Positions 1 to 64,000 of a DNA stretch of 64,000 nt are shown piece by piece; position 1 is the first letter of the stretch; each line of letters opens with the position of its first letter. Location of the stretch: positions 733,870 to 797,869 of the forward strand of contig NC_020055.1 in the NCBI RefSeq assembly GCF_000331025.1. Reading direction: 5' to 3'. The notes under the pieces are model-generated. The model saw only the letters and a program-made list of their open reading frames with translations. It was not told the DNA's origin and did not search any database. The translations under genes and the position numbers were made by a program. Source of the DNA: Maridesulfovibrio hydrothermalis AM13 = DSM 14728 (GTDB taxonomy: Bacteria; Desulfobacterota; Desulfovibrionia; Desulfovibrionales; Desulfovibrionaceae).

Positions 1-39
1 TTCTCCACGAACTTGCTTTATCCTCTCACCAATAGACAT
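1..39 (-). CDS. XRE-type helix-turn-helix regulator, N-terminal fragment
   Basis: The first 13 codons of a gene run off the left edge, beginning at the ATG at 39-37 on the reverse strand (MSIGERIKQVRGE). This start is typical of XRE/Cro-CI helix-turn-helix proteins, where a short helix with the pattern GERIKxxR precedes the DNA-binding helices. Only the beginning is visible, so a C-terminal peptidase or ligand domain cannot be judged. The operator-like repeat directly upstream (42-79) fits an autoregulated repressor. Family assignment rests on 13 residues and is tentative. Confidence 0.5.
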   Translation of the reverse strand, partial: MSIGERIKQVRGE

Positions 40-41
40 AT

Positions 42-79
42 GTTAAAGTTCCTAGTTTAAGTTTGACATAAACTTTAAC
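42..79. promoter_or_regulatory. operator-like repeats upstream of the XRE gene
   Basis: GTTAAAGTT (42-50) and AACTTTAAC (71-79) form an exact 9-base inverted repeat, and a third related half-site, TTTAAGTTT (56-64), lies between them. The cluster touches the start codon of the truncated regulator gene. Palindromic half-sites in this place are usual for autoregulating Cro/CI-like repressors. The function is inferred. Confidence 0.4.
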
Positions 80-514
80 ACCTATTTTCATTCGTAACAC
101 TCTGAAACTATTGAATAAAAAACACAACAAGTCTGAACTTCAACACGTTTTTAGGCTTAATTTTAGCCTAAAAATATATGTATAAAGAACTCATGTCCGG
201 CAAACATTTCAGCGAATTTCTACCTACTGAATAACACCCGCCTGGCACAACGGTCAACGAAACAGTTTGGACGGTGAAAAAAGTGTAGCAGCTTACACTA
301 TTTCATGATCAGGATCAGGAGATTTAGTTTCAGAAAATGGCCGAGACTCACCAACTGTCCCGAGACCTTATAGCGATGTTTGCCCATCTGGCATTTTTAT
401 CGTGAACATAAAAAAGTATAGATTGTTGAAACAATTTACAGACTATAAATAATAATGACCGGAAATGCGCTTAAGAATCATTTGAAGGAGTTCGGTCGCT
501 AGCTATAAGGTAGC
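80..514. other. gene-free stretch
   Basis: I see no convincing gene here. A 10-base stem (TTTTTAGGCT at 148-157 with AGCCTAAAAA at 165-174) could be a weak terminator or an RNA hairpin, but neither strand has a following T-run. Very short ORFs in this stretch lack ribosome binding sites. Confidence 0.4.
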
Positions 515-555
515 AAAACAAAAAAAGGTTTACACCTAAAAAGATGTAAACCTTT
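515..555 (-). terminator. rho-independent terminator of tRNA-Thr
   Basis: On the reverse strand, AAAGGTTTACATC pairs with GTGTAAACCTTT, and the second arm runs into a T-rich tract (TTTTTTTGTTTTG). It lies just downstream of the tRNA 3' end. Confidence 0.8.
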
Positions 556-563
556 GATTTAAC

Positions 564-639
<76 letters not shown>

Positions 640-704
640 TTTTGGTAGTAAGCTATGTTTATATCAACACTTATTAAAGGGTCAAGGGTTAAGAATATCA
701 TTTA

Positions 705-738
705 AAATCCCCTTGCTGAAAATTCGGCAAGGGGATTT
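705..738 (-). terminator. terminator downstream of tpx
   Basis: AAATCCCCTTGC (705-716) and GCAAGGGGATTT (727-738) form a 12-base stem with a short loop directly after the tpx stop codon. On the reverse strand a TTTTAAATGAT tract follows. Confidence 0.75.
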
Positions 739-760
739 GTGTTTGTTGTCTCAGCTTTAG

Positions 761-1276
761 CTAAACTAATTTCTTAGCCGCTGCCAGTGCGGAATCATAA
801 TCAGGTTCTTCGGTTATCTCATTTAAATACTGTGCGTATTGCACGACACCAGCTTTATCCACTACAAAAACGGCTCTGCTAAGCAGACGGAGTTCTTTGA
901 TAAGTACTCCGTAGGCTTCACCGAAGGATGAACTCATATAATCTGACAGAGTCTCTACCGCTTCAACACCGGCAGCACCGCACCAGCGGGCCTGTGCGAA
1001 GGGAAGATCCATGGACAGTGTCAGAATTTTAATTTCGTCACCAAGGTTTGCAGCCTCATTGTTGAATCTACGGGTTTCCATATCGCACACGGGAGTGTCG
1101 AGTGAAGGAACCGCGCTGAGAATCAGTACCTTGCCTGCATAGTCAGCAAGAGTTTTGGGAGCCAGTCCGTTATCAGTTGCACTGAACTCAGGAGCCTTGT
1201 CGCCAACCTTGATTTCGTCACCGAGCAAAGTCAGGGGATTGCCTTGAAAAGTAATTACGCCGCTTCTTTCGTTCAT
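761..1276 (-). CDS. tpx: thiol peroxidase Tpx
   Basis: A 171-residue atypical 2-Cys peroxiredoxin of the Tpx family, about the usual length. It reduces hydrogen peroxide and alkyl hydroperoxides in the cytoplasm using thioredoxin. The peroxidatic cysteine is C64 in the motif SLDTPVCDMETRRFN, and the resolving cysteine is C99 in ARWCG. The N-terminal part has the usual Tpx opening (GNPLTLLGDEIKVGDKAPEF). The gene is monocistronic, with its own terminator and an upstream gap of over 100 bases. An oxidative-stress gene of this kind is normal in oxygen-tolerant sulfate reducers. Confidence 0.96.
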   Translation of the reverse strand: MNERSGVITFQGNPLTLLGDEIKVGDKAPEFSATDNGLAPKTLADYAGKVLILSAVPSLDTPVCDMETRRFNNEAANLGDEIKILTLSMDLPFAQARWCGAAGVEAVETLSDYMSSSFGEAYGVLIKELRLLSRAVFVVDKAGVVQYAQYLNEITEEPDYDSALAAAKKLV

Positions 1277-1387
1277 AATTTTAACTCCATTTATTAATTT
1301 TCCAATTTTCGATGAATACCACAGGCACAGGCAGCCTACAATGATGATTCGAAATTTATTAGAAACTTATAAATGAAAAGAAGTGAA

Positions 1388-2467
1388 CTACACCGCGTGC
1401 AACACCACGGACAAAGCCTTAAAACAAAACTCCACTCGCCCCCCCTCCTTCAATCCATCCTCTTCAATAGACCATGTGGTTACCAATGCGCAAAGTTGAC
1501 TGCCTCCCTCTGATTCACCGGAAACCTCTGCCAAGACTTCGCTTTGCTTAAGTGATGTTACCTTGGCGGGAATACAGTTTCTGGAACTTCCTGCTTCACC
1601 AGCGACGGGACGTACTGCGACCAGCGGGGCTTTAATTGTCGCCGAAACAGGTACACCGACCTCAAGATCAAGCTTGTAGAGGCTTTCAAGAGTAATGACC
1701 GAACTGATGATAAAACCTTCAGCCGTTTCGAATTCAACATCAGCCAGTATGCCGTCCCGACGCACTTCTGTTACATGGCCGATAAAGGTATTTCGGGCAC
1801 TGGTTTTAAGGGCCGTTTCTTCGAGAGCCATGCGGCGGACGATATTTTTTACATCTCCGGCGGACCAGTCTTGATAAACAGCCGAAAGGTCTGCGGAAGA
1901 CTGGCCGAGCACCTTGCGGACAACTCCCAGCGGCACGCCGTTTCGCAGCAGCTCCACTGCTCTGGAGCGGCGCAGTACACTTGGTCCGCCCATTTGACGG
2001 TCCAGATTACAAGCTTGCGCGCGTTCATAAAATGCGCGGCGCACGTATCCGGGATCAAGCTGAAAAATTCTACCCTCAAGCCCCGAACTCATAGGACCGT
2101 CGATAAGTCCCTTCAACTCCCTGCAAACGTCTTGCGGCAACGGAACCTCCCGCTGCTGATCCTCTTTGCCGAGTTTTATCACCGCCCGCAGCAGATCAAT
2201 ACTCTCCCTTTCATCCAGTCCTAGAATTTCTCCGAGCTTGGCTCCGGTATGCCTAAGAACTAAAAACAGGCAAAAAACTCTGGTGCGGGATCGAACATAA
2301 TCAGCTCGCGTGACTTTACTTTTCCAGTTGCGAAATTCAGCTTCCAGACACGCCAGTTCTTTAGAATCAAGATATTTAATATTTTCAGGAACATCAAACA
2401 CTTCTGATGGAACAAGGCTACTTTGTGCGGATGTTTTCTGGTGCTTTTTTCCGGATTTGATACCCAT
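1388..2467 (-). CDS. tunR: TunR-like molybdate/tungstate regulator (integrase fold plus two TOBE/Mop domains)
   Basis: A 359-residue protein combining a tyrosine-recombinase-like DNA-binding part (about 30-215) with two C-terminal TOBE/Mop oxyanion-binding repeats (about 225-290 and 295-358). The recombinase active site is eroded: the first catalytic Arg is Lys (K77 in HTGAKLGE), the His of the HxxR box is Ser (S163, with R166 kept), the late His/Trp is Gln (Q189 in LGQSS), and only Y198 of the nucleophile region remains. A DNA-binding but non-recombining protein is therefore likely. This is the layout described for TunR, the tungstate-responsive regulators of sulfate reducers. The gene is divergent from modA. 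I chose the ATG at 2467, preceded by GAAGGG, over the GTG at 2491, which would lie inside the palindrome at 2487-2512. Confidence 0.82.
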   Translation of the reverse strand: MGIKSGKKHQKTSAQSSLVPSEVFDVPENIKYLDSKELACLEAEFRNWKSKVTRADYVRSRTRVFCLFLVLRHTGAKLGEILGLDERESIDLLRAVIKLGKEDQQREVPLPQDVCRELKGLIDGPMSSGLEGRIFQLDPGYVRRAFYERAQACNLDRQMGGPSVLRRSRAVELLRNGVPLGVVRKVLGQSSADLSAVYQDWSAGDVKNIVRRMALEETALKTSARNTFIGHVTEVRRDGILADVEFETAEGFIISSVITLESLYKLDLEVGVPVSATIKAPLVAVRPVAGEAGSSRNCIPAKVTSLKQSEVLAEVSGESEGGSQLCALVTTWSIEEDGLKEGGRVEFCFKALSVVLHAV

Positions 2468-2486
2468 TTGAATAACCCTTCGTATA

Positions 2487-2512
2487 GTCACGTTTTTCCA
2501 TAAATGCGTGAC
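2487..2512. promoter_or_regulatory. palindromic operator candidate between tunR and modA
   Basis: GTCACG (2487-2492) and CGTGAC (2507-2512) form a perfect inverted repeat with a 14-base spacer. It sits in the divergent region between the TunR-like gene and modA, about 20 bases from the tunR start codon and 93 bases from modA. The half-site spacing of about two helical turns suits a dimeric regulator. Identification as the TunR site is inference from position. Confidence 0.5.
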
Positions 2513-2604
2513 CGGATTGTATGTTTAACCTCCCTCTGCATAAGCATAAGACACTGATAATGCCAATTCAGTGAAGACCTTAATTTTAAACTGGAGAACC
2601 GAAG

Positions 2605-3339
2605 ATGAAACGTATCCCCGCTCTAATACTGGCCCTGATTATGTCCCTGCCCATATCTGCAAATGCTGCTGATCTTCTGGTTGCACAGGCTGCCAACTTC
2701 ATGCCCGCCATGCAGGAGATAATTCCAGCCTTCAAAAAATCCACCGGACTGGAAGTTCAGGCAACATACACTTCAACCGGTAAACTTTATGCCCAGATAA
2801 TAAACGGAGCACCCTTTGACCTCTTTTTAGCAGCAGATGAACGCCGCCCTGATAAACTTTTTGCCGAAGGGCTGGCTGAAAAGCCTTTCATTTACGCTAA
2901 GGGAAAAGTCGTCTTCTGGTCGCTGAGTAAACAAATAGCTGGCAAAAGCTGGCAGGAAGCCATTAAAAGCAAAAACCTGCATAAAATTTCCATCGCTAAT
3001 ATCGAAACAGCCCCGTACGGCACAGCTGCGATGCTGGCCCTGAAAAAAGAAAAACTTTGGGAGACCGTTAAACCGGAACTGGTTTTTGCGCAGTCAATTG
3101 CTCAGGCTTTCCAATTTGCCTCAACCGGCGCAGCTGATGCCGGATTCTGCGCCTACTCATCTATGTTCACGAAAACGGGCAAAAGCGGAAGCTTCAGTGT
3201 TGTAAAAGAAGCTCCTCCGGTTATTCAAGCAGCCTGTATTTTGAAATCCACTAAGCGTAAAAATACTGCGGAAAAGTTTGTAGAATTCCTTTCCAGTCCT
3301 GAAGCAATCTCCATCAAGAAAAAATACGGATATGACTAA
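2605..3339 (+). CDS. modA: molybdate/tungstate ABC transporter substrate-binding protein (ModA)
   Basis: A 244-residue periplasmic binding protein. The signal peptide MKRIPALILALIMSLPISANA is cut near residue 22, and the mature part opens with the ModA pattern LLVAQAANFMPAMQEIIPAFKK. The ligand-loop motifs STGKLYAQI and NGAPFDLFLAADE are typical of ModA. It would bind molybdate or tungstate and deliver it to the ModB permease. Preceded by GGAGAA with good spacing. Its stop codon overlaps the modB start (TAATG), so the genes are translationally coupled. The sequence alone does not tell which of the two oxyanions is preferred. Confidence 0.93.
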   Translation: MKRIPALILALIMSLPISANAADLLVAQAANFMPAMQEIIPAFKKSTGLEVQATYTSTGKLYAQIINGAPFDLFLAADERRPDKLFAEGLAEKPFIYAKGKVVFWSLSKQIAGKSWQEAIKSKNLHKISIANIETAPYGTAAMLALKKEKLWETVKPELVFAQSIAQAFQFASTGAADAGFCAYSSMFTKTGKSGSFSVVKEAPPVIQAACILKSTKRKNTAEKFVEFLSSPEAISIKKKYGYD

Positions 3340-4004
3340 TGGACCTTTATCCGCTTTATATCTCTGCCAAACTGGCGGTGGCGACTACTTTGTTTATTCC
3401 CATTGTCGCCGCGCCTATCGCCTATGTTCTGTCCTTCTGCGATTTCAGAGGAAAGAGTTTGATTGATGCCGTTGTTTCACTTCCAATGGTGCTTCCTCCC
3501 ACGGTCCTCGGCTTCGGACTGTTGATTCTGATGGGGCCGCAAGGGCCGCTGGGGGGAGTATGGAACGACCTTACCGGCGAACGCATGGTATTCAGTTTTT
3601 CAGGTATCCTGCTGGCTTCGCTGGTTTATAACCTGCCCTTTGCAGTGCAGCCCATGCGGGCGGCCTTCGAAAAACTGGATGTTCGTTTGCTGGAAAATTC
3701 TGCGGTTTTGGGACTTTCCTCCACGGCAACTTTTTTCAGGGTGGTACTACCCAACAGTCTCCCCGGTCTGGCAGCTTCGGCCATGCTGGTTTTTGCTCAC
3801 AGTTTAGGAGAATTCGGAGTGATCCTCATGGTAGGCGGAAGTATTCCCGGCTCCACCAAGGTTGCTTCAATCGCCATCTATGAAGCTGTGGAAGCCATGC
3901 GTTACGACGATGCCATGTATATGTCTCTGGCAATTATTCCGGTCAGTTTTCTGGCCCTGCTTGCCATCAACAGGCTTAACAAAATCAGCAGGAGAAGGTC
4001 ATGA
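3339..4004 (+). CDS. modB: molybdate ABC transporter permease (ModB)
   Basis: A 221-residue inner-membrane permease with about five hydrophobic segments. The conserved ABC-interaction loop is seen near residues 120-170 (LENSAVLGLSSTATFFRVVLPNSLPGLAASAML, with the EAA-like core ending in HSLGEFGVILMVGG). PMVLPPTVLGFGLL is the usual ModB signature in the first third. It forms the channel for the oxyanion bound by ModA and is driven by ModC. The start overlaps the modA stop, and the end overlaps modC (ATGA). Confidence 0.93.
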   Translation: MDLYPLYISAKLAVATTLFIPIVAAPIAYVLSFCDFRGKSLIDAVVSLPMVLPPTVLGFGLLILMGPQGPLGGVWNDLTGERMVFSFSGILLASLVYNLPFAVQPMRAAFEKLDVRLLENSAVLGLSSTATFFRVVLPNSLPGLAASAMLVFAHSLGEFGVILMVGGSIPGSTKVASIAIYEAVEAMRYDDAMYMSLAIIPVSFLALLAINRLNKISRRRS

Positions 4005-4693
4005 CCCTTACTTTAAATATCCGTAAGCAGTTGCCCAACTTCATGCTGGACGTGTCTCTTACCTGCGCTCCGGGAACACTGACTGCTATTGTAGGCCCTT
4101 CTGGGGCAGGCAAGAGCACACTGGTCAGAATTATCGCTGGATTAGAACGTCCTGACGAAGGAATTATTTCTTTTGATGATACGTTATGGAACGACACTTC
4201 CATCAACCATTTTGCTACACCGCAAAACCGCGGGCTGGGACTTGTTTTTCAAGAATACACGCTCTTTCCACATCTGAATGTGTACAAGAATGTAGCTTTT
4301 GCCGCAGTAGATAAAAACTGTGTGCAGCCTTTGTTAGAAAAATTCGGAATCGAACACATCGCCGAAAGCAAACCCTGCAACATTTCAGGCGGTGAACGGC
4401 AACGGGCTGCTTTTTGTCAGGCTCTGGCCCGTGAACCTGTTCTTCTTTTGCTTGATGAACCATTTTCCGCCCTTGATATAGCTACCCGTGAAGGACTGCG
4501 TACTGAGCTTCTTCATTTGAAAAACGAACTTAATATTCCCATGATCCATGTGACCCATGATCTTGAGGAGGCATATTATCTGGCTGATTCAATTTTCGTC
4601 ATGGAAAATGGATGCGCCGCACCGCAATGGCTTGAACGGCAGAGCCGACGGCATCGCCCGCCTGTTCCAGAGATGATGCGTTATGCTGTTTAA
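4001..4693 (+). CDS. modC: molybdate ABC transporter ATPase (ModC), short form without TOBE
   Basis: A 230-residue ATP-binding subunit. Walker A is GPSGAGKST (about residues 31-39), the ABC signature is ISGGERQR, Walker B is LLLLDEP followed by the D-loop ALD, and the switch His is in IHVTHD. Classical ModC proteins are about 350 residues with a C-terminal TOBE/Mop oxyanion sensor. This one stops right after the nucleotide-binding domain, so feedback sensing may be left to the TunR-like protein. It is the only ATPase for two substrate-binding/permease pairs in this block. Confidence 0.9.
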   Translation: MTLTLNIRKQLPNFMLDVSLTCAPGTLTAIVGPSGAGKSTLVRIIAGLERPDEGIISFDDTLWNDTSINHFATPQNRGLGLVFQEYTLFPHLNVYKNVAFAAVDKNCVQPLLEKFGIEHIAESKPCNISGGERQRAAFCQALAREPVLLLLDEPFSALDIATREGLRTELLHLKNELNIPMIHVTHDLEEAYYLADSIFVMENGCAAPQWLERQSRRHRPPVPEMMRYAV

Positions 4694-4805
4694 GTTTTAA
4701 TTGTGTGAAAAACTATTCCGGTAACACTCCGGCATGCAAAGGAAATGAGTTTAAAGGTCTCATTGCGCTGCCTGCCTTCTTTTGTTCAACATGGAGAAAA
4801 ATATT

Positions 4806-5537
4806 ATGAGACTGAATTCAATAATCCTTATCTTTATTATGACTGTCTTTATTCCGATTTCAGCACAGGCCCAGATTATTATTGCTTCCGGAGCCGGTTA
4901 TCGATCGCTGGTAGATGATCTGACTGATAGTTATTCTGCAAAAACCGGAAATAAAATAGAACTTATCTATGGCAACATGTCCCGCGTCATTGCTCAGGCC
5001 CGCAACAGTGGAGCCGTGGATATGGTACTCGGCGACAAATCTTTTCTGGATAAGGCCGAGCTTGACTTCAATTCACAACTGGTCATCGGCAGGGGGCGAC
5101 TGGTTATAGCCTACCCCAAAGGGAAACATTTTAACGGGATGAATGACCTTCTTTCAGCTGAGGTTTCACGTATTGCTTTGCCTGATACCAAACGGGCCAT
5201 ATACGGAAAAGCGGCTCTCCAGTATCTGCGTAGCAAGAAAATTTACGAGAAAGTTGAACCGAAACTGCTCATGGTGGCTACCGTTCCGCAATCAGCTTCA
5301 TATGTGATTGCCGGCGAAGTTGATTATGCCTTCATCAACATGACACATGCCCGGAAAATTGTTAAATCAATCGGCGGATACACGGCCGTGGATGAGTCAG
5401 CTTACTCCCCCATATCCATCCTGATAGGACAGATGAAAAATTCTGCCAGCTCCAGAGAATGTTCTGCTTTTCTGAAGTACCTTAACTCTGATGCGGCGCG
5501 TAGAATAGTTGCTGCGCACGGTATGTCGGATAAATAA
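4806..5537 (+). CDS. second ModA-like substrate-binding protein
   Basis: A 243-residue periplasmic protein starting at the ATG at 4806, which follows GGAGAAAA and gives a clean signal peptide (MRLNSIILIFIMTVFIPISAQA). The mature part keeps the ModA architecture (IIIASGAGYRSLVDDLTDSY, GNMSRVIAQARNSGAVDMVLGD) but is clearly divergent from the first copy. It may bind a different oxyanion, for example tungstate beside molybdate; this is inference. It is followed by its own permease with a TAATG overlap. No ATPase gene follows. Confidence 0.85.
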   Translation: MRLNSIILIFIMTVFIPISAQAQIIIASGAGYRSLVDDLTDSYSAKTGNKIELIYGNMSRVIAQARNSGAVDMVLGDKSFLDKAELDFNSQLVIGRGRLVIAYPKGKHFNGMNDLLSAEVSRIALPDTKRAIYGKAALQYLRSKKIYEKVEPKLLMVATVPQSASYVIAGEVDYAFINMTHARKIVKSIGGYTAVDESAYSPISILIGQMKNSASSRECSAFLKYLNSDAARRIVAAHGMSDK

Positions 5538-6208
5538 TGGACGTTGCAGCGATCCTTTCCGACAGCGCGACTCTAACTCCGCTGGCCCTTTCGGCAAAAG
5601 TGCTGGCGGTGGCGGGAGTCCTGCAATTACTGGCGGGGGTTCCGCTGGCCTTCTGGCTGGCCCGCTCCAGAGGGACGCTGCATAATGCCATTGATATTGC
5701 GGTAACCTTACCGCTGGTTTTTCCTCCGGTAGCGACCGGATTTGTGCTTTTACTTCTACTGGGCCGCAACGGGCCGGTGGGCAGGATATTCAGCGAAAGC
5801 ATTATCTTTGGATTTCCGGGTCTGGTAGTGGCGGCTTTCATTGCCGGACTGCCTTTGCTGGTCAAGCCGGTGCAGGCCGCTCTTAAGTCAGCAGAAGCTG
5901 CAAAATTAAGTGAAGTTGCGGCAGTCCTTGGTAAATCTGAAACAGCTATTTTCCTGCAAGTACTGCTTCCCTGTGCCAAACGGAGCATCATGGCAGGATT
6001 ACTGCTGGCTCTGGCCCGCTCCCTTGGTGAAGTGGGCATGACTCTCATGCTCGGCGGCAATGTCATAGGCAGGACCAACACTCTTTCCCTTGAAATCTAT
6101 AATGCAGTTTTCAACGGAGAATTTGAACGGGCGGCAGTTCTGTCCGCCATAATCGGAATCGTATCCATATCCATGTTTACAATTCTGAAAAAAGTTTCCG
6201 ATACTTAA
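5537..6208 (+). CDS. second ModB-like permease
   Basis: A 223-residue inner-membrane permease of the ModB type. PLVFPPVATGFVLLLLLGRNGPVG corresponds to the ModB opening signature, and the coupling loop near residues 130-175 contains AAVLGKSETAIFLQVLLPCAKRS followed by RSLGEVGMTLMLGG. It is coupled to the second binding protein and probably uses the ModC made from 4001-4693, since none is encoded next to it. Confidence 0.88.
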   Translation: MDVAAILSDSATLTPLALSAKVLAVAGVLQLLAGVPLAFWLARSRGTLHNAIDIAVTLPLVFPPVATGFVLLLLLGRNGPVGRIFSESIIFGFPGLVVAAFIAGLPLLVKPVQAALKSAEAAKLSEVAAVLGKSETAIFLQVLLPCAKRSIMAGLLLALARSLGEVGMTLMLGGNVIGRTNTLSLEIYNAVFNGEFERAAVLSAIIGIVSISMFTILKKVSDT

Positions 6209-6297
6209 ATAAAAGTGGCTATATCCAAAGCGATATTCTAAAAATTAAAATAATGAACTTAATTAATTGCGCACGAACTAAGATTAAGGAGAATTAA

Positions 6298-7029
6298 ATG
6301 AATAATTCAATTTTGAATCAGGTTCAAACAAAAGCATATTCCATCTGGAACAATGCCGGAATTCTTGATGAAAATATTGAGGTAAAAGCCAGAACTCTCA
6401 GCACGGAAGAAGCCATAGGCAACCCCGAAGGTGACGATTTTCCTCTTCTGCGGGGCAAGGAAAAGCTTATGGAAGCAGACTTCAGAGGGTCAAAAGGTCA
6501 GGCTTTTACAGACCGCTTCGGAGATTTCAGCTCCTCTTTGAGAGAAATAGCTGAAATGAATCTGGATAACAATTTCCGCAGGGCAATCTTCGTGTCAACG
6601 CTTAACGCCGTGCAGCGCAGTCTAGGACAGACCGAACGCACCATCCACTGTAAAGATGAAGGCCCTGCGACCTGCGCCCCTAAGCTTGCTGATTACATAG
6701 AAGAAAATTACGGAAACCCTAAACTGGCCCTTGTAGGTTACCAGCCGGCCATGATCAAAGCTCTTTCCGACAGATTTGACATGCGCATTGTTGACCTTGA
6801 TCCGGATAATATCGGAACAGTAAAATGCGGCATTACAATAGAAGGCCCATACCAGACAGATGAGGCAATCGAAAATGTCAACCTTGTGGTTGTCACCGGG
6901 TCAACTATAGTTAACGACACCCTTGGTAATTTTCTCTTTAAAGATAAACCGACCATTTTTTTCGGAACCACGGTTGCAGCCGCAGCAGACATGATGGGCT
7001 GGACCCGCTTCTGCTGCCAGAGCGACTAA
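6298..7029 (+). CDS. DUF364-like putative heavy-metal-chelation protein
   Basis: A 243-residue cytoplasmic protein with features of the DUF364 / putative heavy-metal-chelation family: an N-terminal enolase-like part with FPLLRGKEKLMEADFRGSKGQAFTD, and a C-terminal Rossmann-like part with ALVGYQPAMIKALSDRF and VVVTGSTIVNDTLGNFL. Members sit next to metal or oxyanion uptake genes, as here after the mod genes, but the biochemical role is not established. It has a strong ribosome binding site (AAGGAG) and is closed by a long terminator hairpin. C-terminal Cys residues (FCCQSD) are notable. Confidence 0.75.
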   Translation: MNNSILNQVQTKAYSIWNNAGILDENIEVKARTLSTEEAIGNPEGDDFPLLRGKEKLMEADFRGSKGQAFTDRFGDFSSSLREIAEMNLDNNFRRAIFVSTLNAVQRSLGQTERTIHCKDEGPATCAPKLADYIEENYGNPKLALVGYQPAMIKALSDRFDMRIVDLDPDNIGTVKCGITIEGPYQTDEAIENVNLVVVTGSTIVNDTLGNFLFKDKPTIFFGTTVAAAADMMGWTRFCCQSD

Positions 7030-7055
7030 TATATACCCCTGTAAACATTACACTT

Positions 7056-7110
7056 TTAATTAAATAAATTCCTCTAAAAATATTTTTCTCAGAGGAATTT
7101 ATTTAATTAA
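7056..7110 (+). terminator. long perfect hairpin terminator of the mod block
   Basis: A 20-base perfect stem: 7056-7075 pairs with 7091-7110, around a 15-base A/T-rich loop. It lies 27 bases after the DUF364-like gene. Because the stem is symmetrical and AT-rich it could act in both directions. Confidence 0.8.
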
Positions 7111-7138
7111 TACCCTGCCGTTCATCTCCGGTCAGCTT

Positions 7139-7178
7139 CTGACACACTGCATTGTTAAAAGTGTTTCAAAACGACACA
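7139..7178 (+). promoter_or_regulatory. candidate upstream activator site of the aldehyde oxidoreductase promoter
   Basis: CTGACACACTGC (7139-7150) and CAAAACGACACA (7167-7178) are separated by 16 bases. The same two blocks, 15 bases apart, occur at 25172-25210 before the alcohol dehydrogenase. The first base of each lies 196 bases before the GG of a sigma-54 promoter. Related half-sites are AAAGTGTTTCA (7158-7168, inverted) and TGAAACACTGC (7284-7294). This suits an enhancer bound by a sigma-54 activator. Function is inferred. Confidence 0.6.
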
Positions 7179-7332
7179 TGCCAGCTCCATCCTTTTTTTA
7201 TGCGTATTTTTATATATTAAACCATCAATAATAGCATAGGTTTTAGACTCTGTAAATTTTTTTTGAAATTTATTGATCCATTGTGAAACACTGCTCAAAA
7301 AGCAACATACTGTTTTCATTGTACATTCAAAC

Positions 7333-7349
7333 TTGGAACTGTTTTTGCT
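7333..7349 (+). promoter_or_regulatory. sigma-54 (-24/-12) promoter of the aldehyde oxidoreductase locus
   Basis: TTGGAACTGTTTTTGCT matches the RpoN consensus TGGCAC-N5-TTGCW with GG at 7335-7336 and GC at 7347-7348, the required 10 bases apart. One base of the -24 box differs. It would start a transcript near 7360, leaving a leader of about 300 bases before the first gene at 7670. Confidence 0.65.
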
Positions 7350-7351
7350 TA

Positions 7352-7669
7352 AAATAATCCTCAGTAGACATTCAATTATGCCTGAGTTTGCACTTAAAGG
7401 TGCGGGTTTATTTGTACAAAAGCAAACAGGTTCCAAGACGTGCATAGGTGTGTACAGCTTGACTTATCCTGTCAGCTTGGACATATAAAAACACGACCTG
7501 CTTTTTTATTATGCGCATATGTGTGTAACTCATATAATTAAAAATTATGTCTTTTTTGATATATTATTTAATAAAAGCATACCCTGAAGGTTTTCACTTT
7601 TGACTTAAATACAACAATTTTTTTGTAAATTATGAATCCAATTTTTTTACCAAAACGGAGCCTTAACTT
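7352..7669 (+). other. long AT-rich leader of the aldehyde oxidoreductase locus
   Basis: About 310 bases without a supported gene. A possible sigma-70 promoter (TTGACT at 7459-7464 and TATAAA at 7484-7489, 19-base spacing) lies inside. The 3' half is extremely AT-rich, with T-runs at 7550-7625. The ribosome binding site for the gene at 7670 is ACGGAG. I do not recognise a known riboswitch. Confidence 0.4.
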
Positions 7670-8689
7670 ATGATGAAAACAGTTCCCGTTCAGGACTCCA
7701 TCGGCAACGTTCTCTGTCACGACATGACCCGGATTGTTCCGGGAGAATACAAAGGCCCTGCTTTTAAAAAAGGGCATATTATCACACCGGAAGATATTCC
7801 GGTGCTTCTCGAAATAGGCAAAGAACACGTTTATATTCTCACCTTAGAAAAAGGGCAGCTTCATGAAAATGATGCTGCGAGACGGATAGCAAAGGCAGCA
7901 GCAGGCCCGGGTATTACACTTTCCGACATCAGTGAAGGGCGTATCAATATGACCGCCGCTCCGGGACTGCTGTCTGTTAATGTAGAGGCACTTAACCGCA
8001 TCAACTCTATTGATGAGGTAGTCATTGCTACAATGCACAACGGCATTCAGATCACTAAGCCTCGTGATGTAGCCGGAACCCGCGTTGTTCCTCTTGTTAT
8101 TGATGAAAGCAAAATTATTCAGGTGGAGGAAATCTGCCGGGACTGTGGTCCTATCGTCAGTGTCAAGCCTTTCAGAAACCTTAAAGTAGGCATCATCACT
8201 ACCGGCAGTGAAGTATACACAGGTCGCATCAAAGATAAATTCGGTCCTGTTATCCGCAACAAACTTTCGCAGCTTAATTCTGAAGTCATCGGCCAGACAT
8301 TAGTCAGCGATGATCCTCAGATGACCTGCAAAGCAATCCTTCAAAGTATTGATGACGGCGCAGAAATGGTGGTGGTTACCGGAGGAATGAGCGTTGACCC
8401 CGACGACCAAACCCCGGCAAGCATTCGGGCAACCGGTGCTGAAGTCATAACCTACGGTTCCCCCACCTTTCCCGGCGTTATGTTTATGCTGGCCTATTTG
8501 AACGGCGTACCCATTGTGGGTCTGCCAGGTTGTGTCATGTATTACAGGGCCAGCATCTTTGATCTTATCGTTCCGCGGATTGTAGCGGGCGAACGTCCCA
8601 CCCGCAAAGATATCGCTGAATTGGGCCACGGCGGTTTCTGCGCCGGATGCGACACCTGCCGCTATCCGCTTTGTTCTTTCGGTAAATAG
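7670..8689 (+). CDS. MoeA/CinA-like molybdopterin-binding protein with Cys-rich tail
   Basis: A 339-residue cytoplasmic protein. The C-terminal half has the molybdopterin-binding fold found in MoeA, MogA and CinA (GIITTGSEVYTGRIKD near 170-185, then VVVTGGMSVDPDDQTP and GLPGCVMYY). The N-terminal part resembles the MoeA linker region (PVQDSIGNVLCHDMTRIVPGEYKGPAFKKGH). The tail carries C324, C327, C330 and C335 in CAGCDTCRYPLC, which may bind a metal. Directly upstream of the aldehyde oxidoreductase, it probably serves molybdenum insertion or cofactor hand-over to that enzyme; this is inference. It is too short and diverged to be the housekeeping MoeA. Confidence 0.82.
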   Translation: MMKTVPVQDSIGNVLCHDMTRIVPGEYKGPAFKKGHIITPEDIPVLLEIGKEHVYILTLEKGQLHENDAARRIAKAAAGPGITLSDISEGRINMTAAPGLLSVNVEALNRINSIDEVVIATMHNGIQITKPRDVAGTRVVPLVIDESKIIQVEEICRDCGPIVSVKPFRNLKVGIITTGSEVYTGRIKDKFGPVIRNKLSQLNSEVIGQTLVSDDPQMTCKAILQSIDDGAEMVVVTGGMSVDPDDQTPASIRATGAEVITYGSPTFPGVMFMLAYLNGVPIVGLPGCVMYYRASIFDLIVPRIVAGERPTRKDIAELGHGGFCAGCDTCRYPLCSFGK

Positions 8690-8760
8690 AGGACAGTTCG
8701 ACGCCTGTTTCAGGCGGTTGCTTAGAATAAAAAACAGCAGTAATTCAGGAGGTTCTTTCC

Positions 8761-11478
8761 ATGATCAAACGGACTCTAAAAGTTAACGGCGTAGAAAAAT
8801 TCATTCTCGCCGAGCAAGACGATTCACTCGCCAATGTTCTCCGCGAAAAACTCGGTCTGACAAGTGTTAAGATCGGTTGCGGAACCGGACAGTGCGGTAG
8901 TTGTTCTATTATCATTGACGGCAAGCTCAAACGCTCCTGCACAATCAAAATGAAACGTGTTGAAGACCACACTGAAATTATCACCACCGAAGGCATCGGT
9001 ACACCGAACCAGATGCATCCTATCCAGATTGCATGGATGGCTCACGGCGGCGCACAGTGCGGTTTTTGTACTCCCGGTTTTATTGTTTCCTCTTATGCCC
9101 TGATTCTTGCTAATCCAAAACCCACACGTGAAGACGTGCGTGACTGGTTCCAGAAGCATCGTAACGCATGTCGCTGCACCGGTTACAAACAGCTTGTTGA
9201 TGCTGTTCAAGATGCAGCTGCGGTAATGCGCGGAGACATGAGCGAAGAAGAACTGCTTTTCAAGATGCCCGAAGACAACCGCATCTGGGGTTCAAAATAC
9301 CCCCGCCCGACAGCTGCGGCCAAAGTTACCGGTACTCTCGACTACGGTGCAGACCTCGGCCTCAAAATGCCTGAAGGAACTCTTAAATGCGCCCTTGTAC
9401 AGGCAGAGATCTCCCATGCAAATGTCATTTCCATTGACACAAGCGAAGCTGAAAAAATGGAAGGCGTTGAAAAAGTTGTTACCTACAAAGACATCAAAGG
9501 TAAGAACCGCATTACCGGCCTGATCACTTTCCCCACCAACAAAGGCGACGGCTGGGATCGTCCTATCCTTGCTGACGAAAAAATCTTCCAGTTCGGTGAT
9601 GCGATTGCCATTGTTTGTGCAGACACAGAAAAGCACGCAAAGGCTGCAGCTGCCAAGGTTAAAGTAGAACTGGAACAGCTGCCTGAGTACATGAATGCTC
9701 CTGCCGCTATGGAAGAAGATGCCATGGAAATCCACCCCGGAACTCCTAACGTCTACTTTGAGCAGAAAATTGCCAAAGGCGATGAAACCGCTCCTATCTT
9801 TGATAAGGCAGATGTAGTTCTCGAAGGCGACTACTATGTAGGACGTCAGCCGCATATGCCCATCGAACCAGATGTAGGTTTCGCCTACCTTGATGATGAT
9901 GGTAAACTCTGCATTCACTCCAAGTCCATCGGCCTGCACCTCCATGCAGCTATGATTGCTCCCGGACTCGGTGTTGATATTGAAAACCTCATCATGGTAC
10001 AGAACTACGCAGGTGGTACTTTCGGTTATAAATTCTCCCCCACCATGGAAGCTCTGGTCGGCGCAGCATGTCTCGCTACCGGAAAACCTGTATTCCTGAA
10101 CTACACATGGTTCCAGCAGCAGACATACACAGGTAAACGCTCCCCATTCTTCACCAACATTCGTGTTGCTGCAAATAAGGACGGTAAACTCCTCGGACTC
10201 GAAACAGAGTGGATCTGCGACCACGGTCCTTATTCCGAGTTTGGCGATCTGCTGACCCTGCGCGGTGCTCAGTTCATCGGTGCTGGTTACAACATGCCCG
10301 CTATCCGCGGTCTTGGTAAAACCGTCTGCACCAACCATGCATGGGGTTCTGCTTTCCGTGGATACGGTGCTCCTGAAACAGAGTTCGGTTACGAAGTAAT
10401 CATGGACGAACTTGCTGAAAAACTCGGCATGGACCCCTTTGATCTCCGTGAAAAAAATATCTACCGTGACGGCGACACTACACCGACAGGCTGCAAGCCC
10501 GAAGTGTACTGCATTGAAGACATCTTCAAAAAAGCCCGTCCTAAATATGAAGAAGTCAAAAAATGGGCTTCTGAAAACAATACTGACGAAGTTAAACGCG
10601 GCGTAGGTATCGCTCTTGGTGTATACGGTTCCGGTCTTGACGGACCAGACTCCGCTGAGTCTGAAATCGAGCTTAATGCTGACGGATCTGTAACCATGTA
10701 CGCCTGCTGGCATGATCATGGTCAGGGTGCTGACATGGGTGTCCTCGGAACAGCTCATGAAGCTCTGCGTCCCTTAGGCCTAGCTCCTGAGCAGATTCAC
10801 CTCGTAATGAACGATACCCGCACCTGCCCCAACGGCGGACCTGCCGGTGGTAGCCGTTCACAGGTTGTTGTCGGTAACTCCATCATCGCTGCTTGTCGCG
10901 AACTCATGGACTCCATGCGTAAAGCTGACAACTCCTTCCGCAGCTACGATGAAATGATCAAAGAAAACAAAGCTGTACGCTACAGCGGAAAATGGTCTGC
11001 TCCGGCCACAGAGTGTGATGAAAACGGACAGGGCAGCCCCTTTGCATGTTACATGTATGGTCTGTTCATCACCGGTGTCAGCGTTGAAATCGCAACCGGT
11101 AAAACTCAGGTTGAAAAATTCGTACTCGTTGCCGATATCGGTAAAATCAACAACAAGCTCGTTGTTGACGGCCAGATGTACGGTGGTCTTGCTCAGGGTA
11201 TCGGACTGGCCCTCACCGAGGATTACGAAGATATCAAAAAACATTCCACCATGGTCGGCGCAGGATTCCCTTACATCAAGCAGATCCCCGACGATATGGA
11301 ACTGATCTACGTTGAAACAGCCCGCCCTGAAGGATCACACGGTGCTTCCGGTGTTGGCGAACTGCCTCTGACCACACCTCATGCTGCGGTCATCAACGCA
11401 ATCTATAATGCTTGCGGCGCACGCGTAACCCATCTCCCGGCTCGCCCTGAGAAGGTTCTTGCTGCTCTTAAAGGCTAA
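8761..11478 (+). CDS. mop: molybdenum aldehyde oxidoreductase (Mop type)
   Basis: A 905-residue xanthine-oxidase-family enzyme that oxidises aldehydes to carboxylic acids with water, using molybdopterin cytosine dinucleotide and two [2Fe-2S] clusters. Cluster cysteines are C40, C45, C48, C60 and C100, C103, C137, C139, the same numbers as in the structurally known D. gigas protein. The catalytic base is E867 in GVGELPLTTPHA. The protein lacks the FAD domain of xanthine oxidases, as expected for Mop; electrons likely go to flavodoxin or ferredoxin. Strong ribosome binding site (AGGAGG) and codon use richer in C/T-ending highly expressed codons than neighbours suggest high expression. A perfect 20-base terminator follows. 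Confidence 0.97.
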   Translation: MIKRTLKVNGVEKFILAEQDDSLANVLREKLGLTSVKIGCGTGQCGSCSIIIDGKLKRSCTIKMKRVEDHTEIITTEGIGTPNQMHPIQIAWMAHGGAQCGFCTPGFIVSSYALILANPKPTREDVRDWFQKHRNACRCTGYKQLVDAVQDAAAVMRGDMSEEELLFKMPEDNRIWGSKYPRPTAAAKVTGTLDYGADLGLKMPEGTLKCALVQAEISHANVISIDTSEAEKMEGVEKVVTYKDIKGKNRITGLITFPTNKGDGWDRPILADEKIFQFGDAIAIVCADTEKHAKAAAAKVKVELEQLPEYMNAPAAMEEDAMEIHPGTPNVYFEQKIAKGDETAPIFDKADVVLEGDYYVGRQPHMPIEPDVGFAYLDDDGKLCIHSKSIGLHLHAAMIAPGLGVDIENLIMVQNYAGGTFGYKFSPTMEALVGAACLATGKPVFLNYTWFQQQTYTGKRSPFFTNIRVAANKDGKLLGLETEWICDHGPYSEFGDLLTLRGAQFIGAGYNMPAIRGLGKTVCTNHAWGSAFRGYGAPETEFGYEVIMDELAEKLGMDPFDLREKNIYRDGDTTPTGCKPEVYCIEDIFKKARPKYEEVKKWASENNTDEVKRGVGIALGVYGSGLDGPDSAESEIELNADGSVTMYACWHDHGQGADMGVLGTAHEALRPLGLAPEQIHLVMNDTRTCPNGGPAGGSRSQVVVGNSIIAACRELMDSMRKADNSFRSYDEMIKENKAVRYSGKWSAPATECDENGQGSPFACYMYGLFITGVSVEIATGKTQVEKFVLVADIGKINNKLVVDGQMYGGLAQGIGLALTEDYEDIKKHSTMVGAGFPYIKQIPDDMELIYVETARPEGSHGASGVGELPLTTPHAAVINAIYNACGARVTHLPARPEKVLAALKG

Positions 11479-11485
11479 TTAACAA

Positions 11486-11536
11486 CATTGAACTTAACCG
11501 GACACGCTGTGTCCGGTTAAGTTCAATGCCTTTTTT
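11486..11536 (+). terminator. terminator after aldehyde oxidoreductase
   Basis: A perfect inverted repeat starting CATTGAACTTAACCGGACAC with a 2-base loop, followed by CCTTTTTTG. It separates the oxidoreductase transcript from the accessory operon starting at 12012. Confidence 0.93.
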
Positions 11537-12011
11537 GCCTCCGGTAAACCAGCCCGGGGCCTTAAACTCTTTTTGAGAAAGGGTTGAAAAATCCCAGAAA
11601 CTTTTATTAAGCTTTGCTGTGACTCTGTTAAAATTGACCGTAAGCAAAGCCTGTATTTATACAAAAATTAGATGCAACCCGTTTTATATCTATGGGGCCG
11701 CACTTAATTAAAAAAAGCATCCTGATTACTTTTAGTTGGATTAGTGCTTGTTGGCATGGAATAACGTCTGGCTTGTCTAAAGATATACCTACAGACCGCT
11801 ATTCCTTATTACGTCTCCTGCCGACAAGCACTACCCTATTAAAAGTTTTTGCTGTAAAAAGTATCAAAATTCCCGTTTGCCCCCTCACGCAAGAGAGCGC
11901 AAACCCGTTAAAAAGTTTGGAAGGGAGAGTCCAGAAAGTAAAACTTCCCCTGAAAGTTTTACACCTCTTATCCCCCTAATGGCTCCCAGAGGGACGCCGG
12001 AGGCATCACCT
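11537..12011. repeat. gene-free stretch bounded by inverted remnants of an intergenic repeat
   Basis: The left end (GCCTCCGG at 11538) and the right end (CCGGAGGC at about 11997-12004) are inverted copies of a GC-rich box, each with an inner AAACTTTT/AAAAGTTT box nearby. Such GCC-TCC-GG-rich segments with fillers like AGAAAGGGTTGAAAAA are common between genes in Desulfovibrio genomes. An ORF at 11692-11979 and the extension of the next gene upstream of 12012 translate this repeat and lack ribosome binding sites. The inside holds a long hairpin (11743-11832). Confidence 0.5.
11743..11832. ncRNA. strong 90-base hairpin, possible structured RNA
   Basis: AGTGCTTGTTGGCA (11743-11756) pairs with TGCCGACAAGCACT (11819-11832). 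Continuing inward, GGAATAACG-TCTG pairs with CAGACCGCTATTCC, leaving an asymmetric bulge of about 13 bases on the 3' side. This gives roughly 25 pairs in 90 bases. No T-run follows, so it is not a standard terminator. It may be an RNA element in the leader of the accessory operon or a relic of a mobile element. Confidence 0.35.
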
Positions 12012-14285
12012 ATGGATCAAAAAGATCTTCGTAAATGGGAAGCTCGCTGTACGCAGGAAGAACCTGCCAGATGTAAGGCCATGTGCCCGCTTCATGTGGA
12101 CGGGCGCGAACTTTGTAAACTGATAGCTGCCGGACAGATTGATAAAGCATGGGCTGTACTGTGTAAAACCATGCCTTTTCCAGCTGTTACGGCCCGCGTT
12201 TGCGACGGCGACTGTCAAGAAGCCTGTCTAAGGAGCAAGATCGGCGGTGGTATTGAGCTGGCAGGTCTGGAACGGTTCTGTGCCGAAAATGCCAAGCGCA
12301 CCCCCCCCATGCGGGCTTTACCTGCACGGGGTAAAAATATCGCGGTTATCGGAGCATATCTGCCGGGCCTAGCGGCCGCGTGGGATCTCGGTAAAAAGGG
12401 CTTCACAGTCAAAGTTCTCTGCGAAAGCAGGTTTGAGGGATTTGACGGACTTCCGGCTGGACGGGTTGAAAAAGAAACTTTTGAAAAAGAACTTTCCCAG
12501 CTTGGCAAGATGAATGTTTCATTTATTGAAAAACGTTCACCGGCCCGGGAGATTGTATACGAAGCTCTGGAAGATTTCGATGCGGTTTTTGCTGATCCGG
12601 TAGCCTGTGACGCAGCAAAGCTGCACATTTCCGATCCTGATGCCACTACGCTGAAAACAACAAAAGAAGGTCTGTTTGCTTCTGTTGCGCCGGATGACTG
12701 CTCGGTCATTTCCCTGATTGCGCTGGGCAGAAAAGGAGCACTGTCCATTGAACGCACCATGCAGGGTGCTGCCCTTTCCGCCGGACGAGATCGCGAAGAT
12801 CCTTTTGAAAGCAGACTTTTCACAAATATCAGCAAAGTGGAACCAGTCAGTATAGTTGCATTACCTGAAGCGGGCTATTCAGTGGAACAGGCCCGCGAAG
12901 AAGCCAAACGCTGCCTGCTTTGTGAATGTATGGAATGCGTCCACAACTGTGCTTACCTTGAAGAATTTAAGAGCTACCCCAAGGCTTATGCCCGCCAGAT
13001 TTATAACAATGCATCTATTGTCATGGGCACACGACGGGCGAATAATTTAATTAATTCCTGTATGCTCTGCGGCCTGTGTGAAGATATCTGTCCAGAAAAT
13101 TTCTCTATGAAAGAACTTTGTATAGATGCGAGACGTGATCTGGTTGAAAAAGGAAATATGCCACCTTCGGCCCATGAATTCGCATTACGGGATATGGAGT
13201 TTGCCGACAGCTCAACCTGTTCGCTGGTTAAACATGAACAGGGGACAGATGAAAGCAGACAGATTTTCTTCCCCGGTTGTCAATTAACAGCATCTGATCC
13301 CTCTGCTGTAGAAAAAACATATTCATATTTATGCTCTGCCCTTGAAGGCGGAACAGGTATGATTCTACGCTGTTGCGGTGCTCCTGCGGACTGGTCCGGA
13401 CAGGTCGATGTGTTCGGCAGAAAGACAGAGTCGCTTGAACGGGATTGGAATTCGTTAGGCCGCCCGCAAATTATTGCAGCCTGCCCGTCATGCATTGAAA
13501 GCCTGCGCAAAGGACTGCCTGAAGCGGATATAGTCTCTCTCTGGTCGGTGATATCTAGTGATCGTGACAACTTTAATATTGATATGAAGCTGAAAGAGTT
13601 ATCGCTTCAAGATCCATGCTCAGCACGGCACAACTATGAACTTATGACTGATGTGCGGTTGCTGCTGAATGATATGAATGTAGATTTTAATGAGCCGGAA
13701 CTTTCCGGTTCACGCACAGAATGCTGCGGATTCGGCGGGCTGCTATCTGATGCCAATGAGCCGTTGTCCAGAAAAGTTGCAGAAAGCAGAGCTGAAAAGC
13801 TTACCGGAGACGGCATTACTTATTGTGCCATGTGTCGCGATTTACTTGCTAAAACAGGAAAACGCTGCATGCATATGCTGGATATTCTCTTTCCTTCTGA
13901 AAGTGATGACCCTGCCGCACGCCCGGCTCCCGGCTACTCTGAACGCCGTGAAAACCGGGTTCGTTTAAAAGAAAATCTTCTAAACAATCTCTGGTGTGAG
14001 CCTTCGCATCCCCGCCCTGATTATGAATCCATTGCTGTAAACTTTACTGATGAAGCGCGGGAAATGATGGAAAAACGACGCATTCTACTCTCAGATATAC
14101 AAAAAACCCTCCAGTTTGCACAGGAATCAGAGCGTGATCTTGAGAATGTGGAGACTGGACACAGACTTGTGCATTTTCGCCCGGTCACCGTTACCTACTG
14201 GGTGGAATTTGAGAAAAAAGATGGCGATAAATACCTTGTCCACAGGGTCTGGAGTCACCGTATGCAGATATTAGGAGTTGTTTAA
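12012..14285 (+). CDS. dicluster-binding GltD-like / HdrD-like iron-sulfur redox protein
   Basis: A 757-residue multidomain cytoplasmic protein. Residues 1-100 resemble the GltD-type iron-sulfur N-domain (CKAMCPLHVDGRELC, RVCDGDCQEAC). A short nucleotide-binding-like fold follows, but its glycine motif is degenerate (GAYLPG at 114-119). Next come ferredoxin-type motifs (CLLCECMECVHNC and CMLCGLCEDICP) and two CCG-type domains (CCGAPADWSG and CCGFGGLLSD), as in heterodisulfide reductase HdrB/D. It probably passes electrons in or out of the oxidoreductase pathway. I start at the ATG at 12012 with GGAGG eight bases before it; the longer reading from a TTG translates repeat DNA. It overlaps the next gene by one base. 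Confidence 0.8.
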   Translation: MDQKDLRKWEARCTQEEPARCKAMCPLHVDGRELCKLIAAGQIDKAWAVLCKTMPFPAVTARVCDGDCQEACLRSKIGGGIELAGLERFCAENAKRTPPMRALPARGKNIAVIGAYLPGLAAAWDLGKKGFTVKVLCESRFEGFDGLPAGRVEKETFEKELSQLGKMNVSFIEKRSPAREIVYEALEDFDAVFADPVACDAAKLHISDPDATTLKTTKEGLFASVAPDDCSVISLIALGRKGALSIERTMQGAALSAGRDREDPFESRLFTNISKVEPVSIVALPEAGYSVEQAREEAKRCLLCECMECVHNCAYLEEFKSYPKAYARQIYNNASIVMGTRRANNLINSCMLCGLCEDICPENFSMKELCIDARRDLVEKGNMPPSAHEFALRDMEFADSSTCSLVKHEQGTDESRQIFFPGCQLTASDPSAVEKTYSYLCSALEGGTGMILRCCGAPADWSGQVDVFGRKTESLERDWNSLGRPQIIAACPSCIESLRKGLPEADIVSLWSVISSDRDNFNIDMKLKELSLQDPCSARHNYELMTDVRLLLNDMNVDFNEPELSGSRTECCGFGGLLSDANEPLSRKVAESRAEKLTGDGITYCAMCRDLLAKTGKRCMHMLDILFPSESDDPAARPAPGYSERRENRVRLKENLLNNLWCEPSHPRPDYESIAVNFTDEAREMMEKRRILLSDIQKTLQFAQESERDLENVETGHRLVHFRPVTVTYWVEFEKKDGDKYLVHRVWSHRMQILGVV

Positions 14286-14500
14286 TGAGTACATTAAAAG
14301 TTCTTGATGAAGACTTTTCCTCTTGGAAGTGCTCGGCCTGCGGCAAAGCTCTCAGCCCGAAACCTGTGGAGCTGGAATATCTGGGCAGCAGATTTAATGT
14401 GGAGCTTCCCGCCTGTCCCGAATGCGGACTTATTCTTATTCCTGAAGAACTGGCACTTGGCAAAATGGCTGAGGTTGAAAGACTTCTGGAGGACAAATAG
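14285..14500 (+). CDS. small CxxC redox/zinc-ribbon protein
   Basis: A 71-residue protein with two CxxC pairs (C16/C19 in WKCSACGKAL and C44/C47 in PACPECGLIL), the arrangement of a zinc ribbon or rubredoxin-like metal knuckle. It lies between the dicluster protein (one-base overlap) and a methyltransferase (one-base overlap, TAGTG), so it is made as part of the same operon. I recall it as the DVU_1557-type redox protein of Desulfovibrio; that match was not checked by search. Its job is probably a redox or metal-holding step linked to the aldehyde oxidoreductase. Confidence 0.75.
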   Translation: MSTLKVLDEDFSSWKCSACGKALSPKPVELEYLGSRFNVELPACPECGLILIPEELALGKMAEVERLLEDK

Positions 14501-15168
14501 TGTTGCAGACAGCAAGCCACTCTCCTCCGCTATGGGAGCGGTCCATACTGCGGGACACCGCCGGACAAACCCTGCGCCCCGGAGGCTTTGCCCTGACGGA
14601 CCGGGCAGTTTCGCTGGCCGATATTCCCGCAAACAGCCGCATACTTGACGCAGGCTGCGGACTGGGAGCAACAGTACAGCATTTACGAAGCCGGCACCGA
14701 CTTTATGCCTACGGCATCGACAGCTCTATAAGACAGCTGTCTGAAGCCCCGCCGGAGCTTCCATTATCCTTAGCTGATGCCTCCAGTCTACCGTATTCAG
14801 ATGCTTCCTTTGACGGCATTATCTGTGAATGCGTACTCTCGCTGATGCCCGACCTGTATCGTACAATTTCAGAATTCAAGCGTATTCTGAAACCATCCGG
14901 CAAAATAATCATTACGGATATATATCAACGCAGTCCGCATGCAATTTCAAAGATCAAAGGATCATGCGCCAGTTCCCCGTTAAACCTGACGGAACTGGAT
15001 AATTGTTTAAAAGACAATGGAATACGCATCGCAACCCTTGAGGATCACTCAAAACTTTTGGCAGAACTTGCAGCCCGGCTAATTTTTGCAGGCGAACCGG
15101 ACATAAACCTGACCGGCAACTGCTGCGGCAAACCGGGATATATGATGCTAATCGCTGAATTTGCTTAA
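14500..15168 (+). CDS. SAM-dependent methyltransferase (accessory operon)
   Basis: A 222-residue class I methyltransferase. Motif I is ILDAGCGLGATVQHL (near residues 46-60), and DASSLPYSDASFDGIICECVLSLM holds motif II/post-I. The start is GTG overlapping the previous stop codon. The substrate is unknown; the protein is embedded among cofactor and redox genes of the aldehyde oxidoreductase cluster and may modify a small molecule or a cofactor intermediate. A Cys-rich end (TGNCCGKPGYM) is unusual for methyltransferases. I recall it as the DVU_1556 family (also called TrsM), not verified here. Confidence 0.8.
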   Translation: MLQTASHSPPLWERSILRDTAGQTLRPGGFALTDRAVSLADIPANSRILDAGCGLGATVQHLRSRHRLYAYGIDSSIRQLSEAPPELPLSLADASSLPYSDASFDGIICECVLSLMPDLYRTISEFKRILKPSGKIIITDIYQRSPHAISKIKGSCASSPLNLTELDNCLKDNGIRIATLEDHSKLLAELAARLIFAGEPDINLTGNCCGKPGYMMLIAEFA

Positions 15169-15259
15169 CCGATATTATTTCAAGCTGCCGGAAACAAAAG
15201 TATTCTTTTAAAAAAACACGGAACGCATTAATATTCCCTTCAAATCTGGAGAATTATAA

Positions 15260-15724
15260 ATGACAGATACCGACCTTCGTATATTGCAGCTTCACGGCTC
15301 CGGTTACTGCTGCGCCCAGATTTTAATTTTGCTATGTCTGGACAATATGCAACGTGAAAATCCCGATCTTATTCGCTCGGTTCAAGGATTATGTCTGGGC
15401 ATGGGTGATTGTTCAGGAACCTGTGGCATACTCAGCAGTGGAATCTGTGCACTTAGCCTTTATGCCGGAAAAGGCACAGAATACGAAGAAGCTGACGACA
15501 AGCTGCCATTGCTTACTGAAAATTTCAGGGAATGGTTCAAAGAAAAAACAACTGCGCAATATGGCGGTTATATCTGTGAAGATATTCTGGGCGGCAAATG
15601 CGGCGCGCCAAAACCTGACAGGTGCGGGCAATTGCTGGTTGATGCCTACAACGAGCTTATACGCATTCTGATAGAAGCAGACTTTGACCCTGCACAGGGA
15701 CGGGACGAGGGCGATGCTTACTAG
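15260..15724 (+). CDS. C_GCAxxG_C_C family protein
   Basis: A 154-residue protein with the conserved-cysteine pattern of the C_GCAxxG_C_C family: GYCCAQ (C17, C18) and GDCSGTCG (C51, C55), and a later Cys in CEDILGGKCG. Family members often occur beside redox enzymes and are thought to be metal-binding or redox-active, with no settled function. A good ribosome binding site (TGGAGAA) lies before the ATG. It overlaps the radical SAM gene by 11 bases, so the pair is tightly coupled. Confidence 0.8.
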   Translation: MTDTDLRILQLHGSGYCCAQILILLCLDNMQRENPDLIRSVQGLCLGMGDCSGTCGILSSGICALSLYAGKGTEYEEADDKLPLLTENFREWFKEKTTAQYGGYICEDILGGKCGAPKPDRCGQLLVDAYNELIRILIEADFDPAQGRDEGDAY

Positions 15725-17066
15725 TTTTGATATTAATGAAACCGAATCTCTTTGTCCGGTATGCTTAAAAAAAATTTCAGCCCGCAGAGTTACGAAAAAC
15801 GGTGAAAGCCGTATTGTTAAAGAATGCAGTGAACATGGAAAATTCAGCACTCCGTTCTGGAGAGGCGAACCGGCCATCGGCAACTGGTCACGCCCTAAAA
15901 CTCCATCCTGCCCTCCGGTTACCGAAACTGGAGAAAAAAAAGGCTGCCCCTTTGACTGCGGCCTCTGTCCGGACCACAATCAGCACACCTGCACGACCCT
16001 TATTGAAATCACATGGCGTTGCGACTTATCCTGCAAAGTCTGCTTCGCCTCAGCAGGCAAAGAAGCAGCTCCGGACCCGAGTATAAATGAACTCGACGAA
16101 TTACTGAAAAAAATCCGCAAAACAGCAGGGCCTTGCAATCTGCAACTCTCCGGCGGTGAACCGGCTGTGCGCGATGATCTGCCACGCATTGCCTCGCTAG
16201 CTAAAGAACACGGATTTCCCTTTGTACAGGTTAATACAAACGGGCTGAGAGTTGCTCTTGATCCCGGCCTTGCCAAACGCTGGGCTGATGCGGGAGTCGA
16301 TTCCGCATTTCTGCAATTTGATGGAACCCGTGATGATATATATACTGCCATACGGGGCCGCCCTTTGCTTGAATATAAAATCAGGGCAATTGAAAATCTT
16401 ACTGCTGCCGGAATCGGGGTAGTACTCGTTCCTACCGTAATCCCCAATATAAATGATGATAACATCGGTGAAATTTTAGAGCTGGCCATAACTTATGCAC
16501 CGGGTGTGCGCGGAGTGCATTTTCAGCCGGTCAGTTATTTCGGACGTTATCCGCAGTCACCTTCTGATAATATGCGTATCACCTTACCTGAAATAATGAC
16601 CGCGCTTGAAGACCAGACAGGTGAACTTGTCCGTAAATCAGATTTCATGCCTCCGGGATGTGAACATTCTTTATGCTCTTTCCATAGTAACTATCTGGTT
16701 ATGGAAAATGGAAGTTTGAAAAAATTATCCGGTAAGAGTGAAGCCTGCTGTTCGCCGCAGCCTGCGGCTGAAGGAGCCGATAAATCCAAAGCTTTTGTAC
16801 GCCGCCAATGGGCTGCCCCTGATGCAGAAAATTGCGACTGCAAGGAACCGCTCGATGACCTTGACCGCTTTATAAACAGAGCCAAAACGCATATTTTGGC
16901 CATTTCAGGCATGGCATTTCAGGATGTATGGACCCTTGACCTTGAGCGCTTAAAAGGGTGTTGTATACATGTAGCTTCACCGGAAGGAAAATTGATTCCT
17001 TTCTGTGCTTACAACCTGACTTCAATGGATGGTTCCACCCTTTACAGGAGAAAGATTGATGACTGA
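15714..17066 (+). CDS. radical SAM protein (TrsS-like)
   Basis: A 450-residue radical SAM enzyme. The [4Fe-4S] cysteines are C103, C107 and C110 in CDLSCKVCFA, followed by the GGEP motif (LSGGEPAVRDDLP) and the substrate-strand motif LVPTVIPNINDDNIG. An extra N-terminal Cys-rich region (LCPVCLKK, CPFDCGLCPDH) could bind one or two more clusters. The start is taken at 15714, with GGGACGAGG before it. Relatives in other Desulfovibrio carry selenocysteine; here no in-frame TGA interrupts the frame. Together with the methyltransferase, the pair suggests a modification chemistry serving the aldehyde oxidoreductase. The family name is from memory. Confidence 0.85.
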   Translation: MLTSFDINETESLCPVCLKKISARRVTKNGESRIVKECSEHGKFSTPFWRGEPAIGNWSRPKTPSCPPVTETGEKKGCPFDCGLCPDHNQHTCTTLIEITWRCDLSCKVCFASAGKEAAPDPSINELDELLKKIRKTAGPCNLQLSGGEPAVRDDLPRIASLAKEHGFPFVQVNTNGLRVALDPGLAKRWADAGVDSAFLQFDGTRDDIYTAIRGRPLLEYKIRAIENLTAAGIGVVLVPTVIPNINDDNIGEILELAITYAPGVRGVHFQPVSYFGRYPQSPSDNMRITLPEIMTALEDQTGELVRKSDFMPPGCEHSLCSFHSNYLVMENGSLKKLSGKSEACCSPQPAAEGADKSKAFVRRQWAAPDAENCDCKEPLDDLDRFINRAKTHILAISGMAFQDVWTLDLERLKGCCIHVASPEGKLIPFCAYNLTSMDGSTLYRRKIDD

Positions 17067-18372
17067 CCGTCCACTGGGAAGCTGGCTCAATCTACGCATG
17101 GGCCGTGATCCTGATATGGAAACCGTATCGGCAGAAGAGCTGCAAAACTGGCAGTTCGAACTGCTGCGCAAAACCATGTTCAACGCAGTGCAATCCTGCC
17201 CCTTTTATCGTGACCGGTTAGCCGGAATTCAAATCGGGGCAGTGCATACCCCGGCAAACTTGGAAAAGATTCCTTTTACAACTGCGGAAGATCTGCGAAA
17301 CGGACCGGAAAGTTTCTTATGCGTATCTCAGGACGAAATTGCGCGGGCAGTGACTCTTGCCAGCTCAGGATCAAGCGGCCCCCCGAAACGCTTGTTTTTT
17401 ACAGCCGGTGACCTCGAACGGACCATTGAGTTTTTCCATTACGGCATGGCTCCCATGCTCAATAAGGGCGAAACCATTCTAGCAATCCTGCCCGACTCGC
17501 GCCCGGGAGGAGTCGGATCTATTTTTGCTGAAAGTAATTCAAGACTGGGGGCCGAAACAGTCCTTCCAGTCAATCCTTCTGACATCACCACCCTGCTGCA
17601 CCTTCTCCTCGACTCACATTCCAGCTGCATTCTCGGACCGGCCATTCAAATTCATGCCCTAGCACGGCTCATGGAAAACAAAAAAATTGTTATTAACCAT
17701 GTCCGCTCGGTTCTGCTCTGCTGGGATGTTTTGCCCAAAGCTTCCATGCGGACAATCTCACGCATATTTGATTGTGATATTTTCTCCCACTGGGGCATGA
17801 CCGAAACCTGCCTCGGCGGTGCTGTGGACTGTTCCCCGGACTCGGGAATGCATCTGCGTGAACCTGATTTTTTTATCGAAATTATTGACCCCGTGACCGG
17901 AAAACAGGTTCCTGACGGGGTTAAAGGTGAAATAGTGATCAGCACTCTTTCAAGGCGAGCCATGCCGCTTATCCGTTACCGCACTGGAGACGTCGGCTGT
18001 ATTTGTGATGATGACTGCTCTTGCGGCCTTCCCCTGCGCAGACTTAAAGCTGTTGAGGGAAGGCTCGACGACGGCTTAACCCTGCCGGACGGCGGCAGGC
18101 TGACCCTTAACGATCTTAACGACATCATTCTTCCCCATTCTGACGTGCTTGATTTCAGCGTGGAATATACACCTGAAAAACAGGAGCTTTCCATCGGACT
18201 GGACCTAGTTCCGGAAAGCCGTCCGGATTCCGCTGTTTATGATTCCCTCATGTCTTATTCAAAAATAAAAAAGGCTGTTCAAAATCATAATTTGAAAATA
18301 ACAACCAGACTTGCTAACAAAGACGGGAAAATTAACTCCGGCTTTGGAAAACGTTCCATAATTTATAAATAA
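17059..18372 (+). CDS. AMP-dependent ligase, phenylacetate-CoA-ligase-like
   Basis: A 437-residue adenylate-forming enzyme. The phosphate-binding loop is LASSGSSGPPKRLFFT, the A5-type motif is SHWGMTETCLGGAVDC, and the late motif is LIRYRTGDVGCI followed by Cys-rich CDDDCSCGLPLRRL, as in phenylacetate-CoA-ligase-like proteins. It should activate a carboxylic acid with ATP. Sitting in an aldehyde oxidoreductase operon, it might activate the acid product or an acid group on a cofactor precursor; neither is shown. Start at 17059, with CAGGAG before it and overlapping the radical SAM stop codon. Recalled as the DVU_1553 family. Confidence 0.83.
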   Translation: MTDRPLGSWLNLRMGRDPDMETVSAEELQNWQFELLRKTMFNAVQSCPFYRDRLAGIQIGAVHTPANLEKIPFTTAEDLRNGPESFLCVSQDEIARAVTLASSGSSGPPKRLFFTAGDLERTIEFFHYGMAPMLNKGETILAILPDSRPGGVGSIFAESNSRLGAETVLPVNPSDITTLLHLLLDSHSSCILGPAIQIHALARLMENKKIVINHVRSVLLCWDVLPKASMRTISRIFDCDIFSHWGMTETCLGGAVDCSPDSGMHLREPDFFIEIIDPVTGKQVPDGVKGEIVISTLSRRAMPLIRYRTGDVGCICDDDCSCGLPLRRLKAVEGRLDDGLTLPDGGRLTLNDLNDIILPHSDVLDFSVEYTPEKQELSIGLDLVPESRPDSAVYDSLMSYSKIKKAVQNHNLKITTRLANKDGKINSGFGKRSIIYK

Positions 18373-18389
18373 AAAGAGATTCGTTTTTC

Positions 18390-19427
18390 ATGAAAAAACT
18401 TATTCATAATATCTGCACTCAACTTGAATCCGGCAACAGCCTGATCATGGCTTCCATTATAAAAAGCTCCGGCTCCACACCACGCTCATCAGGCAGCAAG
18501 ATGGTGGTCATGCGCGACGGCTCCATTGACGGAACCATCGGCGGAGGACTTGTTGAAGCTCTGGTGCAAAAGGAAGCGGCTAAACTTTTCGAAGCTGGAC
18601 AAAATATTGTTTCCTTCACGGACTTTGACCTTTCCAACGAACTGGCCGCCAATGCTGATATGATTTGCGGCGGGCATGTGTCTGTAATGCTGGAACATTT
18701 ACCGGCTGATAAAGAGACCATCGCTGCATTCTCTCAGCTTGATTCCGCCTTGCGCAAAGGCAGGCAGACAGTCCTTATCACTCATATAAATGCCGCAACA
18801 GTAAAAGAAAGAATCGTGATACATCAGGGTTGCCAACTTCCTAAGTTCAAATTCATGGATGAAAACAAAGGGGCGGACCTTCTCGAATCTTCTCTAAAAT
18901 CAGGCCGTCCGGTTATAGAGAAAAACGGAGACAGATATATTGTTGCCGAAAGCTTCACCCCGCAGCCGGATTTATTCATATTCGGAGCAGGACACGTTTC
19001 CCGTCCGACCGCAGAACTTGCTTCATCCGTCAATTTCAGGACGATCGTACTTGATGACCGCAGCGAATTTGCCAATGAAGAACGCTTCCCACTGGCGGAC
19101 GAAATACATGTTTTACCTGATTTTGATGATTGCTTCGGCGGACTTGAAGTAAATGAGAATTCATACATAATAATAGTAACTCGCGGACATCTCCATGACA
19201 AAACCGTGTTGGGGCAGGCTTTGCAGACCCCCGCCCGTTATGTCGGAATGATCGGAAGTTCTAAAAAACGTAATGCTATATATGATGCCCTGCTAAGTGA
19301 AGGGACAACGCAATTTAATATCGACCGCTGTCACTGCCCTATAGGGCTGAGCATAGGAGCACAAACTCCTGAAGAAATTGCGGTATCCATTGTTGCAGAA
19401 CTGATTCAAAAACGAGCCGGAATTTAA
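18390..19427 (+). CDS. xdhC: XdhC/CoxF-type molybdoenzyme maturation protein
   Basis: A 345-residue member of the XdhC/CoxI family. The N-terminal XdhC domain has IIKSSGSTPRSSGSKMVV and DGTIGGGLVEALVQ, and the C-terminal Rossmann domain has IFGAGHVSRPTAELA and YVGMIGSSKKR. The family binds the molybdenum cofactor, protects it, and supports its sulfuration before insertion into xanthine-oxidase-family enzymes. That is the expected function here for the aldehyde oxidoreductase at 8761. It stands between the ligase and the MocA-like transferase, with 1-17 base gaps. Confidence 0.92.
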   Translation: MKKLIHNICTQLESGNSLIMASIIKSSGSTPRSSGSKMVVMRDGSIDGTIGGGLVEALVQKEAAKLFEAGQNIVSFTDFDLSNELAANADMICGGHVSVMLEHLPADKETIAAFSQLDSALRKGRQTVLITHINAATVKERIVIHQGCQLPKFKFMDENKGADLLESSLKSGRPVIEKNGDRYIVAESFTPQPDLFIFGAGHVSRPTAELASSVNFRTIVLDDRSEFANEERFPLADEIHVLPDFDDCFGGLEVNENSYIIIVTRGHLHDKTVLGQALQTPARYVGMIGSSKKRNAIYDALLSEGTTQFNIDRCHCPIGLSIGAQTPEEIAVSIVAELIQKRAGI

Positions 19428-19428
19428 T

Positions 19429-20565
19429 ATGAAATTTTACGGACTGATTCTAGCGGCAGGACTCTCATCACGTATGGGAAGGCTGAAAGCCTTGCTTCCT
19501 CTTGAGGGCAGCACGATCCTTTCCCGCTGTATCCGTTCGCTGGTTGATGGCGGGGCTTCAGATATCTTTGTAGTAACCGGACATGAAGCCGGCAAAGTCG
19601 GTTCCGAAGCCCGTGTGCTGGGGATGCATGAAATTTTTAATCCAGACTACAGCGAAGGCATGTTTTCATCAGTACGGGCAGGAGTTGAAATGCTGCCTGA
19701 TGACACTGATGCATTTCTGGTCCTTCCGGTTGACATTCCACTGGTGCGCCCCTCAACAATCAGGGCGTTGACTTTTGACTATTCAGCTAAGCCAACTGAT
19801 GTAATTTACCCCTGCTTCAAGGGAGAGCGGGGACATCCGCCGCTGATCAGCGCAGATCTGATTCCAGAGATTTTAGGTCATGACGGTGAGGGAGGACTCC
19901 GTGCTATCCTTGAAAGATACGATCTTACCGCCCGTGAGCATGACATGCCTGACCTTGGAATCCTGCGTGATCTGGACACCCCCGAAGATTACGATATGGC
20001 TTGCAAAATTTCTCGCCGCCGCATCCCCCTGCCGGAAGAATGTGAAGCACTCTGGGAACTGGCGGAAACCCCGCAACAGACCAGAGAACACTGCAAAACC
20101 GTTGCAAAGGCTGCCTGCCTCATGGCAAAAGCCTTAAATAAGGCACGCAACCACAAAAAATCGCTGGATTTAAACATTGTTCGCAGCGCAGCCCTGATGC
20201 ACGATGTTGCCAAACGCAGACGCAATCATGAAGCAGCCGGAGCAGCCATCCTTGCCGGATACGGATTTTCCGGCATTGTAGACATTGTTGCCGCTCATCG
20301 CGACACTGATATCAAACCTGATTCACCGCTGACTGAACAGGAAATTGTTTTTCTGGCCGACAAAATGTTTCAGGGAACGCAGCTGGTCAGCCTGAGTGAC
20401 AGGTATGGTAAAACCCTGCAAAGATGGAGCGGTGACCTTGAAGCCGTCAATGCCATCACAGGACGTCTGCAACGTGCTGAAGCCCTGCTTAAACGCTATG
20501 AAAAGGAGACCGGAGTGCGCATGCCGGACTTTCTGCTAAGCAACATGGATAAGGATGAATCATGA
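19429..20565 (+). CDS. MocA-like cytidylyltransferase fused to an HD domain
   Basis: A 378-residue fusion. Residues 1-190 are a MobA/MocA nucleotidyltransferase: LILAAGLSSRMGRLKALLP (nucleotide-binding loop and Lys) and LVLPVDIPLVRPSTI (metal-binding Asp). The product most likely adds CMP to molybdopterin to make the cytosine dinucleotide cofactor used by the oxidoreductase. Residues 200-378 are an HD phosphohydrolase-like domain with the core LMHDVAKRRRNHE around residue 258 and AAHRDTD. Fusion to HD is uncommon for MocA, and its phosphohydrolase substrate is unknown. Recalled as the DVU_1551 family. It overlaps the next gene by four bases. Confidence 0.85.
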   Translation: MKFYGLILAAGLSSRMGRLKALLPLEGSTILSRCIRSLVDGGASDIFVVTGHEAGKVGSEARVLGMHEIFNPDYSEGMFSSVRAGVEMLPDDTDAFLVLPVDIPLVRPSTIRALTFDYSAKPTDVIYPCFKGERGHPPLISADLIPEILGHDGEGGLRAILERYDLTAREHDMPDLGILRDLDTPEDYDMACKISRRRIPLPEECEALWELAETPQQTREHCKTVAKAACLMAKALNKARNHKKSLDLNIVRSAALMHDVAKRRRNHEAAGAAILAGYGFSGIVDIVAAHRDTDIKPDSPLTEQEIVFLADKMFQGTQLVSLSDRYGKTLQRWSGDLEAVNAITGRLQRAEALLKRYEKETGVRMPDFLLSNMDKDES

Positions 20566-21197
20566 TTGTTCTGGTCCGGCACGGTGAAGCCGAAAACGCC
20601 GGAGGAAGAGCCATCGGACAGACCGATCTCCCCCTTTCAGCAGCAGGTGAAAGACAGGCCCGCACGCTGGCAGATTCGCTCTGCTGCATAGACTATAAGT
20701 CATTTTATGCCAGCCCCCTTACCCGTACCATGCAAACCGCATCTTATATTGATCAGAAGTGCGCTATTCCCCCTATCCCCTGCCCTGAATTGCAGGAAAT
20801 AAACCTAGGCAAATGGGACGGACTGAGCTTTAAAAAAATCAAGAAAGATTTCCCTGAACAATACCGGATGCGCGGAAAGGATATTGCCGGATTCAGGCCC
20901 CCCGGCGGCGAAAATTTTCTGGATCTGAAAGATCGGGTCTCTGAAGCTATAAATCGCATTTCATCAGAGGATACGCCTGCTGTGATTGTAACCCACGCCG
21001 GAGTAATCAGAATCGTGATGCACCTTATACTGAATTTTCCACTTGAAAATATTTTTAAAATCAAACCCACCCACTGCTATGCCTCCATTGTTTCAAAAAC
21101 ATCCCACGGCTTGACGCTAAAAGCATTCAATATCCCGCCCGGAACTGCACTCAGCAACATGCTGCGGCAGGAGGTGCCGCAACCGGATCAGTTCTGA
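20562..21197 (+). CDS. histidine phosphatase family protein
   Basis: A 211-residue member of the phosphoglycerate-mutase-like histidine phosphatase superfamily. The phosphohistidine motif LVRHGEAEN is at residues 4-12, and the second catalytic His is in VTHAGVIRIVMH. The length and RHG context resemble alpha-ribazole phosphatase (CobC) but also small generic phosphatases. Its place at the end of the molybdenum-cofactor operon suggests removal of a phosphate from a cofactor intermediate or product. The four-base ATGA overlap with the MocA-HD gene shows coupling. The substrate is unknown. Confidence 0.82.
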   Translation: MIVLVRHGEAENAGGRAIGQTDLPLSAAGERQARTLADSLCCIDYKSFYASPLTRTMQTASYIDQKCAIPPIPCPELQEINLGKWDGLSFKKIKKDFPEQYRMRGKDIAGFRPPGGENFLDLKDRVSEAINRISSEDTPAVIVTHAGVIRIVMHLILNFPLENIFKIKPTHCYASIVSKTSHGLTLKAFNIPPGTALSNMLRQEVPQPDQF

Positions 21198-21286
21198 CCA
21201 CCTTGACATCTTGGTTCTTGAAGCGGACAATAAAATATATTATTATATAAAGTTAGACATAATTCAAAAAAAGATACGGGGAAATA

Positions 21287-22429
21287 ATGCAGGTAACCAA
21301 ATTCGCCATTCCGGAAATTATCTTCGGCAACGGCAGTATCAAATTTCTAGCTTCCTGTGCCCGAAGACTTGGAGCCAAAAGAGTTCTGCTGGTCAGTGAT
21401 AAAGGAATCGAAAAGGCAGGCTGGGTCCAGCTTGTACTGAATATTCTCGAAAGCGAAAACCTTGATTGCGCATATTTTGATGAGCTTACCGCCAATCCGC
21501 GCGACTGTCAGATTCAGCAGGGAGCAAAAATCTACCGCGAGCATAAGGCTGATGTTATCATCGGACTCGGAGGCGGCAGTCCCATTGATGCTTCAAAAGG
21601 CATCGCCATAATTGTCAGCAACGGCGGCAAGATACATGACTACGAAGGGGCAAACCGTATCCGCCATCCCCTGCCCCCCATGATTTTCATTCCCACCACC
21701 GCAGGAAGCGGGTCAGACGTATCACAATACGCAATTATCACCGACAAAGTAAGACAAGTAAAAATGGCCATCATCAGCCGTTCGCTGGTGCCGAATATAT
21801 CTATCATTGATCCTGACCTGCTGATCACCAAATCCAGACAGCTCATCCTTGCTTCGGCTGTGGATGCTCTGGCCCATGCAATCGAATCATACGTATCGCA
21901 ACTGGCTTCCCCGTTTACAGAAACTCAAGCCCTGACCGCCATCAAACTCATTGCGGGGAATATTAAAAAGGCGGCAGATCATAAGGATCCGGAAGCATTA
22001 AAGAACCTCTCTATCGCCAGTACGGCGGCGGGAATGTCCTTCAGCAACGCGGGCCTCGGCGTTGGTCATGCACTGGCTCATTCTCTGGGCGGACGTTATG
22101 ACGTAACCCACGGTATGACACTGCCTATTTTGCTGCCTTCGGTAATGCGTTTCAACCTGCCAAGCTGTGAAGAAAAGATGGCAACCATTGCCCGCACGAT
22201 CAATGAAAACAGCCCGACTCCTAATAATGCGCCAAAAGAACACATAAGTGACACCCTGCAACATATGTTTGAAAGCATGGAAATCCCCATGCAACTTCGT
22301 AAAATTGTTCCCGACAATACCAAGCTGGAAGAAATATGCCGCCTTGCCGTACAGGATGCCTGCGCCGTAACCAACCCAAGAGAAGCCACATGGCAGGATC
22401 TCTATAAAATATGTAAAGAGGCTTGGTAA
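21287..22429 (+). CDS. iron-containing alcohol dehydrogenase
   Basis: A 380-residue group III (iron-dependent) alcohol dehydrogenase. The nucleotide-binding loop is GLGGGSPID (93-101), and the metal ligands are D193, H197, H261 and H275, matching the spacing in known enzymes. It interconverts an alcohol and an aldehyde with NAD(P). The stop codon overlaps the start of the sensor kinase gene (TAATG), so enzyme and kinase are cotranscribed. It differs from the enzyme at 25456 (380 versus 393 residues and low identity), so the two probably have different substrates or roles. Confidence 0.9.
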   Translation: MQVTKFAIPEIIFGNGSIKFLASCARRLGAKRVLLVSDKGIEKAGWVQLVLNILESENLDCAYFDELTANPRDCQIQQGAKIYREHKADVIIGLGGGSPIDASKGIAIIVSNGGKIHDYEGANRIRHPLPPMIFIPTTAGSGSDVSQYAIITDKVRQVKMAIISRSLVPNISIIDPDLLITKSRQLILASAVDALAHAIESYVSQLASPFTETQALTAIKLIAGNIKKAADHKDPEALKNLSIASTAAGMSFSNAGLGVGHALAHSLGGRYDVTHGMTLPILLPSVMRFNLPSCEEKMATIARTINENSPTPNNAPKEHISDTLQHMFESMEIPMQLRKIVPDNTKLEEICRLAVQDACAVTNPREATWQDLYKICKEAW

Positions 22430-23613
22430 TGAGTAATAAGGCCAGACTTCACGATCTTATCGGTATTGAACACCATAAGCTTAATTTCTTTCAGGAACTG
22501 CAACAGAACATCGCAGAACTGAAAGACATCAACCGTGAGTCAGAAGATCAGCGTTGCGAAATTGCTGCCATTCTGGACGGAATTACTGATGTAATGATGG
22601 TGCTTTCCGAAAACATGGAAATAATTTCGGTCAATCATGTTTTTGAAAGACTCTTTCCGGGCATCAATCCCATCGGCAAGAAATGTTATTCCCTGTTCAG
22701 GGATATAGATCATCCTTGCCCGGAATGCCCTGCGTTCAAATCTCTTTCCACAAATTCTGTATGTAAAAATACCGCTATTTTTCGTATTGAAGGCAAAAAT
22801 ATGCAGTTTGACATGGTAGCCTCACCCCTTAAAAACCCCGAAGTACCTGATCACCGCATCCTTATTTTTAAACGGGATGTAACCATGGAAAAAGAATATC
22901 AGGCAAAATTTTATCAGGCTGAAAAAATGGCAACCATCGGAGTGCTTGCAGCCGGAGTTGCTCATGAAATCAACAACCCGATGGCGGCGGTGGCCGGCTT
23001 TGCTGAGGGCATTCAACGCAGACTGACCAGACTGGAAGAATCCATCCCTGAAGATCTGGCCGAAGACCTCTATGATTACACCAACACGATTTTAAAAGAA
23101 TGCCTTCGCTGTCAGGACATTGTGAAGACACTGCTATCTTTCAGCCGGCCGGTTGCCTCGGAATTTATCCCTGTAAACTTGAATCAGGTTGCTGAAGACA
23201 CTCTGCGCCTGCTCGACCATCAATTCCGCCGCTACCAGTCCATCAGGCTGAACATGAATCTGGCTTCACCTCTGGGACATATTTACGGAAACGAAGCCCA
23301 GCTGAAACAGGTTGTGCTCAACCTGCTGACAAATGCGGTGGATGCAGTAGAAGAAGATGGTGAAATCAGCGTAGAGACCTTTGTAGAGAACAACCATATA
23401 GGACTTAGAGTCAGCGATTCAGGCTGCGGCATTGCGCCGGAAATCAAGGATATGCTTTTCGAACCGTTTTTCACGACTAAAAATGTGGGAAAAGGAATCG
23501 GAATCGGCCTTTCCACCTGCTTTAATATTGTAAGAGAACACAACGGCGAAATCATCGTGGACAGCGAAGTGGGCAAAGGCTCCACTTTCACTGTGCTTTT
23601 CCCCGTTCAGTGA
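22429..23613 (+). CDS. PAS-containing sensor histidine kinase
   Basis: A 394-residue cytoplasmic kinase with no clear membrane segment. It has a coiled N-terminus (about 10-45), a PAS domain (about 45-150) that contains CYSLF and PCPECP cysteines, then HisKA with the phospho-His in AHEINNPMAAV (near 180) and HATPase with NAVDAVEEDG, DSGCGI, FFTTKNVGKGIGIGLS. It forms a two-component pair with the response regulator that follows. A soluble sensor with a Cys-bearing PAS may read redox state or a small metabolite such as an alcohol or aldehyde. The ATG at 22429 is preferred over the in-frame TTG at 22423. Confidence 0.9.
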   Translation: MSNKARLHDLIGIEHHKLNFFQELQQNIAELKDINRESEDQRCEIAAILDGITDVMMVLSENMEIISVNHVFERLFPGINPIGKKCYSLFRDIDHPCPECPAFKSLSTNSVCKNTAIFRIEGKNMQFDMVASPLKNPEVPDHRILIFKRDVTMEKEYQAKFYQAEKMATIGVLAAGVAHEINNPMAAVAGFAEGIQRRLTRLEESIPEDLAEDLYDYTNTILKECLRCQDIVKTLLSFSRPVASEFIPVNLNQVAEDTLRLLDHQFRRYQSIRLNMNLASPLGHIYGNEAQLKQVVLNLLTNAVDAVEEDGEISVETFVENNHIGLRVSDSGCGIAPEIKDMLFEPFFTTKNVGKGIGIGLSTCFNIVREHNGEIIVDSEVGKGSTFTVLFPVQ

Positions 23614-23621
23614 GAAAATAT

Positions 23622-24965
23622 ATGTCTGAATCATACAAAGTTCTAGTTGTGGACGATGAAGAGTCCATCCTCAAGCTGCTCAGTAAAGAACTGTCAAGCC
23701 CCGAACGCATGGTCCATACGGCCAACTGCGCGAAAACCGCGCGCGAACAGGTGCGCAAAGAGCGTTACGAAGTAATCATCTCCGACATCAGACTCCCTGA
23801 CGGTGACGGGCTTGAATTACTTACCGAGTTCAAAGATATGGAGCCGGATGTGGAAGTAATCCTCATCACCGGACACGGCAATATTGATAATGCGGTCGAA
23901 GCCATCCGTATCGGAGCTTATGACTACATAACCAAACCTTTCAGGCTGGACCGTGTAGAACTGGTGGTGGACCGTGCATGGCAGCGAGTCTGCCTGACCC
24001 GTGAGAACCGCAGTTACAAACATTCTCAGCAGAGCGACACCTCAAGCTCACAGCTTATCGGCAGCTCGGCTCCCATCAAACAGATCAAACACCTTATCAC
24101 TAAAGTTGCCCCGACCAATGTTCCGGTACTTATCACCGGAGAATCCGGAGCGGGTAAAGATGTTGTAGCCCACTCTATCCACTGCGCAAGCCAGCGGGCC
24201 GGTAAACCCATGATAGTCAAGAACTGCGCCACCCTGCAGAAGGAACTTTCACGCAGTGAACTTTTCGGCCACACTAAAGGATCGTTTACCGGAGCCATGG
24301 AAAATTGCGACGGCCTGATGACCTTCGCCCATACCGGAACTCTTTTCCTTGATGAGATCGGCGAACTGCCTATGGAAGTGCAGGCCTCCCTGCTGCGCGT
24401 GCTGGAAGCACATACCTTCCGCCGGGTGGGTGAAAAAGATGAACGTACGGTTGATATCCGCTTCCTGTTTGCCACCAACCGCAACCTTGCGCTGGAAGTT
24501 GAGGAAGGGCGTTTTCATGAAGCTCTTTTCCACCGCATCAATGTCTTCAACATCAGCCTGCCTGAACTGAAAGACCGTCGCGAAGACGTGCCTCTGCTGA
24601 TTGATTTTTTTCTGAACAAACTTGGACAGCAGATGGGGCAGGGTGAATACTCCATCAGTGAACGGGCCATGCAATGCATGCTTTCCTACCACTGGCCCGG
24701 CAATGTTCGTGAGCTGCGCAACGTGCTTGAACGCAGTATTATTCTATCTGACAACTTCGTTATCACCTGCAACTGCCTGCCCAAGGAAATAGCCGATCAG
24801 CCGGAACGGGACGGGGAAACCGGAATTCTTTCTCTGGAACGCATGGAGCGGGAGCACATCATTAAAGCTCTGGACTTTTTCAACGGCAACCGCCAGAGGG
24901 CTGCGCAAGCCTTAGGTATCGGACGCAAGACGCTTTACCGGAAGATCGACAAATATAATTTGTAA
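23622..24965 (+). CDS. sigma-54-dependent response regulator (NtrC family)
   Basis: A 447-residue NtrC-type activator: receiver domain (phospho-Asp D55, Lys K105), AAA+ domain with Walker A GESGAGKD (173-180), sigma-54 contact loop GSFTGA (220-225) and Walker B LFLDE (241-245), and a Fis-type helix-turn-helix at the C-terminus (RAAQALGIGRKTLYRKI). It is partner of the kinase at 22429. It is the only sigma-54 activator in the window and lies between two sigma-54 promoters with the same upstream motif (7139 and 25172), so it is the best candidate to switch on both the aldehyde oxidoreductase and the alcohol dehydrogenase. ATG at 23622; an in-frame GTG at 23610 is possible. Confidence 0.92.
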   Translation: MSESYKVLVVDDEESILKLLSKELSSPERMVHTANCAKTAREQVRKERYEVIISDIRLPDGDGLELLTEFKDMEPDVEVILITGHGNIDNAVEAIRIGAYDYITKPFRLDRVELVVDRAWQRVCLTRENRSYKHSQQSDTSSSQLIGSSAPIKQIKHLITKVAPTNVPVLITGESGAGKDVVAHSIHCASQRAGKPMIVKNCATLQKELSRSELFGHTKGSFTGAMENCDGLMTFAHTGTLFLDEIGELPMEVQASLLRVLEAHTFRRVGEKDERTVDIRFLFATNRNLALEVEEGRFHEALFHRINVFNISLPELKDRREDVPLLIDFFLNKLGQQMGQGEYSISERAMQCMLSYHWPGNVRELRNVLERSIILSDNFVITCNCLPKEIADQPERDGETGILSLERMEREHIIKALDFFNGNRQRAAQALGIGRKTLYRKIDKYNL

Positions 24966-25097
24966 CGGTGGTAATTATAAATGATCACTAATAAAAAAAC
25001 TGCAAAATCACCTGCTGAAAGCCGGCAAAAACAATGCTTGCCAAAGTAAAAAAATAAAATACATAAACATAGTATCTTACCTGACAGTCAAGACGGT

Positions 25098-25136
25098 AAA
25101 TCCCCGCTTAAATACATTTAAGCGGGGATTTTTATT
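25098..25136 (+). terminator. terminator after the response regulator
   Basis: AAATCCCCGCTTAAA (25098-25112) and TTTAAGCGGGGATTT (25117-25131) pair perfectly and are followed by T-rich sequence. It lies about 130 bases after the regulator stop codon. Confidence 0.88.
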
Positions 25137-25171
25137 TACTTTATATATGCTCAGAAAAGCACAAGAGCCAT

Positions 25172-25210
25172 CTGACACACTGCCCTGTATCGCTGGTGCA
25201 AAACGACACA
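25172..25210 (+). promoter_or_regulatory. candidate upstream activator site of the alcohol dehydrogenase promoter
   Basis: CTGACACACTGC (25172-25183) and CAAAACGACACA (25199-25210) are identical to the two blocks at 7139-7178. Their distance from the sigma-54 promoter (25172 to the GG at 25368) is 196 bases, the same as at 7139. The surrounding bases are not conserved, so this is not a simple duplicated segment. Confidence 0.62.
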
Positions 25211-25365
25211 CACCCCTGTTATGTCATATAACAGAACACTTTACCCAGTGCTGTTGTGCAGGAAGCGTTGAAAACCACTTGCAAAAATGAGTACCTCCTT
25301 TAGAAAGTGATGCAATTCGCCCACCCCAGCATTCACTAAACACCTAATATAACAGACTTTTACAA

Positions 25366-25382
25366 TTGGCACGTGTTTTGCT
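25366..25382 (+). promoter_or_regulatory. sigma-54 (-24/-12) promoter of the alcohol dehydrogenase gene
   Basis: TTGGCACGTGTTTTGCT is a near-perfect RpoN promoter: GG at 25368-25369, GC at 25380-25381, 10 bases between. It is about 75 bases before the start codon at 25456. Confidence 0.88.
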
Positions 25383-25455
25383 ATATATAGTTCGTTAATA
25401 AGTACATGACTAGGCCCAACCTTCTATAACCTATTAAGCTCAAGGATGGTCTCAA

Positions 25456-26637
25456 ATGGCAGTACGTGAAGAAGTTTACGGATTTTTTATTCCCAGTGTA
25501 ACCCTGATCGGTATTGGCGCACACAAAGAAATTCCTGCACGCATCCGCTCTCTGGGTGGTAAAAAACCCCTGCTCGTAACAGACAAAGGTATCACCGGTT
25601 GCGGTATCACCCAGCAGGTTGTGGATATCCTGAAAGCTGACGGCATGGAATGTGTTGTTTATGATGACACTATCCCCAACCCAACTGACAAAAATGTCGC
25701 TGACGGCGTAGAAGCTTACAAAGCCGGCGGTTGTGACTCTCTGATCACCCTTGGTGGCGGTAGCTCACATGACTGCGGTAAAGGCGTAGGTCTTGTTATT
25801 GCTAACGGCGGCACCATCCATGATTTCGAAGGCGTAGATAAATCTACTAAAGCCATGCCTCCTTACATCGCAGTGAACACCACAGCGGGTACTGCTTCTG
25901 AAATGACTCGTTTCTGTATTATCACAGATACTTCCCGCAAAGTTAAAATGGCTATCGTTGACTGGCGTGTAACTCCCGGTATTGCTCTTGATGATCCATT
26001 ACTGATGATGGGCATGCCTCCGGCTCTTACTGCTGCTACCGGTATGGATGCACTGACTCACTCCGTTGAAGCCTGGGTTTCCACCATCGCTACTCCTATC
26101 ACTGACGCTTGTGCTGAAAAATCCATCCGTCTGATCAACCAGCATCTGCGCGCCGCAGTTGCAAACGGTCAGGATATCGTAGCCCGTGAAGGCATGTGTT
26201 ACGCACAGTACCTCGGTGGTATGGCATTCAACAATGCTTCTCTCGGTCACGTACATGCTATGGCTCACCAGCTTGGCGGCTTCTATGACCTGCCTCACGG
26301 CGAATGCAACGCTATCCTGCTCCCGTATGTTGAGCAGTATAACCTGATTTCCAATGTTGACCGTTTTGCCACTATGGCTGAATGGCTCGGTGTTAACACA
26401 ACCGGTATGTCTCCTCGTGTTGCTGCTGACGCGGCTCTCGATGCAATCCGCCAGCTTTCCGCTGACGTTGGTATTCCTTCCGGCCTTATCGCTCTTGGCG
26501 AAAAGTACGGCAAGAAAGTATCCGAAAAGGACATCCCCACAATGACAGCTAACGCTCAGAAAGATGCTTGCGGACTGACTAACCCCCGCAGCATGACTGA
26601 CGAAGCAGTTGCAGCAATCTACAAGGCTGCTCTTTAA
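25456..26637 (+). CDS. adh: iron-containing alcohol dehydrogenase (main form)
   Basis: A 393-residue iron-dependent alcohol dehydrogenase. The nucleotide loop is TLGGGSSHD, and the metal ligands D198, H202, H267 and H281 have exactly the spacing of the Zymomonas AdhB ligands. The likely reaction is ethanol to acetaldehyde with NAD; the aldehyde can then be oxidised by the enzyme at 8761. The narrow codon choice (GGT, GCT, CTG, AAC rich) resembles that of the aldehyde oxidoreductase gene and suggests very high expression. It is transcribed alone from a sigma-54 promoter with an upstream activator site. Confidence 0.95.
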   Translation: MAVREEVYGFFIPSVTLIGIGAHKEIPARIRSLGGKKPLLVTDKGITGCGITQQVVDILKADGMECVVYDDTIPNPTDKNVADGVEAYKAGGCDSLITLGGGSSHDCGKGVGLVIANGGTIHDFEGVDKSTKAMPPYIAVNTTAGTASEMTRFCIITDTSRKVKMAIVDWRVTPGIALDDPLLMMGMPPALTAATGMDALTHSVEAWVSTIATPITDACAEKSIRLINQHLRAAVANGQDIVAREGMCYAQYLGGMAFNNASLGHVHAMAHQLGGFYDLPHGECNAILLPYVEQYNLISNVDRFATMAEWLGVNTTGMSPRVAADAALDAIRQLSADVGIPSGLIALGEKYGKKVSEKDIPTMTANAQKDACGLTNPRSMTDEAVAAIYKAAL

Positions 26638-26652
26638 TTAAAAAAGTTCCAG

Positions 26653-26682
26653 CCGGTTCCGGAATCTGCAATCCGGAACCGG
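26653..26682 (+). terminator. hairpin after alcohol dehydrogenase gene
   Basis: CCGGTTCCGG (26653-26662) and CCGGAACCGG (26673-26682) form a GC-rich stem 15 bases after the stop codon. Only a weak T-tract follows (TTGTAACC), so termination may be partial. Confidence 0.6.
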
Positions 26683-26700
26683 TTGTAACCAAATACTTAA

Positions 26701-26865
26701 GTCCACGGACGAACGGGCATCTTTGCATAACAGAGGTCATGGATTAATTGGTAAAGGCTAATTCCCGTTTGTTACGTAAGCGTCCGGCACAGGCGCGCAG
26801 GTGGAGCTGCAAACTACATGGCCGGATGGACACTGTATTTCCGAGGGGGGATTTCTGCCCCCCTC
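26701..26865 (+). ncRNA. candidate structured RNA A
   Basis: No gene is apparent, but helices nest well: GTCCA (26701-26705) with TGGAC (26827-26831); CGAACGGG (26710-26717) with CCCGTTTG (26764-26771, one G-U); TCCGGC (26783-26788) with GCCGGA (26821-26826). This makes a three-way junction. A G-C hairpin, GAGGGGGG with CCCCCCTC (26843-26865), follows. I cannot match it to tmRNA, RNase P RNA, SRP RNA or a known riboswitch. Strand is assumed from neighbours and from the terminator at about 27013. Confidence 0.4.
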
Positions 26866-26878
26866 AGAATATTTCTGT

Positions 26879-27020
26879 GAGGCCCGATTGCCTTAAGGGC
26901 AACTGAACGCGATCCGACGGACCTTAACCAAAAAAAGTTTCAAAGAGTCAGGTTCAATACCTCATAGAGCCTACTCACCCCAGCACTTTGAAACAATTAG
27001 ACAATCGGGCCTCTTTTTTT
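26879..27020 (+). ncRNA. candidate structured RNA B, closed by a long stem and T-run
   Basis: GAGGCCCGATTG (26879-26890) pairs perfectly with CAATCGGGCCTC (27002-27013), enclosing about 110 bases, and a run of seven Ts follows, as at an intrinsic RNA end. Inside, GTTTCAAAG pairs with CTTTGAAAC. A long closing stem, a loose middle and an inner stem recall 6S RNA, but I do not see conserved sequence that would prove that. It precedes the ATP-grasp gene by 160 bases and might instead be an attenuator. Confidence 0.45.
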
Positions 27021-27183
27021 AAAAATCGCTTATTCCGCTTCCGATCTCCCCGAATTTTCTGTCATCCCCACTTTTCATATTTCTGCCCCTGTACAGCATC
27101 CCGCAGGGCAGTTAGCACTCTTATTTACAAACTCTACTCTTTTCACTTATATGACATTCCAACTACAAAGATAAGGATGCATC

Positions 27184-28353
27184 ATGTTCATACTGGAAAA
27201 ACCCTACGTATCTGTACTTCTGAAAAAGACCCTCACCGAAATGAATGCCATTGTGCTGGATAACGAAGTGGCCCGCAGTGCAATGAAAGGCAGTTCTCTC
27301 AAGCTATATTCAGATCAGAACTTCATTAAGGCATACAATGAGAACCCCGCACAGCCCGTTTATTCCAACTCTGAAAATGCAATCGACTGGATAGACAACA
27401 ATTTAAGCTCCGCCGGACTGCCGGGAAAAATCAGGCTTTTTAAAGATAAAGCCGCCTTCCGGAATCTGGTCAAAGATATCTACCCTGACTTCTTCTACCG
27501 CACAGTAAAATTTGATGAACTGGATAAGGTCGATCCGCAGCAGACCAGCATCCCCTGTGTAATCAAGCCCTGCGTTGGTTTTTTCAGCCTCGGCGTGCAT
27601 ATGATTGAGTCTGTGGACGGCTGGCATAAAGCTGTTACCGCCATCAAAGGTGAAGTTGAACATATCAAAACCATGTATCCCGCCAAGGTTCTGGAGCTGG
27701 ATAACTTCATTATAGAGCAGTGCATCGAAGGAGAAGAATTTGCCATAGATGCCTACTATGACAACTCAGGAAATCCGGTAATCCTCAATATTCTTGGACA
27801 TCTCTTTGCCTCCAGCGATGATGTAGGTGACCGCTGTTACATCACTTCCCCTGAAATAATCAAAAAACACCACGACAATTTCATAGGTCTGTTAAAAGAA
27901 ATCGGAAAACGGGCCGATCTTAACAACTTTCCCATACACATTGAAATACGCGCTGACGAACAAGGCAACCTTGGAGTCATTGAAGTGAATCCCATGCGCT
28001 TTGCGGGTTGGTGTGTTACCGATCTGGCCTATCATGCTTACGAAATCAATCCGTATAAATATTACATGAAAGGATTGATTCCCGACTGGGAAGCCATCTT
28101 TGAGTCGCGTAAAGATAAAGTATACGCTATGGTAATCGGTGATATTGATTCCTCTGTAGACTGCAAAAAGATCGTTTCCATCGACTATGAAGCTTTCAAG
28201 ATGAACTTCAGCAACCCGCTGGAATTACGTAAAATAAATTACAAAGAGTATCCCGTCTTTGCCTTCATGTTTGCTGAGGTGGACAAAGATAACATGCAGG
28301 AACTTACCAAGATGCTTTACTATGATTTCAGTCGTTATTTGAAACTAGAGTAG
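27184..28353 (+). CDS. ATP-grasp domain protein of unknown substrate
   Basis: A 389-residue ATP-grasp-type ligase. The ATP-grasp core is visible as IPCVIKPCVGFFSLGVHMI (the Lys and flexible loop, about residues 120-138), IIEQCIEGEEFAIDAYYD (about 178-196), and the metal-binding end IEVNPMRFAGWCVTDLAYHAYEINP. Such enzymes join a carboxylate to an amine or thiol with ATP. The substrate cannot be read from the sequence, and no biosynthetic partner lies next to it. The ribosome binding site AAGGA precedes the ATG. It follows the structured RNA region, which may influence it. Confidence 0.78.
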   Translation: MFILEKPYVSVLLKKTLTEMNAIVLDNEVARSAMKGSSLKLYSDQNFIKAYNENPAQPVYSNSENAIDWIDNNLSSAGLPGKIRLFKDKAAFRNLVKDIYPDFFYRTVKFDELDKVDPQQTSIPCVIKPCVGFFSLGVHMIESVDGWHKAVTAIKGEVEHIKTMYPAKVLELDNFIIEQCIEGEEFAIDAYYDNSGNPVILNILGHLFASSDDVGDRCYITSPEIIKKHHDNFIGLLKEIGKRADLNNFPIHIEIRADEQGNLGVIEVNPMRFAGWCVTDLAYHAYEINPYKYYMKGLIPDWEAIFESRKDKVYAMVIGDIDSSVDCKKIVSIDYEAFKMNFSNPLELRKINYKEYPVFAFMFAEVDKDNMQELTKMLYYDFSRYLKLE

Positions 28354-28425
28354 TTTGATGCGCTTCGCTTTTTTTGACGAATGATTTCGCCCCGGGCGGA
28401 TAAAGAAGATTATCCCCTTTGACAA
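28354..28425. repeat. short intergenic repeat, copy 1
   Basis: This stretch shares most bases with 56527-56603: a GCTTCGC box, then GATTTCGCC, GGCGG and TAAAGA, and CCCCTTT, in the same order and spacing. It lies directly after a gene, as does the second copy. Repeats of this style are frequent between Desulfovibrio genes. Confidence 0.5.
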
Positions 28426-28482
28426 GACAGAGCATTTACGGCAATTTCCATAAATATAAAAGCAACCCTTCAAGGAGATTAT

Positions 28483-28776
28483 ATGAGTTCTACAGTTGAA
28501 GACTTGACCATACATTATGAAGAAGACGGCCAGATTATCGTAAAAGAGCTGGACAAAGAAGTCCTTACCAAAGGTGCGTGGACCACTATCATGTTCCGCT
28601 ACCAGCAGCTTGATCGCAAAACAGAAGAGTACGGTAAGGATATGTACACCATCCGCCGCTTCCGCAAAATGAAAGGTGAGTACCGTCCACAGTCCAAATT
28701 CAATATCTCCAGCCCAGCACAGGCCCGTAAAATCATTGATGCCCTCGAAGGCTGGCTGAAGGACGTTGAAGAATAA
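28483..28776 (+). CDS. small conserved hypothetical protein
   Basis: A 97-residue soluble, charged protein starting with SSTVEDLTIHYEEDGQIIV and ending in a helical part with ARKIIDALEGWLKD. It has no cysteines and no membrane segment. A perfect AAGGAG ribosome binding site and a strong terminator flank it, and codon use suggests good expression. I do not recognise its family or function. It is monocistronic. Confidence 0.8.
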   Translation: MSSTVEDLTIHYEEDGQIIVKELDKEVLTKGAWTTIMFRYQQLDRKTEEYGKDMYTIRRFRKMKGEYRPQSKFNISSPAQARKIIDALEGWLKDVEE

Positions 28777-28820
28777 TTTTGACCAGCTTTAATTTTGCCG
28801 CGATTTCAAAGCAGGCAACA

Positions 28821-28862
28821 AAAATCTCCGCTCCGATCATGCTCGGGGCGGAGATTTTTATT
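28821..28862 (+). terminator. terminator after the 97-residue protein gene
   Basis: AAAATCTCCGCTCC (28821-28834) pairs with GGGGCGGAGATTTT (28845-28858; one G-T pair), followed by TTATTT. The A-rich left side would also let it serve the reverse-strand kinase gene ending at 28904. Confidence 0.88.
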
Positions 28863-28903
28863 TCATAACTTCAAAGGCTCAAGCGGCAGCCTCAAAAAAC
28901 TGC

Positions 28904-31654
28904 TTATTCTAACTTAGCCAAATCCTGAGAATCCAACCCGCCAATCGGCAGCCGGATAATAAAAGTTGTCCCCTTGCCCACTTCTGACTCGATGTCTATC
29001 GTGCCTCCATGCTTTTCGACAATAATGTCGTGAGCAATGGCAAGTCCCTGCCCGGTTCCCTTGCCCACCTCTTTGGTGGTAAAAAACGGGTCATAAATTT
29101 TCGTCATATTTTCTTTGGATATACCGCACCCCGAATCCTTTATCCTTATCTCTACAAAGGGGTGGTCATAGCTGGTGGTTATCTTGATAGTTCCTCGTTC
29201 GCCCTCTTCCACATTATCCATAATTGCATGGGCAGCATTGACAATTATATTTAAAAAAACCTGATTAATGCCACCTACATACCCATGAACTAAAGGCAAT
29301 TCAGGATCAAACTCGGTCTCCAGATCAGCCACATATTTCCACTCATTGCGTGATACGGCAACTGTATTGCTAAGCGCGCTGTTAATATCAACAGCTTTGA
29401 CCTTTTCCTCACCATGATGAGAAAAATTCTTCATTGCCAGCACAATTGTAGCAACACGCTCCACTCCTTCCATTGCTCTGTCACAGGCTTTCGGAGCTTC
29501 ATCGAGTATAAATTCAAGGTCCACTTCGTCTTCAAGGTCTTTAATCTTTTCATCCCAGACAGCTTTGCCGGGCCATTCACCGGATTCTTCCAATGCCTTG
29601 CTGGACAGTTCAAGCAGGCTGCAGGTATCTTCATAGGCCTCCTTCACAAAGCGGATACTGTCCCCTATATATTGTATCGGAGTATTAATTTCGTGAGCAA
29701 TACCCGAGGCCAGCTGTCCTATCGATTCAAGTTTCTGAGCAATATTGAGCTTTCTTTCAAGGTTCTTGCGTTCGGCAATATTAAAAACAACCTCCACCAG
29801 ATGACTTTTACCACCTATAAAGACCTCAAACAGATGTCTGGAGATCGGCAGGGCTGTCCCGTTCGGCATAGACAACACTCCCTCCTCATATGAACCCAGC
29901 TCATGCACATCAGGGCAAAGAAGGTCTTTCTTGCCTCCTGAATTAAAAACATATTCCAGCTGGCAGGAAGCATTAAGCACCTCCTCGCGCGTAAGTGACA
30001 GCAGTTGTTCCCCAACGGAATTGCATTCAACCATGACTCCGTCCGCAGGGTCAAAAACAAAAATAGCCGCACCTATACCCTCGAAAATGGTATTTAAAAA
30101 TTCCTGATGCTCCTCCTGCTGCATCTGTGTTTTCTTCTGCTGGGAAACATCATGGATAGTAGCTAAAACCAGAGTCTTACCACCCAGCTCGATACGGTTA
30201 AGAGCCACTTCGGCATCGAAGACAAAACCATCGGCAGGTCTTTTAGACATCCAGTTAAAGACTACTTCATCCCCGACTAAAGCCTGCTCCCAGAGTGCTG
30301 CAAAATTCTCTAACGGATTCTCCGGATCAGATAAATCACCGACCATTGATAATGAGGAAACTTCACTGCGATCCACCTGATAAAGCTCAAGCATTCTTTC
30401 GTTGACATCCAATATCTGCCCTTTTGCATCATGAATAATAATTGCGTTATAGGCTTTATTGAAAACAATCCGCATTATAGCCTCTGCCTCGCGCCGCTCA
30501 CTGACTTCCTGACTGAGAGCATTGGTCCTTTCACGCAGGGCTTTTGTACGCTTCTCCACTTGCAATTCAAGATCATCATTTGCTTTAAGCAGACTTGCCT
30601 CGGTCTGCTTTCTGGCTCGTATCTCCTCTTCAAGCTGCTTCTTTTTTCTTGCAATGCTTTCAGCCTGCTTGGCGGACTCCACAGCTTGTACTTCAAGCAC
30701 CAGATTTCGCGCACTGACAACAAGCATCCGGCCCAGACCACCCAGAAGTAAAACGGCCAGCCCGATAGAAAACAGCAACAACTGCCACGGAGCCATAACC
30801 CCGAACACATCGCGTTTAGGAATAAAATCCGCCAGACAAAAAGGGGTTCCTAAAACAGGAGCGCAGACTACCAGATAGGGTTTCTGCACATCACCGTAAA
30901 ACGCAGCCGGCAGTTCAAAGACTTCTCCATCAGGAGGAAGAGTTCCTTTTTTCAACCGCAGAGAAAACAGCGGGGGAACGGGCCATTGCGGAGAAATAAC
31001 TTTTCCCTTTCTGGAAATCAGAAACTCAACTCCCCTTTTCACGGATCTCCGTGAATGCTCAATAAGGGATAAAAGAACTTTTTCTGTATTAAACCAAGCA
31101 AAAATAGTTCCGACCCGTTCCCCTTTAAAAATATAAGGCTGCATCAGGAGCAGACTGACTTTTCTATCATCCTCTTCAATCAGAACCTTAGCCATATCAC
31201 TGTTGACTGCAACCGCCGCAAGCGTTCCGGACAATTGTCTATCGTCGTCAGCCACCCCGAAATTATCAACCAGAACATTGCCCTCTGCATCGGCAAAGGC
31301 AACTCGGGTATATATGGAATTGCCAGCCAGTTCTTTTTTACTGGTGAACCGGTCAAGCAACTCTGAAATGCCCACCAGACTCGACCAAAGGCCATGCTCT
31401 TTGGACATCCCCAGCCATTTATCTTGAAAATAATCAAGCAGCTCTTTACTGGCAGTCAGGTCATAAAGATCATTTTTGCGTTCTGAAAAAAAATGGCTGA
31501 AAGCATCCGCTTCTCTTGCAGCCGATTCTTTAAATTGATCCAGTGATACCTTTCTAAGCTCAACCTGAGAGACATAGTTAACCCAGACCATAGGCAACAA
31601 AAATGCAGCCAGCAGAATAACCACTCCCATCGCCATTTTATTTTTGGAGAACAA
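28904..31654 (-). CDS. large membrane sensor histidine kinase with two PAS domains
   Basis: A 916-residue kinase. The first membrane segment is at residues 8-28, then an extracytoplasmic sensor region to about 285 (Cache-like), a second membrane segment near 290-312, and a charged coiled coil (320-385). Two PAS domains follow (about 390-505 and 515-625), then HisKA with AHEINTPIQYIGDSIRF, and HATPase with NAAHAIMDNVEE, DSGCGISKE and FFTTKEVGKGTGQGLAI. It has no receiver of its own. It is the last gene of a reverse-strand signalling operon with two regulators and a periplasmic binding protein, 43 bases downstream of the latter. Confidence 0.9.
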   Translation of the reverse strand: MFSKNKMAMGVVILLAAFLLPMVWVNYVSQVELRKVSLDQFKESAAREADAFSHFFSERKNDLYDLTASKELLDYFQDKWLGMSKEHGLWSSLVGISELLDRFTSKKELAGNSIYTRVAFADAEGNVLVDNFGVADDDRQLSGTLAAVAVNSDMAKVLIEEDDRKVSLLLMQPYIFKGERVGTIFAWFNTEKVLLSLIEHSRRSVKRGVEFLISRKGKVISPQWPVPPLFSLRLKKGTLPPDGEVFELPAAFYGDVQKPYLVVCAPVLGTPFCLADFIPKRDVFGVMAPWQLLLFSIGLAVLLLGGLGRMLVVSARNLVLEVQAVESAKQAESIARKKKQLEEEIRARKQTEASLLKANDDLELQVEKRTKALRERTNALSQEVSERREAEAIMRIVFNKAYNAIIIHDAKGQILDVNERMLELYQVDRSEVSSLSMVGDLSDPENPLENFAALWEQALVGDEVVFNWMSKRPADGFVFDAEVALNRIELGGKTLVLATIHDVSQQKKTQMQQEEHQEFLNTIFEGIGAAIFVFDPADGVMVECNSVGEQLLSLTREEVLNASCQLEYVFNSGGKKDLLCPDVHELGSYEEGVLSMPNGTALPISRHLFEVFIGGKSHLVEVVFNIAERKNLERKLNIAQKLESIGQLASGIAHEINTPIQYIGDSIRFVKEAYEDTCSLLELSSKALEESGEWPGKAVWDEKIKDLEDEVDLEFILDEAPKACDRAMEGVERVATIVLAMKNFSHHGEEKVKAVDINSALSNTVAVSRNEWKYVADLETEFDPELPLVHGYVGGINQVFLNIIVNAAHAIMDNVEEGERGTIKITTSYDHPFVEIRIKDSGCGISKENMTKIYDPFFTTKEVGKGTGQGLAIAHDIIVEKHGGTIDIESEVGKGTTFIIRLPIGGLDSQDLAKLE

Positions 31655-31697
31655 ATTAGACCTCCTTTCTTCTTAAAAAAGCAGACTGATTAAAGTT

Positions 31698-32645
31698 CTA
31701 ATCCCGGGTAAAAAAGTCTTCGTAATAAAAGAATACGGCAGGATAATACTTCTGAACCATACGAAGATATTCACCGCTTTTATTCAGCTCCGCAAAAAAC
31801 TTATTAAAAGCCTTAAGCAGTTCCGGAGAGTCTTTTCGAAATCCGGCTGCCATTAACTGCTTCATGGAAACAGGGCCAAGCACTTTGATTTTTCCCGGCC
31901 ACTTTTCCAGAGCGACCAGAGTGTCCGGAACATCCAGAAGTGTAATCTCAGCAGCTCCTTTAATTACTGCAGAAGCCATATCTTTTAATTCACCGGGAAA
32001 ACTGAAAATATTCACTCTCCCCGCATCAATTCCGTAAAGGTCCGGCGCAAGGCAGGTATTCTCCTTGCCCATCACTGTATGGCCCTTGATCAAAGCCTTG
32101 GTAGCCCTTATGTCCTGATCAATATTTCCACTCGATTTAATAGGATTTTTAGGAAAACCAGTACGGGCAATGCACCATACCTGAGTTGGAAAAGTAGGCT
32201 CTGAAAAATTGACAACCTGCTTCCGCCACTTGAGAATCGTCAGCCCGTTAGCGATTACATCGCCACGGATATGCGCTCGCCCGACAACCAAAACATCATT
32301 CCCAGCCGGTTTTACAATCCTGCCGGTCAATTCTGCAAAAATACGATTCCAGTTAGACTCTACAAATTCATACCTTACTCCCAGATACCGGGCAAAATGC
32401 TGCATAAGCTCCACATCAAGCCCGTCCCCCTGTCCGGTAACAAAGTTGGCATAAGGCACACCTATATGGCGCAGCACTCCCATTTCTTTAATCCGGTCCA
32501 GATCGGAATCAAAATCGGACTCAGAAGCTGAAGCATGCAGGGGGGATAACATCAGGAATATCAAAAAAAGAATGATCTTCTCCACCCCGCAACGAAAAAT
32601 ATCCCTGTCCCCCACTCTACAGCCCTCCATTTCAATCAGAATCAC
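31698..32645 (-). CDS. periplasmic amino-acid-type substrate-binding protein (SBP_bac_3)
   Basis: A 315-residue protein of the bacterial extracellular solute-binding family 3. A hydrophobic export segment (IILFLIFLMLSPLHASA, about residues 24-40) precedes mature sequence with DLDRIKEMGVLRHIGVPYANF and the ligand-site order typical of the family (GLDVELMQHFARYLGVRYEFV). No permease or ATPase is nearby. As it lies between a regulator and a sensor kinase, it may serve as the kinase ligand sensor rather than as a transporter part. The start at 32645 overlaps the preceding gene; a GTG at 32585 would give a neater signal peptide. Confidence 0.8.
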   Translation of the reverse strand: MILIEMEGCRVGDRDIFRCGVEKIILFLIFLMLSPLHASASESDFDSDLDRIKEMGVLRHIGVPYANFVTGQGDGLDVELMQHFARYLGVRYEFVESNWNRIFAELTGRIVKPAGNDVLVVGRAHIRGDVIANGLTILKWRKQVVNFSEPTFPTQVWCIARTGFPKNPIKSSGNIDQDIRATKALIKGHTVMGKENTCLAPDLYGIDAGRVNIFSFPGELKDMASAVIKGAAEITLLDVPDTLVALEKWPGKIKVLGPVSMKQLMAAGFRKDSPELLKAFNKFFAELNKSGEYLRMVQKYYPAVFFYYEDFFTRD

Positions 32646-33774
32646 TTACCTTCTGCCGGACCGGTACCTGCACCCGCACCGTGTCAGGCAGACGCTTGGC
32701 TTTCATAAAATTATGTATCCTGATCAGTGAGGCTTCGGTAATCTCTGTCCCATCGACCATTATGTACACTTCATCAAGGCTCCACAAAGCCTCGTCCAAA
32801 ACCATACCGACCCGAAGATCGGTAAGTGCAACTTCACGCCGCACATATCCCTCCTCACCGGCAGTCCCCCGCTCAAGCACATCAATGATCTTGACATCAT
32901 AAACCCCCTCCCTCAGGCGCAAGGTATCTATTGCATCCTGCTTTTCCATCTGCCGCTGTATAAGTGAATCATAATCCAGACAGACTTTGAGAATGCGGGA
33001 CTCCACCGCCTGTGTGGGATTATCAATTAAAGAATCATGCTGGTGCTGAATAATACTGGCGACTTTTTCCATTCTTGGAATATTTGAAAGCATCGCCTTG
33101 GTTATGAAGGGATGCATATCATAAATCTGCCTTTCCTCAGCACTTAGCTCTTCACCTTGAAATACTTTCTGAAGGACAGTATCAGTCATGGTTACACAGC
33201 CGAGCTGGCAAAGCATTGCCGCCAGATCCAGATACAGAGTATTCTTGAGATTTAAATTCTGCCCCACATATCCGGCCAGCCTTCTGACTCTTTCACTTCT
33301 GCCGAAAGCCTCCGGATTAACCATGCTTAGAATATCAGTAAGAACTTTTATGCTTCCCCTGAGTGTGCCGCGCAAAAGTTCTTTTTCAGCAACAACAAGC
33401 GAATACTGCTTCATCGCCACCTTAAGCGTACTTATCATTTCATCCAGAGGACTCGGTTTGGTCAGAAATCTAAAAACTGCGCCTTTATTAACCGCGGCAA
33501 TAGCTGCATCGAGGTTCGCATGCCCGGTCAGCATGATACGAACTGTATCAGGTGACATTTCCTGAATCTTATTAAGAAAAGTGATGCCGTCCATCTTAGG
33601 CATTTTCAAATCGGAAACGACAACGGCGTACGGACCGGAACTTTTGACCTTCTCCAGTCCCTCCTCCGGTCCCAGAGCTGTATCCACCCTGAACCTTTTG
33701 CGTAATGAAGCACGATAAGAATCAAGGATATTCTGCTCATCATCAACAAAAAGAACCCTTCTAGGCGCGCTCAT
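32632..33774 (-). CDS. response regulator with degenerate HD-GYP-like domain
   Basis: A 380-residue regulator starting at the ATG at 33774 (MSAPRRVLFVDDEQN), not further upstream where the frame crosses the preceding gene. The receiver domain covers 1-120 (acceptor Asp in VVVSDLKMPKMDG, Lys in FLTKPSP). The rest looks like an HD-GYP phosphodiesterase in which the core is changed: HPFITKAML and ASIIQHQHDSLID are present, but the GYP triplet is missing. It may therefore bind but not cut cyclic di-GMP. It overlaps the HDOD regulator by 14 bases and the binding-protein gene by 14 bases. Confidence 0.82.
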   Translation of the reverse strand: MSAPRRVLFVDDEQNILDSYRASLRKRFRVDTALGPEEGLEKVKSSGPYAVVVSDLKMPKMDGITFLNKIQEMSPDTVRIMLTGHANLDAAIAAVNKGAVFRFLTKPSPLDEMISTLKVAMKQYSLVVAEKELLRGTLRGSIKVLTDILSMVNPEAFGRSERVRRLAGYVGQNLNLKNTLYLDLAAMLCQLGCVTMTDTVLQKVFQGEELSAEERQIYDMHPFITKAMLSNIPRMEKVASIIQHQHDSLIDNPTQAVESRILKVCLDYDSLIQRQMEKQDAIDTLRLREGVYDVKIIDVLERGTAGEEGYVRREVALTDLRVGMVLDEALWSLDEVYIMVDGTEITEASLIRIHNFMKAKRLPDTVRVQVPVRQKVSDSD

Positions 33775-34975
33775 GGCTATCCTCCATGTTTTTGATGCAT
33801 TCTTCCCGCCAGTCTTCCAGACGATCTTGCAGCCCCAGCTTTTCCAGACATTCCATATTAATTGGTGAAAAAATATAATTTGATTTATGCGGGGCCAGTT
33901 CATGCTGCAAAGCTGCTGCAACATGAACCACAACAGGGGGGCTTAAGTACCCATCACAGATGCTCAGAGAATGATGATAGTACACAGCCTTGACCGTATT
34001 CTCATTAAATCCCCAAAGCCCTAAAAGATATGCTCCGACTTCGGCGTGGGTCGTCCCCAGAATATCCCGTTCAAGATCTACAATCGGACCGCCATGCTCC
34101 CGCACCGCCTCAAGAACTGGACCATACAGAGAATCCATATGGGTGATAAGCACCAGCTTACCTATATCATGGAGCAGTCCTGCAACAAAACAGCAGTCAA
34201 TAAATTTTTCGTCACTTGTTTCAAGGGCGGCAATGGCTTTGGCAAAATATCCTGTCTGTAAACTGTGATCCCACAATTTTTCAACAGAATAGCCATCAAG
34301 GTTTTCAGCTTCCAGCCCCTTAAGCAGATGCACTCCAAGCACAAGTCCTCTGAGAATATCCACACCAAGCAGCACAACTGCGTGACTGGGAGAGGTTATC
34401 TTTTCGTAAAAACCAAAAAAAGTTGAATTGACAACTTTAAGAATCGTAGCCGAAGTGCCGACATCTTTTTGAACAAGCTGCGCAATACGGTTAAGTTCCG
34501 GATCAGGCTTTTCAAGCTCTTTTCGAATCTTGAGAATCAAGTCAGGTATAGCCGGCAAAGCATCAAGGCGGGTCACAAGAGTCTTAATGGACTCGTCCGT
34601 GAAAATATGGCGCAGCTCTGTCACCCGTTTGATCGTTTCGATCATGACATCTGAGCTGCACGGTTTGCTCAAAAACTGATGCGCGCACTTGGTTGACTTA
34701 AGCTGGGACTGCATCTCTGAATATCCTGAAAGAATAATACGTATAGCACTGCCCTGCAGCTGCGCGACTTTTTTAAAAAACACCGCCCCGTCCATAGTCG
34801 GCATACGCATATCTGCAACAATAACATCAAAAGGTTCATTTGCCACCAGCTTCAAAGCTTTTATGGCAGAAGTGGAAAAACGGCACTCCCATTCCCTGCG
34901 CATGGAGTGCAGCATGGTCCTGAACCCGGCCAGAATATTTATGTCATCATCAACAAATAAAATTTTTAGCTTCAT
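33761..34975 (-). CDS. response regulator with HDOD domain
   Basis: A 404-residue protein with a receiver domain (MKLKILFVDDD start, acceptor Asp in VIVADMRMPTMDG, Lys in FLSKPCS) and an HDOD domain (about 130-330, with LPAIPDLILKIRKEL, VLKVVNSTFFGF and LLGVDILRGLV). An HD-like HDIGKLVL is inside. HDOD proteins act in signalling by binding partners or nucleotides and are usually not hydrolases. The ATG at 34975 is preceded by GGTGGAG. It is the first gene of the reverse-strand operon ending with the sensor kinase at 28904. Confidence 0.87.
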   Translation of the reverse strand: MKLKILFVDDDINILAGFRTMLHSMRREWECRFSTSAIKALKLVANEPFDVIVADMRMPTMDGAVFFKKVAQLQGSAIRIILSGYSEMQSQLKSTKCAHQFLSKPCSSDVMIETIKRVTELRHIFTDESIKTLVTRLDALPAIPDLILKIRKELEKPDPELNRIAQLVQKDVGTSATILKVVNSTFFGFYEKITSPSHAVVLLGVDILRGLVLGVHLLKGLEAENLDGYSVEKLWDHSLQTGYFAKAIAALETSDEKFIDCCFVAGLLHDIGKLVLITHMDSLYGPVLEAVREHGGPIVDLERDILGTTHAEVGAYLLGLWGFNENTVKAVYYHHSLSICDGYLSPPVVVHVAAALQHELAPHKSNYIFSPINMECLEKLGLQDRLEDWREECIKNMEDSHERA

Positions 34976-35176
34976 AATTACTCCACCTTCCCTCTCAGCA
35001 CCCAAACACATTTCATTTGGTATTCACAAAACTCACAACAAGCTGAGTTATACTACCTAGCATAAAATATAAGACTAAGCCACGCATATCACATTATAAC
35101 AACTCTCCTTTTGAAAATATCTAACTCAACCAATTATCATAAATAGAGGCAACTGGACCAGAGTACTGTTAAATTA

Positions 35177-35231
35177 AAAAAGAATCCTGCCTGCATCAAG
35201 CTTATAGTAAGCAGATGCAAGCAGGATTCTG
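35177..35231 (-). terminator. terminator after the 303-residue protein gene
   Basis: A near-perfect stem, AGAATCCTGC-C-TGCATC with GATGCA-AGCAGGATTCT, and on the reverse strand a TTTTTT run follows. It lies 32 bases after the stop codon at 35264. Confidence 0.88.
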
Positions 35232-35263
35232 TTAATTGCATGGGCAGGCCCGGATCAGACCGG

Positions 35264-36175
35264 TTAATTGACTGTATAAGCACCGCCTGATTCGACCTTC
35301 TGAACCGTTGAGTTGGAAATTGTGAACCAGAGAAATTCGCTGAATCTGGTTCCAACTTCATCCTGCTCACTGTAGGTACAGCCTACAAGCCAGCCGGAAT
35401 CAGTATAATAACAATCAGTAGCACTCTCCATTTGCAAGGTTTCGGGATAAACGGAATTTGCCTTAAGATACTGCTCCACCTCAAGATACGACTTGCCCTG
35501 CGCCCCGAGTCGGGGTTTTGGGCCGAATTTCTCCAACTCTTTCATAAAAGAGTCATACTTACGTTTATAGCGGTTATATTTACTTTTATACAGCTTTTCT
35601 TCCGGGTTTAGCTGCATAAGCTCTTCATATATATCCATATTTGCTTTAAAATCTTTCATAGGCAATGCCTGCGCCTGAGCGTATAGCTTTCTCTCAAGTC
35701 TTTTGCGCAGCTTTTTGTCATACCCCTTAAGTTCTTTGGAATATTTATTATTATCCGGCTCAAGGGAGGCGAGCTGTGCATAATACTTAGCCAGTTCGGA
35801 ATAATTCCATTTAGAAGTCCTTTCAATTCTGTTCAGCAGATCTTTTTCAGTGGCTAGACGAATCATGGCGCGCAGCTCATCATTCATGAGTTCTTTATTC
35901 TTTTCTGCAACTGCCAGAGCTGTTTCAGCGTGCCCCGTCTCAATCAGCCTTTTCATGCTTTCGACAACTTTCCGGCGCTGCGCGTCCTGCTTTTCTCTAA
36001 GAACACGCTCCTGCTCAACACGAATCTCCTCAGCCACCCGGGCCTTTTCCTGCGCAACGGACTGCTGCACAGTAAACACACCGTAAGCTGCAACAATTAA
36101 AATAATCGCCACGGCTATAGAGGTCAGAAGAATCCTATTACACTGTATAAATTCTTTGATTGTGGAAGTATTCAT
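35264..36175 (-). CDS. membrane-anchored coiled-coil protein of unknown function
   Basis: A 303-residue protein with one membrane segment near the N-terminus (ILLTSIAVAIILIVAAYGVF, about 16-35), a long charged helix likely forming a coiled coil (40-130, rich in KARVAEEIRVEQERVLREK), more Lys/Tyr-rich helices to about 210, and a small C-terminal domain (YLEVEQYLKANSVYPETL onward) that holds CYYTDSGWLVGC. It has no recognisable enzyme motif. It stands alone, between the signalling operon and the gene at 36302. Confidence 0.75.
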   Translation of the reverse strand: MNTSTIKEFIQCNRILLTSIAVAIILIVAAYGVFTVQQSVAQEKARVAEEIRVEQERVLREKQDAQRRKVVESMKRLIETGHAETALAVAEKNKELMNDELRAMIRLATEKDLLNRIERTSKWNYSELAKYYAQLASLEPDNNKYSKELKGYDKKLRKRLERKLYAQAQALPMKDFKANMDIYEELMQLNPEEKLYKSKYNRYKRKYDSFMKELEKFGPKPRLGAQGKSYLEVEQYLKANSVYPETLQMESATDCYYTDSGWLVGCTYSEQDEVGTRFSEFLWFTISNSTVQKVESGGAYTVN

Positions 36176-36249
36176 TACTGCAAGATACGGTCAGTGGATT
36201 TGCCCGTCAACAACCCTGACAAATTAAACTTTTTTTTTTAAATTTAGCC

Positions 36250-36277
36250 TAAACTTATATATGAAAAGGACCGATAA
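36250..36277 (+). promoter_or_regulatory. possible sigma-28 (flagellar) promoter
   Basis: TAAA (36250-36253) and ACCGATAA (36270-36277) match the FliA boxes TAAA and GCCGATAA except for one base, and with 16 instead of the usual 15 bases between. It lies about 25 bases before the start codon at 36302, with AAGGAAGG as ribosome binding site. Confidence 0.45.
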
Positions 36278-36301
36278 CACTTTTAAGGAAGGAATACGGT
36301 T

Positions 36302-37117
36302 ATGAGAATAGACGCATCAGCATTAAAAGCTAATTACGGAATTCCGGATTTGCAGGAAAACGGTTCTCCGCTTTTGGGTGGAAGCCGGACGGCAGGAGTT
36401 AGAGCGACGCGCCTGAACGTTTCGGCCCCGCCCGTAAATACTGCTGACCAATTTGCTAAACTCATTGCTCAAAAAACCGTTGCACCTGATAATACTGGAG
36501 AAGTCCAGAAAGGGGACAAGGAATCCAAGAACCCGGATGAACTGGCCGGAGCTTTAGCAAATGCGGCCGATTTTATTGAAAATAAGTTCGGTCACGATGC
36601 TGCCACAGCTTTCAAGGGCATAGTTATTGCCAATTCCGGTGACCGGATTACTGAAGATTCACTTAGCGACGGGCTGCTTAAGTCCATCCAGTTCATTGAC
36701 CGCAATTTCGGTTTTGCCGCCGGCGATCAGGTCATGGCCCATTTTAATTCCAATCTCAATAATGCGATGAATAATTATTTTGAGAATGGTCTTCAGGAGC
36801 ATTTCTTTGCCACCACTCCGGGCGCAGGCGCACAGACAACCTTGCAAAACACCCTCGCACAGGTGAATAAGGAATTCGGAGAAGCGACGGCCAAAAGCAT
36901 TGAAAGCCTCATTGATCAGGTACTTAAAGAAGACGGTAATTCTCTTGAAGCCCTAAAAAAGGGGCTTGAAAAGGGATTAAACGCTGCTGAAAAACTAAGT
37001 CCCGGGATTTCTGCCAAAACCGGCCCGCTTGCAGCTGGCGAAATTATGGATAATCTTCAAGGAAACGCCGGAATAGTTCCTCCAGCTCCCGGTTCTGTTC
37101 TGAACCTTTCTGTTTAA
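36302..37117 (+). CDS. hypothetical protein, possibly flagellum- or motility-linked
   Basis: A 271-residue soluble protein without signal peptide or cysteine. It opens with RIDASALKANYGIPDL, has a Pro-rich linker near 45-80, and then helical repeats (LAGALANAADFIENKFG, LLKSIQFIDRNFGFAAGDQV, ALKKGLEKGLNAAEKL). The final part is rich in Gly, Pro and Ala. I do not recognise the family. A sigma-28-like promoter hints at co-expression with flagellar genes. The gene is monocistronic with a clear terminator. Confidence 0.7.
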   Translation: MRIDASALKANYGIPDLQENGSPLLGGSRTAGVRATRLNVSAPPVNTADQFAKLIAQKTVAPDNTGEVQKGDKESKNPDELAGALANAADFIENKFGHDAATAFKGIVIANSGDRITEDSLSDGLLKSIQFIDRNFGFAAGDQVMAHFNSNLNNAMNNYFENGLQEHFFATTPGAGAQTTLQNTLAQVNKEFGEATAKSIESLIDQVLKEDGNSLEALKKGLEKGLNAAEKLSPGISAKTGPLAAGEIMDNLQGNAGIVPPAPGSVLNLSV

Positions 37118-37140
37118 AGCCCCGCTTTGTTATACAGCTT

Positions 37141-37184
37141 ACGCTTTTCCAACTGAAACAGGATGGAAAAGCGTTTCTTTTTTT
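37141..37184 (+). terminator. terminator after the 271-residue protein gene
   Basis: ACGCTTTTCC (37141-37150) pairs with GGAAAAGCGT (37165-37174), followed by TTTCTTTTTTT. Confidence 0.92.
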
Positions 37185-37297
37185 AAGCTGCAACCGGCAA
37201 AACCCGAAAGGTCATTCCTAATTTACTGTTCAAGCGGATTTTTTTTTGTTATGAAAAGAAATCCAGTTCAATATGCACAACATAGAGGAGTATGAAT

Positions 37298-37384
37298 ATG
37301 AGCTTTTTCTGGTTTTTTCTCGGTCTTGCAGCAACTATGGCAGCTATAGCTTTCATCAAAGTTACCAGCACCACTGACGAATAG
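37298..37384 (+). CDS. 28-residue single-pass membrane peptide
   Basis: A short ORF starting at the ATG at 37298, seven bases after the ribosome binding site GAGGAG, and reading MSFFWFFLGLAATMAAIAFI, then KVTSTTDE. The first 20 residues are one hydrophobic helix with Trp/Phe at the end; the tail is polar. A strong terminator follows at 37421. The good ribosome binding site, clean membrane helix and own terminator support it as a real small protein. Function unknown. Confidence 0.6.
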   Translation: MSFFWFFLGLAATMAAIAFIKVTSTTDE

Positions 37385-37420
37385 CATCTTCGTCAAACGG
37401 GGAAACCCGTATTATTTTTC

Positions 37421-37451
37421 AGTAAAAGCCCGCTTCGTGCGGGCTTTTACT
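37421..37451 (+). terminator. terminator after the membrane peptide gene
   Basis: AGTAAAAGCCCGC (37421-37433) pairs perfectly with GCGGGCTTTTACT (37439-37451); ATTTTG follows. It can work in both directions. Confidence 0.88.
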
Positions 37452-37575
37452 ATTTTGATCATTTATTTTCCCTTTTTTGTACTCCGGCCCCTTCTTATCC
37501 TTCCGGCTTTCAGGTATTTATCAATAAATCTGCACTTTATAATTAACAGCAAACGCAAACCATAACGGATGAACC

Positions 37576-39048
37576 GTGACCAGACAGGAAATATTAAACC
37601 ACCTGAATGAAAATCAGGACGCATGGCTGACTGTCCCCAGTGTTTTCAAAAATGAGGCTGGTAAACCTGAATTTGAAATGCTGCTGGCTAAAGTCGAAAT
37701 GCGTGATCCAGGCTCTGCATCCCTTTTTTTCCGTGAAACACGTACCGGAGGGTTTGAATATGCTTCACGTGCATTCATCCATGCCCATTTGCAGCCCGAT
37801 GATATTTTTATTGATGTAGGGGCGCATTTCGGACTCTACACCCTTACCGCTGCAATGAAATTTCCGGACAAAGTGAAAGTTCTGGCTGTTGAACCGCATC
37901 CGGCTAATATAAAACGGCTGCGCATGTGGACGGACTTCAATAACTGTTCTGAAAATATACACTTTGCCCAATGTGCAGCGTCAGACCGCAGCGGGTTCAG
38001 CCTTCTGAACCTGAACTCATCAATGGGGCACAGTCTGGTTCCGGTAAGCAAGTCCAACCGTGAACCGATAAAGGTTGCTGTTGAGCCGATAGATAAACTG
38101 GCGGCCGATGTCGGGATAATGGATTCAGACAATAGAATCATCCTGAAAATTGATACCGAAGGGTATGAACTTCCGACTCTTAAGGGAGCTTTAAACCTGC
38201 TCAAAACAGGACGGGTGGCTGCAATTATCTGGGAAAAAGGTCATTTCCACGGAACACCAAAAGGCGTCAAAGATTTTACCGGAATAATATCCCTGCTGCG
38301 GGACATGGGCTACGAATCCTTCCGCTTTCCCCATGAAGATATGGGCGGACCTTTGGTTCCATACTCCCCGAATCATGAATTGTGTAATATTATCAGTATA
38401 GACAGCTCGCTTAAACCGCTTCCTGTTTATGATCAGCCTTGGAAAGCTCATATAGTTTTACCGTCATCCATGCGCCCTGCTGTTTCTGCCGACTTCATGA
38501 TCGGCTACACAAAAATGCTGATGCAGGAAAAACACACGGACTGCGGCCGCTGGTCCCGCTGGAATTCGCTCGGCAATGAACCGGACCTGCGGGCCGGACT
38601 GGCCGGACAGCTTGTACCGGAAGAATCCACGGTACTTGATGCTGGGGCCGGACTTATGCTTTTACGCGATTACATACCGGAAGGCTGCACCTACATTCCC
38701 CTTGATATTGTCGCCCGCTGCCGTTCATGTATTGTTGCGGATCTTAATCAGCAGCAATATCCCACACAAAAATATGATGTTGTTGCCGCTCTATTTGTTT
38801 TTGAATTCCTGCATGACCCGATATCCTTTCTAAAGTGGGCTGCAAAACATAGCAAAAAAATAATTTTCACCTACCACGTTACAATGCCGGCAACAGAACG
38901 TGATAAACGCAGAGCTGCCGGCTTTTTCAATGACTATACACTTGCCGGATTAAAACAAATGGTTGAAGAATCCGGCTGGAAAATCAAATCCATCGCAGAT
39001 ATAACACTTGGGCAGGTGTGCTTTGAATGTATAAAAAAAGGACTCTAA
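37576..39048 (+). CDS. FkbM-type methyltransferase fused to a second methyltransferase-like domain
   Basis: A 490-residue protein with GTG start. The N-terminal half (about 30-270) is an FkbM-family SAM-dependent methyltransferase: IDVGAHFGLYTLTAAM is motif I, VLAVEPHPANIKRL post-I, and LKIDTEGYELPTLKGA the typical FkbM end. The C-terminal part (about 300-490) has a second, weaker class I methyltransferase fold (TVLDAGAGLMLLRDYI, VVAALFVFEFLHDPISFLKWA). It may methylate a glycan or lipid. The next gene, for exonuclease III, begins directly after the stop codon, so both may be cotranscribed. Confidence 0.78.
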   Translation: MTRQEILNHLNENQDAWLTVPSVFKNEAGKPEFEMLLAKVEMRDPGSASLFFRETRTGGFEYASRAFIHAHLQPDDIFIDVGAHFGLYTLTAAMKFPDKVKVLAVEPHPANIKRLRMWTDFNNCSENIHFAQCAASDRSGFSLLNLNSSMGHSLVPVSKSNREPIKVAVEPIDKLAADVGIMDSDNRIILKIDTEGYELPTLKGALNLLKTGRVAAIIWEKGHFHGTPKGVKDFTGIISLLRDMGYESFRFPHEDMGGPLVPYSPNHELCNIISIDSSLKPLPVYDQPWKAHIVLPSSMRPAVSADFMIGYTKMLMQEKHTDCGRWSRWNSLGNEPDLRAGLAGQLVPEESTVLDAGAGLMLLRDYIPEGCTYIPLDIVARCRSCIVADLNQQQYPTQKYDVVAALFVFEFLHDPISFLKWAAKHSKKIIFTYHVTMPATERDKRRAAGFFNDYTLAGLKQMVEESGWKIKSIADITLGQVCFECIKKGL

Positions 39049-39816
39049 ATGAAAATATACTCATGGAATGTGAATGGATACCGGGCTGTCATCAAAAAAA
39101 ACTTTGTTGAATGGTTCGAGGGGAGCGCAGCGGATGTGGTCATGCTTCAGGAAACCAAAGCCCATCCTGACCAGATTCCTGATGAGAACCGTAATTACGC
39201 TAATTATGAATCATTCTGGAACTGGTCAAAAGTCAAAAAAGGATATTCCGGCACAGCCTGTTTTTCCCGTCAGCCAGTGCTGGCCCATTCTTTCGGTCTT
39301 CCAGACGAAAAATATCAGGGCGAAGGCAGAGTTGTACTCATGGAATATGAACATTTCTACCTGTTCAATATCTACTACCCCAATGGGCAGATGAATGATG
39401 AACGCCTTGAATACAAAATGGGCTTTTACGACTGCTTTCTTGAATATGCACAAGAGCTGCGCAAGAAAAAGCCCATTGTTGTGGGCGGAGATTTTAATAC
39501 CGCACACAAAGAAATCGACCTCAAAAACCCCAAAGCAAATTCCGAGCGATCAGGATTCCTGCCCAGTGAACGGGCGTGGATTGATAAATTTATCGAGCAC
39601 GGCTACGTTGATACTTTCAGAATGTTTGATGAAAATGCCGGAAAATACTCATGGTGGAGTTATAGATTCAACGCCCGTAAAAATAACGCAGGGTGGCGCA
39701 TTGATTACTTTTTCGTGTCAAACGAATTGAAGGACAATGTAAAAAATGCCTGGATAGAATCCGATATTTTAGGCTCGGACCACTGCCCCATCGGAATTGA
39801 ACTCATTTTCCCATAA
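39049..39816 (+). CDS. xth: exodeoxyribonuclease III
   Basis: A 255-residue member of the exonuclease III / AP endonuclease family, usual length. It cuts DNA at abasic sites and acts as a 3'-5' exonuclease in base excision repair. Motifs seen are IYSWNVNGYRA (metal-site Asn), MLQETKAHPDQ (metal Glu), GGDFNTAHKEIDL (catalytic Asp/Asn), WWSYRFNARKNNAGWRIDYFFVS and GSDHCPIGIEL (catalytic Asp-His pair). It starts immediately after the upstream gene. Confidence 0.96.
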   Translation: MKIYSWNVNGYRAVIKKNFVEWFEGSAADVVMLQETKAHPDQIPDENRNYANYESFWNWSKVKKGYSGTACFSRQPVLAHSFGLPDEKYQGEGRVVLMEYEHFYLFNIYYPNGQMNDERLEYKMGFYDCFLEYAQELRKKKPIVVGGDFNTAHKEIDLKNPKANSERSGFLPSERAWIDKFIEHGYVDTFRMFDENAGKYSWWSYRFNARKNNAGWRIDYFFVSNELKDNVKNAWIESDILGSDHCPIGIELIFP

Positions 39817-39818
39817 GG

Positions 39819-39863
39819 ATTAATGCCTGCACACCGTTTAAAAATCCGCGTGCAGGCATTAAT
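39819..39863 (+). terminator. hairpin after exonuclease III gene
   Basis: ATTAATGCCTGCAC (39819-39832) and GTGCAGGCATTAAT (39850-39863) form a perfect 14-base stem. No T-run follows, so it may stabilise the transcript end or terminate weakly. Beyond it, to about 40110, I see nothing that looks like a gene. Confidence 0.6.
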
Positions 39864-40127
39864 CTACGCTGCAACTTTCAAAATCCCCTTCACTTTTAAG
39901 GAAACTCATTTCCCAGCACTTAAACATCCCAGAAAAACGGATAAGCCATCTTTCATTCATTGCGCGCTTACAATCTCTGACCTAAGCAACCTTGCTTTGA
40001 AATCAGCAAATACCAATCAACGAACTTGCGAAATTTAATTAATACACCTGCAAATCAAAAATAACCTATAAAAACAATAGTTAAGGATTTAATTTATATT
40101 TTTTTAGCAAAAACTAAACTTTTTACT

Positions 40128-40142
40128 TGAAATCGATTCTCA
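40128..40142 (+). promoter_or_regulatory. Fur-box-like site
   Basis: TGAAATC-G-ATTCTCA is a 7-1-7 inverted repeat resembling the Fur consensus (TGATAAT on each arm, five of seven matching each). It lies 50 bases before the short ORF at 40193, in AT-rich promoter-like sequence. Regulation by iron is inferred. Confidence 0.45.
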
Positions 40143-40192
40143 AAATCACTAAGACTAATCTCAGGCAAGCACAACAACGCAGGAGATTAACT

Positions 40193-40351
40193 ATGACCCA
40201 GACAGCAAGCATTTCTTCACTTAACAAAAAAGCGTTTCTCAAGAGAGCCTTCAAAGGATTTTCCAACCCCAAAACAGAAATCAGGGATTCCGAAAACACA
40301 CCACCGCTTCCATCTCCTAAAGCACATGAGAACAATACCTCTGAGTCCTGA
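40193..40351 (+). CDS. 52-residue protein, possibly iron-regulated
   Basis: An ORF with AGGAG seven bases before the ATG, reading MTQTASISSLNKKAFLKRAF and continuing with a basic region and a Pro/Ser-rich acidic tail. It has no membrane helix and no cysteine. It lies behind a Fur-box-like site and 90 bases before a second short ORF. Function unknown; a small regulator or chaperone made in iron shortage would be a reasonable guess but is not supported by a motif. Confidence 0.5.
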   Translation: MTQTASISSLNKKAFLKRAFKGFSNPKTEIRDSENTPPLPSPKAHENNTSES

Positions 40352-40440
40352 TTTAGCCTGATCATGTGCAGACCGACGCAATAAAATAGCGGCGTTAAGT
40401 GTAAATCCTGACATTCAACATATATACATGGAGCTGAAAA

Positions 40441-40620
40441 ATGGCAGACGTAATAAGAGAAGCGGTACGCATGCGAAAAAAGTACGGCTGGAAAACTTAC
40501 CTCATCAAATTCAAAGACTACTATTCCTATACTTTTGATCCAAGCCTTTTTCCAGAATTTGAATTGCTAGGTGAAGTTGGTTCTGACGGAGCGATCACCC
40601 CCTCCTCTCAAGTAAAATAA
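40441..40620 (+). CDS. 59-residue protein
   Basis: An ORF starting at ATG 40441 after GGAGCTG and ending at TAA 40618-40620. It reads MADVIREAVRMRKKYGWKTY followed by an aromatic-rich stretch with FKDYYSYTFDPSLFPEF. Basic N-terminal half, acidic C-terminal half, no cysteine. It is probably cotranscribed with the 52-residue gene. No family recognised. Confidence 0.5.
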   Translation: MADVIREAVRMRKKYGWKTYLIKFKDYYSYTFDPSLFPEFELLGEVGSDGAITPSSQVK

Positions 40621-40749
40621 TCAACCTGAAACAATTCTCCCCGGGTTAATTATAATTGCTTAAGAACACTCTCACCCCTCCCGGCTTACTGCAAAACCCC
40701 ACTGTAGGAGCCGGGAGTCTTACCGGAAATCCTTGAAAAAAAGGACTGC

Positions 40750-40920
40750 CTATCCCTCCTGTACAACCTCAGCAGTACTGTCAGCAATCCGCTCAAATAT
40801 TTCCAGAAGCTCTTGAGGTACATCCTCTGCGCCTGTCAGAAGATTTACAAGTTCATCTTTAGACATCCCGCTTGCTTCAGCCATTGCCAGCATTTTTTCC
40901 GATATTTCCAGTTGCTCCAT
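40750..40920 (-). CDS. 56-residue acidic helical protein
   Basis: A reverse-strand ORF from ATG at 40920 to TAG at 40752-40750, reading MEQLEISEKMLAMAEASGMS and then KDELVNLLTGAEDVPQELLEIF. It is acidic and predicted all-helical, with the regular leucine spacing of a small dimer-forming protein. No strong ribosome binding site is seen. It could be a regulator or an unrecognised antitoxin without toxin; function unknown. Confidence 0.4.
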   Translation of the reverse strand: MEQLEISEKMLAMAEASGMSKDELVNLLTGAEDVPQELLEIFERIADSTAEVVQEG

Positions 40921-41166
40921 ATAAGCATACTATCCGGCATCACATTGTTTTGCAAAAAAACAATTTACAAAATTAGCGGATCAATTAGCCCTGAAACCGA
41001 CCTCACTCTTTTCTGATCAAAAAAAATATACCTAGATTCATCATGCTTATTGAAAAAAGAATCAAATGACACTGGACATCGATCTAAGATCTTTCTATGA
41101 CCCCTTCTATTAAAGAGTCCTCAAAATATCCGTTTTATTCATCAGCCCGCAAATCTGGGAGCAAGG
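40921..41166. other. gene-free stretch before the RNA methyltransferase gene
   Basis: About 250 AT-rich bases in which I see no gene, RNA or clear repeat. Promoters for the small reverse-strand ORF and for the gene at 41167 must lie here. Confidence 0.4.
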
Positions 41167-41907
41167 ATGCTTAGCAACCTGAGTATAGTTCTTTTCGGTA
41201 CTAAGTACCCTGAAAATATAGGTTCATCAGCCAGAGCAATGACGAACATGGGGTGCAGCAACCTTGCACTTGTCAACCCCGCCTCATGGGACATGGAAAA
41301 AGCCATGCCGCTGGCAACAGTCAAAGGTCGTGATGTTGTTGAAAAAGCAGTCATGGCTGATAACCTTTCAGAAGCTCTGAAAGGGCATGCCAAGGTTTAT
41401 GGAACAACCGCCCGTACAGGTGGATGGCGCAAAGGTGTTTTGACTCCCGCCTCCGCCGCGCCGCTCATCATAGAGCAACTCCGCGCCGGCGAAAAGGTTG
41501 CCGTGGTATTCGGCCCCGAAGACCGGGGGCTTACCAACGATGAAACACAGCTCTGCTCCAGACTGATCAATATACCGACCAGCAGCGACAACAGCTCGCT
41601 GAATCTGTCACAGGCAGTATTGATCATACTCTATGAATGTTTTAGAAATTCTCTAGACAAACCCTATACTCCAGCGGGGCCGCCGGATGAACGTTCCACC
41701 TCATTTGAGGAACAGGAAATTCTTGCTGCAAACCTGCAGGAGACTTTGCTGGAAATTGATTTTTTAAAAGCTGACAACTCTGATTACTGGATGATGCCGG
41801 TTAGAAGATTTCTGTCAAGATTTGATTTAAAGCGAAATGAGTTTAATCTGCTGATGGGGATTTGCAGGCAGATCAAATGGATCGCCGGTAAAGCTGACAA
41901 GAATTAA
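41167..41907 (+). CDS. TrmJ/SpoU-type RNA 2'-O-methyltransferase
   Basis: A 246-residue SPOUT-class methyltransferase, similar in length to TrmJ (tRNA Cm32/Um32). Motifs are IVLFGTKYPENIGSSARAMTNMGC (motif 1), VAVVFGPEDRGLTNDE (motif 2) and IPTSSDNSSLNLSQAVLIILYE (motif 3 with the knot). It transfers a methyl group from SAM to the ribose of an RNA nucleotide. The substrate position cannot be told from sequence alone. Confidence 0.88.
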   Translation: MLSNLSIVLFGTKYPENIGSSARAMTNMGCSNLALVNPASWDMEKAMPLATVKGRDVVEKAVMADNLSEALKGHAKVYGTTARTGGWRKGVLTPASAAPLIIEQLRAGEKVAVVFGPEDRGLTNDETQLCSRLINIPTSSDNSSLNLSQAVLIILYECFRNSLDKPYTPAGPPDERSTSFEEQEILAANLQETLLEIDFLKADNSDYWMMPVRRFLSRFDLKRNEFNLLMGICRQIKWIAGKADKN

Positions 41908-41990
41908 AATCAAAGGGCTGCACCCCCTTCTCAACAATTGCAAAGACAGTTACAGTATATTCACTTTTTCTATATATGTGGAGCTGATAA

Positions 41991-42734
41991 ATGACAGATT
42001 CAGAGACAATTAAAGATCTTAGCGGTGTTTTTTCCCGCCAGAAAATGGCCAAGGTCGGAACTGGTGTTACCACCCGCCGTGTTGCACAGGTCGGGTATTA
42101 TTTTGTTGAACAAATGACCGATGATCTTTTTCAGGTCCGCCCCCTGAACAGCAATTTTGTTCCCACCGGAGACCCTGAAAGCATCACCAGAGAAGATCTT
42201 TTACAGGACTATACTCCTGAGCCGGAAATGTACCATAAGCAGGTTCTTCCCAACATGAAGGACTTGCAGAAAACGCTTGCCAGAGCCGATAGACATCGTA
42301 AACAGGGCAACACTTTCAGCGCAGAAATGGAGTATACCAACGCCATTAAAATTGATGAAATGAACGTGCGCGGGAACTTCGGAGTAGGGTTATGTCTCAT
42401 GGAAAGAGGCGAAACCGATCGGGCCAATGATGTTTTTGCCAGACTTATTTCCATGGATGCACCCTTTTCCGCAGAACATAAGCATATGTTCAATGATTTC
42501 GGCATTAATCTGCGTAAATCAAAAATGATCCCGCAGGCAATAGAATACTACACCAAAGCCATAGCACTCAGCCCTGAAGATGAACACCTTCGCTACAATC
42601 TGGCCCGTGCTTATTTTGAGAACAAGGACTATGCCAAGGCACGGGAAGAGCTTAACATCTGTATGCAAAGCAATCCGGATTTTGAGCAGGGCAAAAAATT
42701 TATCGCATATCTGGATAAAAATAAGCTGGGCTGA
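41991..42734 (+). CDS. TPR-repeat protein
   Basis: A 247-residue soluble protein. The N-terminal part (1-85) has no recognised fold, and from about 95 to 240 there are tetratricopeptide repeats (TFSAEMEYTNAIKIDEMNVRGNFGVGLC, MIPQAIEYYTKAIALSPEDEHLRYNLA, DYAKAREELNICMQSNP). TPR domains mediate protein contacts. The position just before cbiA, 27 bases apart, may only reflect cotranscription. Ribosome binding site TGGAG. Confidence 0.82.
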   Translation: MTDSETIKDLSGVFSRQKMAKVGTGVTTRRVAQVGYYFVEQMTDDLFQVRPLNSNFVPTGDPESITREDLLQDYTPEPEMYHKQVLPNMKDLQKTLARADRHRKQGNTFSAEMEYTNAIKIDEMNVRGNFGVGLCLMERGETDRANDVFARLISMDAPFSAEHKHMFNDFGINLRKSKMIPQAIEYYTKAIALSPEDEHLRYNLARAYFENKDYAKAREELNICMQSNPDFEQGKKFIAYLDKNKLG

Positions 42735-42761
42735 TGCGGCAAAAAATATTATAGGGTTACA

Positions 42762-44144
42762 ATGAACTCTATCAAAGGCTTTATCATTGCAGGCACTCAC
42801 AGCGGGTGCGGAAAGACCTCTGTAACCCTTGGGCTTATGGCTGCTCTTGCCCGTAAGAATCTCAAGGTGCAGCCCTTCAAAACGGGGCCGGACTTTATTG
42901 ATCCGGGACACCATACCCGCGCTGCCGGAAGAACCTGTCATAATCTTGATGGATGGATGCTTTCCGGTGAAACTCTGCGCGATATTTTTTCGCGTTACTC
43001 TCAAGATGCAGATGCCAGCATAGTTGAAGGAGTCATGGGCCTTTTTGACGGATATTCTGCTTTAGAAGATACAGGGTCAACTGCTCATCTTTCCAAAGAA
43101 CTGAATCTTCCGGTCATTCTGGTGATAGATGCCCGCGCAATGGCCAGATCTGCTGCCGCGTTAATACTCGGATTCTGTAATTTTGACCCCGAAACCCCCG
43201 TTGCCGGAGTAATCTTCAACAGGGTCGGGAGCAAAAACCATGAACAGACTCTGCGTGAAGCCATTTCGCTTACCGAAATTCCACTTATCGGCTGCCTGCC
43301 AAGACGGGATGAAATTGCAACTCCGTCCCGCCATTTGGGGCTGGTCACTCCGGAGCATTTGCAGGATCTTGATCTGAAATACAATGCTCTGGCTGACTGG
43401 GTGGAAGAAAATCTGGACCTTGATCTGATACTGGAATCTCTGCCCGATATCCCCATTCCTCCACGGTTTGATGAAGTTCCCATGATACCGCGTATCAGGA
43501 TCGGCGTTGCCCGCGATGAAGCTTTTTCCTTTTACTACGAAGAAAACCTGCGTATTTTGAGAGAATCCGGAGCCGAACTGATTCCTTTCTCTCCTACAAG
43601 CGATAAAGAACTTCCCGAGGGGATTTCCGGCCTGTATCTTGGCGGAGGCTATCCAGAACTTTCAGCGTTTGATCTGGCCCAGAATACCAAACTACGCAGG
43701 GCTGTTGCCGAATTTTCAGCTTCGGGAAAACCAGTCTATGCTGAATGCGGTGGTTTTATGTACCTTATGGAGTCCATCTGCAAGGATGATCGGGTCTTTC
43801 CCATGTGCGGGGTTTTTCCTTTCCGCTGCTCTATGCAATCCCGATTTCAGGCCCTCGGTTACCGTGAAATAGAACTCTCAAAAGATTCAGTGCTCGGCCC
43901 CGCAGGAACGATTGTAAGAGGTCACGAATTTCATTACTCCGCCCTTGAAGATATGCCGGACAGCCCTGAAAAATTGTATCTGGTTTCCAGCAAAAAAAAT
44001 ATACCCAAGACCGAAGGATTTACCGTTAACGGCAACACCCTCGGCAGCTACATTCATCTCCATTTTGCCAGTAATCCGGAAGTTGCCCGCAACTTTGTTG
44101 AAGCATGCGTAAACTCCTCCCTTGCGGAAGAAATAGAACCATAA
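42762..44144 (+). CDS. cbiA: cobyrinate a,c-diamide synthase
   Basis: A 460-residue CbiA/CobB enzyme that amidates the a and c acetate side chains of cobyrinate using glutamine and ATP. The N-terminal synthetase domain has a P-loop (GTHSGCGKTS, 11-20) and KTGPDFIDPGHH; the C-terminal glutaminase-like domain has the catalytic Cys in VYAECGGFMYL (near 328) and His in RGHEFHYS. The length is usual. It belongs with cbiD, cbiET and cbiF downstream, all on the same strand, to the anaerobic cobalamin pathway; dinB stands between. Confidence 0.96.
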   Translation: MNSIKGFIIAGTHSGCGKTSVTLGLMAALARKNLKVQPFKTGPDFIDPGHHTRAAGRTCHNLDGWMLSGETLRDIFSRYSQDADASIVEGVMGLFDGYSALEDTGSTAHLSKELNLPVILVIDARAMARSAAALILGFCNFDPETPVAGVIFNRVGSKNHEQTLREAISLTEIPLIGCLPRRDEIATPSRHLGLVTPEHLQDLDLKYNALADWVEENLDLDLILESLPDIPIPPRFDEVPMIPRIRIGVARDEAFSFYYEENLRILRESGAELIPFSPTSDKELPEGISGLYLGGGYPELSAFDLAQNTKLRRAVAEFSASGKPVYAECGGFMYLMESICKDDRVFPMCGVFPFRCSMQSRFQALGYREIELSKDSVLGPAGTIVRGHEFHYSALEDMPDSPEKLYLVSSKKNIPKTEGFTVNGNTLGSYIHLHFASNPEVARNFVEACVNSSLAEEIEP

Positions 44145-44223
44145 CTCTTTAAAGCTCAAACAAAATTCAAATCGGTAAACGTTCCGGGAGAGGCCGCGGC
44201 CAGAAACGCCGCAGGCAAAGATC

Positions 44224-45393
44224 ATGCAGAAATATATCATGCATATAGACATGGATGCCTTCTTTGCTTCCGTAGAACAGCTGGATAACCCTGCTCTGCG
44301 AGGCAGACCTGTCGGGGTAGGCTCCATGCACAGACGCTCTGTTCTCAGCGCGGCTTCCTATGAAGCCCGCAAATTCGGGGTACGCTCTGCCATGCCGGTG
44401 CATCAGGCACTTAAACTTTGTCCGCAATTACAGGTGGTTTCAGGAACAAGAGGACGCTACAAAGAAATCTCCGATCAGGTAATGAAGGTACTCGGCAACT
44501 ATTCTCCGGTAGTGGAACAGGCTTCTATAGATGAAGCATATCTCGACATTACCGGAACACAAAAGCTTTTCGGCCCCCCCCGTAAACTGGCTCAGTCTAT
44601 CAAAGATGACATTTATAAAACCACGGGCCTGACTGCTTCTGTCGGTATAGCTCCTGTTAAATTTCTGGCTAAAATTGCCTCAGATCTAAATAAACCAAAT
44701 GGCATATCGATCATTGAACCTCATGAAGTGGAAGAATTTTTAAAAACACTGCCAGTCGAAAAAATCCCCGGAGTCGGTAAAAAAGCCCTGCCCAGACTGC
44801 ATGCTTTCAGCGTAAAATTTGCAGCTGATCTGCGTAAATATTCACCTGAGTTCTGGAAAGAACGATTCGGAGAACGTGGTTTAGTGCTTTACGAAAAAGG
44901 AGCCGGAATAGATCCTACTCCAGTTACACTCGGTGGACAGATGAAATCATCCAGTGCTGAAAATACTTTCGACGATGATGTTTCTGACCCGCATGTACTG
45001 AAGACTCTACTTTTAAAACAGTCAGAACGCATTGCAGCGGACATCCGGCGCAAAGGTCTCAAAGGACGCACAATCACCCTGAAAATCAAATTTCCTGATT
45101 TCCGGCAGATCACCCGCAGCAAGACTTTAGATTTTCGCACCTCTCACTCCGGAACCATCTACAAAACAGGGTGCAAACTTCTGGATAATGAAGGCAGGAT
45201 CGGACCAGTGCGGCTGATCGGTATCGGCATCTCCAACTTTGAAAACCGCAGCAGACAATTGTCTCTGCTTGATGACCCTGAAAACCCTGTAGACGACAAA
45301 AAACTGGATCAGCTGGATAAAGCTGTGGATCAAGTGCGCCGGAAATTCGGTATCAACATGCTGACCCGCGGAAGGCTGCTGGAAGATGAGTAA
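44224..45393 (+). CDS. dinB: DNA polymerase IV (Y family)
   Basis: A 389-residue error-prone translesion polymerase. Motifs are YIMHIDMDAFFASVEQLDNP (metal Asp residues), SYEARKFGVRSAMP, ASIDEAYLDITG (catalytic Asp-Glu), GIAPVKFLAKIASDLNKPNG, and the helix-hairpin-helix KIPGVGKKALPRL. The little-finger domain reaches to about 345, but I see no clear C-terminal beta-clamp motif except near RQLSLLDD (close to QLxLF). The gene is inserted between cbiA and cbiD and overlaps cbiD by 8 bases, so it is likely read with the cobalamin genes. Confidence 0.95.
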   Translation: MQKYIMHIDMDAFFASVEQLDNPALRGRPVGVGSMHRRSVLSAASYEARKFGVRSAMPVHQALKLCPQLQVVSGTRGRYKEISDQVMKVLGNYSPVVEQASIDEAYLDITGTQKLFGPPRKLAQSIKDDIYKTTGLTASVGIAPVKFLAKIASDLNKPNGISIIEPHEVEEFLKTLPVEKIPGVGKKALPRLHAFSVKFAADLRKYSPEFWKERFGERGLVLYEKGAGIDPTPVTLGGQMKSSSAENTFDDDVSDPHVLKTLLLKQSERIAADIRRKGLKGRTITLKIKFPDFRQITRSKTLDFRTSHSGTIYKTGCKLLDNEGRIGPVRLIGIGISNFENRSRQLSLLDDPENPVDDKKLDQLDKAVDQVRRKFGINMLTRGRLLEDE

Positions 45394-46486
45394 AGTCAAA
45401 CACGGCCTCAAAGAAGGATTCACTACTGGATCATCCGCAACAGCGGCGGCAATGTCCGCATTACGTGTCCGCTTAGGCGGGACTGCTCCAAAACAAATTG
45501 AAATTCCTCTGCCGGTAAAAGGGACTCTCAACATTCCAGTTGAGCGGGTTGAAAAAACTGACGGCTGTGTCCGTGGTGTTGTCATAAAAGACGGCGGCGA
45601 TGATCCCGATGCCACCCACGGCAAAGAAATTCATGCCCTTGTTGAAATTATTGCAGGTGATGAATTGCAAGTAAATATTTCCGGCGGCAAAGGTGTCGGC
45701 ACAGTCACTCTGCCCGGCCTGCCGGTTGCGGTGGGCGAGCCTGCCATCAATCCAGTACCCCGCAAACAGATTATTGCCGGAATTCTTAAAGAACTTTCCG
45801 AATCTGATCCTGATTTCTGCGGAACAGTTAAGGTCTGCATTGAAGTGCCTGAAGGAAAAATTATTGCTGAAAATACAATGAACGCACGCCTTGGAATTCT
45901 GGGCGGCATTTCGATTTTAGGCACTCAGGGAATAGTTCGACCTTTCAGCCATGCCTCATGGAAGGCATCTATTGCGCAAGCCTTAAATGTTTCACGGGCC
46001 TCAGGACTAGATAATATAGTTTTCACGACAGGCCGCAGAAGTGAACGTTTTTATATGGAACACCATGCAGGAACTTCTGAAATAAATATGGTGCAGGCTG
46101 CTGATTTTTTTAAATTCTCCATGCAGCAGGCCACTCTTAAAAAATTCAGTAAAGTACGCTGGTCCCTTTTCATCGGCAAACTGGTCAAACATGCCATGGG
46201 GTTTCCGTATACCCACGCCAAAGACTGGGCTATCAATTTTCCGCAACTATCCGACTGGTGCGCAGAGCTGGGCATCAGTACAGAGCTGACAAAAGAAATC
46301 CGGACTGCAAACACAGCCCGGCAGGTATTTGATATGATCCCGGTTGAAAATAAAAAAGAATATTTAAAGATGCTCACCGGAAAAGCCCGCGCCAATGCAA
46401 TCGCCTTTTCAGGTAATAAAGAGCTGGACGTAGAATATTTTTTATTTGATTTTGACGGTAGCCTTATCCATCAGCCCGGCGATTAA
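45386..46486 (+). CDS. cbiD: cobalt-precorrin-5B (C1)-methyltransferase
   Basis: A 366-residue CbiD. It methylates C-1 of the corrin ring in the anaerobic branch. The N-terminal motif GFTTGSSATAAAMSAL is diagnostic, as are GVGTVTLPGLPVAVGEPAINPVPR and TLAPGSILGGISILGT-like ARLGILGGISILGTQGIVRPFS. It overlaps dinB by 8 bases at the start and the convergent small gene at 46483 by 4 bases at the end. Confidence 0.95.
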   Translation: MSKVKHGLKEGFTTGSSATAAAMSALRVRLGGTAPKQIEIPLPVKGTLNIPVERVEKTDGCVRGVVIKDGGDDPDATHGKEIHALVEIIAGDELQVNISGGKGVGTVTLPGLPVAVGEPAINPVPRKQIIAGILKELSESDPDFCGTVKVCIEVPEGKIIAENTMNARLGILGGISILGTQGIVRPFSHASWKASIAQALNVSRASGLDNIVFTTGRRSERFYMEHHAGTSEINMVQAADFFKFSMQQATLKKFSKVRWSLFIGKLVKHAMGFPYTHAKDWAINFPQLSDWCAELGISTELTKEIRTANTARQVFDMIPVENKKEYLKMLTGKARANAIAFSGNKELDVEYFLFDFDGSLIHQPGD

Positions 46487-46752
46487 AAGAAATCCTCTTC
46501 ATCCTCACGCAGGTTTAAAAGGACCAGCAACCCGGCTCCCCCCGCCAGAACAGAGACGACATAAAACGGAACACAACGGCCTCCCGTGTCAGTCCGGCCA
46601 ACAGGAATCTCCAGTTCAATGCGCATATTGCCCATCATATCATTAATACTGGACATAGATTTTCTGCCGAGCATGGGCGCAGTCAAAGCCAGACCATAAA
46701 AAGCCGTAAGCAGTGAACCGATCAAAAGAGCAAGTGCGATAAGCTTCTTCAT
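46483..46752 (-). CDS. small two-helix membrane protein
   Basis: An 89-residue protein with an N-terminal membrane segment (LIALALLIGSLLTAFYGLAL, 4-23) and a second one near 64-82 (FYVVSVLAGGAGLLVLLNL); the tail is acidic (REDEEDFF). Between them lies about 40 residues of a polar region. A good AGGTGATG ribosome binding region precedes it. It is convergent with cbiD and overlaps its end by four bases. Function unknown. Confidence 0.7.
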   Translation of the reverse strand: MKKLIALALLIGSLLTAFYGLALTAPMLGRKSMSSINDMMGNMRIELEIPVGRTDTGGRCVPFYVVSVLAGGAGLLVLLNLREDEEDFF

Positions 46753-46966
46753 ACATCATCACCTCCGCTAAAAGACGGAAAGAAGGCACTTCTATTGTAG
46801 CAGAAAGATCACGCGATGATAAGTTGATAATACTTTTTATCAAGAAATGCTTCACTCCTCAAAAGACCCTGCGCTCTGCAAAGCCGCATTACGGCAATGC
46901 CTAACAACTCCTGACAGGGATTGCTTAACTTTTTACTTCTGCTCAATACAGTTGTATAAGTCAGAT

Positions 46967-48187
46967 ATGAAACATCTTCTTCAGATAATCGGGCTGACCC
47001 CGGGCAGCCTTGAACCTCCTGCTTCTGCTGTTGAAATAATTTTTCAGGCAGATATTTTAACCGGTGGCAAGAGACTTCTTGACTCTTTTCCTGATTTTAA
47101 AGGTGAAAAGCTGGCATTCATTTCTCCCGTTACCGACTACGCCGAGAAGCTCAATAAGCTCCTTAAAGATGACAAAAAAATAGTTCTTCTCGCTGACGGA
47201 GATCCTCTCCTTTTCGGTGTTGCAGAATCACTTGCACAACTCATTTGTGCAGATCATGTAGAAATTATTCCCGCTCCATCCACTGTGCAGTTCGCAGCGG
47301 CGCGCCTCGGCAGAAGCTGGAAGGAATTTGAAATCATTTCCCTGCATGGCAGGACAGACTATTCCCCCTTGTGGGGAGCCATGCAGCAAGAACAGTCCTG
47401 TGCTGTATACACAGATAAAAACAACTCTCCTGCGGTCATTGCTAAGACCCTTTTAGACAAGGGCATAGATAATTATGAAATGACAGTGCTTGCTGAACTT
47501 AATACTGAATCTGAAACAATCACTCAGGGCAGTTTAGAAAGTTTCTGCGAGTCAGATTGCCCGGCTTTAAATCTTGTGCTTCTGACTACCTTGAAAACAA
47601 CTGACCGACAGATTTTCGGCCGCGATGATGATAGTTTCATCCGTCAAAAAGGATTGATTACTAAATTTCCAGTGCGCGCCACGGGTATTGCACTGCTTGA
47701 TTTGCGCCCGAACCAGACGGTATGGGATCTTGGAGGCGGGTGCGGCTCTGTCGCAATTGAGGCTTCTTTTATCGGACATAGTTCAAAATTTTACGCTGTG
47801 GAGAAAAGTGCTGAGCGGTTGCAGATGATTGAAAAAAATATTCGCAGGTTCAGAGCATGGACCGTTACAGCCGTGCACGGAACAATGCCTGAAGCTCTAA
47901 AAGACTTACCGGACCCGGACCGTATTTTTATAGGCGGCGGTATCGGCAGGGATGACAGTGTCATTAAAGAGGCAGCCCAAAGACTTAAAGCCGGCGGACG
48001 TATTGTAATTCACACTATTCTCATCGGCAGTTTTGAACGCACACGAAGAGTTTTTGAATCGCTTGGATGGGAATGGCAATCCATGCAGATTCAAGCATCC
48101 ACATCAGACAAACTGGCCGGAGATGTCCGCTATAAAGCACAAAATCCGGTCACTATAATATGGGCAGACAAACCCGAAGGACACTAG
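46967..48187 (+). CDS. cbiET: precorrin-6Y C5,15-methyltransferase, CbiE-CbiT fusion
   Basis: A 406-residue fusion of CbiE and CbiT. The N-terminal half (about 1-210) is a cobalamin tetrapyrrole methylase (LLQIIGLTPGSLEPPASA, LADGDPLLFGVAESL, IIPAPSTVQFAAARLG). The C-terminal half (about 220-406) is a class I methyltransferase with NQTVWDLGGGCGSVAIEASF and FIGGGIGRD; it also decarboxylates the C-12 acetate. The start is set at 46967, because family members begin right before LLQIIGLTPG; the longer reading from 46847 adds 40 unconserved residues. Confidence 0.94.
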   Translation: MKHLLQIIGLTPGSLEPPASAVEIIFQADILTGGKRLLDSFPDFKGEKLAFISPVTDYAEKLNKLLKDDKKIVLLADGDPLLFGVAESLAQLICADHVEIIPAPSTVQFAAARLGRSWKEFEIISLHGRTDYSPLWGAMQQEQSCAVYTDKNNSPAVIAKTLLDKGIDNYEMTVLAELNTESETITQGSLESFCESDCPALNLVLLTTLKTTDRQIFGRDDDSFIRQKGLITKFPVRATGIALLDLRPNQTVWDLGGGCGSVAIEASFIGHSSKFYAVEKSAERLQMIEKNIRRFRAWTVTAVHGTMPEALKDLPDPDRIFIGGGIGRDDSVIKEAAQRLKAGGRIVIHTILIGSFERTRRVFESLGWEWQSMQIQASTSDKLAGDVRYKAQNPVTIIWADKPEGH

Positions 48188-48946
48188 ATGGGCAAAGTAT
48201 ATTTTATCGGAGCAGGACCGGGTGATCCAGAACTTATCACTGTTAAGGGACAGCGTATTATTCGCGAAGCCGGACTGGTTTTATACGCCGGATCGCTGGT
48301 TCCGAAAGCGGTTATTGCTGAAGCTGCTGATAATGCATGCATAAAAGACTCCGCATCCATGTCCCTTGAAGAAACGAACAAGCTCTTGGTCGAACATGCT
48401 TTAAAAGGCGAAACCGTTGCCCGCGTACATACCGGAGACCCTGCTTTGTACGGAGCGGTGCAGGAGCAGGCCAGACTCTTGGAGCAGGCATTCATTGAAT
48501 ATGAAATAATTCCCGGAGTAACTTCAGCCTGCGCAGCGGCGGCAGCTTCAGGTGCATCTTTTACCGTACCGGGGGGAACTCAAACTTTGATTCTGACCCG
48601 CATGGCAGGACGCACCCCTGTTCCGGAAAGCGAGAGTCTAGAAAAACTTGCTGCTCACAATTCTGCCATGGCCATCTACCTTTCAGCGGGTAATCCTTCC
48701 GGTATTCAGAAACAGCTTCTTGCCGGCGGCCTTGCAGGACAGACTCCGGTAATCATTGGTTACCGCATCGGCTGGCCGGAACAGAAATCAGTGGAAACCA
48801 CACTTGAAAATCTGGCAAACACGGCAGAAGAGCAGGGATTCAAGCGGCAGACGATTTTTATGATTTTACCGGGCAAAGGCGGTAACAGCGAATCGCTGCT
48901 CTATGATGCAGGATTCAGCCACATGTTTAGAAACGGGGAGGACTGA
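48188..48946 (+). CDS. cbiF: cobalt-precorrin-4 C11-methyltransferase
   Basis: A 252-residue CbiF/CobM. It methylates C-11 of the precorrin ring. Signature parts are KVYFIGAGPGDPELITVKGQRII, VVLYAGSLVPKAVI-like LVLYAGSLVPKAVIAEAAD, RVHTGDPALYGAVQEQARLL and PGVTSACAAAAASG. It starts immediately after cbiET. The length is usual for the family. Confidence 0.95.
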   Translation: MGKVYFIGAGPGDPELITVKGQRIIREAGLVLYAGSLVPKAVIAEAADNACIKDSASMSLEETNKLLVEHALKGETVARVHTGDPALYGAVQEQARLLEQAFIEYEIIPGVTSACAAAAASGASFTVPGGTQTLILTRMAGRTPVPESESLEKLAAHNSAMAIYLSAGNPSGIQKQLLAGGLAGQTPVIIGYRIGWPEQKSVETTLENLANTAEEQGFKRQTIFMILPGKGGNSESLLYDAGFSHMFRNGED

Positions 48947-48949
48947 TTC

Positions 48950-49345
48950 ATGGAAGTACTGAAAATTAATACTGACCAACGTGAGGAAATGATCGACATC
49001 ACAGGAAAAGTACGCACCCTGATCCGCCAAAACGGATGGCAGTCCGGTGCGGTACTGCTATACTGTCCCCACACAACCGGCGCAGTCACTGTTAACGAAG
49101 GAGCTGACCCCAGCGTAGTCCGCGACATTATTATAAACATGCGCAAACTGGTTCCCCACCAAGGAGACTACCATCACATGGAGGGCAATTCTGACGCGCA
49201 TATCAAAACCAGCTTGTTCGGCCCCGAACAAATGCTGATAGTCGAGGACGGAGACCTTATGCTCGGCACATGGCAGCGTATCTTTTTCTGCGAATTTGAC
49301 GGACCGAGAAGCCGTAAACTCTGGGTTAAGTGGCTGGCAGGGTAG
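48950..49345 (+). CDS. yjbQ: YjbQ-family protein
   Basis: A 131-residue protein of the YjbQ / UPF0047 family, a small trimeric cytoplasmic protein with a conserved metal site. Visible are CPHTTGAVTVNEGADPSVVRDI and HHMEGNSDAHIKTSLFG. Some members replace thiamine-phosphate synthase weakly; the main function is not known. It ends 3 bases after cbiF in the same transcript and overlaps the convergent gene at 49326 by 20 bases. Confidence 0.93.
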   Translation: MEVLKINTDQREEMIDITGKVRTLIRQNGWQSGAVLLYCPHTTGAVTVNEGADPSVVRDIIINMRKLVPHQGDYHHMEGNSDAHIKTSLFGPEQMLIVEDGDLMLGTWQRIFFCEFDGPRSRKLWVKWLAG

Positions 49346-49787
49346 AATGTATATATCTGCCATACGTAATTAAGGAGAATCTTTTATCCTCCTCCGGACT
49401 TGATGAATCGCTCAGATTTTCAGTGCTGACGCGTTGCTTGGCTCCTTTGAGCCACATGCGCAAACAGAATTGCGAACCACGCCCCTGCTCATCACAGCAA
49501 TTCAGAATTTCATCTCCGGCGCGGTCTATTGCTTCCGCAATCGAGAGGCCTTCGTTTCTCAGATTTTCTGCCTTTTTCATGACCAGTTCTTCCAGCAATG
49601 CGGTATTCATAAGCTCCTCCACAAGACTCAGGCTGTGTCGGTTATCAGGTTGCGCGTGCCGGATTTCCGGCACATCCATTCCAGTTATATGTTCCGCTGC
49701 AATATTTAATCCTTCGTTGCCGTCCGGCTGCAAAGCAGTTACAATGATCTGCAAAACAAACCGGTAATAATTGTGGAAGTCGCTCAA
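49326..49787 (-). CDS. hypothetical protein, convergent with yjbQ
   Basis: A 153-residue soluble protein on the reverse strand. It has a predicted helical core (SLSLVEELMNTALLEELVMKKAENLRNEGLSIAEAID) and three Cys residues near ILNCCDEQGRGSQFCLRMW. The amino-acid composition is protein-like, unlike the opposite-strand frame in this place. I do not recognise the family. Its 3' end overlaps the yjbQ end by 20 bases, an unusual convergent overlap. Confidence 0.65.
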   Translation of the reverse strand: MSDFHNYYRFVLQIIVTALQPDGNEGLNIAAEHITGMDVPEIRHAQPDNRHSLSLVEELMNTALLEELVMKKAENLRNEGLSIAEAIDRAGDEILNCCDEQGRGSQFCLRMWLKGAKQRVSTENLSDSSSPEEDKRFSLITYGRYIHSTLPAT

Positions 49788-49870
49788 ATTATAACATCGT
49801 TAACTATCAAGCGCGACCCCTTTTATTTATTTTACTCATAAACCTGACAATTTTTACACACGGAGCCAGC

Positions 49871-50185
49871 ATGGATCACCAGAAAAACCATAACATCGGC
49901 CGCGCAGATATACTTAAAAGACTCATCAGAACCATTATCTGCATCATCGCTTTTGCGCTGGTGCGCATACTGCTTCACGCCATTGTATTCCTGCAGTTTA
50001 TCTTTTTGCTTGTTTTGACCAAACACAATGAACCTCTGCGCAGTCTAGGCAACAAGCTCACTACCTATGCATATGAACTGCTTAGATATTCAACCTTGAA
50101 CGGCAATCGCAGACCTTTTCCTTTTTCCAATCTTCCCGCCGACAACGAGTGTGAACGCCCAACTTCTGATATAGACTATTCCTAA
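49871..50185 (+). CDS. DUF4389 membrane protein
   Basis: A 104-residue inner-membrane protein of the DUF4389 type. A double or long membrane segment is seen (TIICIIAFALVRILLHAIVFLQFIFLLVL, 21-50), then LRSLGNKLTTYAYELLRYSTLNGNRRPFPFS, the conserved family end. Function is unknown. It precedes the phosphatase gene by 4 bases and may be cotranscribed with it. Confidence 0.82.
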   Translation: MDHQKNHNIGRADILKRLIRTIICIIAFALVRILLHAIVFLQFIFLLVLTKHNEPLRSLGNKLTTYAYELLRYSTLNGNRRPFPFSNLPADNECERPTSDIDYS

Positions 50186-50189
50186 ACAT

Positions 50190-52325
50190 ATGAGCATACG
50201 TAAAAAACTTTTTTTTCTATTGCTGGCATTCAGCCTTATTCCACTGCTGGTGGTCTCAGTTATCAGCAGGCAGGGTATTCAGGATTTCGGACAGACCCAG
50301 TCTGAACGACTGCGGTCCAGCATGATCGAGATTCTGACGGGAGAAATGCGCCAGTCTGCGGTCGATTCTGCCAAACTGGTACAGCAGCAGGCAATTTCTC
50401 TTGAATTTGCTCTAAAAGCTATTGCTGCTGAAGCCGAGGACGTGCTTAACGATCCGGTCAGCGGGTTGCCTAAAGTATTCTTTGCTGAGGATTTCAATAC
50501 CAAAGGCAGGGAGCCTGACGACTTCGGCCCCTCCCCGCAGTATTATGTAATTAGTGAAACCGGAAGCAAAACGCCCTCATCTATCAGTTTAGAAGAACCT
50601 GTTTTTTACTATCCCCCCGGCAAGGATTTCCTGAAAAAGGACCAGAATCTTGCCCGCCTTTATTATCTGAAACCGGAATTAAAAGAGTTTTTTGCACAGG
50701 CCGGAACAGCTCTGCATCGGGTCTACATCACTCTGAACTCCGGTCTGCATATGGCATATCCCGGTCACGGCAGCTATCCGGAAACATACAACCCGCTCAA
50801 AAGAGCGTGGTTTACCGAGGCCGTCAGAACCGATACCATCGTCTGGGGCAAATTCATTGATGCCAGTACAGGGCAACAAATCTACACCATTTCTAAGCCC
50901 ATCAAAGGGCGCAACGGTAAAATTATCGGCGTGGCGGCAATTGATATTCAACTGGTTGAAATTTTGCGTAAAAACGACCTTACATCCCAGTGGTCCAATG
51001 CAATTCAAGCCTTTGTGGTCGGTCCGGTAGCCGTTAAGAATGGAGTCGGGTTGCACATCTGGGCTGAGGCCGGACACAATGAATCCAACCTTTCATGGAA
51101 ATCTCAGCTTCCGGGTAAAGTCAGCTATTTAAAGTCATCTGATACAAAAAAACTTGATAAAATGGTTAAGTCCATCACCCTTGGAAAATCAGGTGTATTG
51201 CGCATGCCTTTTAACGGGGTAGATTCTGTCTGGGCATATGCACCTTTCCGCGGTCAGGGCAGTTACGTTCTTATCGTACCGGAAAAAGTGATCACCGCAG
51301 TGCCGGACATAGCAGCGCAGGAAACCTTAAACCTGAGCAACAAACTCTATGTCGCAGTTGGTGTGGCCGCAATCTTTACCCTGCTGACCGTTGCGCTTGT
51401 AGCTTTTCTGGGCAGCCGCAAAATCATCGCCCCTCTCATTCAGATGACCCGCGCTGCTGAAAAAATTTCCGACGGAGATCTTTCCGTGCATGTTGATGTC
51501 AAAACCGGAGACGAGCGGGAAACTCTGGCCGAAGCTTTCAATTCCATGATCCCCAAACTTCAGGATCACATGCGCATCAGCAAATCAATGGAACTGGCGC
51601 AGGAGGTGCATGACAGCCTGCTCCCTGAAATGCCGCCGCAGGTCAACGGTCTTGATATTTCAGGACTCAGCATTTCATGCGACGAAATCGGCGGCGACTA
51701 TTTTGATTACTACATACCGCCAGCCACCGGTGGAACAGGGATTCTACTCGGCGATGTTACCGGACACGGAGTTTCCGCAGCCCTGCTCATGACCACCGGT
51801 CGCGCGCACCTTAAACATGCATCAAACAACAATGCATCGCTGGCAGACAGAATCGGTAAGGTTAACAAGTTACTCTGTTCCGACATAGGCGATACGGGCC
51901 GCTTCATGACCCTGTTCTGCATGGAGATATCACCGGATAATTCGAGCGCAGTCTACGTGCGCGCCGGACATGATCCGGCAACCATTTATAATCCGGCAAC
52001 AGGTGAAAAACGTGACTTGATAGGTGACCCTATGCTCGCGCTCGGTATCTTTGATGAGAGCAACTATGATGAATTCAAAGTTGACCTTGAAGAAGGTGAG
52101 ATTATTTTCATCGGCACGGACGGCATCTGGGAGGCCCGTAATCACAGTGATGAAATGTTCGGCCGTAACCGCCTTGATAAACTGATCATGGCCGGCGCTG
52201 ACAAAAGTGCTGAAGAAATTCAACGGGACATCATTGCCGCTGTATATGAATTTCAGGATGGTATGGAGCAGGAAGATGATATAACTTTAGTCATCATCAA
52301 AGTTAATAACTTCAACCGCGAGTAG
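50190..52325 (+). CDS. membrane SpoIIE/PP2C phosphatase with Cache and HAMP domains
   Basis: A 711-residue signalling protein. A first membrane segment at 7-28 is followed by a large extracytoplasmic sensor region (Cache-type, about 30-375), a second membrane segment (about 385-407), HAMP (410-460), and a SpoIIE-type PP2C phosphatase domain (about 475-710) with EIGGDYFDYYIPP, GDVTGHGVSAALLM and FIGTDGIWEARN holding the metal-binding Asp residues. It likely dephosphorylates an anti-sigma-factor antagonist in response to an external signal. No partner STAS or kinase gene is next to it. The start is 4 bases after the DUF4389 gene. Confidence 0.9.
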   Translation: MSIRKKLFFLLLAFSLIPLLVVSVISRQGIQDFGQTQSERLRSSMIEILTGEMRQSAVDSAKLVQQQAISLEFALKAIAAEAEDVLNDPVSGLPKVFFAEDFNTKGREPDDFGPSPQYYVISETGSKTPSSISLEEPVFYYPPGKDFLKKDQNLARLYYLKPELKEFFAQAGTALHRVYITLNSGLHMAYPGHGSYPETYNPLKRAWFTEAVRTDTIVWGKFIDASTGQQIYTISKPIKGRNGKIIGVAAIDIQLVEILRKNDLTSQWSNAIQAFVVGPVAVKNGVGLHIWAEAGHNESNLSWKSQLPGKVSYLKSSDTKKLDKMVKSITLGKSGVLRMPFNGVDSVWAYAPFRGQGSYVLIVPEKVITAVPDIAAQETLNLSNKLYVAVGVAAIFTLLTVALVAFLGSRKIIAPLIQMTRAAEKISDGDLSVHVDVKTGDERETLAEAFNSMIPKLQDHMRISKSMELAQEVHDSLLPEMPPQVNGLDISGLSISCDEIGGDYFDYYIPPATGGTGILLGDVTGHGVSAALLMTTGRAHLKHASNNNASLADRIGKVNKLLCSDIGDTGRFMTLFCMEISPDNSSAVYVRAGHDPATIYNPATGEKRDLIGDPMLALGIFDESNYDEFKVDLEEGEIIFIGTDGIWEARNHSDEMFGRNRLDKLIMAGADKSAEEIQRDIIAAVYEFQDGMEQEDDITLVIIKVNNFNRE

Positions 52326-52329
52326 TCAC

Positions 52330-52578
52330 ATGGAAAACAGCCATCGCTTTTTCAGGAACAACGAATGCCGTTATTTTCCCTGCCACGACACATCAGATGA
52401 ATTCAGTTTCAACTGTCTGTTCTGCTTCTGCCCGCTATACCTTCTTGAAGATTGCGGCGGACGATACGAACTCACTAACGGCATTAAAAATTGCACCCGC
52501 TGCAAAGTTCCACATCGTCCAGACGGATATGACTATATAATTAAGAAGCTTAAACAACAAAACTCCAAATTGATTTAA
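52330..52578 (+). CDS. cysteine-rich small-domain protein
   Basis: An 82-residue protein with eight or more cysteines in the pattern of the small Cys-rich domain often seen with cobalamin-related genes: NNECRYFPCH, FNCLFCFCPLYLLEDCGG and KNCTRCKVPHRP. It should bind a metal such as zinc. It starts 4 bases after the phosphatase stop, and a possible link to corrinoid metabolism comes only from the family. Specific function unknown. Confidence 0.8.
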   Translation: MENSHRFFRNNECRYFPCHDTSDEFSFNCLFCFCPLYLLEDCGGRYELTNGIKNCTRCKVPHRPDGYDYIIKKLKQQNSKLI

Positions 52579-52587
52579 GGTGACCAT

Positions 52588-53148
52588 ATGTCAGATAATT
52601 TCAGTTTTTCATTAAATGACGAAGAGAAAAAATACTTAAAAGATCTGGTAAAGTTCAGCATCCTCAGCAAACTTAAAGGGGATGTTAAAGCAGTCGAAAT
52701 TCCAGAACCGCCGACAACGCACTTAGCTGAAAATCTGGGAGCATTCGTAACCCTGAACAAAAACGGACAGCTGCGCGGATGCATAGGAAACGTGCAGGGC
52801 ACAGGCCCGCTCTACCAGACCATCTGGCAAATGGCGCGTGCTGCCGCTTTTGAAGATCCACGTTTTCCCGCACTGGCATTTCACGAATATGAAGAGATTG
52901 AAATTGAAATATCCATCCTCAGTCCCATCAGCCTGTGTCCCGATACCGACCAGATAATTATTGGTCGCCACGGGTTGATCATGCAACGCGGTGGGCATTC
53001 CGGCTTGCTGCTGCCGCAGGTGGCTGTTGACTGGAAATGGGACAGACAGCAGTTCTTAGCCCAGACCTGCCAGAAAGCAGGCATGGAACCAGACGCATGG
53101 CAGGATGAAGCGACGAATATTTTCTGGTTTGAAGCTGAAGTATTTTAG
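52588..53148 (+). CDS. AMMECR1 / AmmeMemoRadiSam A domain protein
   Basis: A 186-residue member of the AMMECR1 domain family (AmmeMemoRadiSam protein A). The core is LGAFVTLNKNGQLRGCIGNVQG (about 50-71), with the conserved LRGCIG hexapeptide, then AARAAAFEDPRFPAL-like MARAAAFEDPRFPALAF and LLLPQVAVDWKWDRQQFLAQTCQKAGMEPDAW. In many bacteria it is part of a three-gene system with a Memo-like and a radical SAM protein; neither is beside it here. Function not established. Confidence 0.9.
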   Translation: MSDNFSFSLNDEEKKYLKDLVKFSILSKLKGDVKAVEIPEPPTTHLAENLGAFVTLNKNGQLRGCIGNVQGTGPLYQTIWQMARAAAFEDPRFPALAFHEYEEIEIEISILSPISLCPDTDQIIIGRHGLIMQRGGHSGLLLPQVAVDWKWDRQQFLAQTCQKAGMEPDAWQDEATNIFWFEAEVF

Positions 53149-53276
53149 CCCTCCGCCGTCAAGCGGGAACACGTTTTTGGGCAGGAATTTATTTTGAACT
53201 TTTTGTGAAAAATTCCATCAGCTATCCAAAGGCTTAAGATTTTCTGCATTTATTTTTTAAAATACCTTAAACCTCT

Positions 53277-54185
53277 TCAGCCCGTGAAAGAAAGCAGCAG
53301 CTCCATGTAATCAAGTTCCATTTGAAGCATTTCGTCATCTTTTTTGCGAAGCCACTCAGAAAGCCATGCAAAACGTAAGGCTGGAATAAAAAATGGTAGA
53401 GCCTCATAACTTTCATCTGTAATATCGGTAAGTTCATACAGACCTTCGATGAATGCGGGAATCAACCCCTCACCCAGAGCTGCGGGATTTTCAAAGGCAA
53501 CGCAGCCCATCATATTTGCCACGTCATAAATTTCGGGGCGCATTCCGGAAAACTCCCAGTCGATGACAGCCCCGATCTCTTTCCCCTTCCAGAGAATATT
53601 CAGAGGATGGAAATCACCATGACAAAAAGCAAGGGGCAGACTTGAAAATTTTTCCATAGCAGGAAAAAGGCGAGCGCACATAGGCTCAAGACGTTTATAA
53701 ACTTCGGGATTACGCTGCGAAATCGTTTCTGTAAGTTTTTTGGAGTAATCAATCAGCGTGAATGAGCACCCCGTATCCGAGAATTGTCTCCCTTTAGAGT
53801 GCTTACGTATGGAAGCAACAAAACCGGCTAAAGCCATTCCCCTTTCTGCATCATAAATATATTCGGGCCTCGGCAGTTCATCTGATTCATAAAAAGATGA
53901 CAACTGCCACGGGAATCCCATAATCTCGGCAATAAACTCACCGCCGGCCGCCTTCTGATAGGGCAAAAGCCAGTCCATCCCTGAATCATGCAGCTGCTGA
54001 ATATTCTCGCTGATGGCAGTACGCGCTAAAACCTGCTTTCCGGAAAGACGCTCAACAAGCCAAAGCCTGTTCCCTGTATCCTCAATAACGGATCGTGAAA
54101 CAGCCCGCTCGGGACTACCGGGGATACTCTTATCATTATGGCGGGCAAGGGTTTCAAAACCCCAGGGTTCCAAAGCATCAAGCAT
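53277..54185 (-). CDS. aminoglycoside-phosphotransferase-fold kinase
   Basis: A 302-residue protein with the APH/choline-kinase fold. The catalytic loop is CHGDFHPLNILWKGKEIGAVIDWEFSG (near 190-215), with Asp and Asn for catalysis and a second Asp for magnesium. It probably phosphorylates a small alcohol or an amino-acid-like substrate, e.g. homoserine-kinase-II type, but the substrate cannot be deduced. The ATG at 54185 (MLDALEPWGFETLAR) with GGGGAA seven bases before it is preferred to the start at 54206. Confidence 0.8.
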   Translation of the reverse strand: MLDALEPWGFETLARHNDKSIPGSPERAVSRSVIEDTGNRLWLVERLSGKQVLARTAISENIQQLHDSGMDWLLPYQKAAGGEFIAEIMGFPWQLSSFYESDELPRPEYIYDAERGMALAGFVASIRKHSKGRQFSDTGCSFTLIDYSKKLTETISQRNPEVYKRLEPMCARLFPAMEKFSSLPLAFCHGDFHPLNILWKGKEIGAVIDWEFSGMRPEIYDVANMMGCVAFENPAALGEGLIPAFIEGLYELTDITDESYEALPFFIPALRFAWLSEWLRKKDDEMLQMELDYMELLLSFTG

Positions 54186-54259
54186 ATCATTTCCCCATAG
54201 AATCAAAATATAAAAAGCCCAGAATTTTCTCTAGGCCCCGCAAGGCCGCCGGAAGCAAA

Positions 54260-54934
54260 CTAAAAACCATACTCAAGCGGTGGATTAACCAGACCGGTCC
54301 CGTCTGTTTCAGCTAATTCAACATCATCCTCTTCAAGCTTAACAAACCGGCCGTCTATGCGGAGACGACCTTCTGCCAGCCACTGAGTTGCCTGCGGCAG
54401 GATACGGTGTTCCTGCTCAAGAATGCGGAGTCGCAGATCTTCGGGATCTTCACCGGGGCTGGCAGGTACAGCGGACTGAATGATTATTGCGCCATGATCC
54501 ATTTTTTCATCGACAAAATGGACGGTGCATCCGGCGAGTCTTACGCCATATTTTGAAGCATCACCTTGTCCGTCTACTCCGGGAAAAGCGGGGAGCAGTG
54601 CAGGATGGATATTAATTATTTTTCCGGGAAAAGCTGAAAGAAATACGGGAGTGATAATGCGCATGAATCCGGCCATGACGACAGCTTCTACTCCGGACTC
54701 TTTGAGAACACGAACCATTTCGCCATCAAATTCTTCGCGGGAACTGAAATCTTTATGACTGAGCGTACAGGTGGGAATACCGTATGCCTGTGCTCTTTTA
54801 AGTCCGTAGGCGTTCTCCCTGTTAGAGAGAACCATTTTGATATCTACATCAAGGATTCTTTCCTCCATCTTATTGATGAGGACCTGTAGATTTGAACCGT
54901 CACCGGAGATAAGGACTGCAATAGGTAAGCTCAT
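54260..54934 (-). CDS. purN: phosphoribosylglycinamide formyltransferase
   Basis: A 224-residue PurN, which transfers the formyl group of 10-formyl-tetrahydrofolate to GAR in purine synthesis. Motifs are AVLISGDGSNLQ (N-terminal), VMAGFMRIITPVFLSAFPGKIINIHPALLPAFPG (catalytic Asn and His) and GCTVHFVDEKMDHGAIIIQSAVP (catalytic Asp). The length is slightly above the usual 190-215 because of a C-terminal tail (DDVELAETDGTGLV). It is separated from cobA-hemD by a terminator. Confidence 0.95.
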   Translation of the reverse strand: MSLPIAVLISGDGSNLQVLINKMEERILDVDIKMVLSNRENAYGLKRAQAYGIPTCTLSHKDFSSREEFDGEMVRVLKESGVEAVVMAGFMRIITPVFLSAFPGKIINIHPALLPAFPGVDGQGDASKYGVRLAGCTVHFVDEKMDHGAIIIQSAVPASPGEDPEDLRLRILEQEHRILPQATQWLAEGRLRIDGRFVKLEEDDVELAETDGTGLVNPPLEYGF

Positions 54935-54950
54935 GCATGCTCCGTAAATT

Positions 54951-54980
54951 AAAAAAGGGAGAAGCCGCTAAGCTTCTCCC
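54951..54980 (-). terminator. terminator after cobA-hemD
   Basis: GGGAGAAGC (54957-54965) and GCTTCTCCC (54972-54980) pair, with TTTTTT following on the reverse strand (54956-54951). Confidence 0.93.
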
Positions 54981-54987
54981 CGTATGA

Positions 54988-56502
54988 TTATTCTGCTGCT
55001 TCCTGCACCAGTACTTCTACCAGTGCGGGTATGGTGTAATCTTCAGGCTGAATGTCAGGCTCAAAACCGAAACCCTCAAGGGTCTTGGTCGTGATCGGAC
55101 CTATACAGACAATTTTGACTGAATCTTTATACTTGTGAAAATGCTCCGGCTCAATGAGGTTGAAAAAATTCTCAACGGTGCTGGAGCTGGTGAAGGTCAG
55201 GTAATTAATTTTACCGGACTCAAGGGCCTCGGCAACGGGACCGGGATCATTTTCGGAAAGTCCGGTTTCGTAGACAGGCAGAATTTTAACTTCAGCACCG
55301 GCCTTACGGAGTTCCTCAGGCAGAACTTCACGGGCAACTTTTGCTCTGGGGATGAGTACTTTTTTGCCTTTAACACCCTTTTCGAGCAGTCCGGCAACCA
55401 CGCCTTCTGCAATATACTTTTCAGGTACAAAGTCAGGCTTGATACCTTTGGCAACGAGGGCCTCAGCTGTAGCAGGTCCGATAGCGGCAATTTCGAGTCC
55501 GGCAAATGCACGGGCATCAAGTCCGGATTCATCAAGCTGTGCGAAGAAATGTTTCACCCCGTTGACAGAAGTAAAGATCAGCCAGTCCCAGTTTGCAAGG
55601 GCTTTGATCTCTTTCTGCACAGGGGCGTAATCGGCAACGGGTTCAATGCTTATGGTCGGGAATTCGAACACACAGGCACCGAGTTTGCCGAGGGTGGCAA
55701 CAAGGCCGCTGGCCTGTTCACGTGCACGGGTGACCACCACGCCTTTGTTGAGCAGAGGTTTCTTTTCAAACCAGCCCAGCTTGTCATGCAAAGAACAGAC
55801 ACCGCCGACAACAATGATGGAAGGTGCCTTGAACTTACGCTCTGCGGCTTCAGCTGCAACGTTTTCAAGAGTGGAAACGAAAGACTGCTGATTACAGCGG
55901 GTTCCCCAACGCACGAGGGCAACAGGTGTTTCGGGGTCGCGTCCATTCTTGATCAGATTTTCGGCGATCATAGGCAGATTTTTAACACCCATGTAGAAGA
56001 CCAGTGTACTGGTAGACTTAGCGTAAACTTCCCAGTCATGTCCGGTCTTTTCCTTGGTCGGGTCTTCATGACCGGTGATAAAACATACGGAAGTAGTGAA
56101 ATCTCTGTGGGTTACCGGAATACCGGCATATGCGGGAGCGGCAACACCGGCAGTAATACCGGGAATGACTTCAAAAGCAATTCCGGCTTCAACCAGCTCT
56201 TCCGCCTCTTCGCCGCCGCGGCCGAATACGTAAGGATCGCCACCTTTCAGACGGGCAATGACCTTGCCCTCTTTAGCTTTTTCAACGATAAGTTCGTTGA
56301 TTTTATCCTGCGGCAGAGTGTGGTCGCCACCCTTTTTGCCTACGTAAAGGATTTCGCAATCAGCTTTGCAGTAGGAAAGAAATTCGATATTAGCCAGATA
56401 GTCATAAATCAGGACATCTGCTGTTTCCAAAACTTCCTTAGCCTTAACAGTCAGCAGACCGGGGTCGCCGGGACCTGCGCCGATGAGATATACTAAGCCC
56501 AT
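54988..56502 (-). CDS. cobA-hemD: uroporphyrinogen-III C-methyltransferase / synthase fusion
   Basis: A 504-residue fusion. Residues 1-245 are the SUMT methyltransferase (GLVYLIGAGPGDPGLLTVKAKEVLE, LKGGDPYVFGRGGEEAEEL, FYMGVKNLP) that makes precorrin-2 from uroporphyrinogen III. Residues 250-504 are uroporphyrinogen-III synthase (VVVTRAREQASGLVATLGKLGA, LIFTSVNGVKHFF, LTFTSSSTVENFF). This fusion is common in sulfate reducers and feeds siroheme for sulfite reductase, heme by the alternative route, and the cobalamin genes at 42.8-48.9 kb. Confidence 0.96.
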   Translation of the reverse strand: MGLVYLIGAGPGDPGLLTVKAKEVLETADVLIYDYLANIEFLSYCKADCEILYVGKKGGDHTLPQDKINELIVEKAKEGKVIARLKGGDPYVFGRGGEEAEELVEAGIAFEVIPGITAGVAAPAYAGIPVTHRDFTTSVCFITGHEDPTKEKTGHDWEVYAKSTSTLVFYMGVKNLPMIAENLIKNGRDPETPVALVRWGTRCNQQSFVSTLENVAAEAAERKFKAPSIIVVGGVCSLHDKLGWFEKKPLLNKGVVVTRAREQASGLVATLGKLGACVFEFPTISIEPVADYAPVQKEIKALANWDWLIFTSVNGVKHFFAQLDESGLDARAFAGLEIAAIGPATAEALVAKGIKPDFVPEKYIAEGVVAGLLEKGVKGKKVLIPRAKVAREVLPEELRKAGAEVKILPVYETGLSENDPGPVAEALESGKINYLTFTSSSTVENFFNLIEPEHFHKYKDSVKIVCIGPITTKTLEGFGFEPDIQPEDYTIPALVEVLVQEAAE

Positions 56503-56526
56503 ATATTCCGCCTCACAGTTTGAAAA

Positions 56527-56605
56527 ATTATATTTGATTGCTTCGCACTATTGATAGGTGATTTCGCCTCGGCGGCTAAAGAGGATACCCCTTTAGAATC
56601 CCTAC
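56527..56605. repeat. short intergenic repeat, copy 2
   Basis: It aligns with 28354-28425: TTTGAT, GCTTCGC, GATTTCGCC, GGCGG, TAAAGAGGAT and CCCCTTT occur in the same order. It lies between cobA-hemD and valS. Its role is unknown; similar boxes are common Desulfovibrio intergenic sequence. Confidence 0.5.
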
Positions 56606-56623
56606 TGATTAAAGAAAATATAT

Positions 56624-56653
56624 AAATCAGGGAGACTGCCGCCTCCCTGATTT
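56624..56653 (-). terminator. terminator after valS
   Basis: AAATCAGGGAG (56624-56634) pairs with CTCCCTGATTT (56643-56653), 7 bases from the valS stop codon, and a T-rich tract (TATATTTTCTTT) follows on the reverse strand. Confidence 0.88.
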
Positions 56654-56660
56654 AATTTAC

Positions 56661-59312
56661 TTATTCCATTACACTTACGAGCCTTTCTTTCAGCTCGGTA
56701 AGCTTTGCTTTCTTATCATTGATTTCCGCAAGCTTTCCTTTTTCTTTTTCAACAACCGCTGCGGGAGCGTTGCTGATAAAGCCTTTGTTGGAAAGCTTCT
56801 TTTCTATCACATTCAGTTCTTTGTCCAGCTTGCCGAACTCCTTGTCCAGTCTGGCCAGTTCAGATTCGAAATCCACAGCTCCTGCAAGGGGAACAAATAT
56901 TTCGTTACCCTGCACAACCGCAGTACCTGAAGCACTCGGTCCCTGTGCATCCGGTCCGGCGACCACGCTGTCCAGACGGGCCAGAGCTTTGATCAGATCA
57001 GCATTGTCATTAAGCAGTGTCTGAGCAGTCTCGGAGCTGGTACGCACGATGAGTTCCAGTTTCTTGGAGGGTGCAATGAGCAGCTCGGTACGGATATTAC
57101 GAACCGCAGAAACTATTCCCTGAAAAAGTTCCATCTGCTCGACCGCTTTTGCGTTGCGGCAGTTGTCACGTTTTTCGGGGAAAGCAACTGTTGCGATATC
57201 ATCGTTTTCAATTCCGGGCAGTACAGACCAGATTTCCTGAGTGACAAAAGGCATAACCGGATGCAGCAGCACCATAGTTTCGGAAAGAACAGTCCAGAGT
57301 ACTTTCAAAGTCGGTCCTTTGCGGGACTGGTCATCACTGTACAGATCCGGTTTGATCATTTCCAGATACCAGTCACAGAACTCGTTCCAGATGAAGCGGT
57401 ACATGGTCTGAGCCACTTCATTGAAACGATATTCTTCAATGGACTTGCTCATGGAGTCTTTCACTTCTTCGAGGCGATGCAGAATCCATTCGTTGGCAAG
57501 TCCCCTCGCATCATCTAAAGATGCATCAAGTTTCTGGTCTTCGAAATTCATAAGCGCGAAACGTGCGGAGTTCCATATTTTATTCACAAAATGGCGGTAA
57601 CCTTCAATGCGCTGTTCAGACAACTTGATATCGCGTCCCATAGCTGCAAAGGCAGTCAGAGTAAAACGCAAAGCATCGGTTCCGTATTTGCCGCTCATTT
57701 CAAGAGGATCAATTACGTTTCCGGTGGATTTACTCATCTTCTTACCATGCTCATCGCGCACAAGGGCATGAATGTAGACATGCTTGAAAGGAACCTGATC
57801 CTGAAAGTGAATACCCATCATCATCATTCGTGCAACCCAGAAAAACAGGATATCGAATCCAGTAATCAGCACTGATGTGGGATAATATTTTGCCAGCTCA
57901 GCAGTCTGGTCAGGCCAGCCCATAGTCGAAAAAGGCCAGAGCGCAGAAGAAAACCACGTATCAAGTACATCTTCCTCCTGACTGAGTCTGGTTGAACCGC
58001 ACTTACATTTATCCGGATCGGTGAGGGAGACAATAAGCTCTCCGCACTCTTCACAGGTCCATGCAGGAATACGGTGTCCCCACCAGATCTGACGGGAGAT
58101 GCACCAGTCGCGGATGTTATCCAGCCATTCGTAGTAAACCTTCTCCCAGTTAGGAGGGAAAATCTGTGTTTCACCGGGAACAGCAGCGCGGGCTTTTTCA
58201 GCCAGCGGCTTCATGGCAACAAACCACTGTTCGGAAACATGCGGCTCGATAACAGATTTACAACGATAACATTCCCCCACGGAATGCTCATGATCTTCGA
58301 TGGAGACGAGACAGCCGTCACCTTTCAGATCATTGACAATAATCGCGCGGGCATCATCTTTAAAAATACCCTGATACTTTGCAGGGGCATTTTCATTAAT
58401 GTTTCCGTCTTCATCAAAAACTGCGAGCACTTCAAGATTGTGCTTACGGCCCAGTTCCCAGTCATTCATATCATGAGCAGGCGTAACTTTAAGAGCACCT
58501 GTTCCGAATTCCATATCTACATAGCTATCACCGATGATAGGCAGCTCGCGTCCTACCAGCGGCAGAATTGCGGTCTTGCCGATAAGGTGCTTGAAGCGGT
58601 CATCTTCAGGGTTAACGCAGATGGCGGTATCACCGAGCATGGTTTCAGGACGGGTGGTGGCAATAATCAGTTCACCGGAACCGTCGGAAATTTTGTAACG
58701 GATATGGTAGAAGTGCCCCGGTCTGGGTGAGTGTTCCACTTCATCATCAGCAAGAGCTGTATGGCAGCGGTTGCACCAGTTGATGATATAGTTGCCTTTG
58801 TAAATCAGCCCTTCTTCATAAAGTTTGACAAAGACTTCGCGAACAGCCTTGGCGCGCTGCTCGTCAAAGGTGAAGCATTCGCGGGTCCAGTCAACAGAAG
58901 CCCCCATACGGCGAATCTGTTTAAGTATGTGCCCGCCCTTTTCTTCTTTCCATTCCCAGACGCGTTCAATAAACTTGTCACGTCCAAGGTCATCACGGGT
59001 TTTACCTTCGGTCTTGAGCTGACGTTCCACCACATTCTGAGTGGCAATCCCGGCATGGTCTGTCCCCGGAACCCAGAGAACATTTTTGCCCTGCTGCCTC
59101 TGATAGCGACAGAGGATATCCTGCAAGGTAAGGTTCAGGGCATGCCCCATATGCAGCACTCCGGTCACGTTGGGCGGAGGAATAACGATAGAATAAGGAT
59201 CACCTTCCGCTTCAGGATCAGGTGTAAATGTTTTATTCTCTTCCCAGTGGTCGAGCCACTTTTTTTCAACATCCCAGGGTTCGTAACCTTTGGGCAGGTT
59301 TGATTCCGCCAT
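56661..59312 (-). CDS. valS: valine-tRNA ligase
   Basis: An 883-residue class I aminoacyl-tRNA synthetase, usual length. The HIGH signature is present as VTGVLHMGHALN (near 50-61) and KMSKS as KKMSKSTGNVIDP (near 530). The editing domain has TTRPETMLGDTAICVNPED. The C-terminal coiled coil with DFESELARLDKEFGKLDKELNVIEKKLSNKGFISNAPAAVVEKEK is typical for ValRS. It charges tRNA-Val in the cytoplasm. Confidence 0.98.
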   Translation of the reverse strand: MAESNLPKGYEPWDVEKKWLDHWEENKTFTPDPEAEGDPYSIVIPPPNVTGVLHMGHALNLTLQDILCRYQRQQGKNVLWVPGTDHAGIATQNVVERQLKTEGKTRDDLGRDKFIERVWEWKEEKGGHILKQIRRMGASVDWTRECFTFDEQRAKAVREVFVKLYEEGLIYKGNYIINWCNRCHTALADDEVEHSPRPGHFYHIRYKISDGSGELIIATTRPETMLGDTAICVNPEDDRFKHLIGKTAILPLVGRELPIIGDSYVDMEFGTGALKVTPAHDMNDWELGRKHNLEVLAVFDEDGNINENAPAKYQGIFKDDARAIIVNDLKGDGCLVSIEDHEHSVGECYRCKSVIEPHVSEQWFVAMKPLAEKARAAVPGETQIFPPNWEKVYYEWLDNIRDWCISRQIWWGHRIPAWTCEECGELIVSLTDPDKCKCGSTRLSQEEDVLDTWFSSALWPFSTMGWPDQTAELAKYYPTSVLITGFDILFFWVARMMMMGIHFQDQVPFKHVYIHALVRDEHGKKMSKSTGNVIDPLEMSGKYGTDALRFTLTAFAAMGRDIKLSEQRIEGYRHFVNKIWNSARFALMNFEDQKLDASLDDARGLANEWILHRLEEVKDSMSKSIEEYRFNEVAQTMYRFIWNEFCDWYLEMIKPDLYSDDQSRKGPTLKVLWTVLSETMVLLHPVMPFVTQEIWSVLPGIENDDIATVAFPEKRDNCRNAKAVEQMELFQGIVSAVRNIRTELLIAPSKKLELIVRTSSETAQTLLNDNADLIKALARLDSVVAGPDAQGPSASGTAVVQGNEIFVPLAGAVDFESELARLDKEFGKLDKELNVIEKKLSNKGFISNAPAAVVEKEKGKLAEINDKKAKLTELKERLVSVME

Positions 59313-59509
59313 TTCAAGACTCCTGTCTAATATAGATTCTTAACCACCACTGATTATACAGGGGCGGTAAGTAAATTACTTTTTGTTTTTAAAATAAGAA
59401 AGATGTGCTTTGACAGCCTGTATTTTCCGTGTTTTATCTACCAAAGGGTCAAAAGCATCTCATTACCCTTGCCGACTTGCGCTACACACACTTATAGAGA
59501 GATTCGAAC

Positions 59510-60754
59510 ATGTCAAGTATCTATATATTATGGGACGACTCCCACATCTGGGGACTATTGGTCCAGAGAGCACTCGAAGCATGGGAAATCGACTATAAAT
59601 TAGTGCGAGGGCATCAAATAGCGCAGGGACTGCTTACACGCAAGCCCCCGGCGGCACTCATCGTTCCGGGCGGCTGGGCCAGAGGCAAAGCTCAGCATCT
59701 GGGTGGCCCCGGAATTCTTGCCATTCAAAGATATGTGCAGGAAGGCGGAGACTACCTTGGATTCTGCGGAGGAGCAGGGCTGGGACTTTCCGGTGCAGGC
59801 GGCCTCGGACTTTCAAACTGGCAGCGCAAAGGATTTGAAAACCGCCTCCACCATTTTTTAAGCGGCCATATAAATATCAAGCTGGACCAGACAAACCCCC
59901 TTGTACCGGACTCTCTTGGAGATAAAGCCCTGCTGCCGGTCTGGTGGCCCGGGCAATTTTCACCGCAGGAAAGCGACTCCACAACGGCTCTTGGAAGATA
60001 CCGTAAACCCGGACCGGATTTCTGGGTTGCCGACCTTTGTATCGGCTCTCTTCCGGAAGATACTTTATCAGACTGGGAAAATATGTACGGCATCAATCTG
60101 CTGCCTGATTTTTTGCATGACCGCCCCGCACTGGTTTCCGGCAAGACAGGCAAAGGACGCTTTATATTAAGCTATCCCCACCTTGAAACTCCGGCTTCGC
60201 CGCAGGCCAATACGTGGCTTTCGCACATACTTGACCAGATGCTTGATGCCAAGCCGCAGGTCCGTTCGCCTCTGCCGGCATGGGAGCTGGCCGACACTCC
60301 GATCAAATGGAATGATCCGGATCTGCTTTCTGCCCGCGAATCACTCGAAAGGATTATCGCAACCGGACAAGGGCATTTCCTGCTTTTCTGGCGCAACCCG
60401 TGGTTACTGGGCTGGCGTCGAGGAATCCCCGGTGCTGCGCTTAACAGTCTTTATGCATTGCTATGCAAAGTCACATCACAAAACCCGGGTGGGGAGTCAA
60501 TGCAGATGTGGCTGTCATGTAAAGACGAATTTATGAAATACATGAAAATATTTGATAAAGGTGTAACCGGTTATCTTTTAGCTGAAAGATTTGCCATGAC
60601 TATGCGATCTCTGGAGCCGGATACAATATTTCCCAGAGGACTTCAGGAACAGCGTAACGGACTTTTCGGGCCTCCCCCGGGAGCGGGCGGCATCTATGCA
60701 AAACTGCTTTCTGTTCTGGAAGACCTAGCATGGCTAATGCATAAAGAGAGCTGA
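59510..60754 (+). CDS. BPL_N-like class I glutamine-amidotransferase-fold protein
   Basis: A 414-residue protein. Residues 1-210 resemble the BPL_N domain, a glutamine-amidotransferase-like fold found on the N-terminus of eukaryotic biotin-protein ligase: IYILWDDSHIWGLLVQRALEA, AALIVPGGWARGKAQHLG, and the nucleophile elbow YLGFCGGAGLGLS with Cys near 88. The C-terminal half has no recognised domain and no ligase motifs. Possibly a stand-alone relative of unknown function. Weak promoter context; no operon partner. Confidence 0.72.
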   Translation: MSSIYILWDDSHIWGLLVQRALEAWEIDYKLVRGHQIAQGLLTRKPPAALIVPGGWARGKAQHLGGPGILAIQRYVQEGGDYLGFCGGAGLGLSGAGGLGLSNWQRKGFENRLHHFLSGHINIKLDQTNPLVPDSLGDKALLPVWWPGQFSPQESDSTTALGRYRKPGPDFWVADLCIGSLPEDTLSDWENMYGINLLPDFLHDRPALVSGKTGKGRFILSYPHLETPASPQANTWLSHILDQMLDAKPQVRSPLPAWELADTPIKWNDPDLLSARESLERIIATGQGHFLLFWRNPWLLGWRRGIPGAALNSLYALLCKVTSQNPGGESMQMWLSCKDEFMKYMKIFDKGVTGYLLAERFAMTMRSLEPDTIFPRGLQEQRNGLFGPPPGAGGIYAKLLSVLEDLAWLMHKES

Positions 60755-61126
60755 AACCATACCGATCATGCATTCATAATCTACTGTATTTAAACCTTAT
60801 GCAGAGCCAGCCGCTATTCACAATCTGGACTCAAATTTTATTGGATTTCAATCTATTTCTCCCCCTGACAGAGCACACAATAAAAACATAAAGCTACAAA
60901 TCGGAGATATTAAACACAAATCAAAATCACCTTTAAGCAGGATAAAAACAGACCTGAATCTGAAAAAATATATTTTAAGGAATAAATACGCATTTGTCCT
61001 TAATCCACGGGGTCTGAGGCTTTTATTTTCCCGATCATTATGTTAGGACTTCAGCTCAAACTGACTGCTACGGGGCAAACGCCCCTCTAAATACAATTAT
61101 CCAAATAAAAACAACACTTTGTAATA
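60755..61126. other. gene-free stretch before the mla genes
   Basis: About 370 AT-rich bases without a supported gene. A short hairpin GGGGCAAACGCCCC lies near 61072-61086, about 40 bases before the mlaE start. It could affect translation or transcription of the mla operon. Confidence 0.4.
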
Positions 61127-61936
61127 ATGCAAACTACGACTGAAAACAAATACATGCAACCTTTCACCCTTTTGGGAAAGGTCAGCTTAAATATTCTTGG
61201 AGAGGCAGGTGCTATGTGCATCTTTCTTTTCGATTCGATTCTGCATGTTTTCAGCTCTCTCGGCATTATCCGGAAGACTGTTAAAGAGTTATACTTTATC
61301 GGTGTAAGGTCCATAACGGTTATTTCACTGATCGGCCTGTTTACCGGAATGGTCATAGGTCTCCAGACTTACTATGCTCTTTCAAAATTCGGTTCAGAGG
61401 GGTTTTTAGGAGCAGCAGTAGCCCTTTCACTGGTGCGTGAATTAGGCCCCGTACTTACTGCGATTATGCTGACAGGAAGAGCCGGATCATCCATGACTGC
61501 CGAAATCGGAGTTATGCGAATTTCTGAACAGATTGATGCACTGGTACTCATGGATATAAATCCCATGAACTATCTGGTCAGCCCCAAACTGGTCGCATCA
61601 ATAATCTCTTTTCCCATTTTGACGGCACTTTTCGACCTTATTGGTATTGTCGGCGGATACATATCCGGCGTTGCATTACTTGGCGGGAATTCCGGAGTCT
61701 ACTTTCACCGGGTGCACAGTTCTCTGTCGTGGGTTGATATTTCAGCCGGCTTTTACAAATCCCTTGTTTTCGCAATCATTGTCTGTACCATCTGTTGCTT
61801 TCAGGGATATTTCACCCACCATCGCAAAGACGGCAAAGGAGCTGAAGGCGTAAGTCAGGCCACCACAACGGCTGTGGTCATGTCTTGCGTTATGGTCCTT
61901 ATAGCTGACTATGTCATGACTTCCTTACTTTTTTAG
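61127..61936 (+). CDS. mlaE: MlaE-type lipid ABC transporter permease
   Basis: A 269-residue inner-membrane permease of the MlaE family with five or six membrane segments. Conserved parts are GLFTGMVIGLQTYYALSKFG, ALSLVRELGPVLTAIMLTGRAGSSMTAEIGVMRISEQIDAL (the coupling helix region) and NPMNYLVSPKLVASIISFPILTAL. It takes part in phospholipid transport between inner and outer membrane. First gene of an mlaEFDC operon; the start has no strong ribosome binding site. Confidence 0.95.
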   Translation: MQTTTENKYMQPFTLLGKVSLNILGEAGAMCIFLFDSILHVFSSLGIIRKTVKELYFIGVRSITVISLIGLFTGMVIGLQTYYALSKFGSEGFLGAAVALSLVRELGPVLTAIMLTGRAGSSMTAEIGVMRISEQIDALVLMDINPMNYLVSPKLVASIISFPILTALFDLIGIVGGYISGVALLGGNSGVYFHRVHSSLSWVDISAGFYKSLVFAIIVCTICCFQGYFTHHRKDGKGAEGVSQATTTAVVMSCVMVLIADYVMTSLLF

Positions 61937-61942
61937 AGCATC

Positions 61943-62785
61943 ATGATGAAATCTTCCGCCCCAGATATACGCATAGAAAACCTGACCATCGGCTATGATG
62001 AAACCATTGTAGTTGAAAACATTAATGCCACTCTTCCCGGAGGCGGCATTTCAGTGATTCTCGGCCGGTCAGGATGCGGTAAATCCACCTTGCTTAAAAA
62101 TATTTTAAAGCTGCACACTCCCAAAGGCGGTGCTGTTTACCTAGGAAAACACAATATCTACAAACTTAAACGTAAGGCTTTCCGCTGCCTTAAGCAACGC
62201 ATCGGTGTTCTGTTTCAGGATGGTGCGCTGCTTGGTGCTTTAAATTTATTTGATAATGTCGCGCTGCCTCTTCGTGAACACACTAAGTTGAAGCAGCCTG
62301 AAATATATGAAGTGGTAAAGTCTAAACTAAGTCTCGTGGGGCTTGAGGATTTTATGGACTTCTACCCCAACGAACTTTCCGGCGGCATGCGCAAAAGGGC
62401 CGGTCTGGCCCGTGCTATGGTCATGGACCCGGATATTTTATTCTGCGACGAGCCTACCTCCGGACTTGATCCCATAAACTCCGCTGAGCTTGATGAATTG
62501 CTGCTTGAACTTAAAGAACGTTTTGACATGACCATTGTTGTGGTAAGTCATGACTTGGCAAGCATGGAAACCATAGCGGATTACGTGGTTGTACTCGGAG
62601 AGGGGAAAACTCTTTTCAGAGGCATGAAGGATGACCTTATGGCGACTGATGATCCATACTTGCGGCAATTTCTTGACCGTGAAGGACAAAAAAGAGAAGC
62701 CCCCCGGCTCACAATGTCTAAACTTGATCCTTCTGTTATGAAAATGGACTGCACCAAATATATTGGTGATTTTAATAGTAATTAA
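61943..62785 (+). CDS. mlaF: MlaF-type lipid ABC transporter ATPase
   Basis: A 280-residue ATPase. Walker A is GRSGCGKST (about 38-46), the signature is ELSGGMRKRAGLARA, Walker B is ILFCDEPTSGLDP, and the switch His is in VVVSHD. It energises MlaE. It is slightly longer than E. coli MlaF, with a C-terminal tail (REAPRLTMSKLDPSVMKMD). The gap to mlaE is six bases. Confidence 0.95.
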   Translation: MMKSSAPDIRIENLTIGYDETIVVENINATLPGGGISVILGRSGCGKSTLLKNILKLHTPKGGAVYLGKHNIYKLKRKAFRCLKQRIGVLFQDGALLGALNLFDNVALPLREHTKLKQPEIYEVVKSKLSLVGLEDFMDFYPNELSGGMRKRAGLARAMVMDPDILFCDEPTSGLDPINSAELDELLLELKERFDMTIVVVSHDLASMETIADYVVVLGEGKTLFRGMKDDLMATDDPYLRQFLDREGQKREAPRLTMSKLDPSVMKMDCTKYIGDFNSN

Positions 62786-62803
62786 TTGCATACGGACTTC
62801 GGC

Positions 62804-63250
62804 ATGAAAAAATATCCAAAAGAAACAGCGGTTGGAATTTTTGTTCTCATCGGAATACTTGTCATAGTATATATGAGCGTAAAACTCGGTGACGTGCACA
62901 TGTTTTCTGAAGATCACTACCATGTGACAGCAAGCTTCAACGATGTCAGCGGCCTGCGGGTGAAGGCTCCTGTTGAAATGATGGGTGTGCCTATCGGATA
63001 TGTTGATGACATTCAGCTTGATCTGAAAACACAAAAAGCCGTATTGGTTCTTAGTCTGGAAAACCGTATCGAACTTACTGATGATGCTATTGCATCCGTT
63101 AAGACCAGTGGACTTATCGGCGATAAATATGTGAAAATAACCCCCGGCGGGGTGGGTGATCCCATTGAAGCCGGTGGAGTAATCATCGAGACAGAATCAG
63201 CCATCGATATTGAAGACTTGATAAGCAAGTATGTTTTTGGCAAGGTTTAA
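62804..63250 (+). CDS. mlaD: MlaD-type MCE-domain lipid-binding protein
   Basis: A 148-residue protein with one N-terminal membrane segment (ETAVGIFVLIGILVIVYMSV) and an MCE domain (FNDVSGLRVKAPVEMMGVPIGYVDDIQLD, GLIGDKYVKITPGG). MlaD forms a hexameric ring on MlaE in the periplasm. The ATG at 62804 gives the normal family start; a TTG at 62786 also lies in frame. The short length matches MlaD rather than longer MCE proteins. Confidence 0.93.
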   Translation: MKKYPKETAVGIFVLIGILVIVYMSVKLGDVHMFSEDHYHVTASFNDVSGLRVKAPVEMMGVPIGYVDDIQLDLKTQKAVLVLSLENRIELTDDAIASVKTSGLIGDKYVKITPGGVGDPIEAGGVIIETESAIDIEDLISKYVFGKV

Positions 63251-63282
63251 ATATTAACAAAATAAATTATCGGTTAAAAAAT

Positions 63283-63957
63283 ATGAAACGCATCGCAGCC
63301 GCATCCCTTTTTATTATACTCCTGACTCTTACAGCCGGAGCAGGTTTTTCTTTTGCTGAAAACTCCCCAATGGTCCGTCTTCGTGGCGGAATTCAGGGAG
63401 TCATCGATATTATTAATGACCCTCAGTACAAAGGGCATCCTGAAAAGCAAGAAGAAATGACCTTGAAAATCCGTGAAACCATAAAAGATTTCTTTAACTT
63501 TGAAGAACTCTCTAAACGTGCGATCGGTCGCCCCTGGCTCCAGTTTACGCCTGAAGAGAAAAAACAATTTGTCGAACTTTTTACTACAATTTTAGAAAAA
63601 AGCTATCTGGGACGTATCGAAGAATATTCCGGAGAAAAGGTTGCATTTGACAAAGAGACCATAATTAAGGGAAAATACGCTCAGGTTGATACTCGCCTTC
63701 TCACTGGCAAAGAAGATATCCCGGTTTTCTACCGTATGAAGTTGGTAGATGGCGTATGGGATGTTTATGATGTTAAAATAGAAGGAATCAGTCTGGTTAG
63801 AAACTATAAGACTCAGTTTTCCGGCATTCTCGATACAACATCGGAGAAAAGCCTTTCTGCAAGCAAAAAAGAACTCTTTGCACGTCTTAAACAGAAGTGT
63901 CAGGAGCTAAATAACAACAATCATGCTAATGCCGACTCGGGCAAAAGCAGTAAATAA
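63283..63957 (+). CDS. mlaC: MlaC-type periplasmic lipid carrier
   Basis: A 224-residue periplasmic protein with signal peptide (KRIAAASLFIILLTLTAGAGFSFA, 2-25). The mature part has MLAC-family sequence (IRETIKDFFNFEELSKRAIGRPWLQFTPEEKKQFVELFTTILEKSYLGRIEEY, VDTRLLTGKEDIPVFYRM, WDVYDVKIEGISLVRNYKTQF). It shuttles phospholipids between MlaD and the outer-membrane lipoprotein MlaA. A Ser/Lys/Asn-rich tail follows. Confidence 0.95.
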   Translation: MKRIAAASLFIILLTLTAGAGFSFAENSPMVRLRGGIQGVIDIINDPQYKGHPEKQEEMTLKIRETIKDFFNFEELSKRAIGRPWLQFTPEEKKQFVELFTTILEKSYLGRIEEYSGEKVAFDKETIIKGKYAQVDTRLLTGKEDIPVFYRMKLVDGVWDVYDVKIEGISLVRNYKTQFSGILDTTSEKSLSASKKELFARLKQKCQELNNNNHANADSGKSSK

Positions 63958-63968
63958 CGGATAACCCC

Positions 63969-64000
63969 ATGACAAGGAACTATTCAACCACCTTTCTGGC
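63969..64000 (+). CDS. start of the next gene in the mla operon (probably mlaA)
   Basis: An ATG at 63969, 11 bases after the mlaC stop, begins a reading frame MTRNYSTTFL that runs off the window. Given the operon order it is likely mlaA (VacJ), but ten codons cannot show that. Confidence 0.4.
   Translation, partial: MTRNYSTTFL

Follow-up and report, generated by a model that had tools for sequence, protein, structure and literature searches.

Paired upstream sites and sigma-54 promoters suggest joint control of alcohol dehydrogenase and aldehyde oxidoreductase genes in Maridesulfovibrio hydrothermalis

Results

Two promoters share a paired upstream motif

In the present study, we found matching paired sites upstream of two sigma-54-type promoters of Maridesulfovibrio hydrothermalis, and it is very probable that the response regulator encoded at 23610-24965 uses these predicted operators to drive adh1 and a moeA-like/aldehyde oxidoreductase (AOR) operon jointly. 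The window analyzed was a stretch of 64,000 nt from strain AM13 = DSM 14728 (GCF_000331025.1, NC_020055.1, positions 733,870-797,869, forward strand; GTDB lineage Bacteria; Desulfobacterota; Desulfovibrionia; Desulfovibrionales; Desulfovibrionaceae). All features below lie on the + strand and are numbered within the window. The sequence-only reading had proposed that an activator binds the shared motif and turns on both oxidations. Genome comparison supported this proposal, because the operators accompany the regulator and a sigma-54 promoter and were not found at the ADH and AOR promoters of the regulator-free genomes examined.

The block CTGACACACTGC was re-found at 7139 and 25172, and CAAAACGACACA at 7167 and 25199, as had been claimed; neither had a further copy on either strand of the window. 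The GG of the -24 element stood at 7335 (TTGGAACTGTTTTTGC) and 25368 (TTGGCACGTGTTTTGC), and the first block was measured to lie 196 b before it at both loci, in agreement with the earlier claim. The second block lay 168 and 169 b before the GG, respectively, so that the geometry described earlier as identical is common to the two loci to within 1 bp. The two-block pattern matched twice in the window and not once in any of 100 shuffles. Across the whole 3.7-Mb genome, it matched these two loci only (reversed control, 0), and the relaxed pattern TGACMCA-N23..27-YGACMCA returned the same 2 matches. Since 309 different 12-mers recur on the + strand of the window, a lone repeated 12-mer is not rare there; what is rare is for both blocks to recur in register. 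Aligned globally, the operator-to-promoter stretches of the two loci were unalike, scoring no better than shuffled sequence (-10.5 versus -7.8 +/- 4.9), indicating, as had been suggested, that they are not a copied segment.

Genes at the two loci

The first gene past the AOR promoter (7670-8689) encodes a MoeA-like molybdopterin-binding protein (PF00994). The aldehyde oxidoreductase, which had been assigned to 7670, is the second gene (8761-11478); it encodes a Mop-type molybdopterin enzyme with best matches to 1dgj and 1sij and 1669 bits against NF045668 (cut-off 1100). A consensus scan placed a probable terminator at 11486-11528, formed by a 20-pair hairpin with a T-rich run behind it. The accessory cluster downstream (11877-21197) encodes a dicluster FeS protein, a methyltransferase, a C_GCAxxG protein, radical SAM and AMP-binding proteins, an XdhC-type AOR maturation factor, a MocA-like NTP transferase and a member of the histidine phosphatase family.

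A sigma-70-like promoter match (21203-21231, by consensus only) precedes a second Fe-containing alcohol dehydrogenase (21287-22429), a candidate sensor subunit that is DVU2396-like by position and whose ORF overlaps that of the kinase. The PAS histidine kinase (22423-23613) carries invariant cysteines, and a receiver domain was not found in it, so it is not a hybrid. The response regulator (23610-24965) combines a receiver, a sigma-54 AAA+ domain with a GSFTGA loop and a Fis-type HTH. The two-component pair had been read as 22429-24965; kinase and regulator are indeed there, between the targets, with the ORF bounds given here. A consensus scan found a terminator-like hairpin after the regulator (25098-25131), and the Fe-containing alcohol dehydrogenase Adh1, DVU2405-like by position, follows at 25456-26637.

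The regulator is a probable orthologue of DVU2394, which is known here by description only. Its orthologues scored down to 492 bits (482 at the cut-off of a later listing) and the next relatives at most 357; some genomes held 2 or 3 copies. GSFTGA is not exclusive to this group: DVU3220 has it as well, and some orthologues have GAFTGA or GAYTGA. The host genome contained 29 scored matches to the regulator. A search for related loci gave 5, of which 2 were close (92% and 88%), and when the regulator and the second Fe-alcohol dehydrogenase were searched against plasmids, only relatives below 60% identity were returned.

Predicted operators and promoters

Each block appears to hold the right half (GACACA) of an NtrC-like operator of the form TGKGTC-N5-GACMCA, the two operators lying 31-32 bp apart. 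At the AOR promoter, candidate site 1 has its right half at 7141-7146, inside the block 7139-7150, and a degenerate left half; candidate site 2 (7162-7178, TGTTTC-AAAAC-GACACA) is a near-complete inverted repeat 32 b further on. At the ADH promoter, the right half of candidate site 1 lies at 25174-25179, inside the block 25172-25183, and candidate site 2 (25194-25210, TGGTGC-AAAAC-GACACA) 31 b past it. The distance from the site 1 GACACA to the GG is 194 b at both, and throughout the genus site 1 has a degenerate left half.

The sigma-54 promoter of the moeA-like/AOR operon (7334-7348, TGGAACTGTTTTTGC) has TGGAAC in place of TGGCAC, and that of ADH (25367-25381, TGGCACGTGTTTTGC) shows the full consensus TGGCAC-N5-TTGC. 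Both keep GG and GC at the 12-base offset that the sigma-54 type demands, and a sigma-54 promoter was found upstream of AOR in all 14 AOR loci of the genus. The full consensus occurs at 8 sites in the genome (control pattern, 6).

A third conserved element, YAACnnnYTGwAAT-like and loosely IHF-like, lies about 32 b before the GG at the AOR promoter (7303-7317), and its counterpart precedes the ADH promoter (25336-25350). Among the retrieved loci, it scored above 3 at 53 of 72 regulon promoters versus 2 of 42 other strong sigma-54-like sites. It was rejected as a general sigma-54 feature, being absent from the four non-ADH TGGCAC-N5-TTGC sites read, some of which are perhaps not real promoters. 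The idea that IHF binding sets the spacing gained no clear backing: with an IHF consensus, the mean best score in the operator-promoter DNA was hardly higher than for shuffles (7.1 versus 6.9, sd 0.8). The element nonetheless holds a fixed place between operator and promoter.

The operator-promoter distance was 190-196 bp within the genus and elsewhere mostly 191-198 bp, or about one helical turn shorter or longer, giving a main cluster at 190-198 and minor groups at 180-185 and 205-206. Wider distance windows returned the same clusters plus outliers at 136, 160 and 169, at 85 (L108, L109) and at 283 (L146); in these last three loci, a pair other than the counted one (184 or 192 b) scored best. 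A Rayleigh test of helical phase gave R 0.56 at 10.5 bp (n=32, related sequences, with the outliers 85, 85 and 283 removed beforehand), and 11 and 11.5 bp fitted slightly better. Helical phasing is thus suggestive only.

Distribution across genomes

Of the 17 genus genomes, 16 carried the strict two-block pattern, as did 1 of 271 other family genomes (reversed control, 1 of 288). The refuting outcome named beforehand, a motif that is common and randomly placed, did not hold. The sole match outside the genus (G247) lies directly behind a regulator orthologue and before ADH. The general operator was scored with hand-made matrices, and the main counts used a threshold of 17 and a distance of 170-215 b. 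By these settings, it was detected at 15 of 17 ADH promoters in the genus, the two exceptions (G014, G009) matching the strict pattern, and at 26 of 35 in other genera, being absent from the remaining 9. These counts omit a second ADH copy that has no sigma-54 promoter (L121:6040) and loci whose Adh1 lies beyond the retrieved stretch (e.g. L062, L068, L107, L116 and L130). In 32 loci (1.28 Mb, both strands), 24 of the 27 operator and promoter pairs at 50-400 b stood at ADH or AOR promoters.

At AOR promoters of the genus, the general operator was present in 13 of 14, and the exception, again G014, matched the strict pattern. Site and spacing were also kept in G007 and G012 (L138, L139), where AOR is on a different contig from the regulator, and outside the genus the operator was found at a further 10 AOR loci. 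Among further AOR loci, counted as one AOR gene per genome where several were present, operator and promoter occurred together in 12 of 33 from regulator-bearing genomes versus 0 of 27 from regulator-free genomes, one of these stretches (L179) being just 774 b long (Fisher p 2.7e-4, kinship ignored). The operator was absent at threshold 17 and 170-215 b from the other 21 of these 33 upstream stretches, and the link to AOR therefore does not hold everywhere. Lowering the threshold to 16 added one regulator-bearing (L168) and one regulator-free AOR stretch (L186), both lost at 17. No Adh1 was found at E<=1e-150 in 19 of 28 regulator-free genomes; the other 9 hold 19 Adh1-like genes, none of which carried operator plus sigma-54 promoter.

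All five g36 loci (L206-L210) showed the D. vulgaris gene order of Adh1, about 9-10 kb, second Fe-alcohol dehydrogenase, kinase and regulator (60-65% identical to that of the window), with an operator before Adh1 at 205-206 b. L206, the g36 locus inspected for this feature, has Hdr/Flx-like domains in the interval; in the window, the triad adjoins Adh1 with no Hdr/Flx genes between. An AOR gene was not found in the g36 stretches around the regulator.

Discussion

Based on these results, we propose that each full site, an inverted repeat, would be read by the regulator as a dimer through its Fis-type HTH, and that two sites 31-32 bp (three turns) apart would lie on the same helix face. Phosphorylation by the PAS kinase may allow the regulator to assemble on the site pair; the DNA would then loop over about 160-195 bp, and the AAA+ ring would open the sigma-54 polymerase waiting at -24/-12. 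With the same layout before moeA-like/AOR and adh1, alcohol-to-aldehyde and aldehyde-to-acid oxidation could be induced together. Ethanol is at most a candidate signal: in Solidesulfovibrio fructosivorans growing under respiratory conditions, it reportedly failed to induce adh (PMC10084766).

The repeat might instead be bound by some other protein, be it a global regulator or a further sigma-54 activator, with the neighboring regulator serving other targets. The 29 regulator matches in the genome leave room for such a protein, and DVU2394 was reported to have stress-gene targets too (PMC3333781); yet the sites follow the regulator, are found at no ADH or AOR promoter of the regulator-free genomes examined, and in the lone strict match outside the genus again stand behind its orthologue, and the same study reported DVU2394 as an adh operon regulator. 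We therefore regard another binder as unlikely. About equally unlikely, or slightly more so, is that the repeat serves adh1 alone and that the AOR site is a relic of gene clusters joined in the genus. Such a history would fit the g36 loci, which keep the D. vulgaris-like order with no AOR found around the regulator, and the 21 site-free AOR stretches, but it sits poorly with the conservation of site and spacing at all 14 genus AOR promoters, with their retention where AOR lies off the regulator's contig, and with the 10 AOR sites of other genera. A duplicated promoter segment or chance likeness can practically be dismissed: the window does contain many single repeated 12-mers, but the unalike intervening DNA, the empty shuffles and the conservation of orthologous sites between species already refute it. 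Joint control by the regulator at 23610-24965 is the reading that we prefer.

How the kinase is informed is a more tentative matter. In all 32 loci, the genes for kinase and regulator were preceded by the second Fe-alcohol dehydrogenase gene, an order that suggests an enzyme-coupled sensor. It is possible, if rather doubtful, that this protein is not an energy enzyme and keeps the cysteine-bearing PAS kinase informed of alcohol/aldehyde turnover or redox state; the kinase would then signal through the sigma-54 regulator to Adh1 and AOR via stereospecific, helix-phased loops.

Together, the data offer a concrete, widely conserved candidate regulon for alcohol and aldehyde metabolism in sulfate reducers, and a natural promoter set in which the enhancer-promoter distance seems to shift by whole helical turns. 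They also point to the enzyme-kinase pair as a candidate sensor, testable in D. vulgaris.

The closest known system is that of D. vulgaris Hildenborough, in which DVU2405 is Adh1 and DVU2396 is Adh2. There, DVU2394 was reported to regulate the adh operon DVU2405-2397 and to possess a validated direct-repeat site, with the stress genes DVU3298-3305 named as additional targets and the motif present in just a subset of its DAP-chip hits (Rajeev 2011, PMC3333781); its loop is GSFTGA (Kazakov 2015, Table 1, PMC4641369). In evolved lines, mutations were reported in each of DVU2394, DVU2395 and DVU2396 (PMC7439460). The likeness extends from the GSFTGA-bearing sigma-54-type response regulator and the Fe-alcohol dehydrogenase/kinase/regulator neighborhood to the adh1 target and the repeated site. 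As described in these sources, the validated motif reaches beyond Hildenborough only to D. vulgaris Miyazaki (PMC3333781; PMC4641369), whereas the general paired operator occurs in many genera of the order; the comparison with the published motif is by description. The main texts on DVU2394 consulted here, including these two, name no AOR as a target. Within the literature searched, AOR as a target and the phased operator in its general form appear to be new, the regulator-adh link being already known from DVU2394; a known regulator would gain a second enzyme, and a two-strain motif would give way to a general paired operator.

The layout also recalls a classical enhancer. Ahead of the sigma-54 promoter of glnA, the NtrC enhancer consists of a pair of inverted-repeat sites separated by three turns, and the pair described here has the same separation before a promoter of this type. 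The half-site sequence differs, and the promoter distance is longer and near-constant across species and two unrelated targets.

In Pseudomonas ethanol regulation, ErcA/ErcS (YiaY/PP_2683) is described as a pair in which an Fe-alcohol dehydrogenase gene is co-cistronic with that of a histidine kinase, the kinase controlling genes of alcohol oxidation (PMC7427536, PMC12997753). The window likewise pairs an Fe-alcohol dehydrogenase gene with a histidine kinase gene, but its enzyme scores 425 bits against the ErcA family NF041833, below the cut-off of 550 (624 for another locus of the same genome), its kinase shows no receiver, and its regulator belongs to the sigma-54 activators rather than to the LuxR type. 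If the sensor proposal is true, the pair would correspond to ErcA-ErcS in an anaerobic, sigma-54 setting.

Predicted paired operators in the window

Re-reading of the window reproduced the two 12-base blocks (7139/7167 and 25172/25199) and the two sigma-54 promoters (-24 GG at 7335 and 25368) described in the sequence-only reading. The identical geometry claimed there held for the first block, which lay 196 b before the GG at both loci, but not for the second (168 vs 169 b). The two-block pattern matched twice in the window and in none of 100 shuffles, and neither it nor a relaxed form had another match in the genome; the motif is thus neither common nor randomly placed. The operator-promoter DNA of the two loci was no more alike than shuffled sequence, in agreement with the proposal that no segment had been copied. 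It is highly probable, judging from sequence comparison, that the regulator would drive the promoters of moeA-like/AOR (molybdopterin aldehyde oxidoreductase) and adh1 (iron-containing alcohol dehydrogenase, Fe-ADH) jointly through these predicted operators.

The gene at 7670, presumed earlier to be the aldehyde oxidoreductase, encodes a MoeA-like protein; AOR is present at 8761-11478, and its closest solved structures are 1dgj and 1sij. Just 3' of AOR (11486-11528), a consensus scan detected a 20-pair hairpin that runs into a T-rich stretch, probably a terminator, so AOR and the regulator far downstream would probably be on separate transcripts. Within this perfect hairpin, the sequence GGACACGCTGTGTCC forms a GACAC/GTGTC inverted repeat that looks like the operator halves in reversed order. 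The accessory cluster at 11877-21197 encodes AOR maturation functions, including an XdhC-type factor and a MocA-like transferase; its 802-aa pyridine nucleotide-disulfide/dicluster FeS protein (11877-14285, NF045663) adjoins AOR and is a possible electron partner. As proposed, a two-component pair with a sigma-54 activator was found between the two targets, where the ORFs of a second Fe-ADH (21287-22429), a PAS histidine kinase (22423-23613) and a sigma-54 response regulator (23610-24965) overlap in that order. The same scan placed a terminator-like hairpin between the regulator and Adh1, which starts 3' of it at 25456.

Co-occurrence with the regulator

Among the 288 family genomes, AOR was found in 186 (E<=1e-250) and the regulator in 85 (E<=1e-130). 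From those lists, 33 regulator-bearing and 27 regulator-free genomes were hand-picked, and one AOR gene per genome was read upstream for up to about 4 kb (shorter at contig ends; 774 b only in locus L179). At threshold 17, an operator plus sigma-54 promoter at 170-215 b was observed before AOR in 12/33 regulator-bearing and 0/27 regulator-free genomes, and at threshold 16 in 13/33 and 1/27 (kinship uncorrected in both). Two of the twelve positives were members of the window's genus with AOR and regulator on different contigs (L138, L139); ten came from other genera. Adh1 (E<=1e-150) was not found in 19 of the 28 regulator-free genomes searched, and none of the 19 Adh1-like genes in the remaining nine carried an operator plus sigma-54 promoter (kinship uncorrected). 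In regulator-bearing genomes, a sigma-54 promoter preceded ADH in 52/52 cases, and 15/17 genus and 26/35 other ADH promoters scored positive (kinship uncorrected).

The search of related genomes also placed the motif with the regulator. The strict genus form (29 matches in total) occurred in 16/17 genus genomes and 1/271 other family genomes, while a reversed control matched in 1/288. The sole match outside the genus, in G247, lies directly behind a regulator orthologue and before ADH. The seventeenth genus genome, G002, has a more diverged regulator (62% identical), and a diverged operator pair was present at its ADH promoter, with the distance unchanged (196/165, score 17). With the distance left free (50-400 b), 27 operator-promoter pairs were found in 32 loci (1.28 Mb, both strands counted), 24 of them at ADH or AOR promoters; the remaining three comprised a site read in the reverse direction (L045), an alternative register of a genuine site (L058) and a pair within a coding region (L069). 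One genus member's regulator match (G012:C2:379755-381101) was flagged for one internal TAA stop. Most listed members of another genus, g51 (e.g. G286, G292), have two or three regulator copies, which are possibly subfunctionalised; G291 has one.

Form and geometry of the predicted operator

The order second Fe-ADH, kinase, regulator was kept in 32/32 loci around the regulator (L039-L070, one per genome). In these and further genomes, the DNA before Adh1 showed two copies of a predicted general operator, the inverted repeat TGKGTC-N5-GACMCA, at a spacing of 31-32 bp. In the window's genus, the first site has a degenerate left half, which leaves the two GACACA-bearing blocks first noticed. Counted from the first GACACA to the GG, distances were 190-196 b in the genus (28 entries, two being loci taken twice) and 180-185 (8), 191-198 (22) or 205-206 b (2) in other genera, while two values of 85 b and one of 283 b fell outside these groups; five of five loci of genus g36, added later, gave 205-206 b. 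The steps between these groups approximate one helical turn, which suggests that the enhancer has to be turned towards the promoter; in a Rayleigh test uncorrected for phylogeny, however, 11-11.5 bp fitted slightly better than 10.5 bp.

A third element, roughly YAACnnnYTGwAAT, was located about 32 b before the GG at both promoter kinds (72 promoters, from 80 once near-duplicates were removed). Left-out scores averaged 5.5 vs -7.8 at other offsets, and 53/72 exceeded 3. It loosely resembles the IHF consensus, but scoring of the operator-promoter DNA with that consensus was not clearly above chance. Elsewhere in the window's own genome (L201 and L202, C2 about 2016855 and 2017139), two near-identical tandem sigma-54-like promoters, TTGGCACGCCAGTTGCTAT, lie 284 b apart, and the third element is not present at them.

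Candidate sensor and inducing signal

At the aligned positions where metal ligands would be expected, the second Fe-ADH retains Asp/His (32 sequences). Its top NCBIfam match was ErcA, an assignment rejected at 425 bits against the 550-bit family cut-off; Adh1 scored 405 bits. A true ErcA (624 bits) is encoded elsewhere in the same genome, its ORF likewise overlapping that of a PAS histidine kinase (L232:4046-6866, C2 about 3172545-3175365, minus strand). A Pseudomonas Fe-ADH/kinase pair is described as acting upstream of alcohol genes (PMC7427536, PMC12997753). In the window kinase, six cysteines (88, 99, 102, 227, 230, 366) were invariant in 51/51 orthologue sequences, which suggests a metal or redox site; no membrane segment was obvious by eye. 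DVU2394, DVU2395 and DVU2396 were each reportedly mutated in evolved D. vulgaris lines (PMC7439460), and DVU2394 loss-of-function mutations have been reported in syntrophic lines; these mutations support, without proving, one pathway for second Fe-ADH, kinase and regulator.

In S. fructosivorans, the available part of PMC10084766 reports that ethanol did not induce adh under respiratory conditions and suggests separate regulators for adh and aor, although the aor product there, an aldehyde ferredoxin oxidoreductase, is another enzyme than the window's AOR. In D. hydrothermalis RNA-seq (PMC4162548, in part), the Fe-containing alcohol dehydrogenase DESAMv2_20447 (yiaY), which may be one of the window's two, was reported as down-regulated at 10 vs 0.1 MPa.

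Comparison with known systems

In five g36 genomes (L206-L210), Adh1, a 9-10 kb stretch, second Fe-ADH, kinase and regulator all lie on one strand; in L206 the stretch encodes CCG, multi-Fer4, FlpD-like and NAD-binding proteins, as expected of Hdr/Flx. This order agrees with the naming from DVU2405 to DVU2394 in D. vulgaris (PMC3333781, available part), and the window regulator and DVU2394 have the GSFTGA variant in common (PMC4641369, likewise). As far as available, PMC3333781 reports that DVU2394 controls DVU2405-2397 and has a direct repeat as its site, a motif found in only a subset of DAP-chip hits and elsewhere only in D. vulgaris Miyazaki, with D. salexigens among the genomes screened; the stress genes DVU3298-3305 are further targets. 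Its main text, as available, mentions neither aldehyde, oxidoreductase nor DVU1559, and the available part of Kazakov et al. (PMC4641369) neither aldehyde nor DVU1559. A literature search, with supplements outside its reach, turned up nothing that describes AOR as a target. The adh target is therefore already known, and the AOR target appears new within the literature searched.

NtrC-style enhancers consist of paired sites three turns apart. The predicted operators of the window would form a comparable pair. According to the available part of Kazakov et al. (PMC4641369), 'the biggest fraction' of D. vulgaris sigma-54 promoters for which a site is known have it <=100 b away; even the nearer site in the window begins 162-163 b before the GG.
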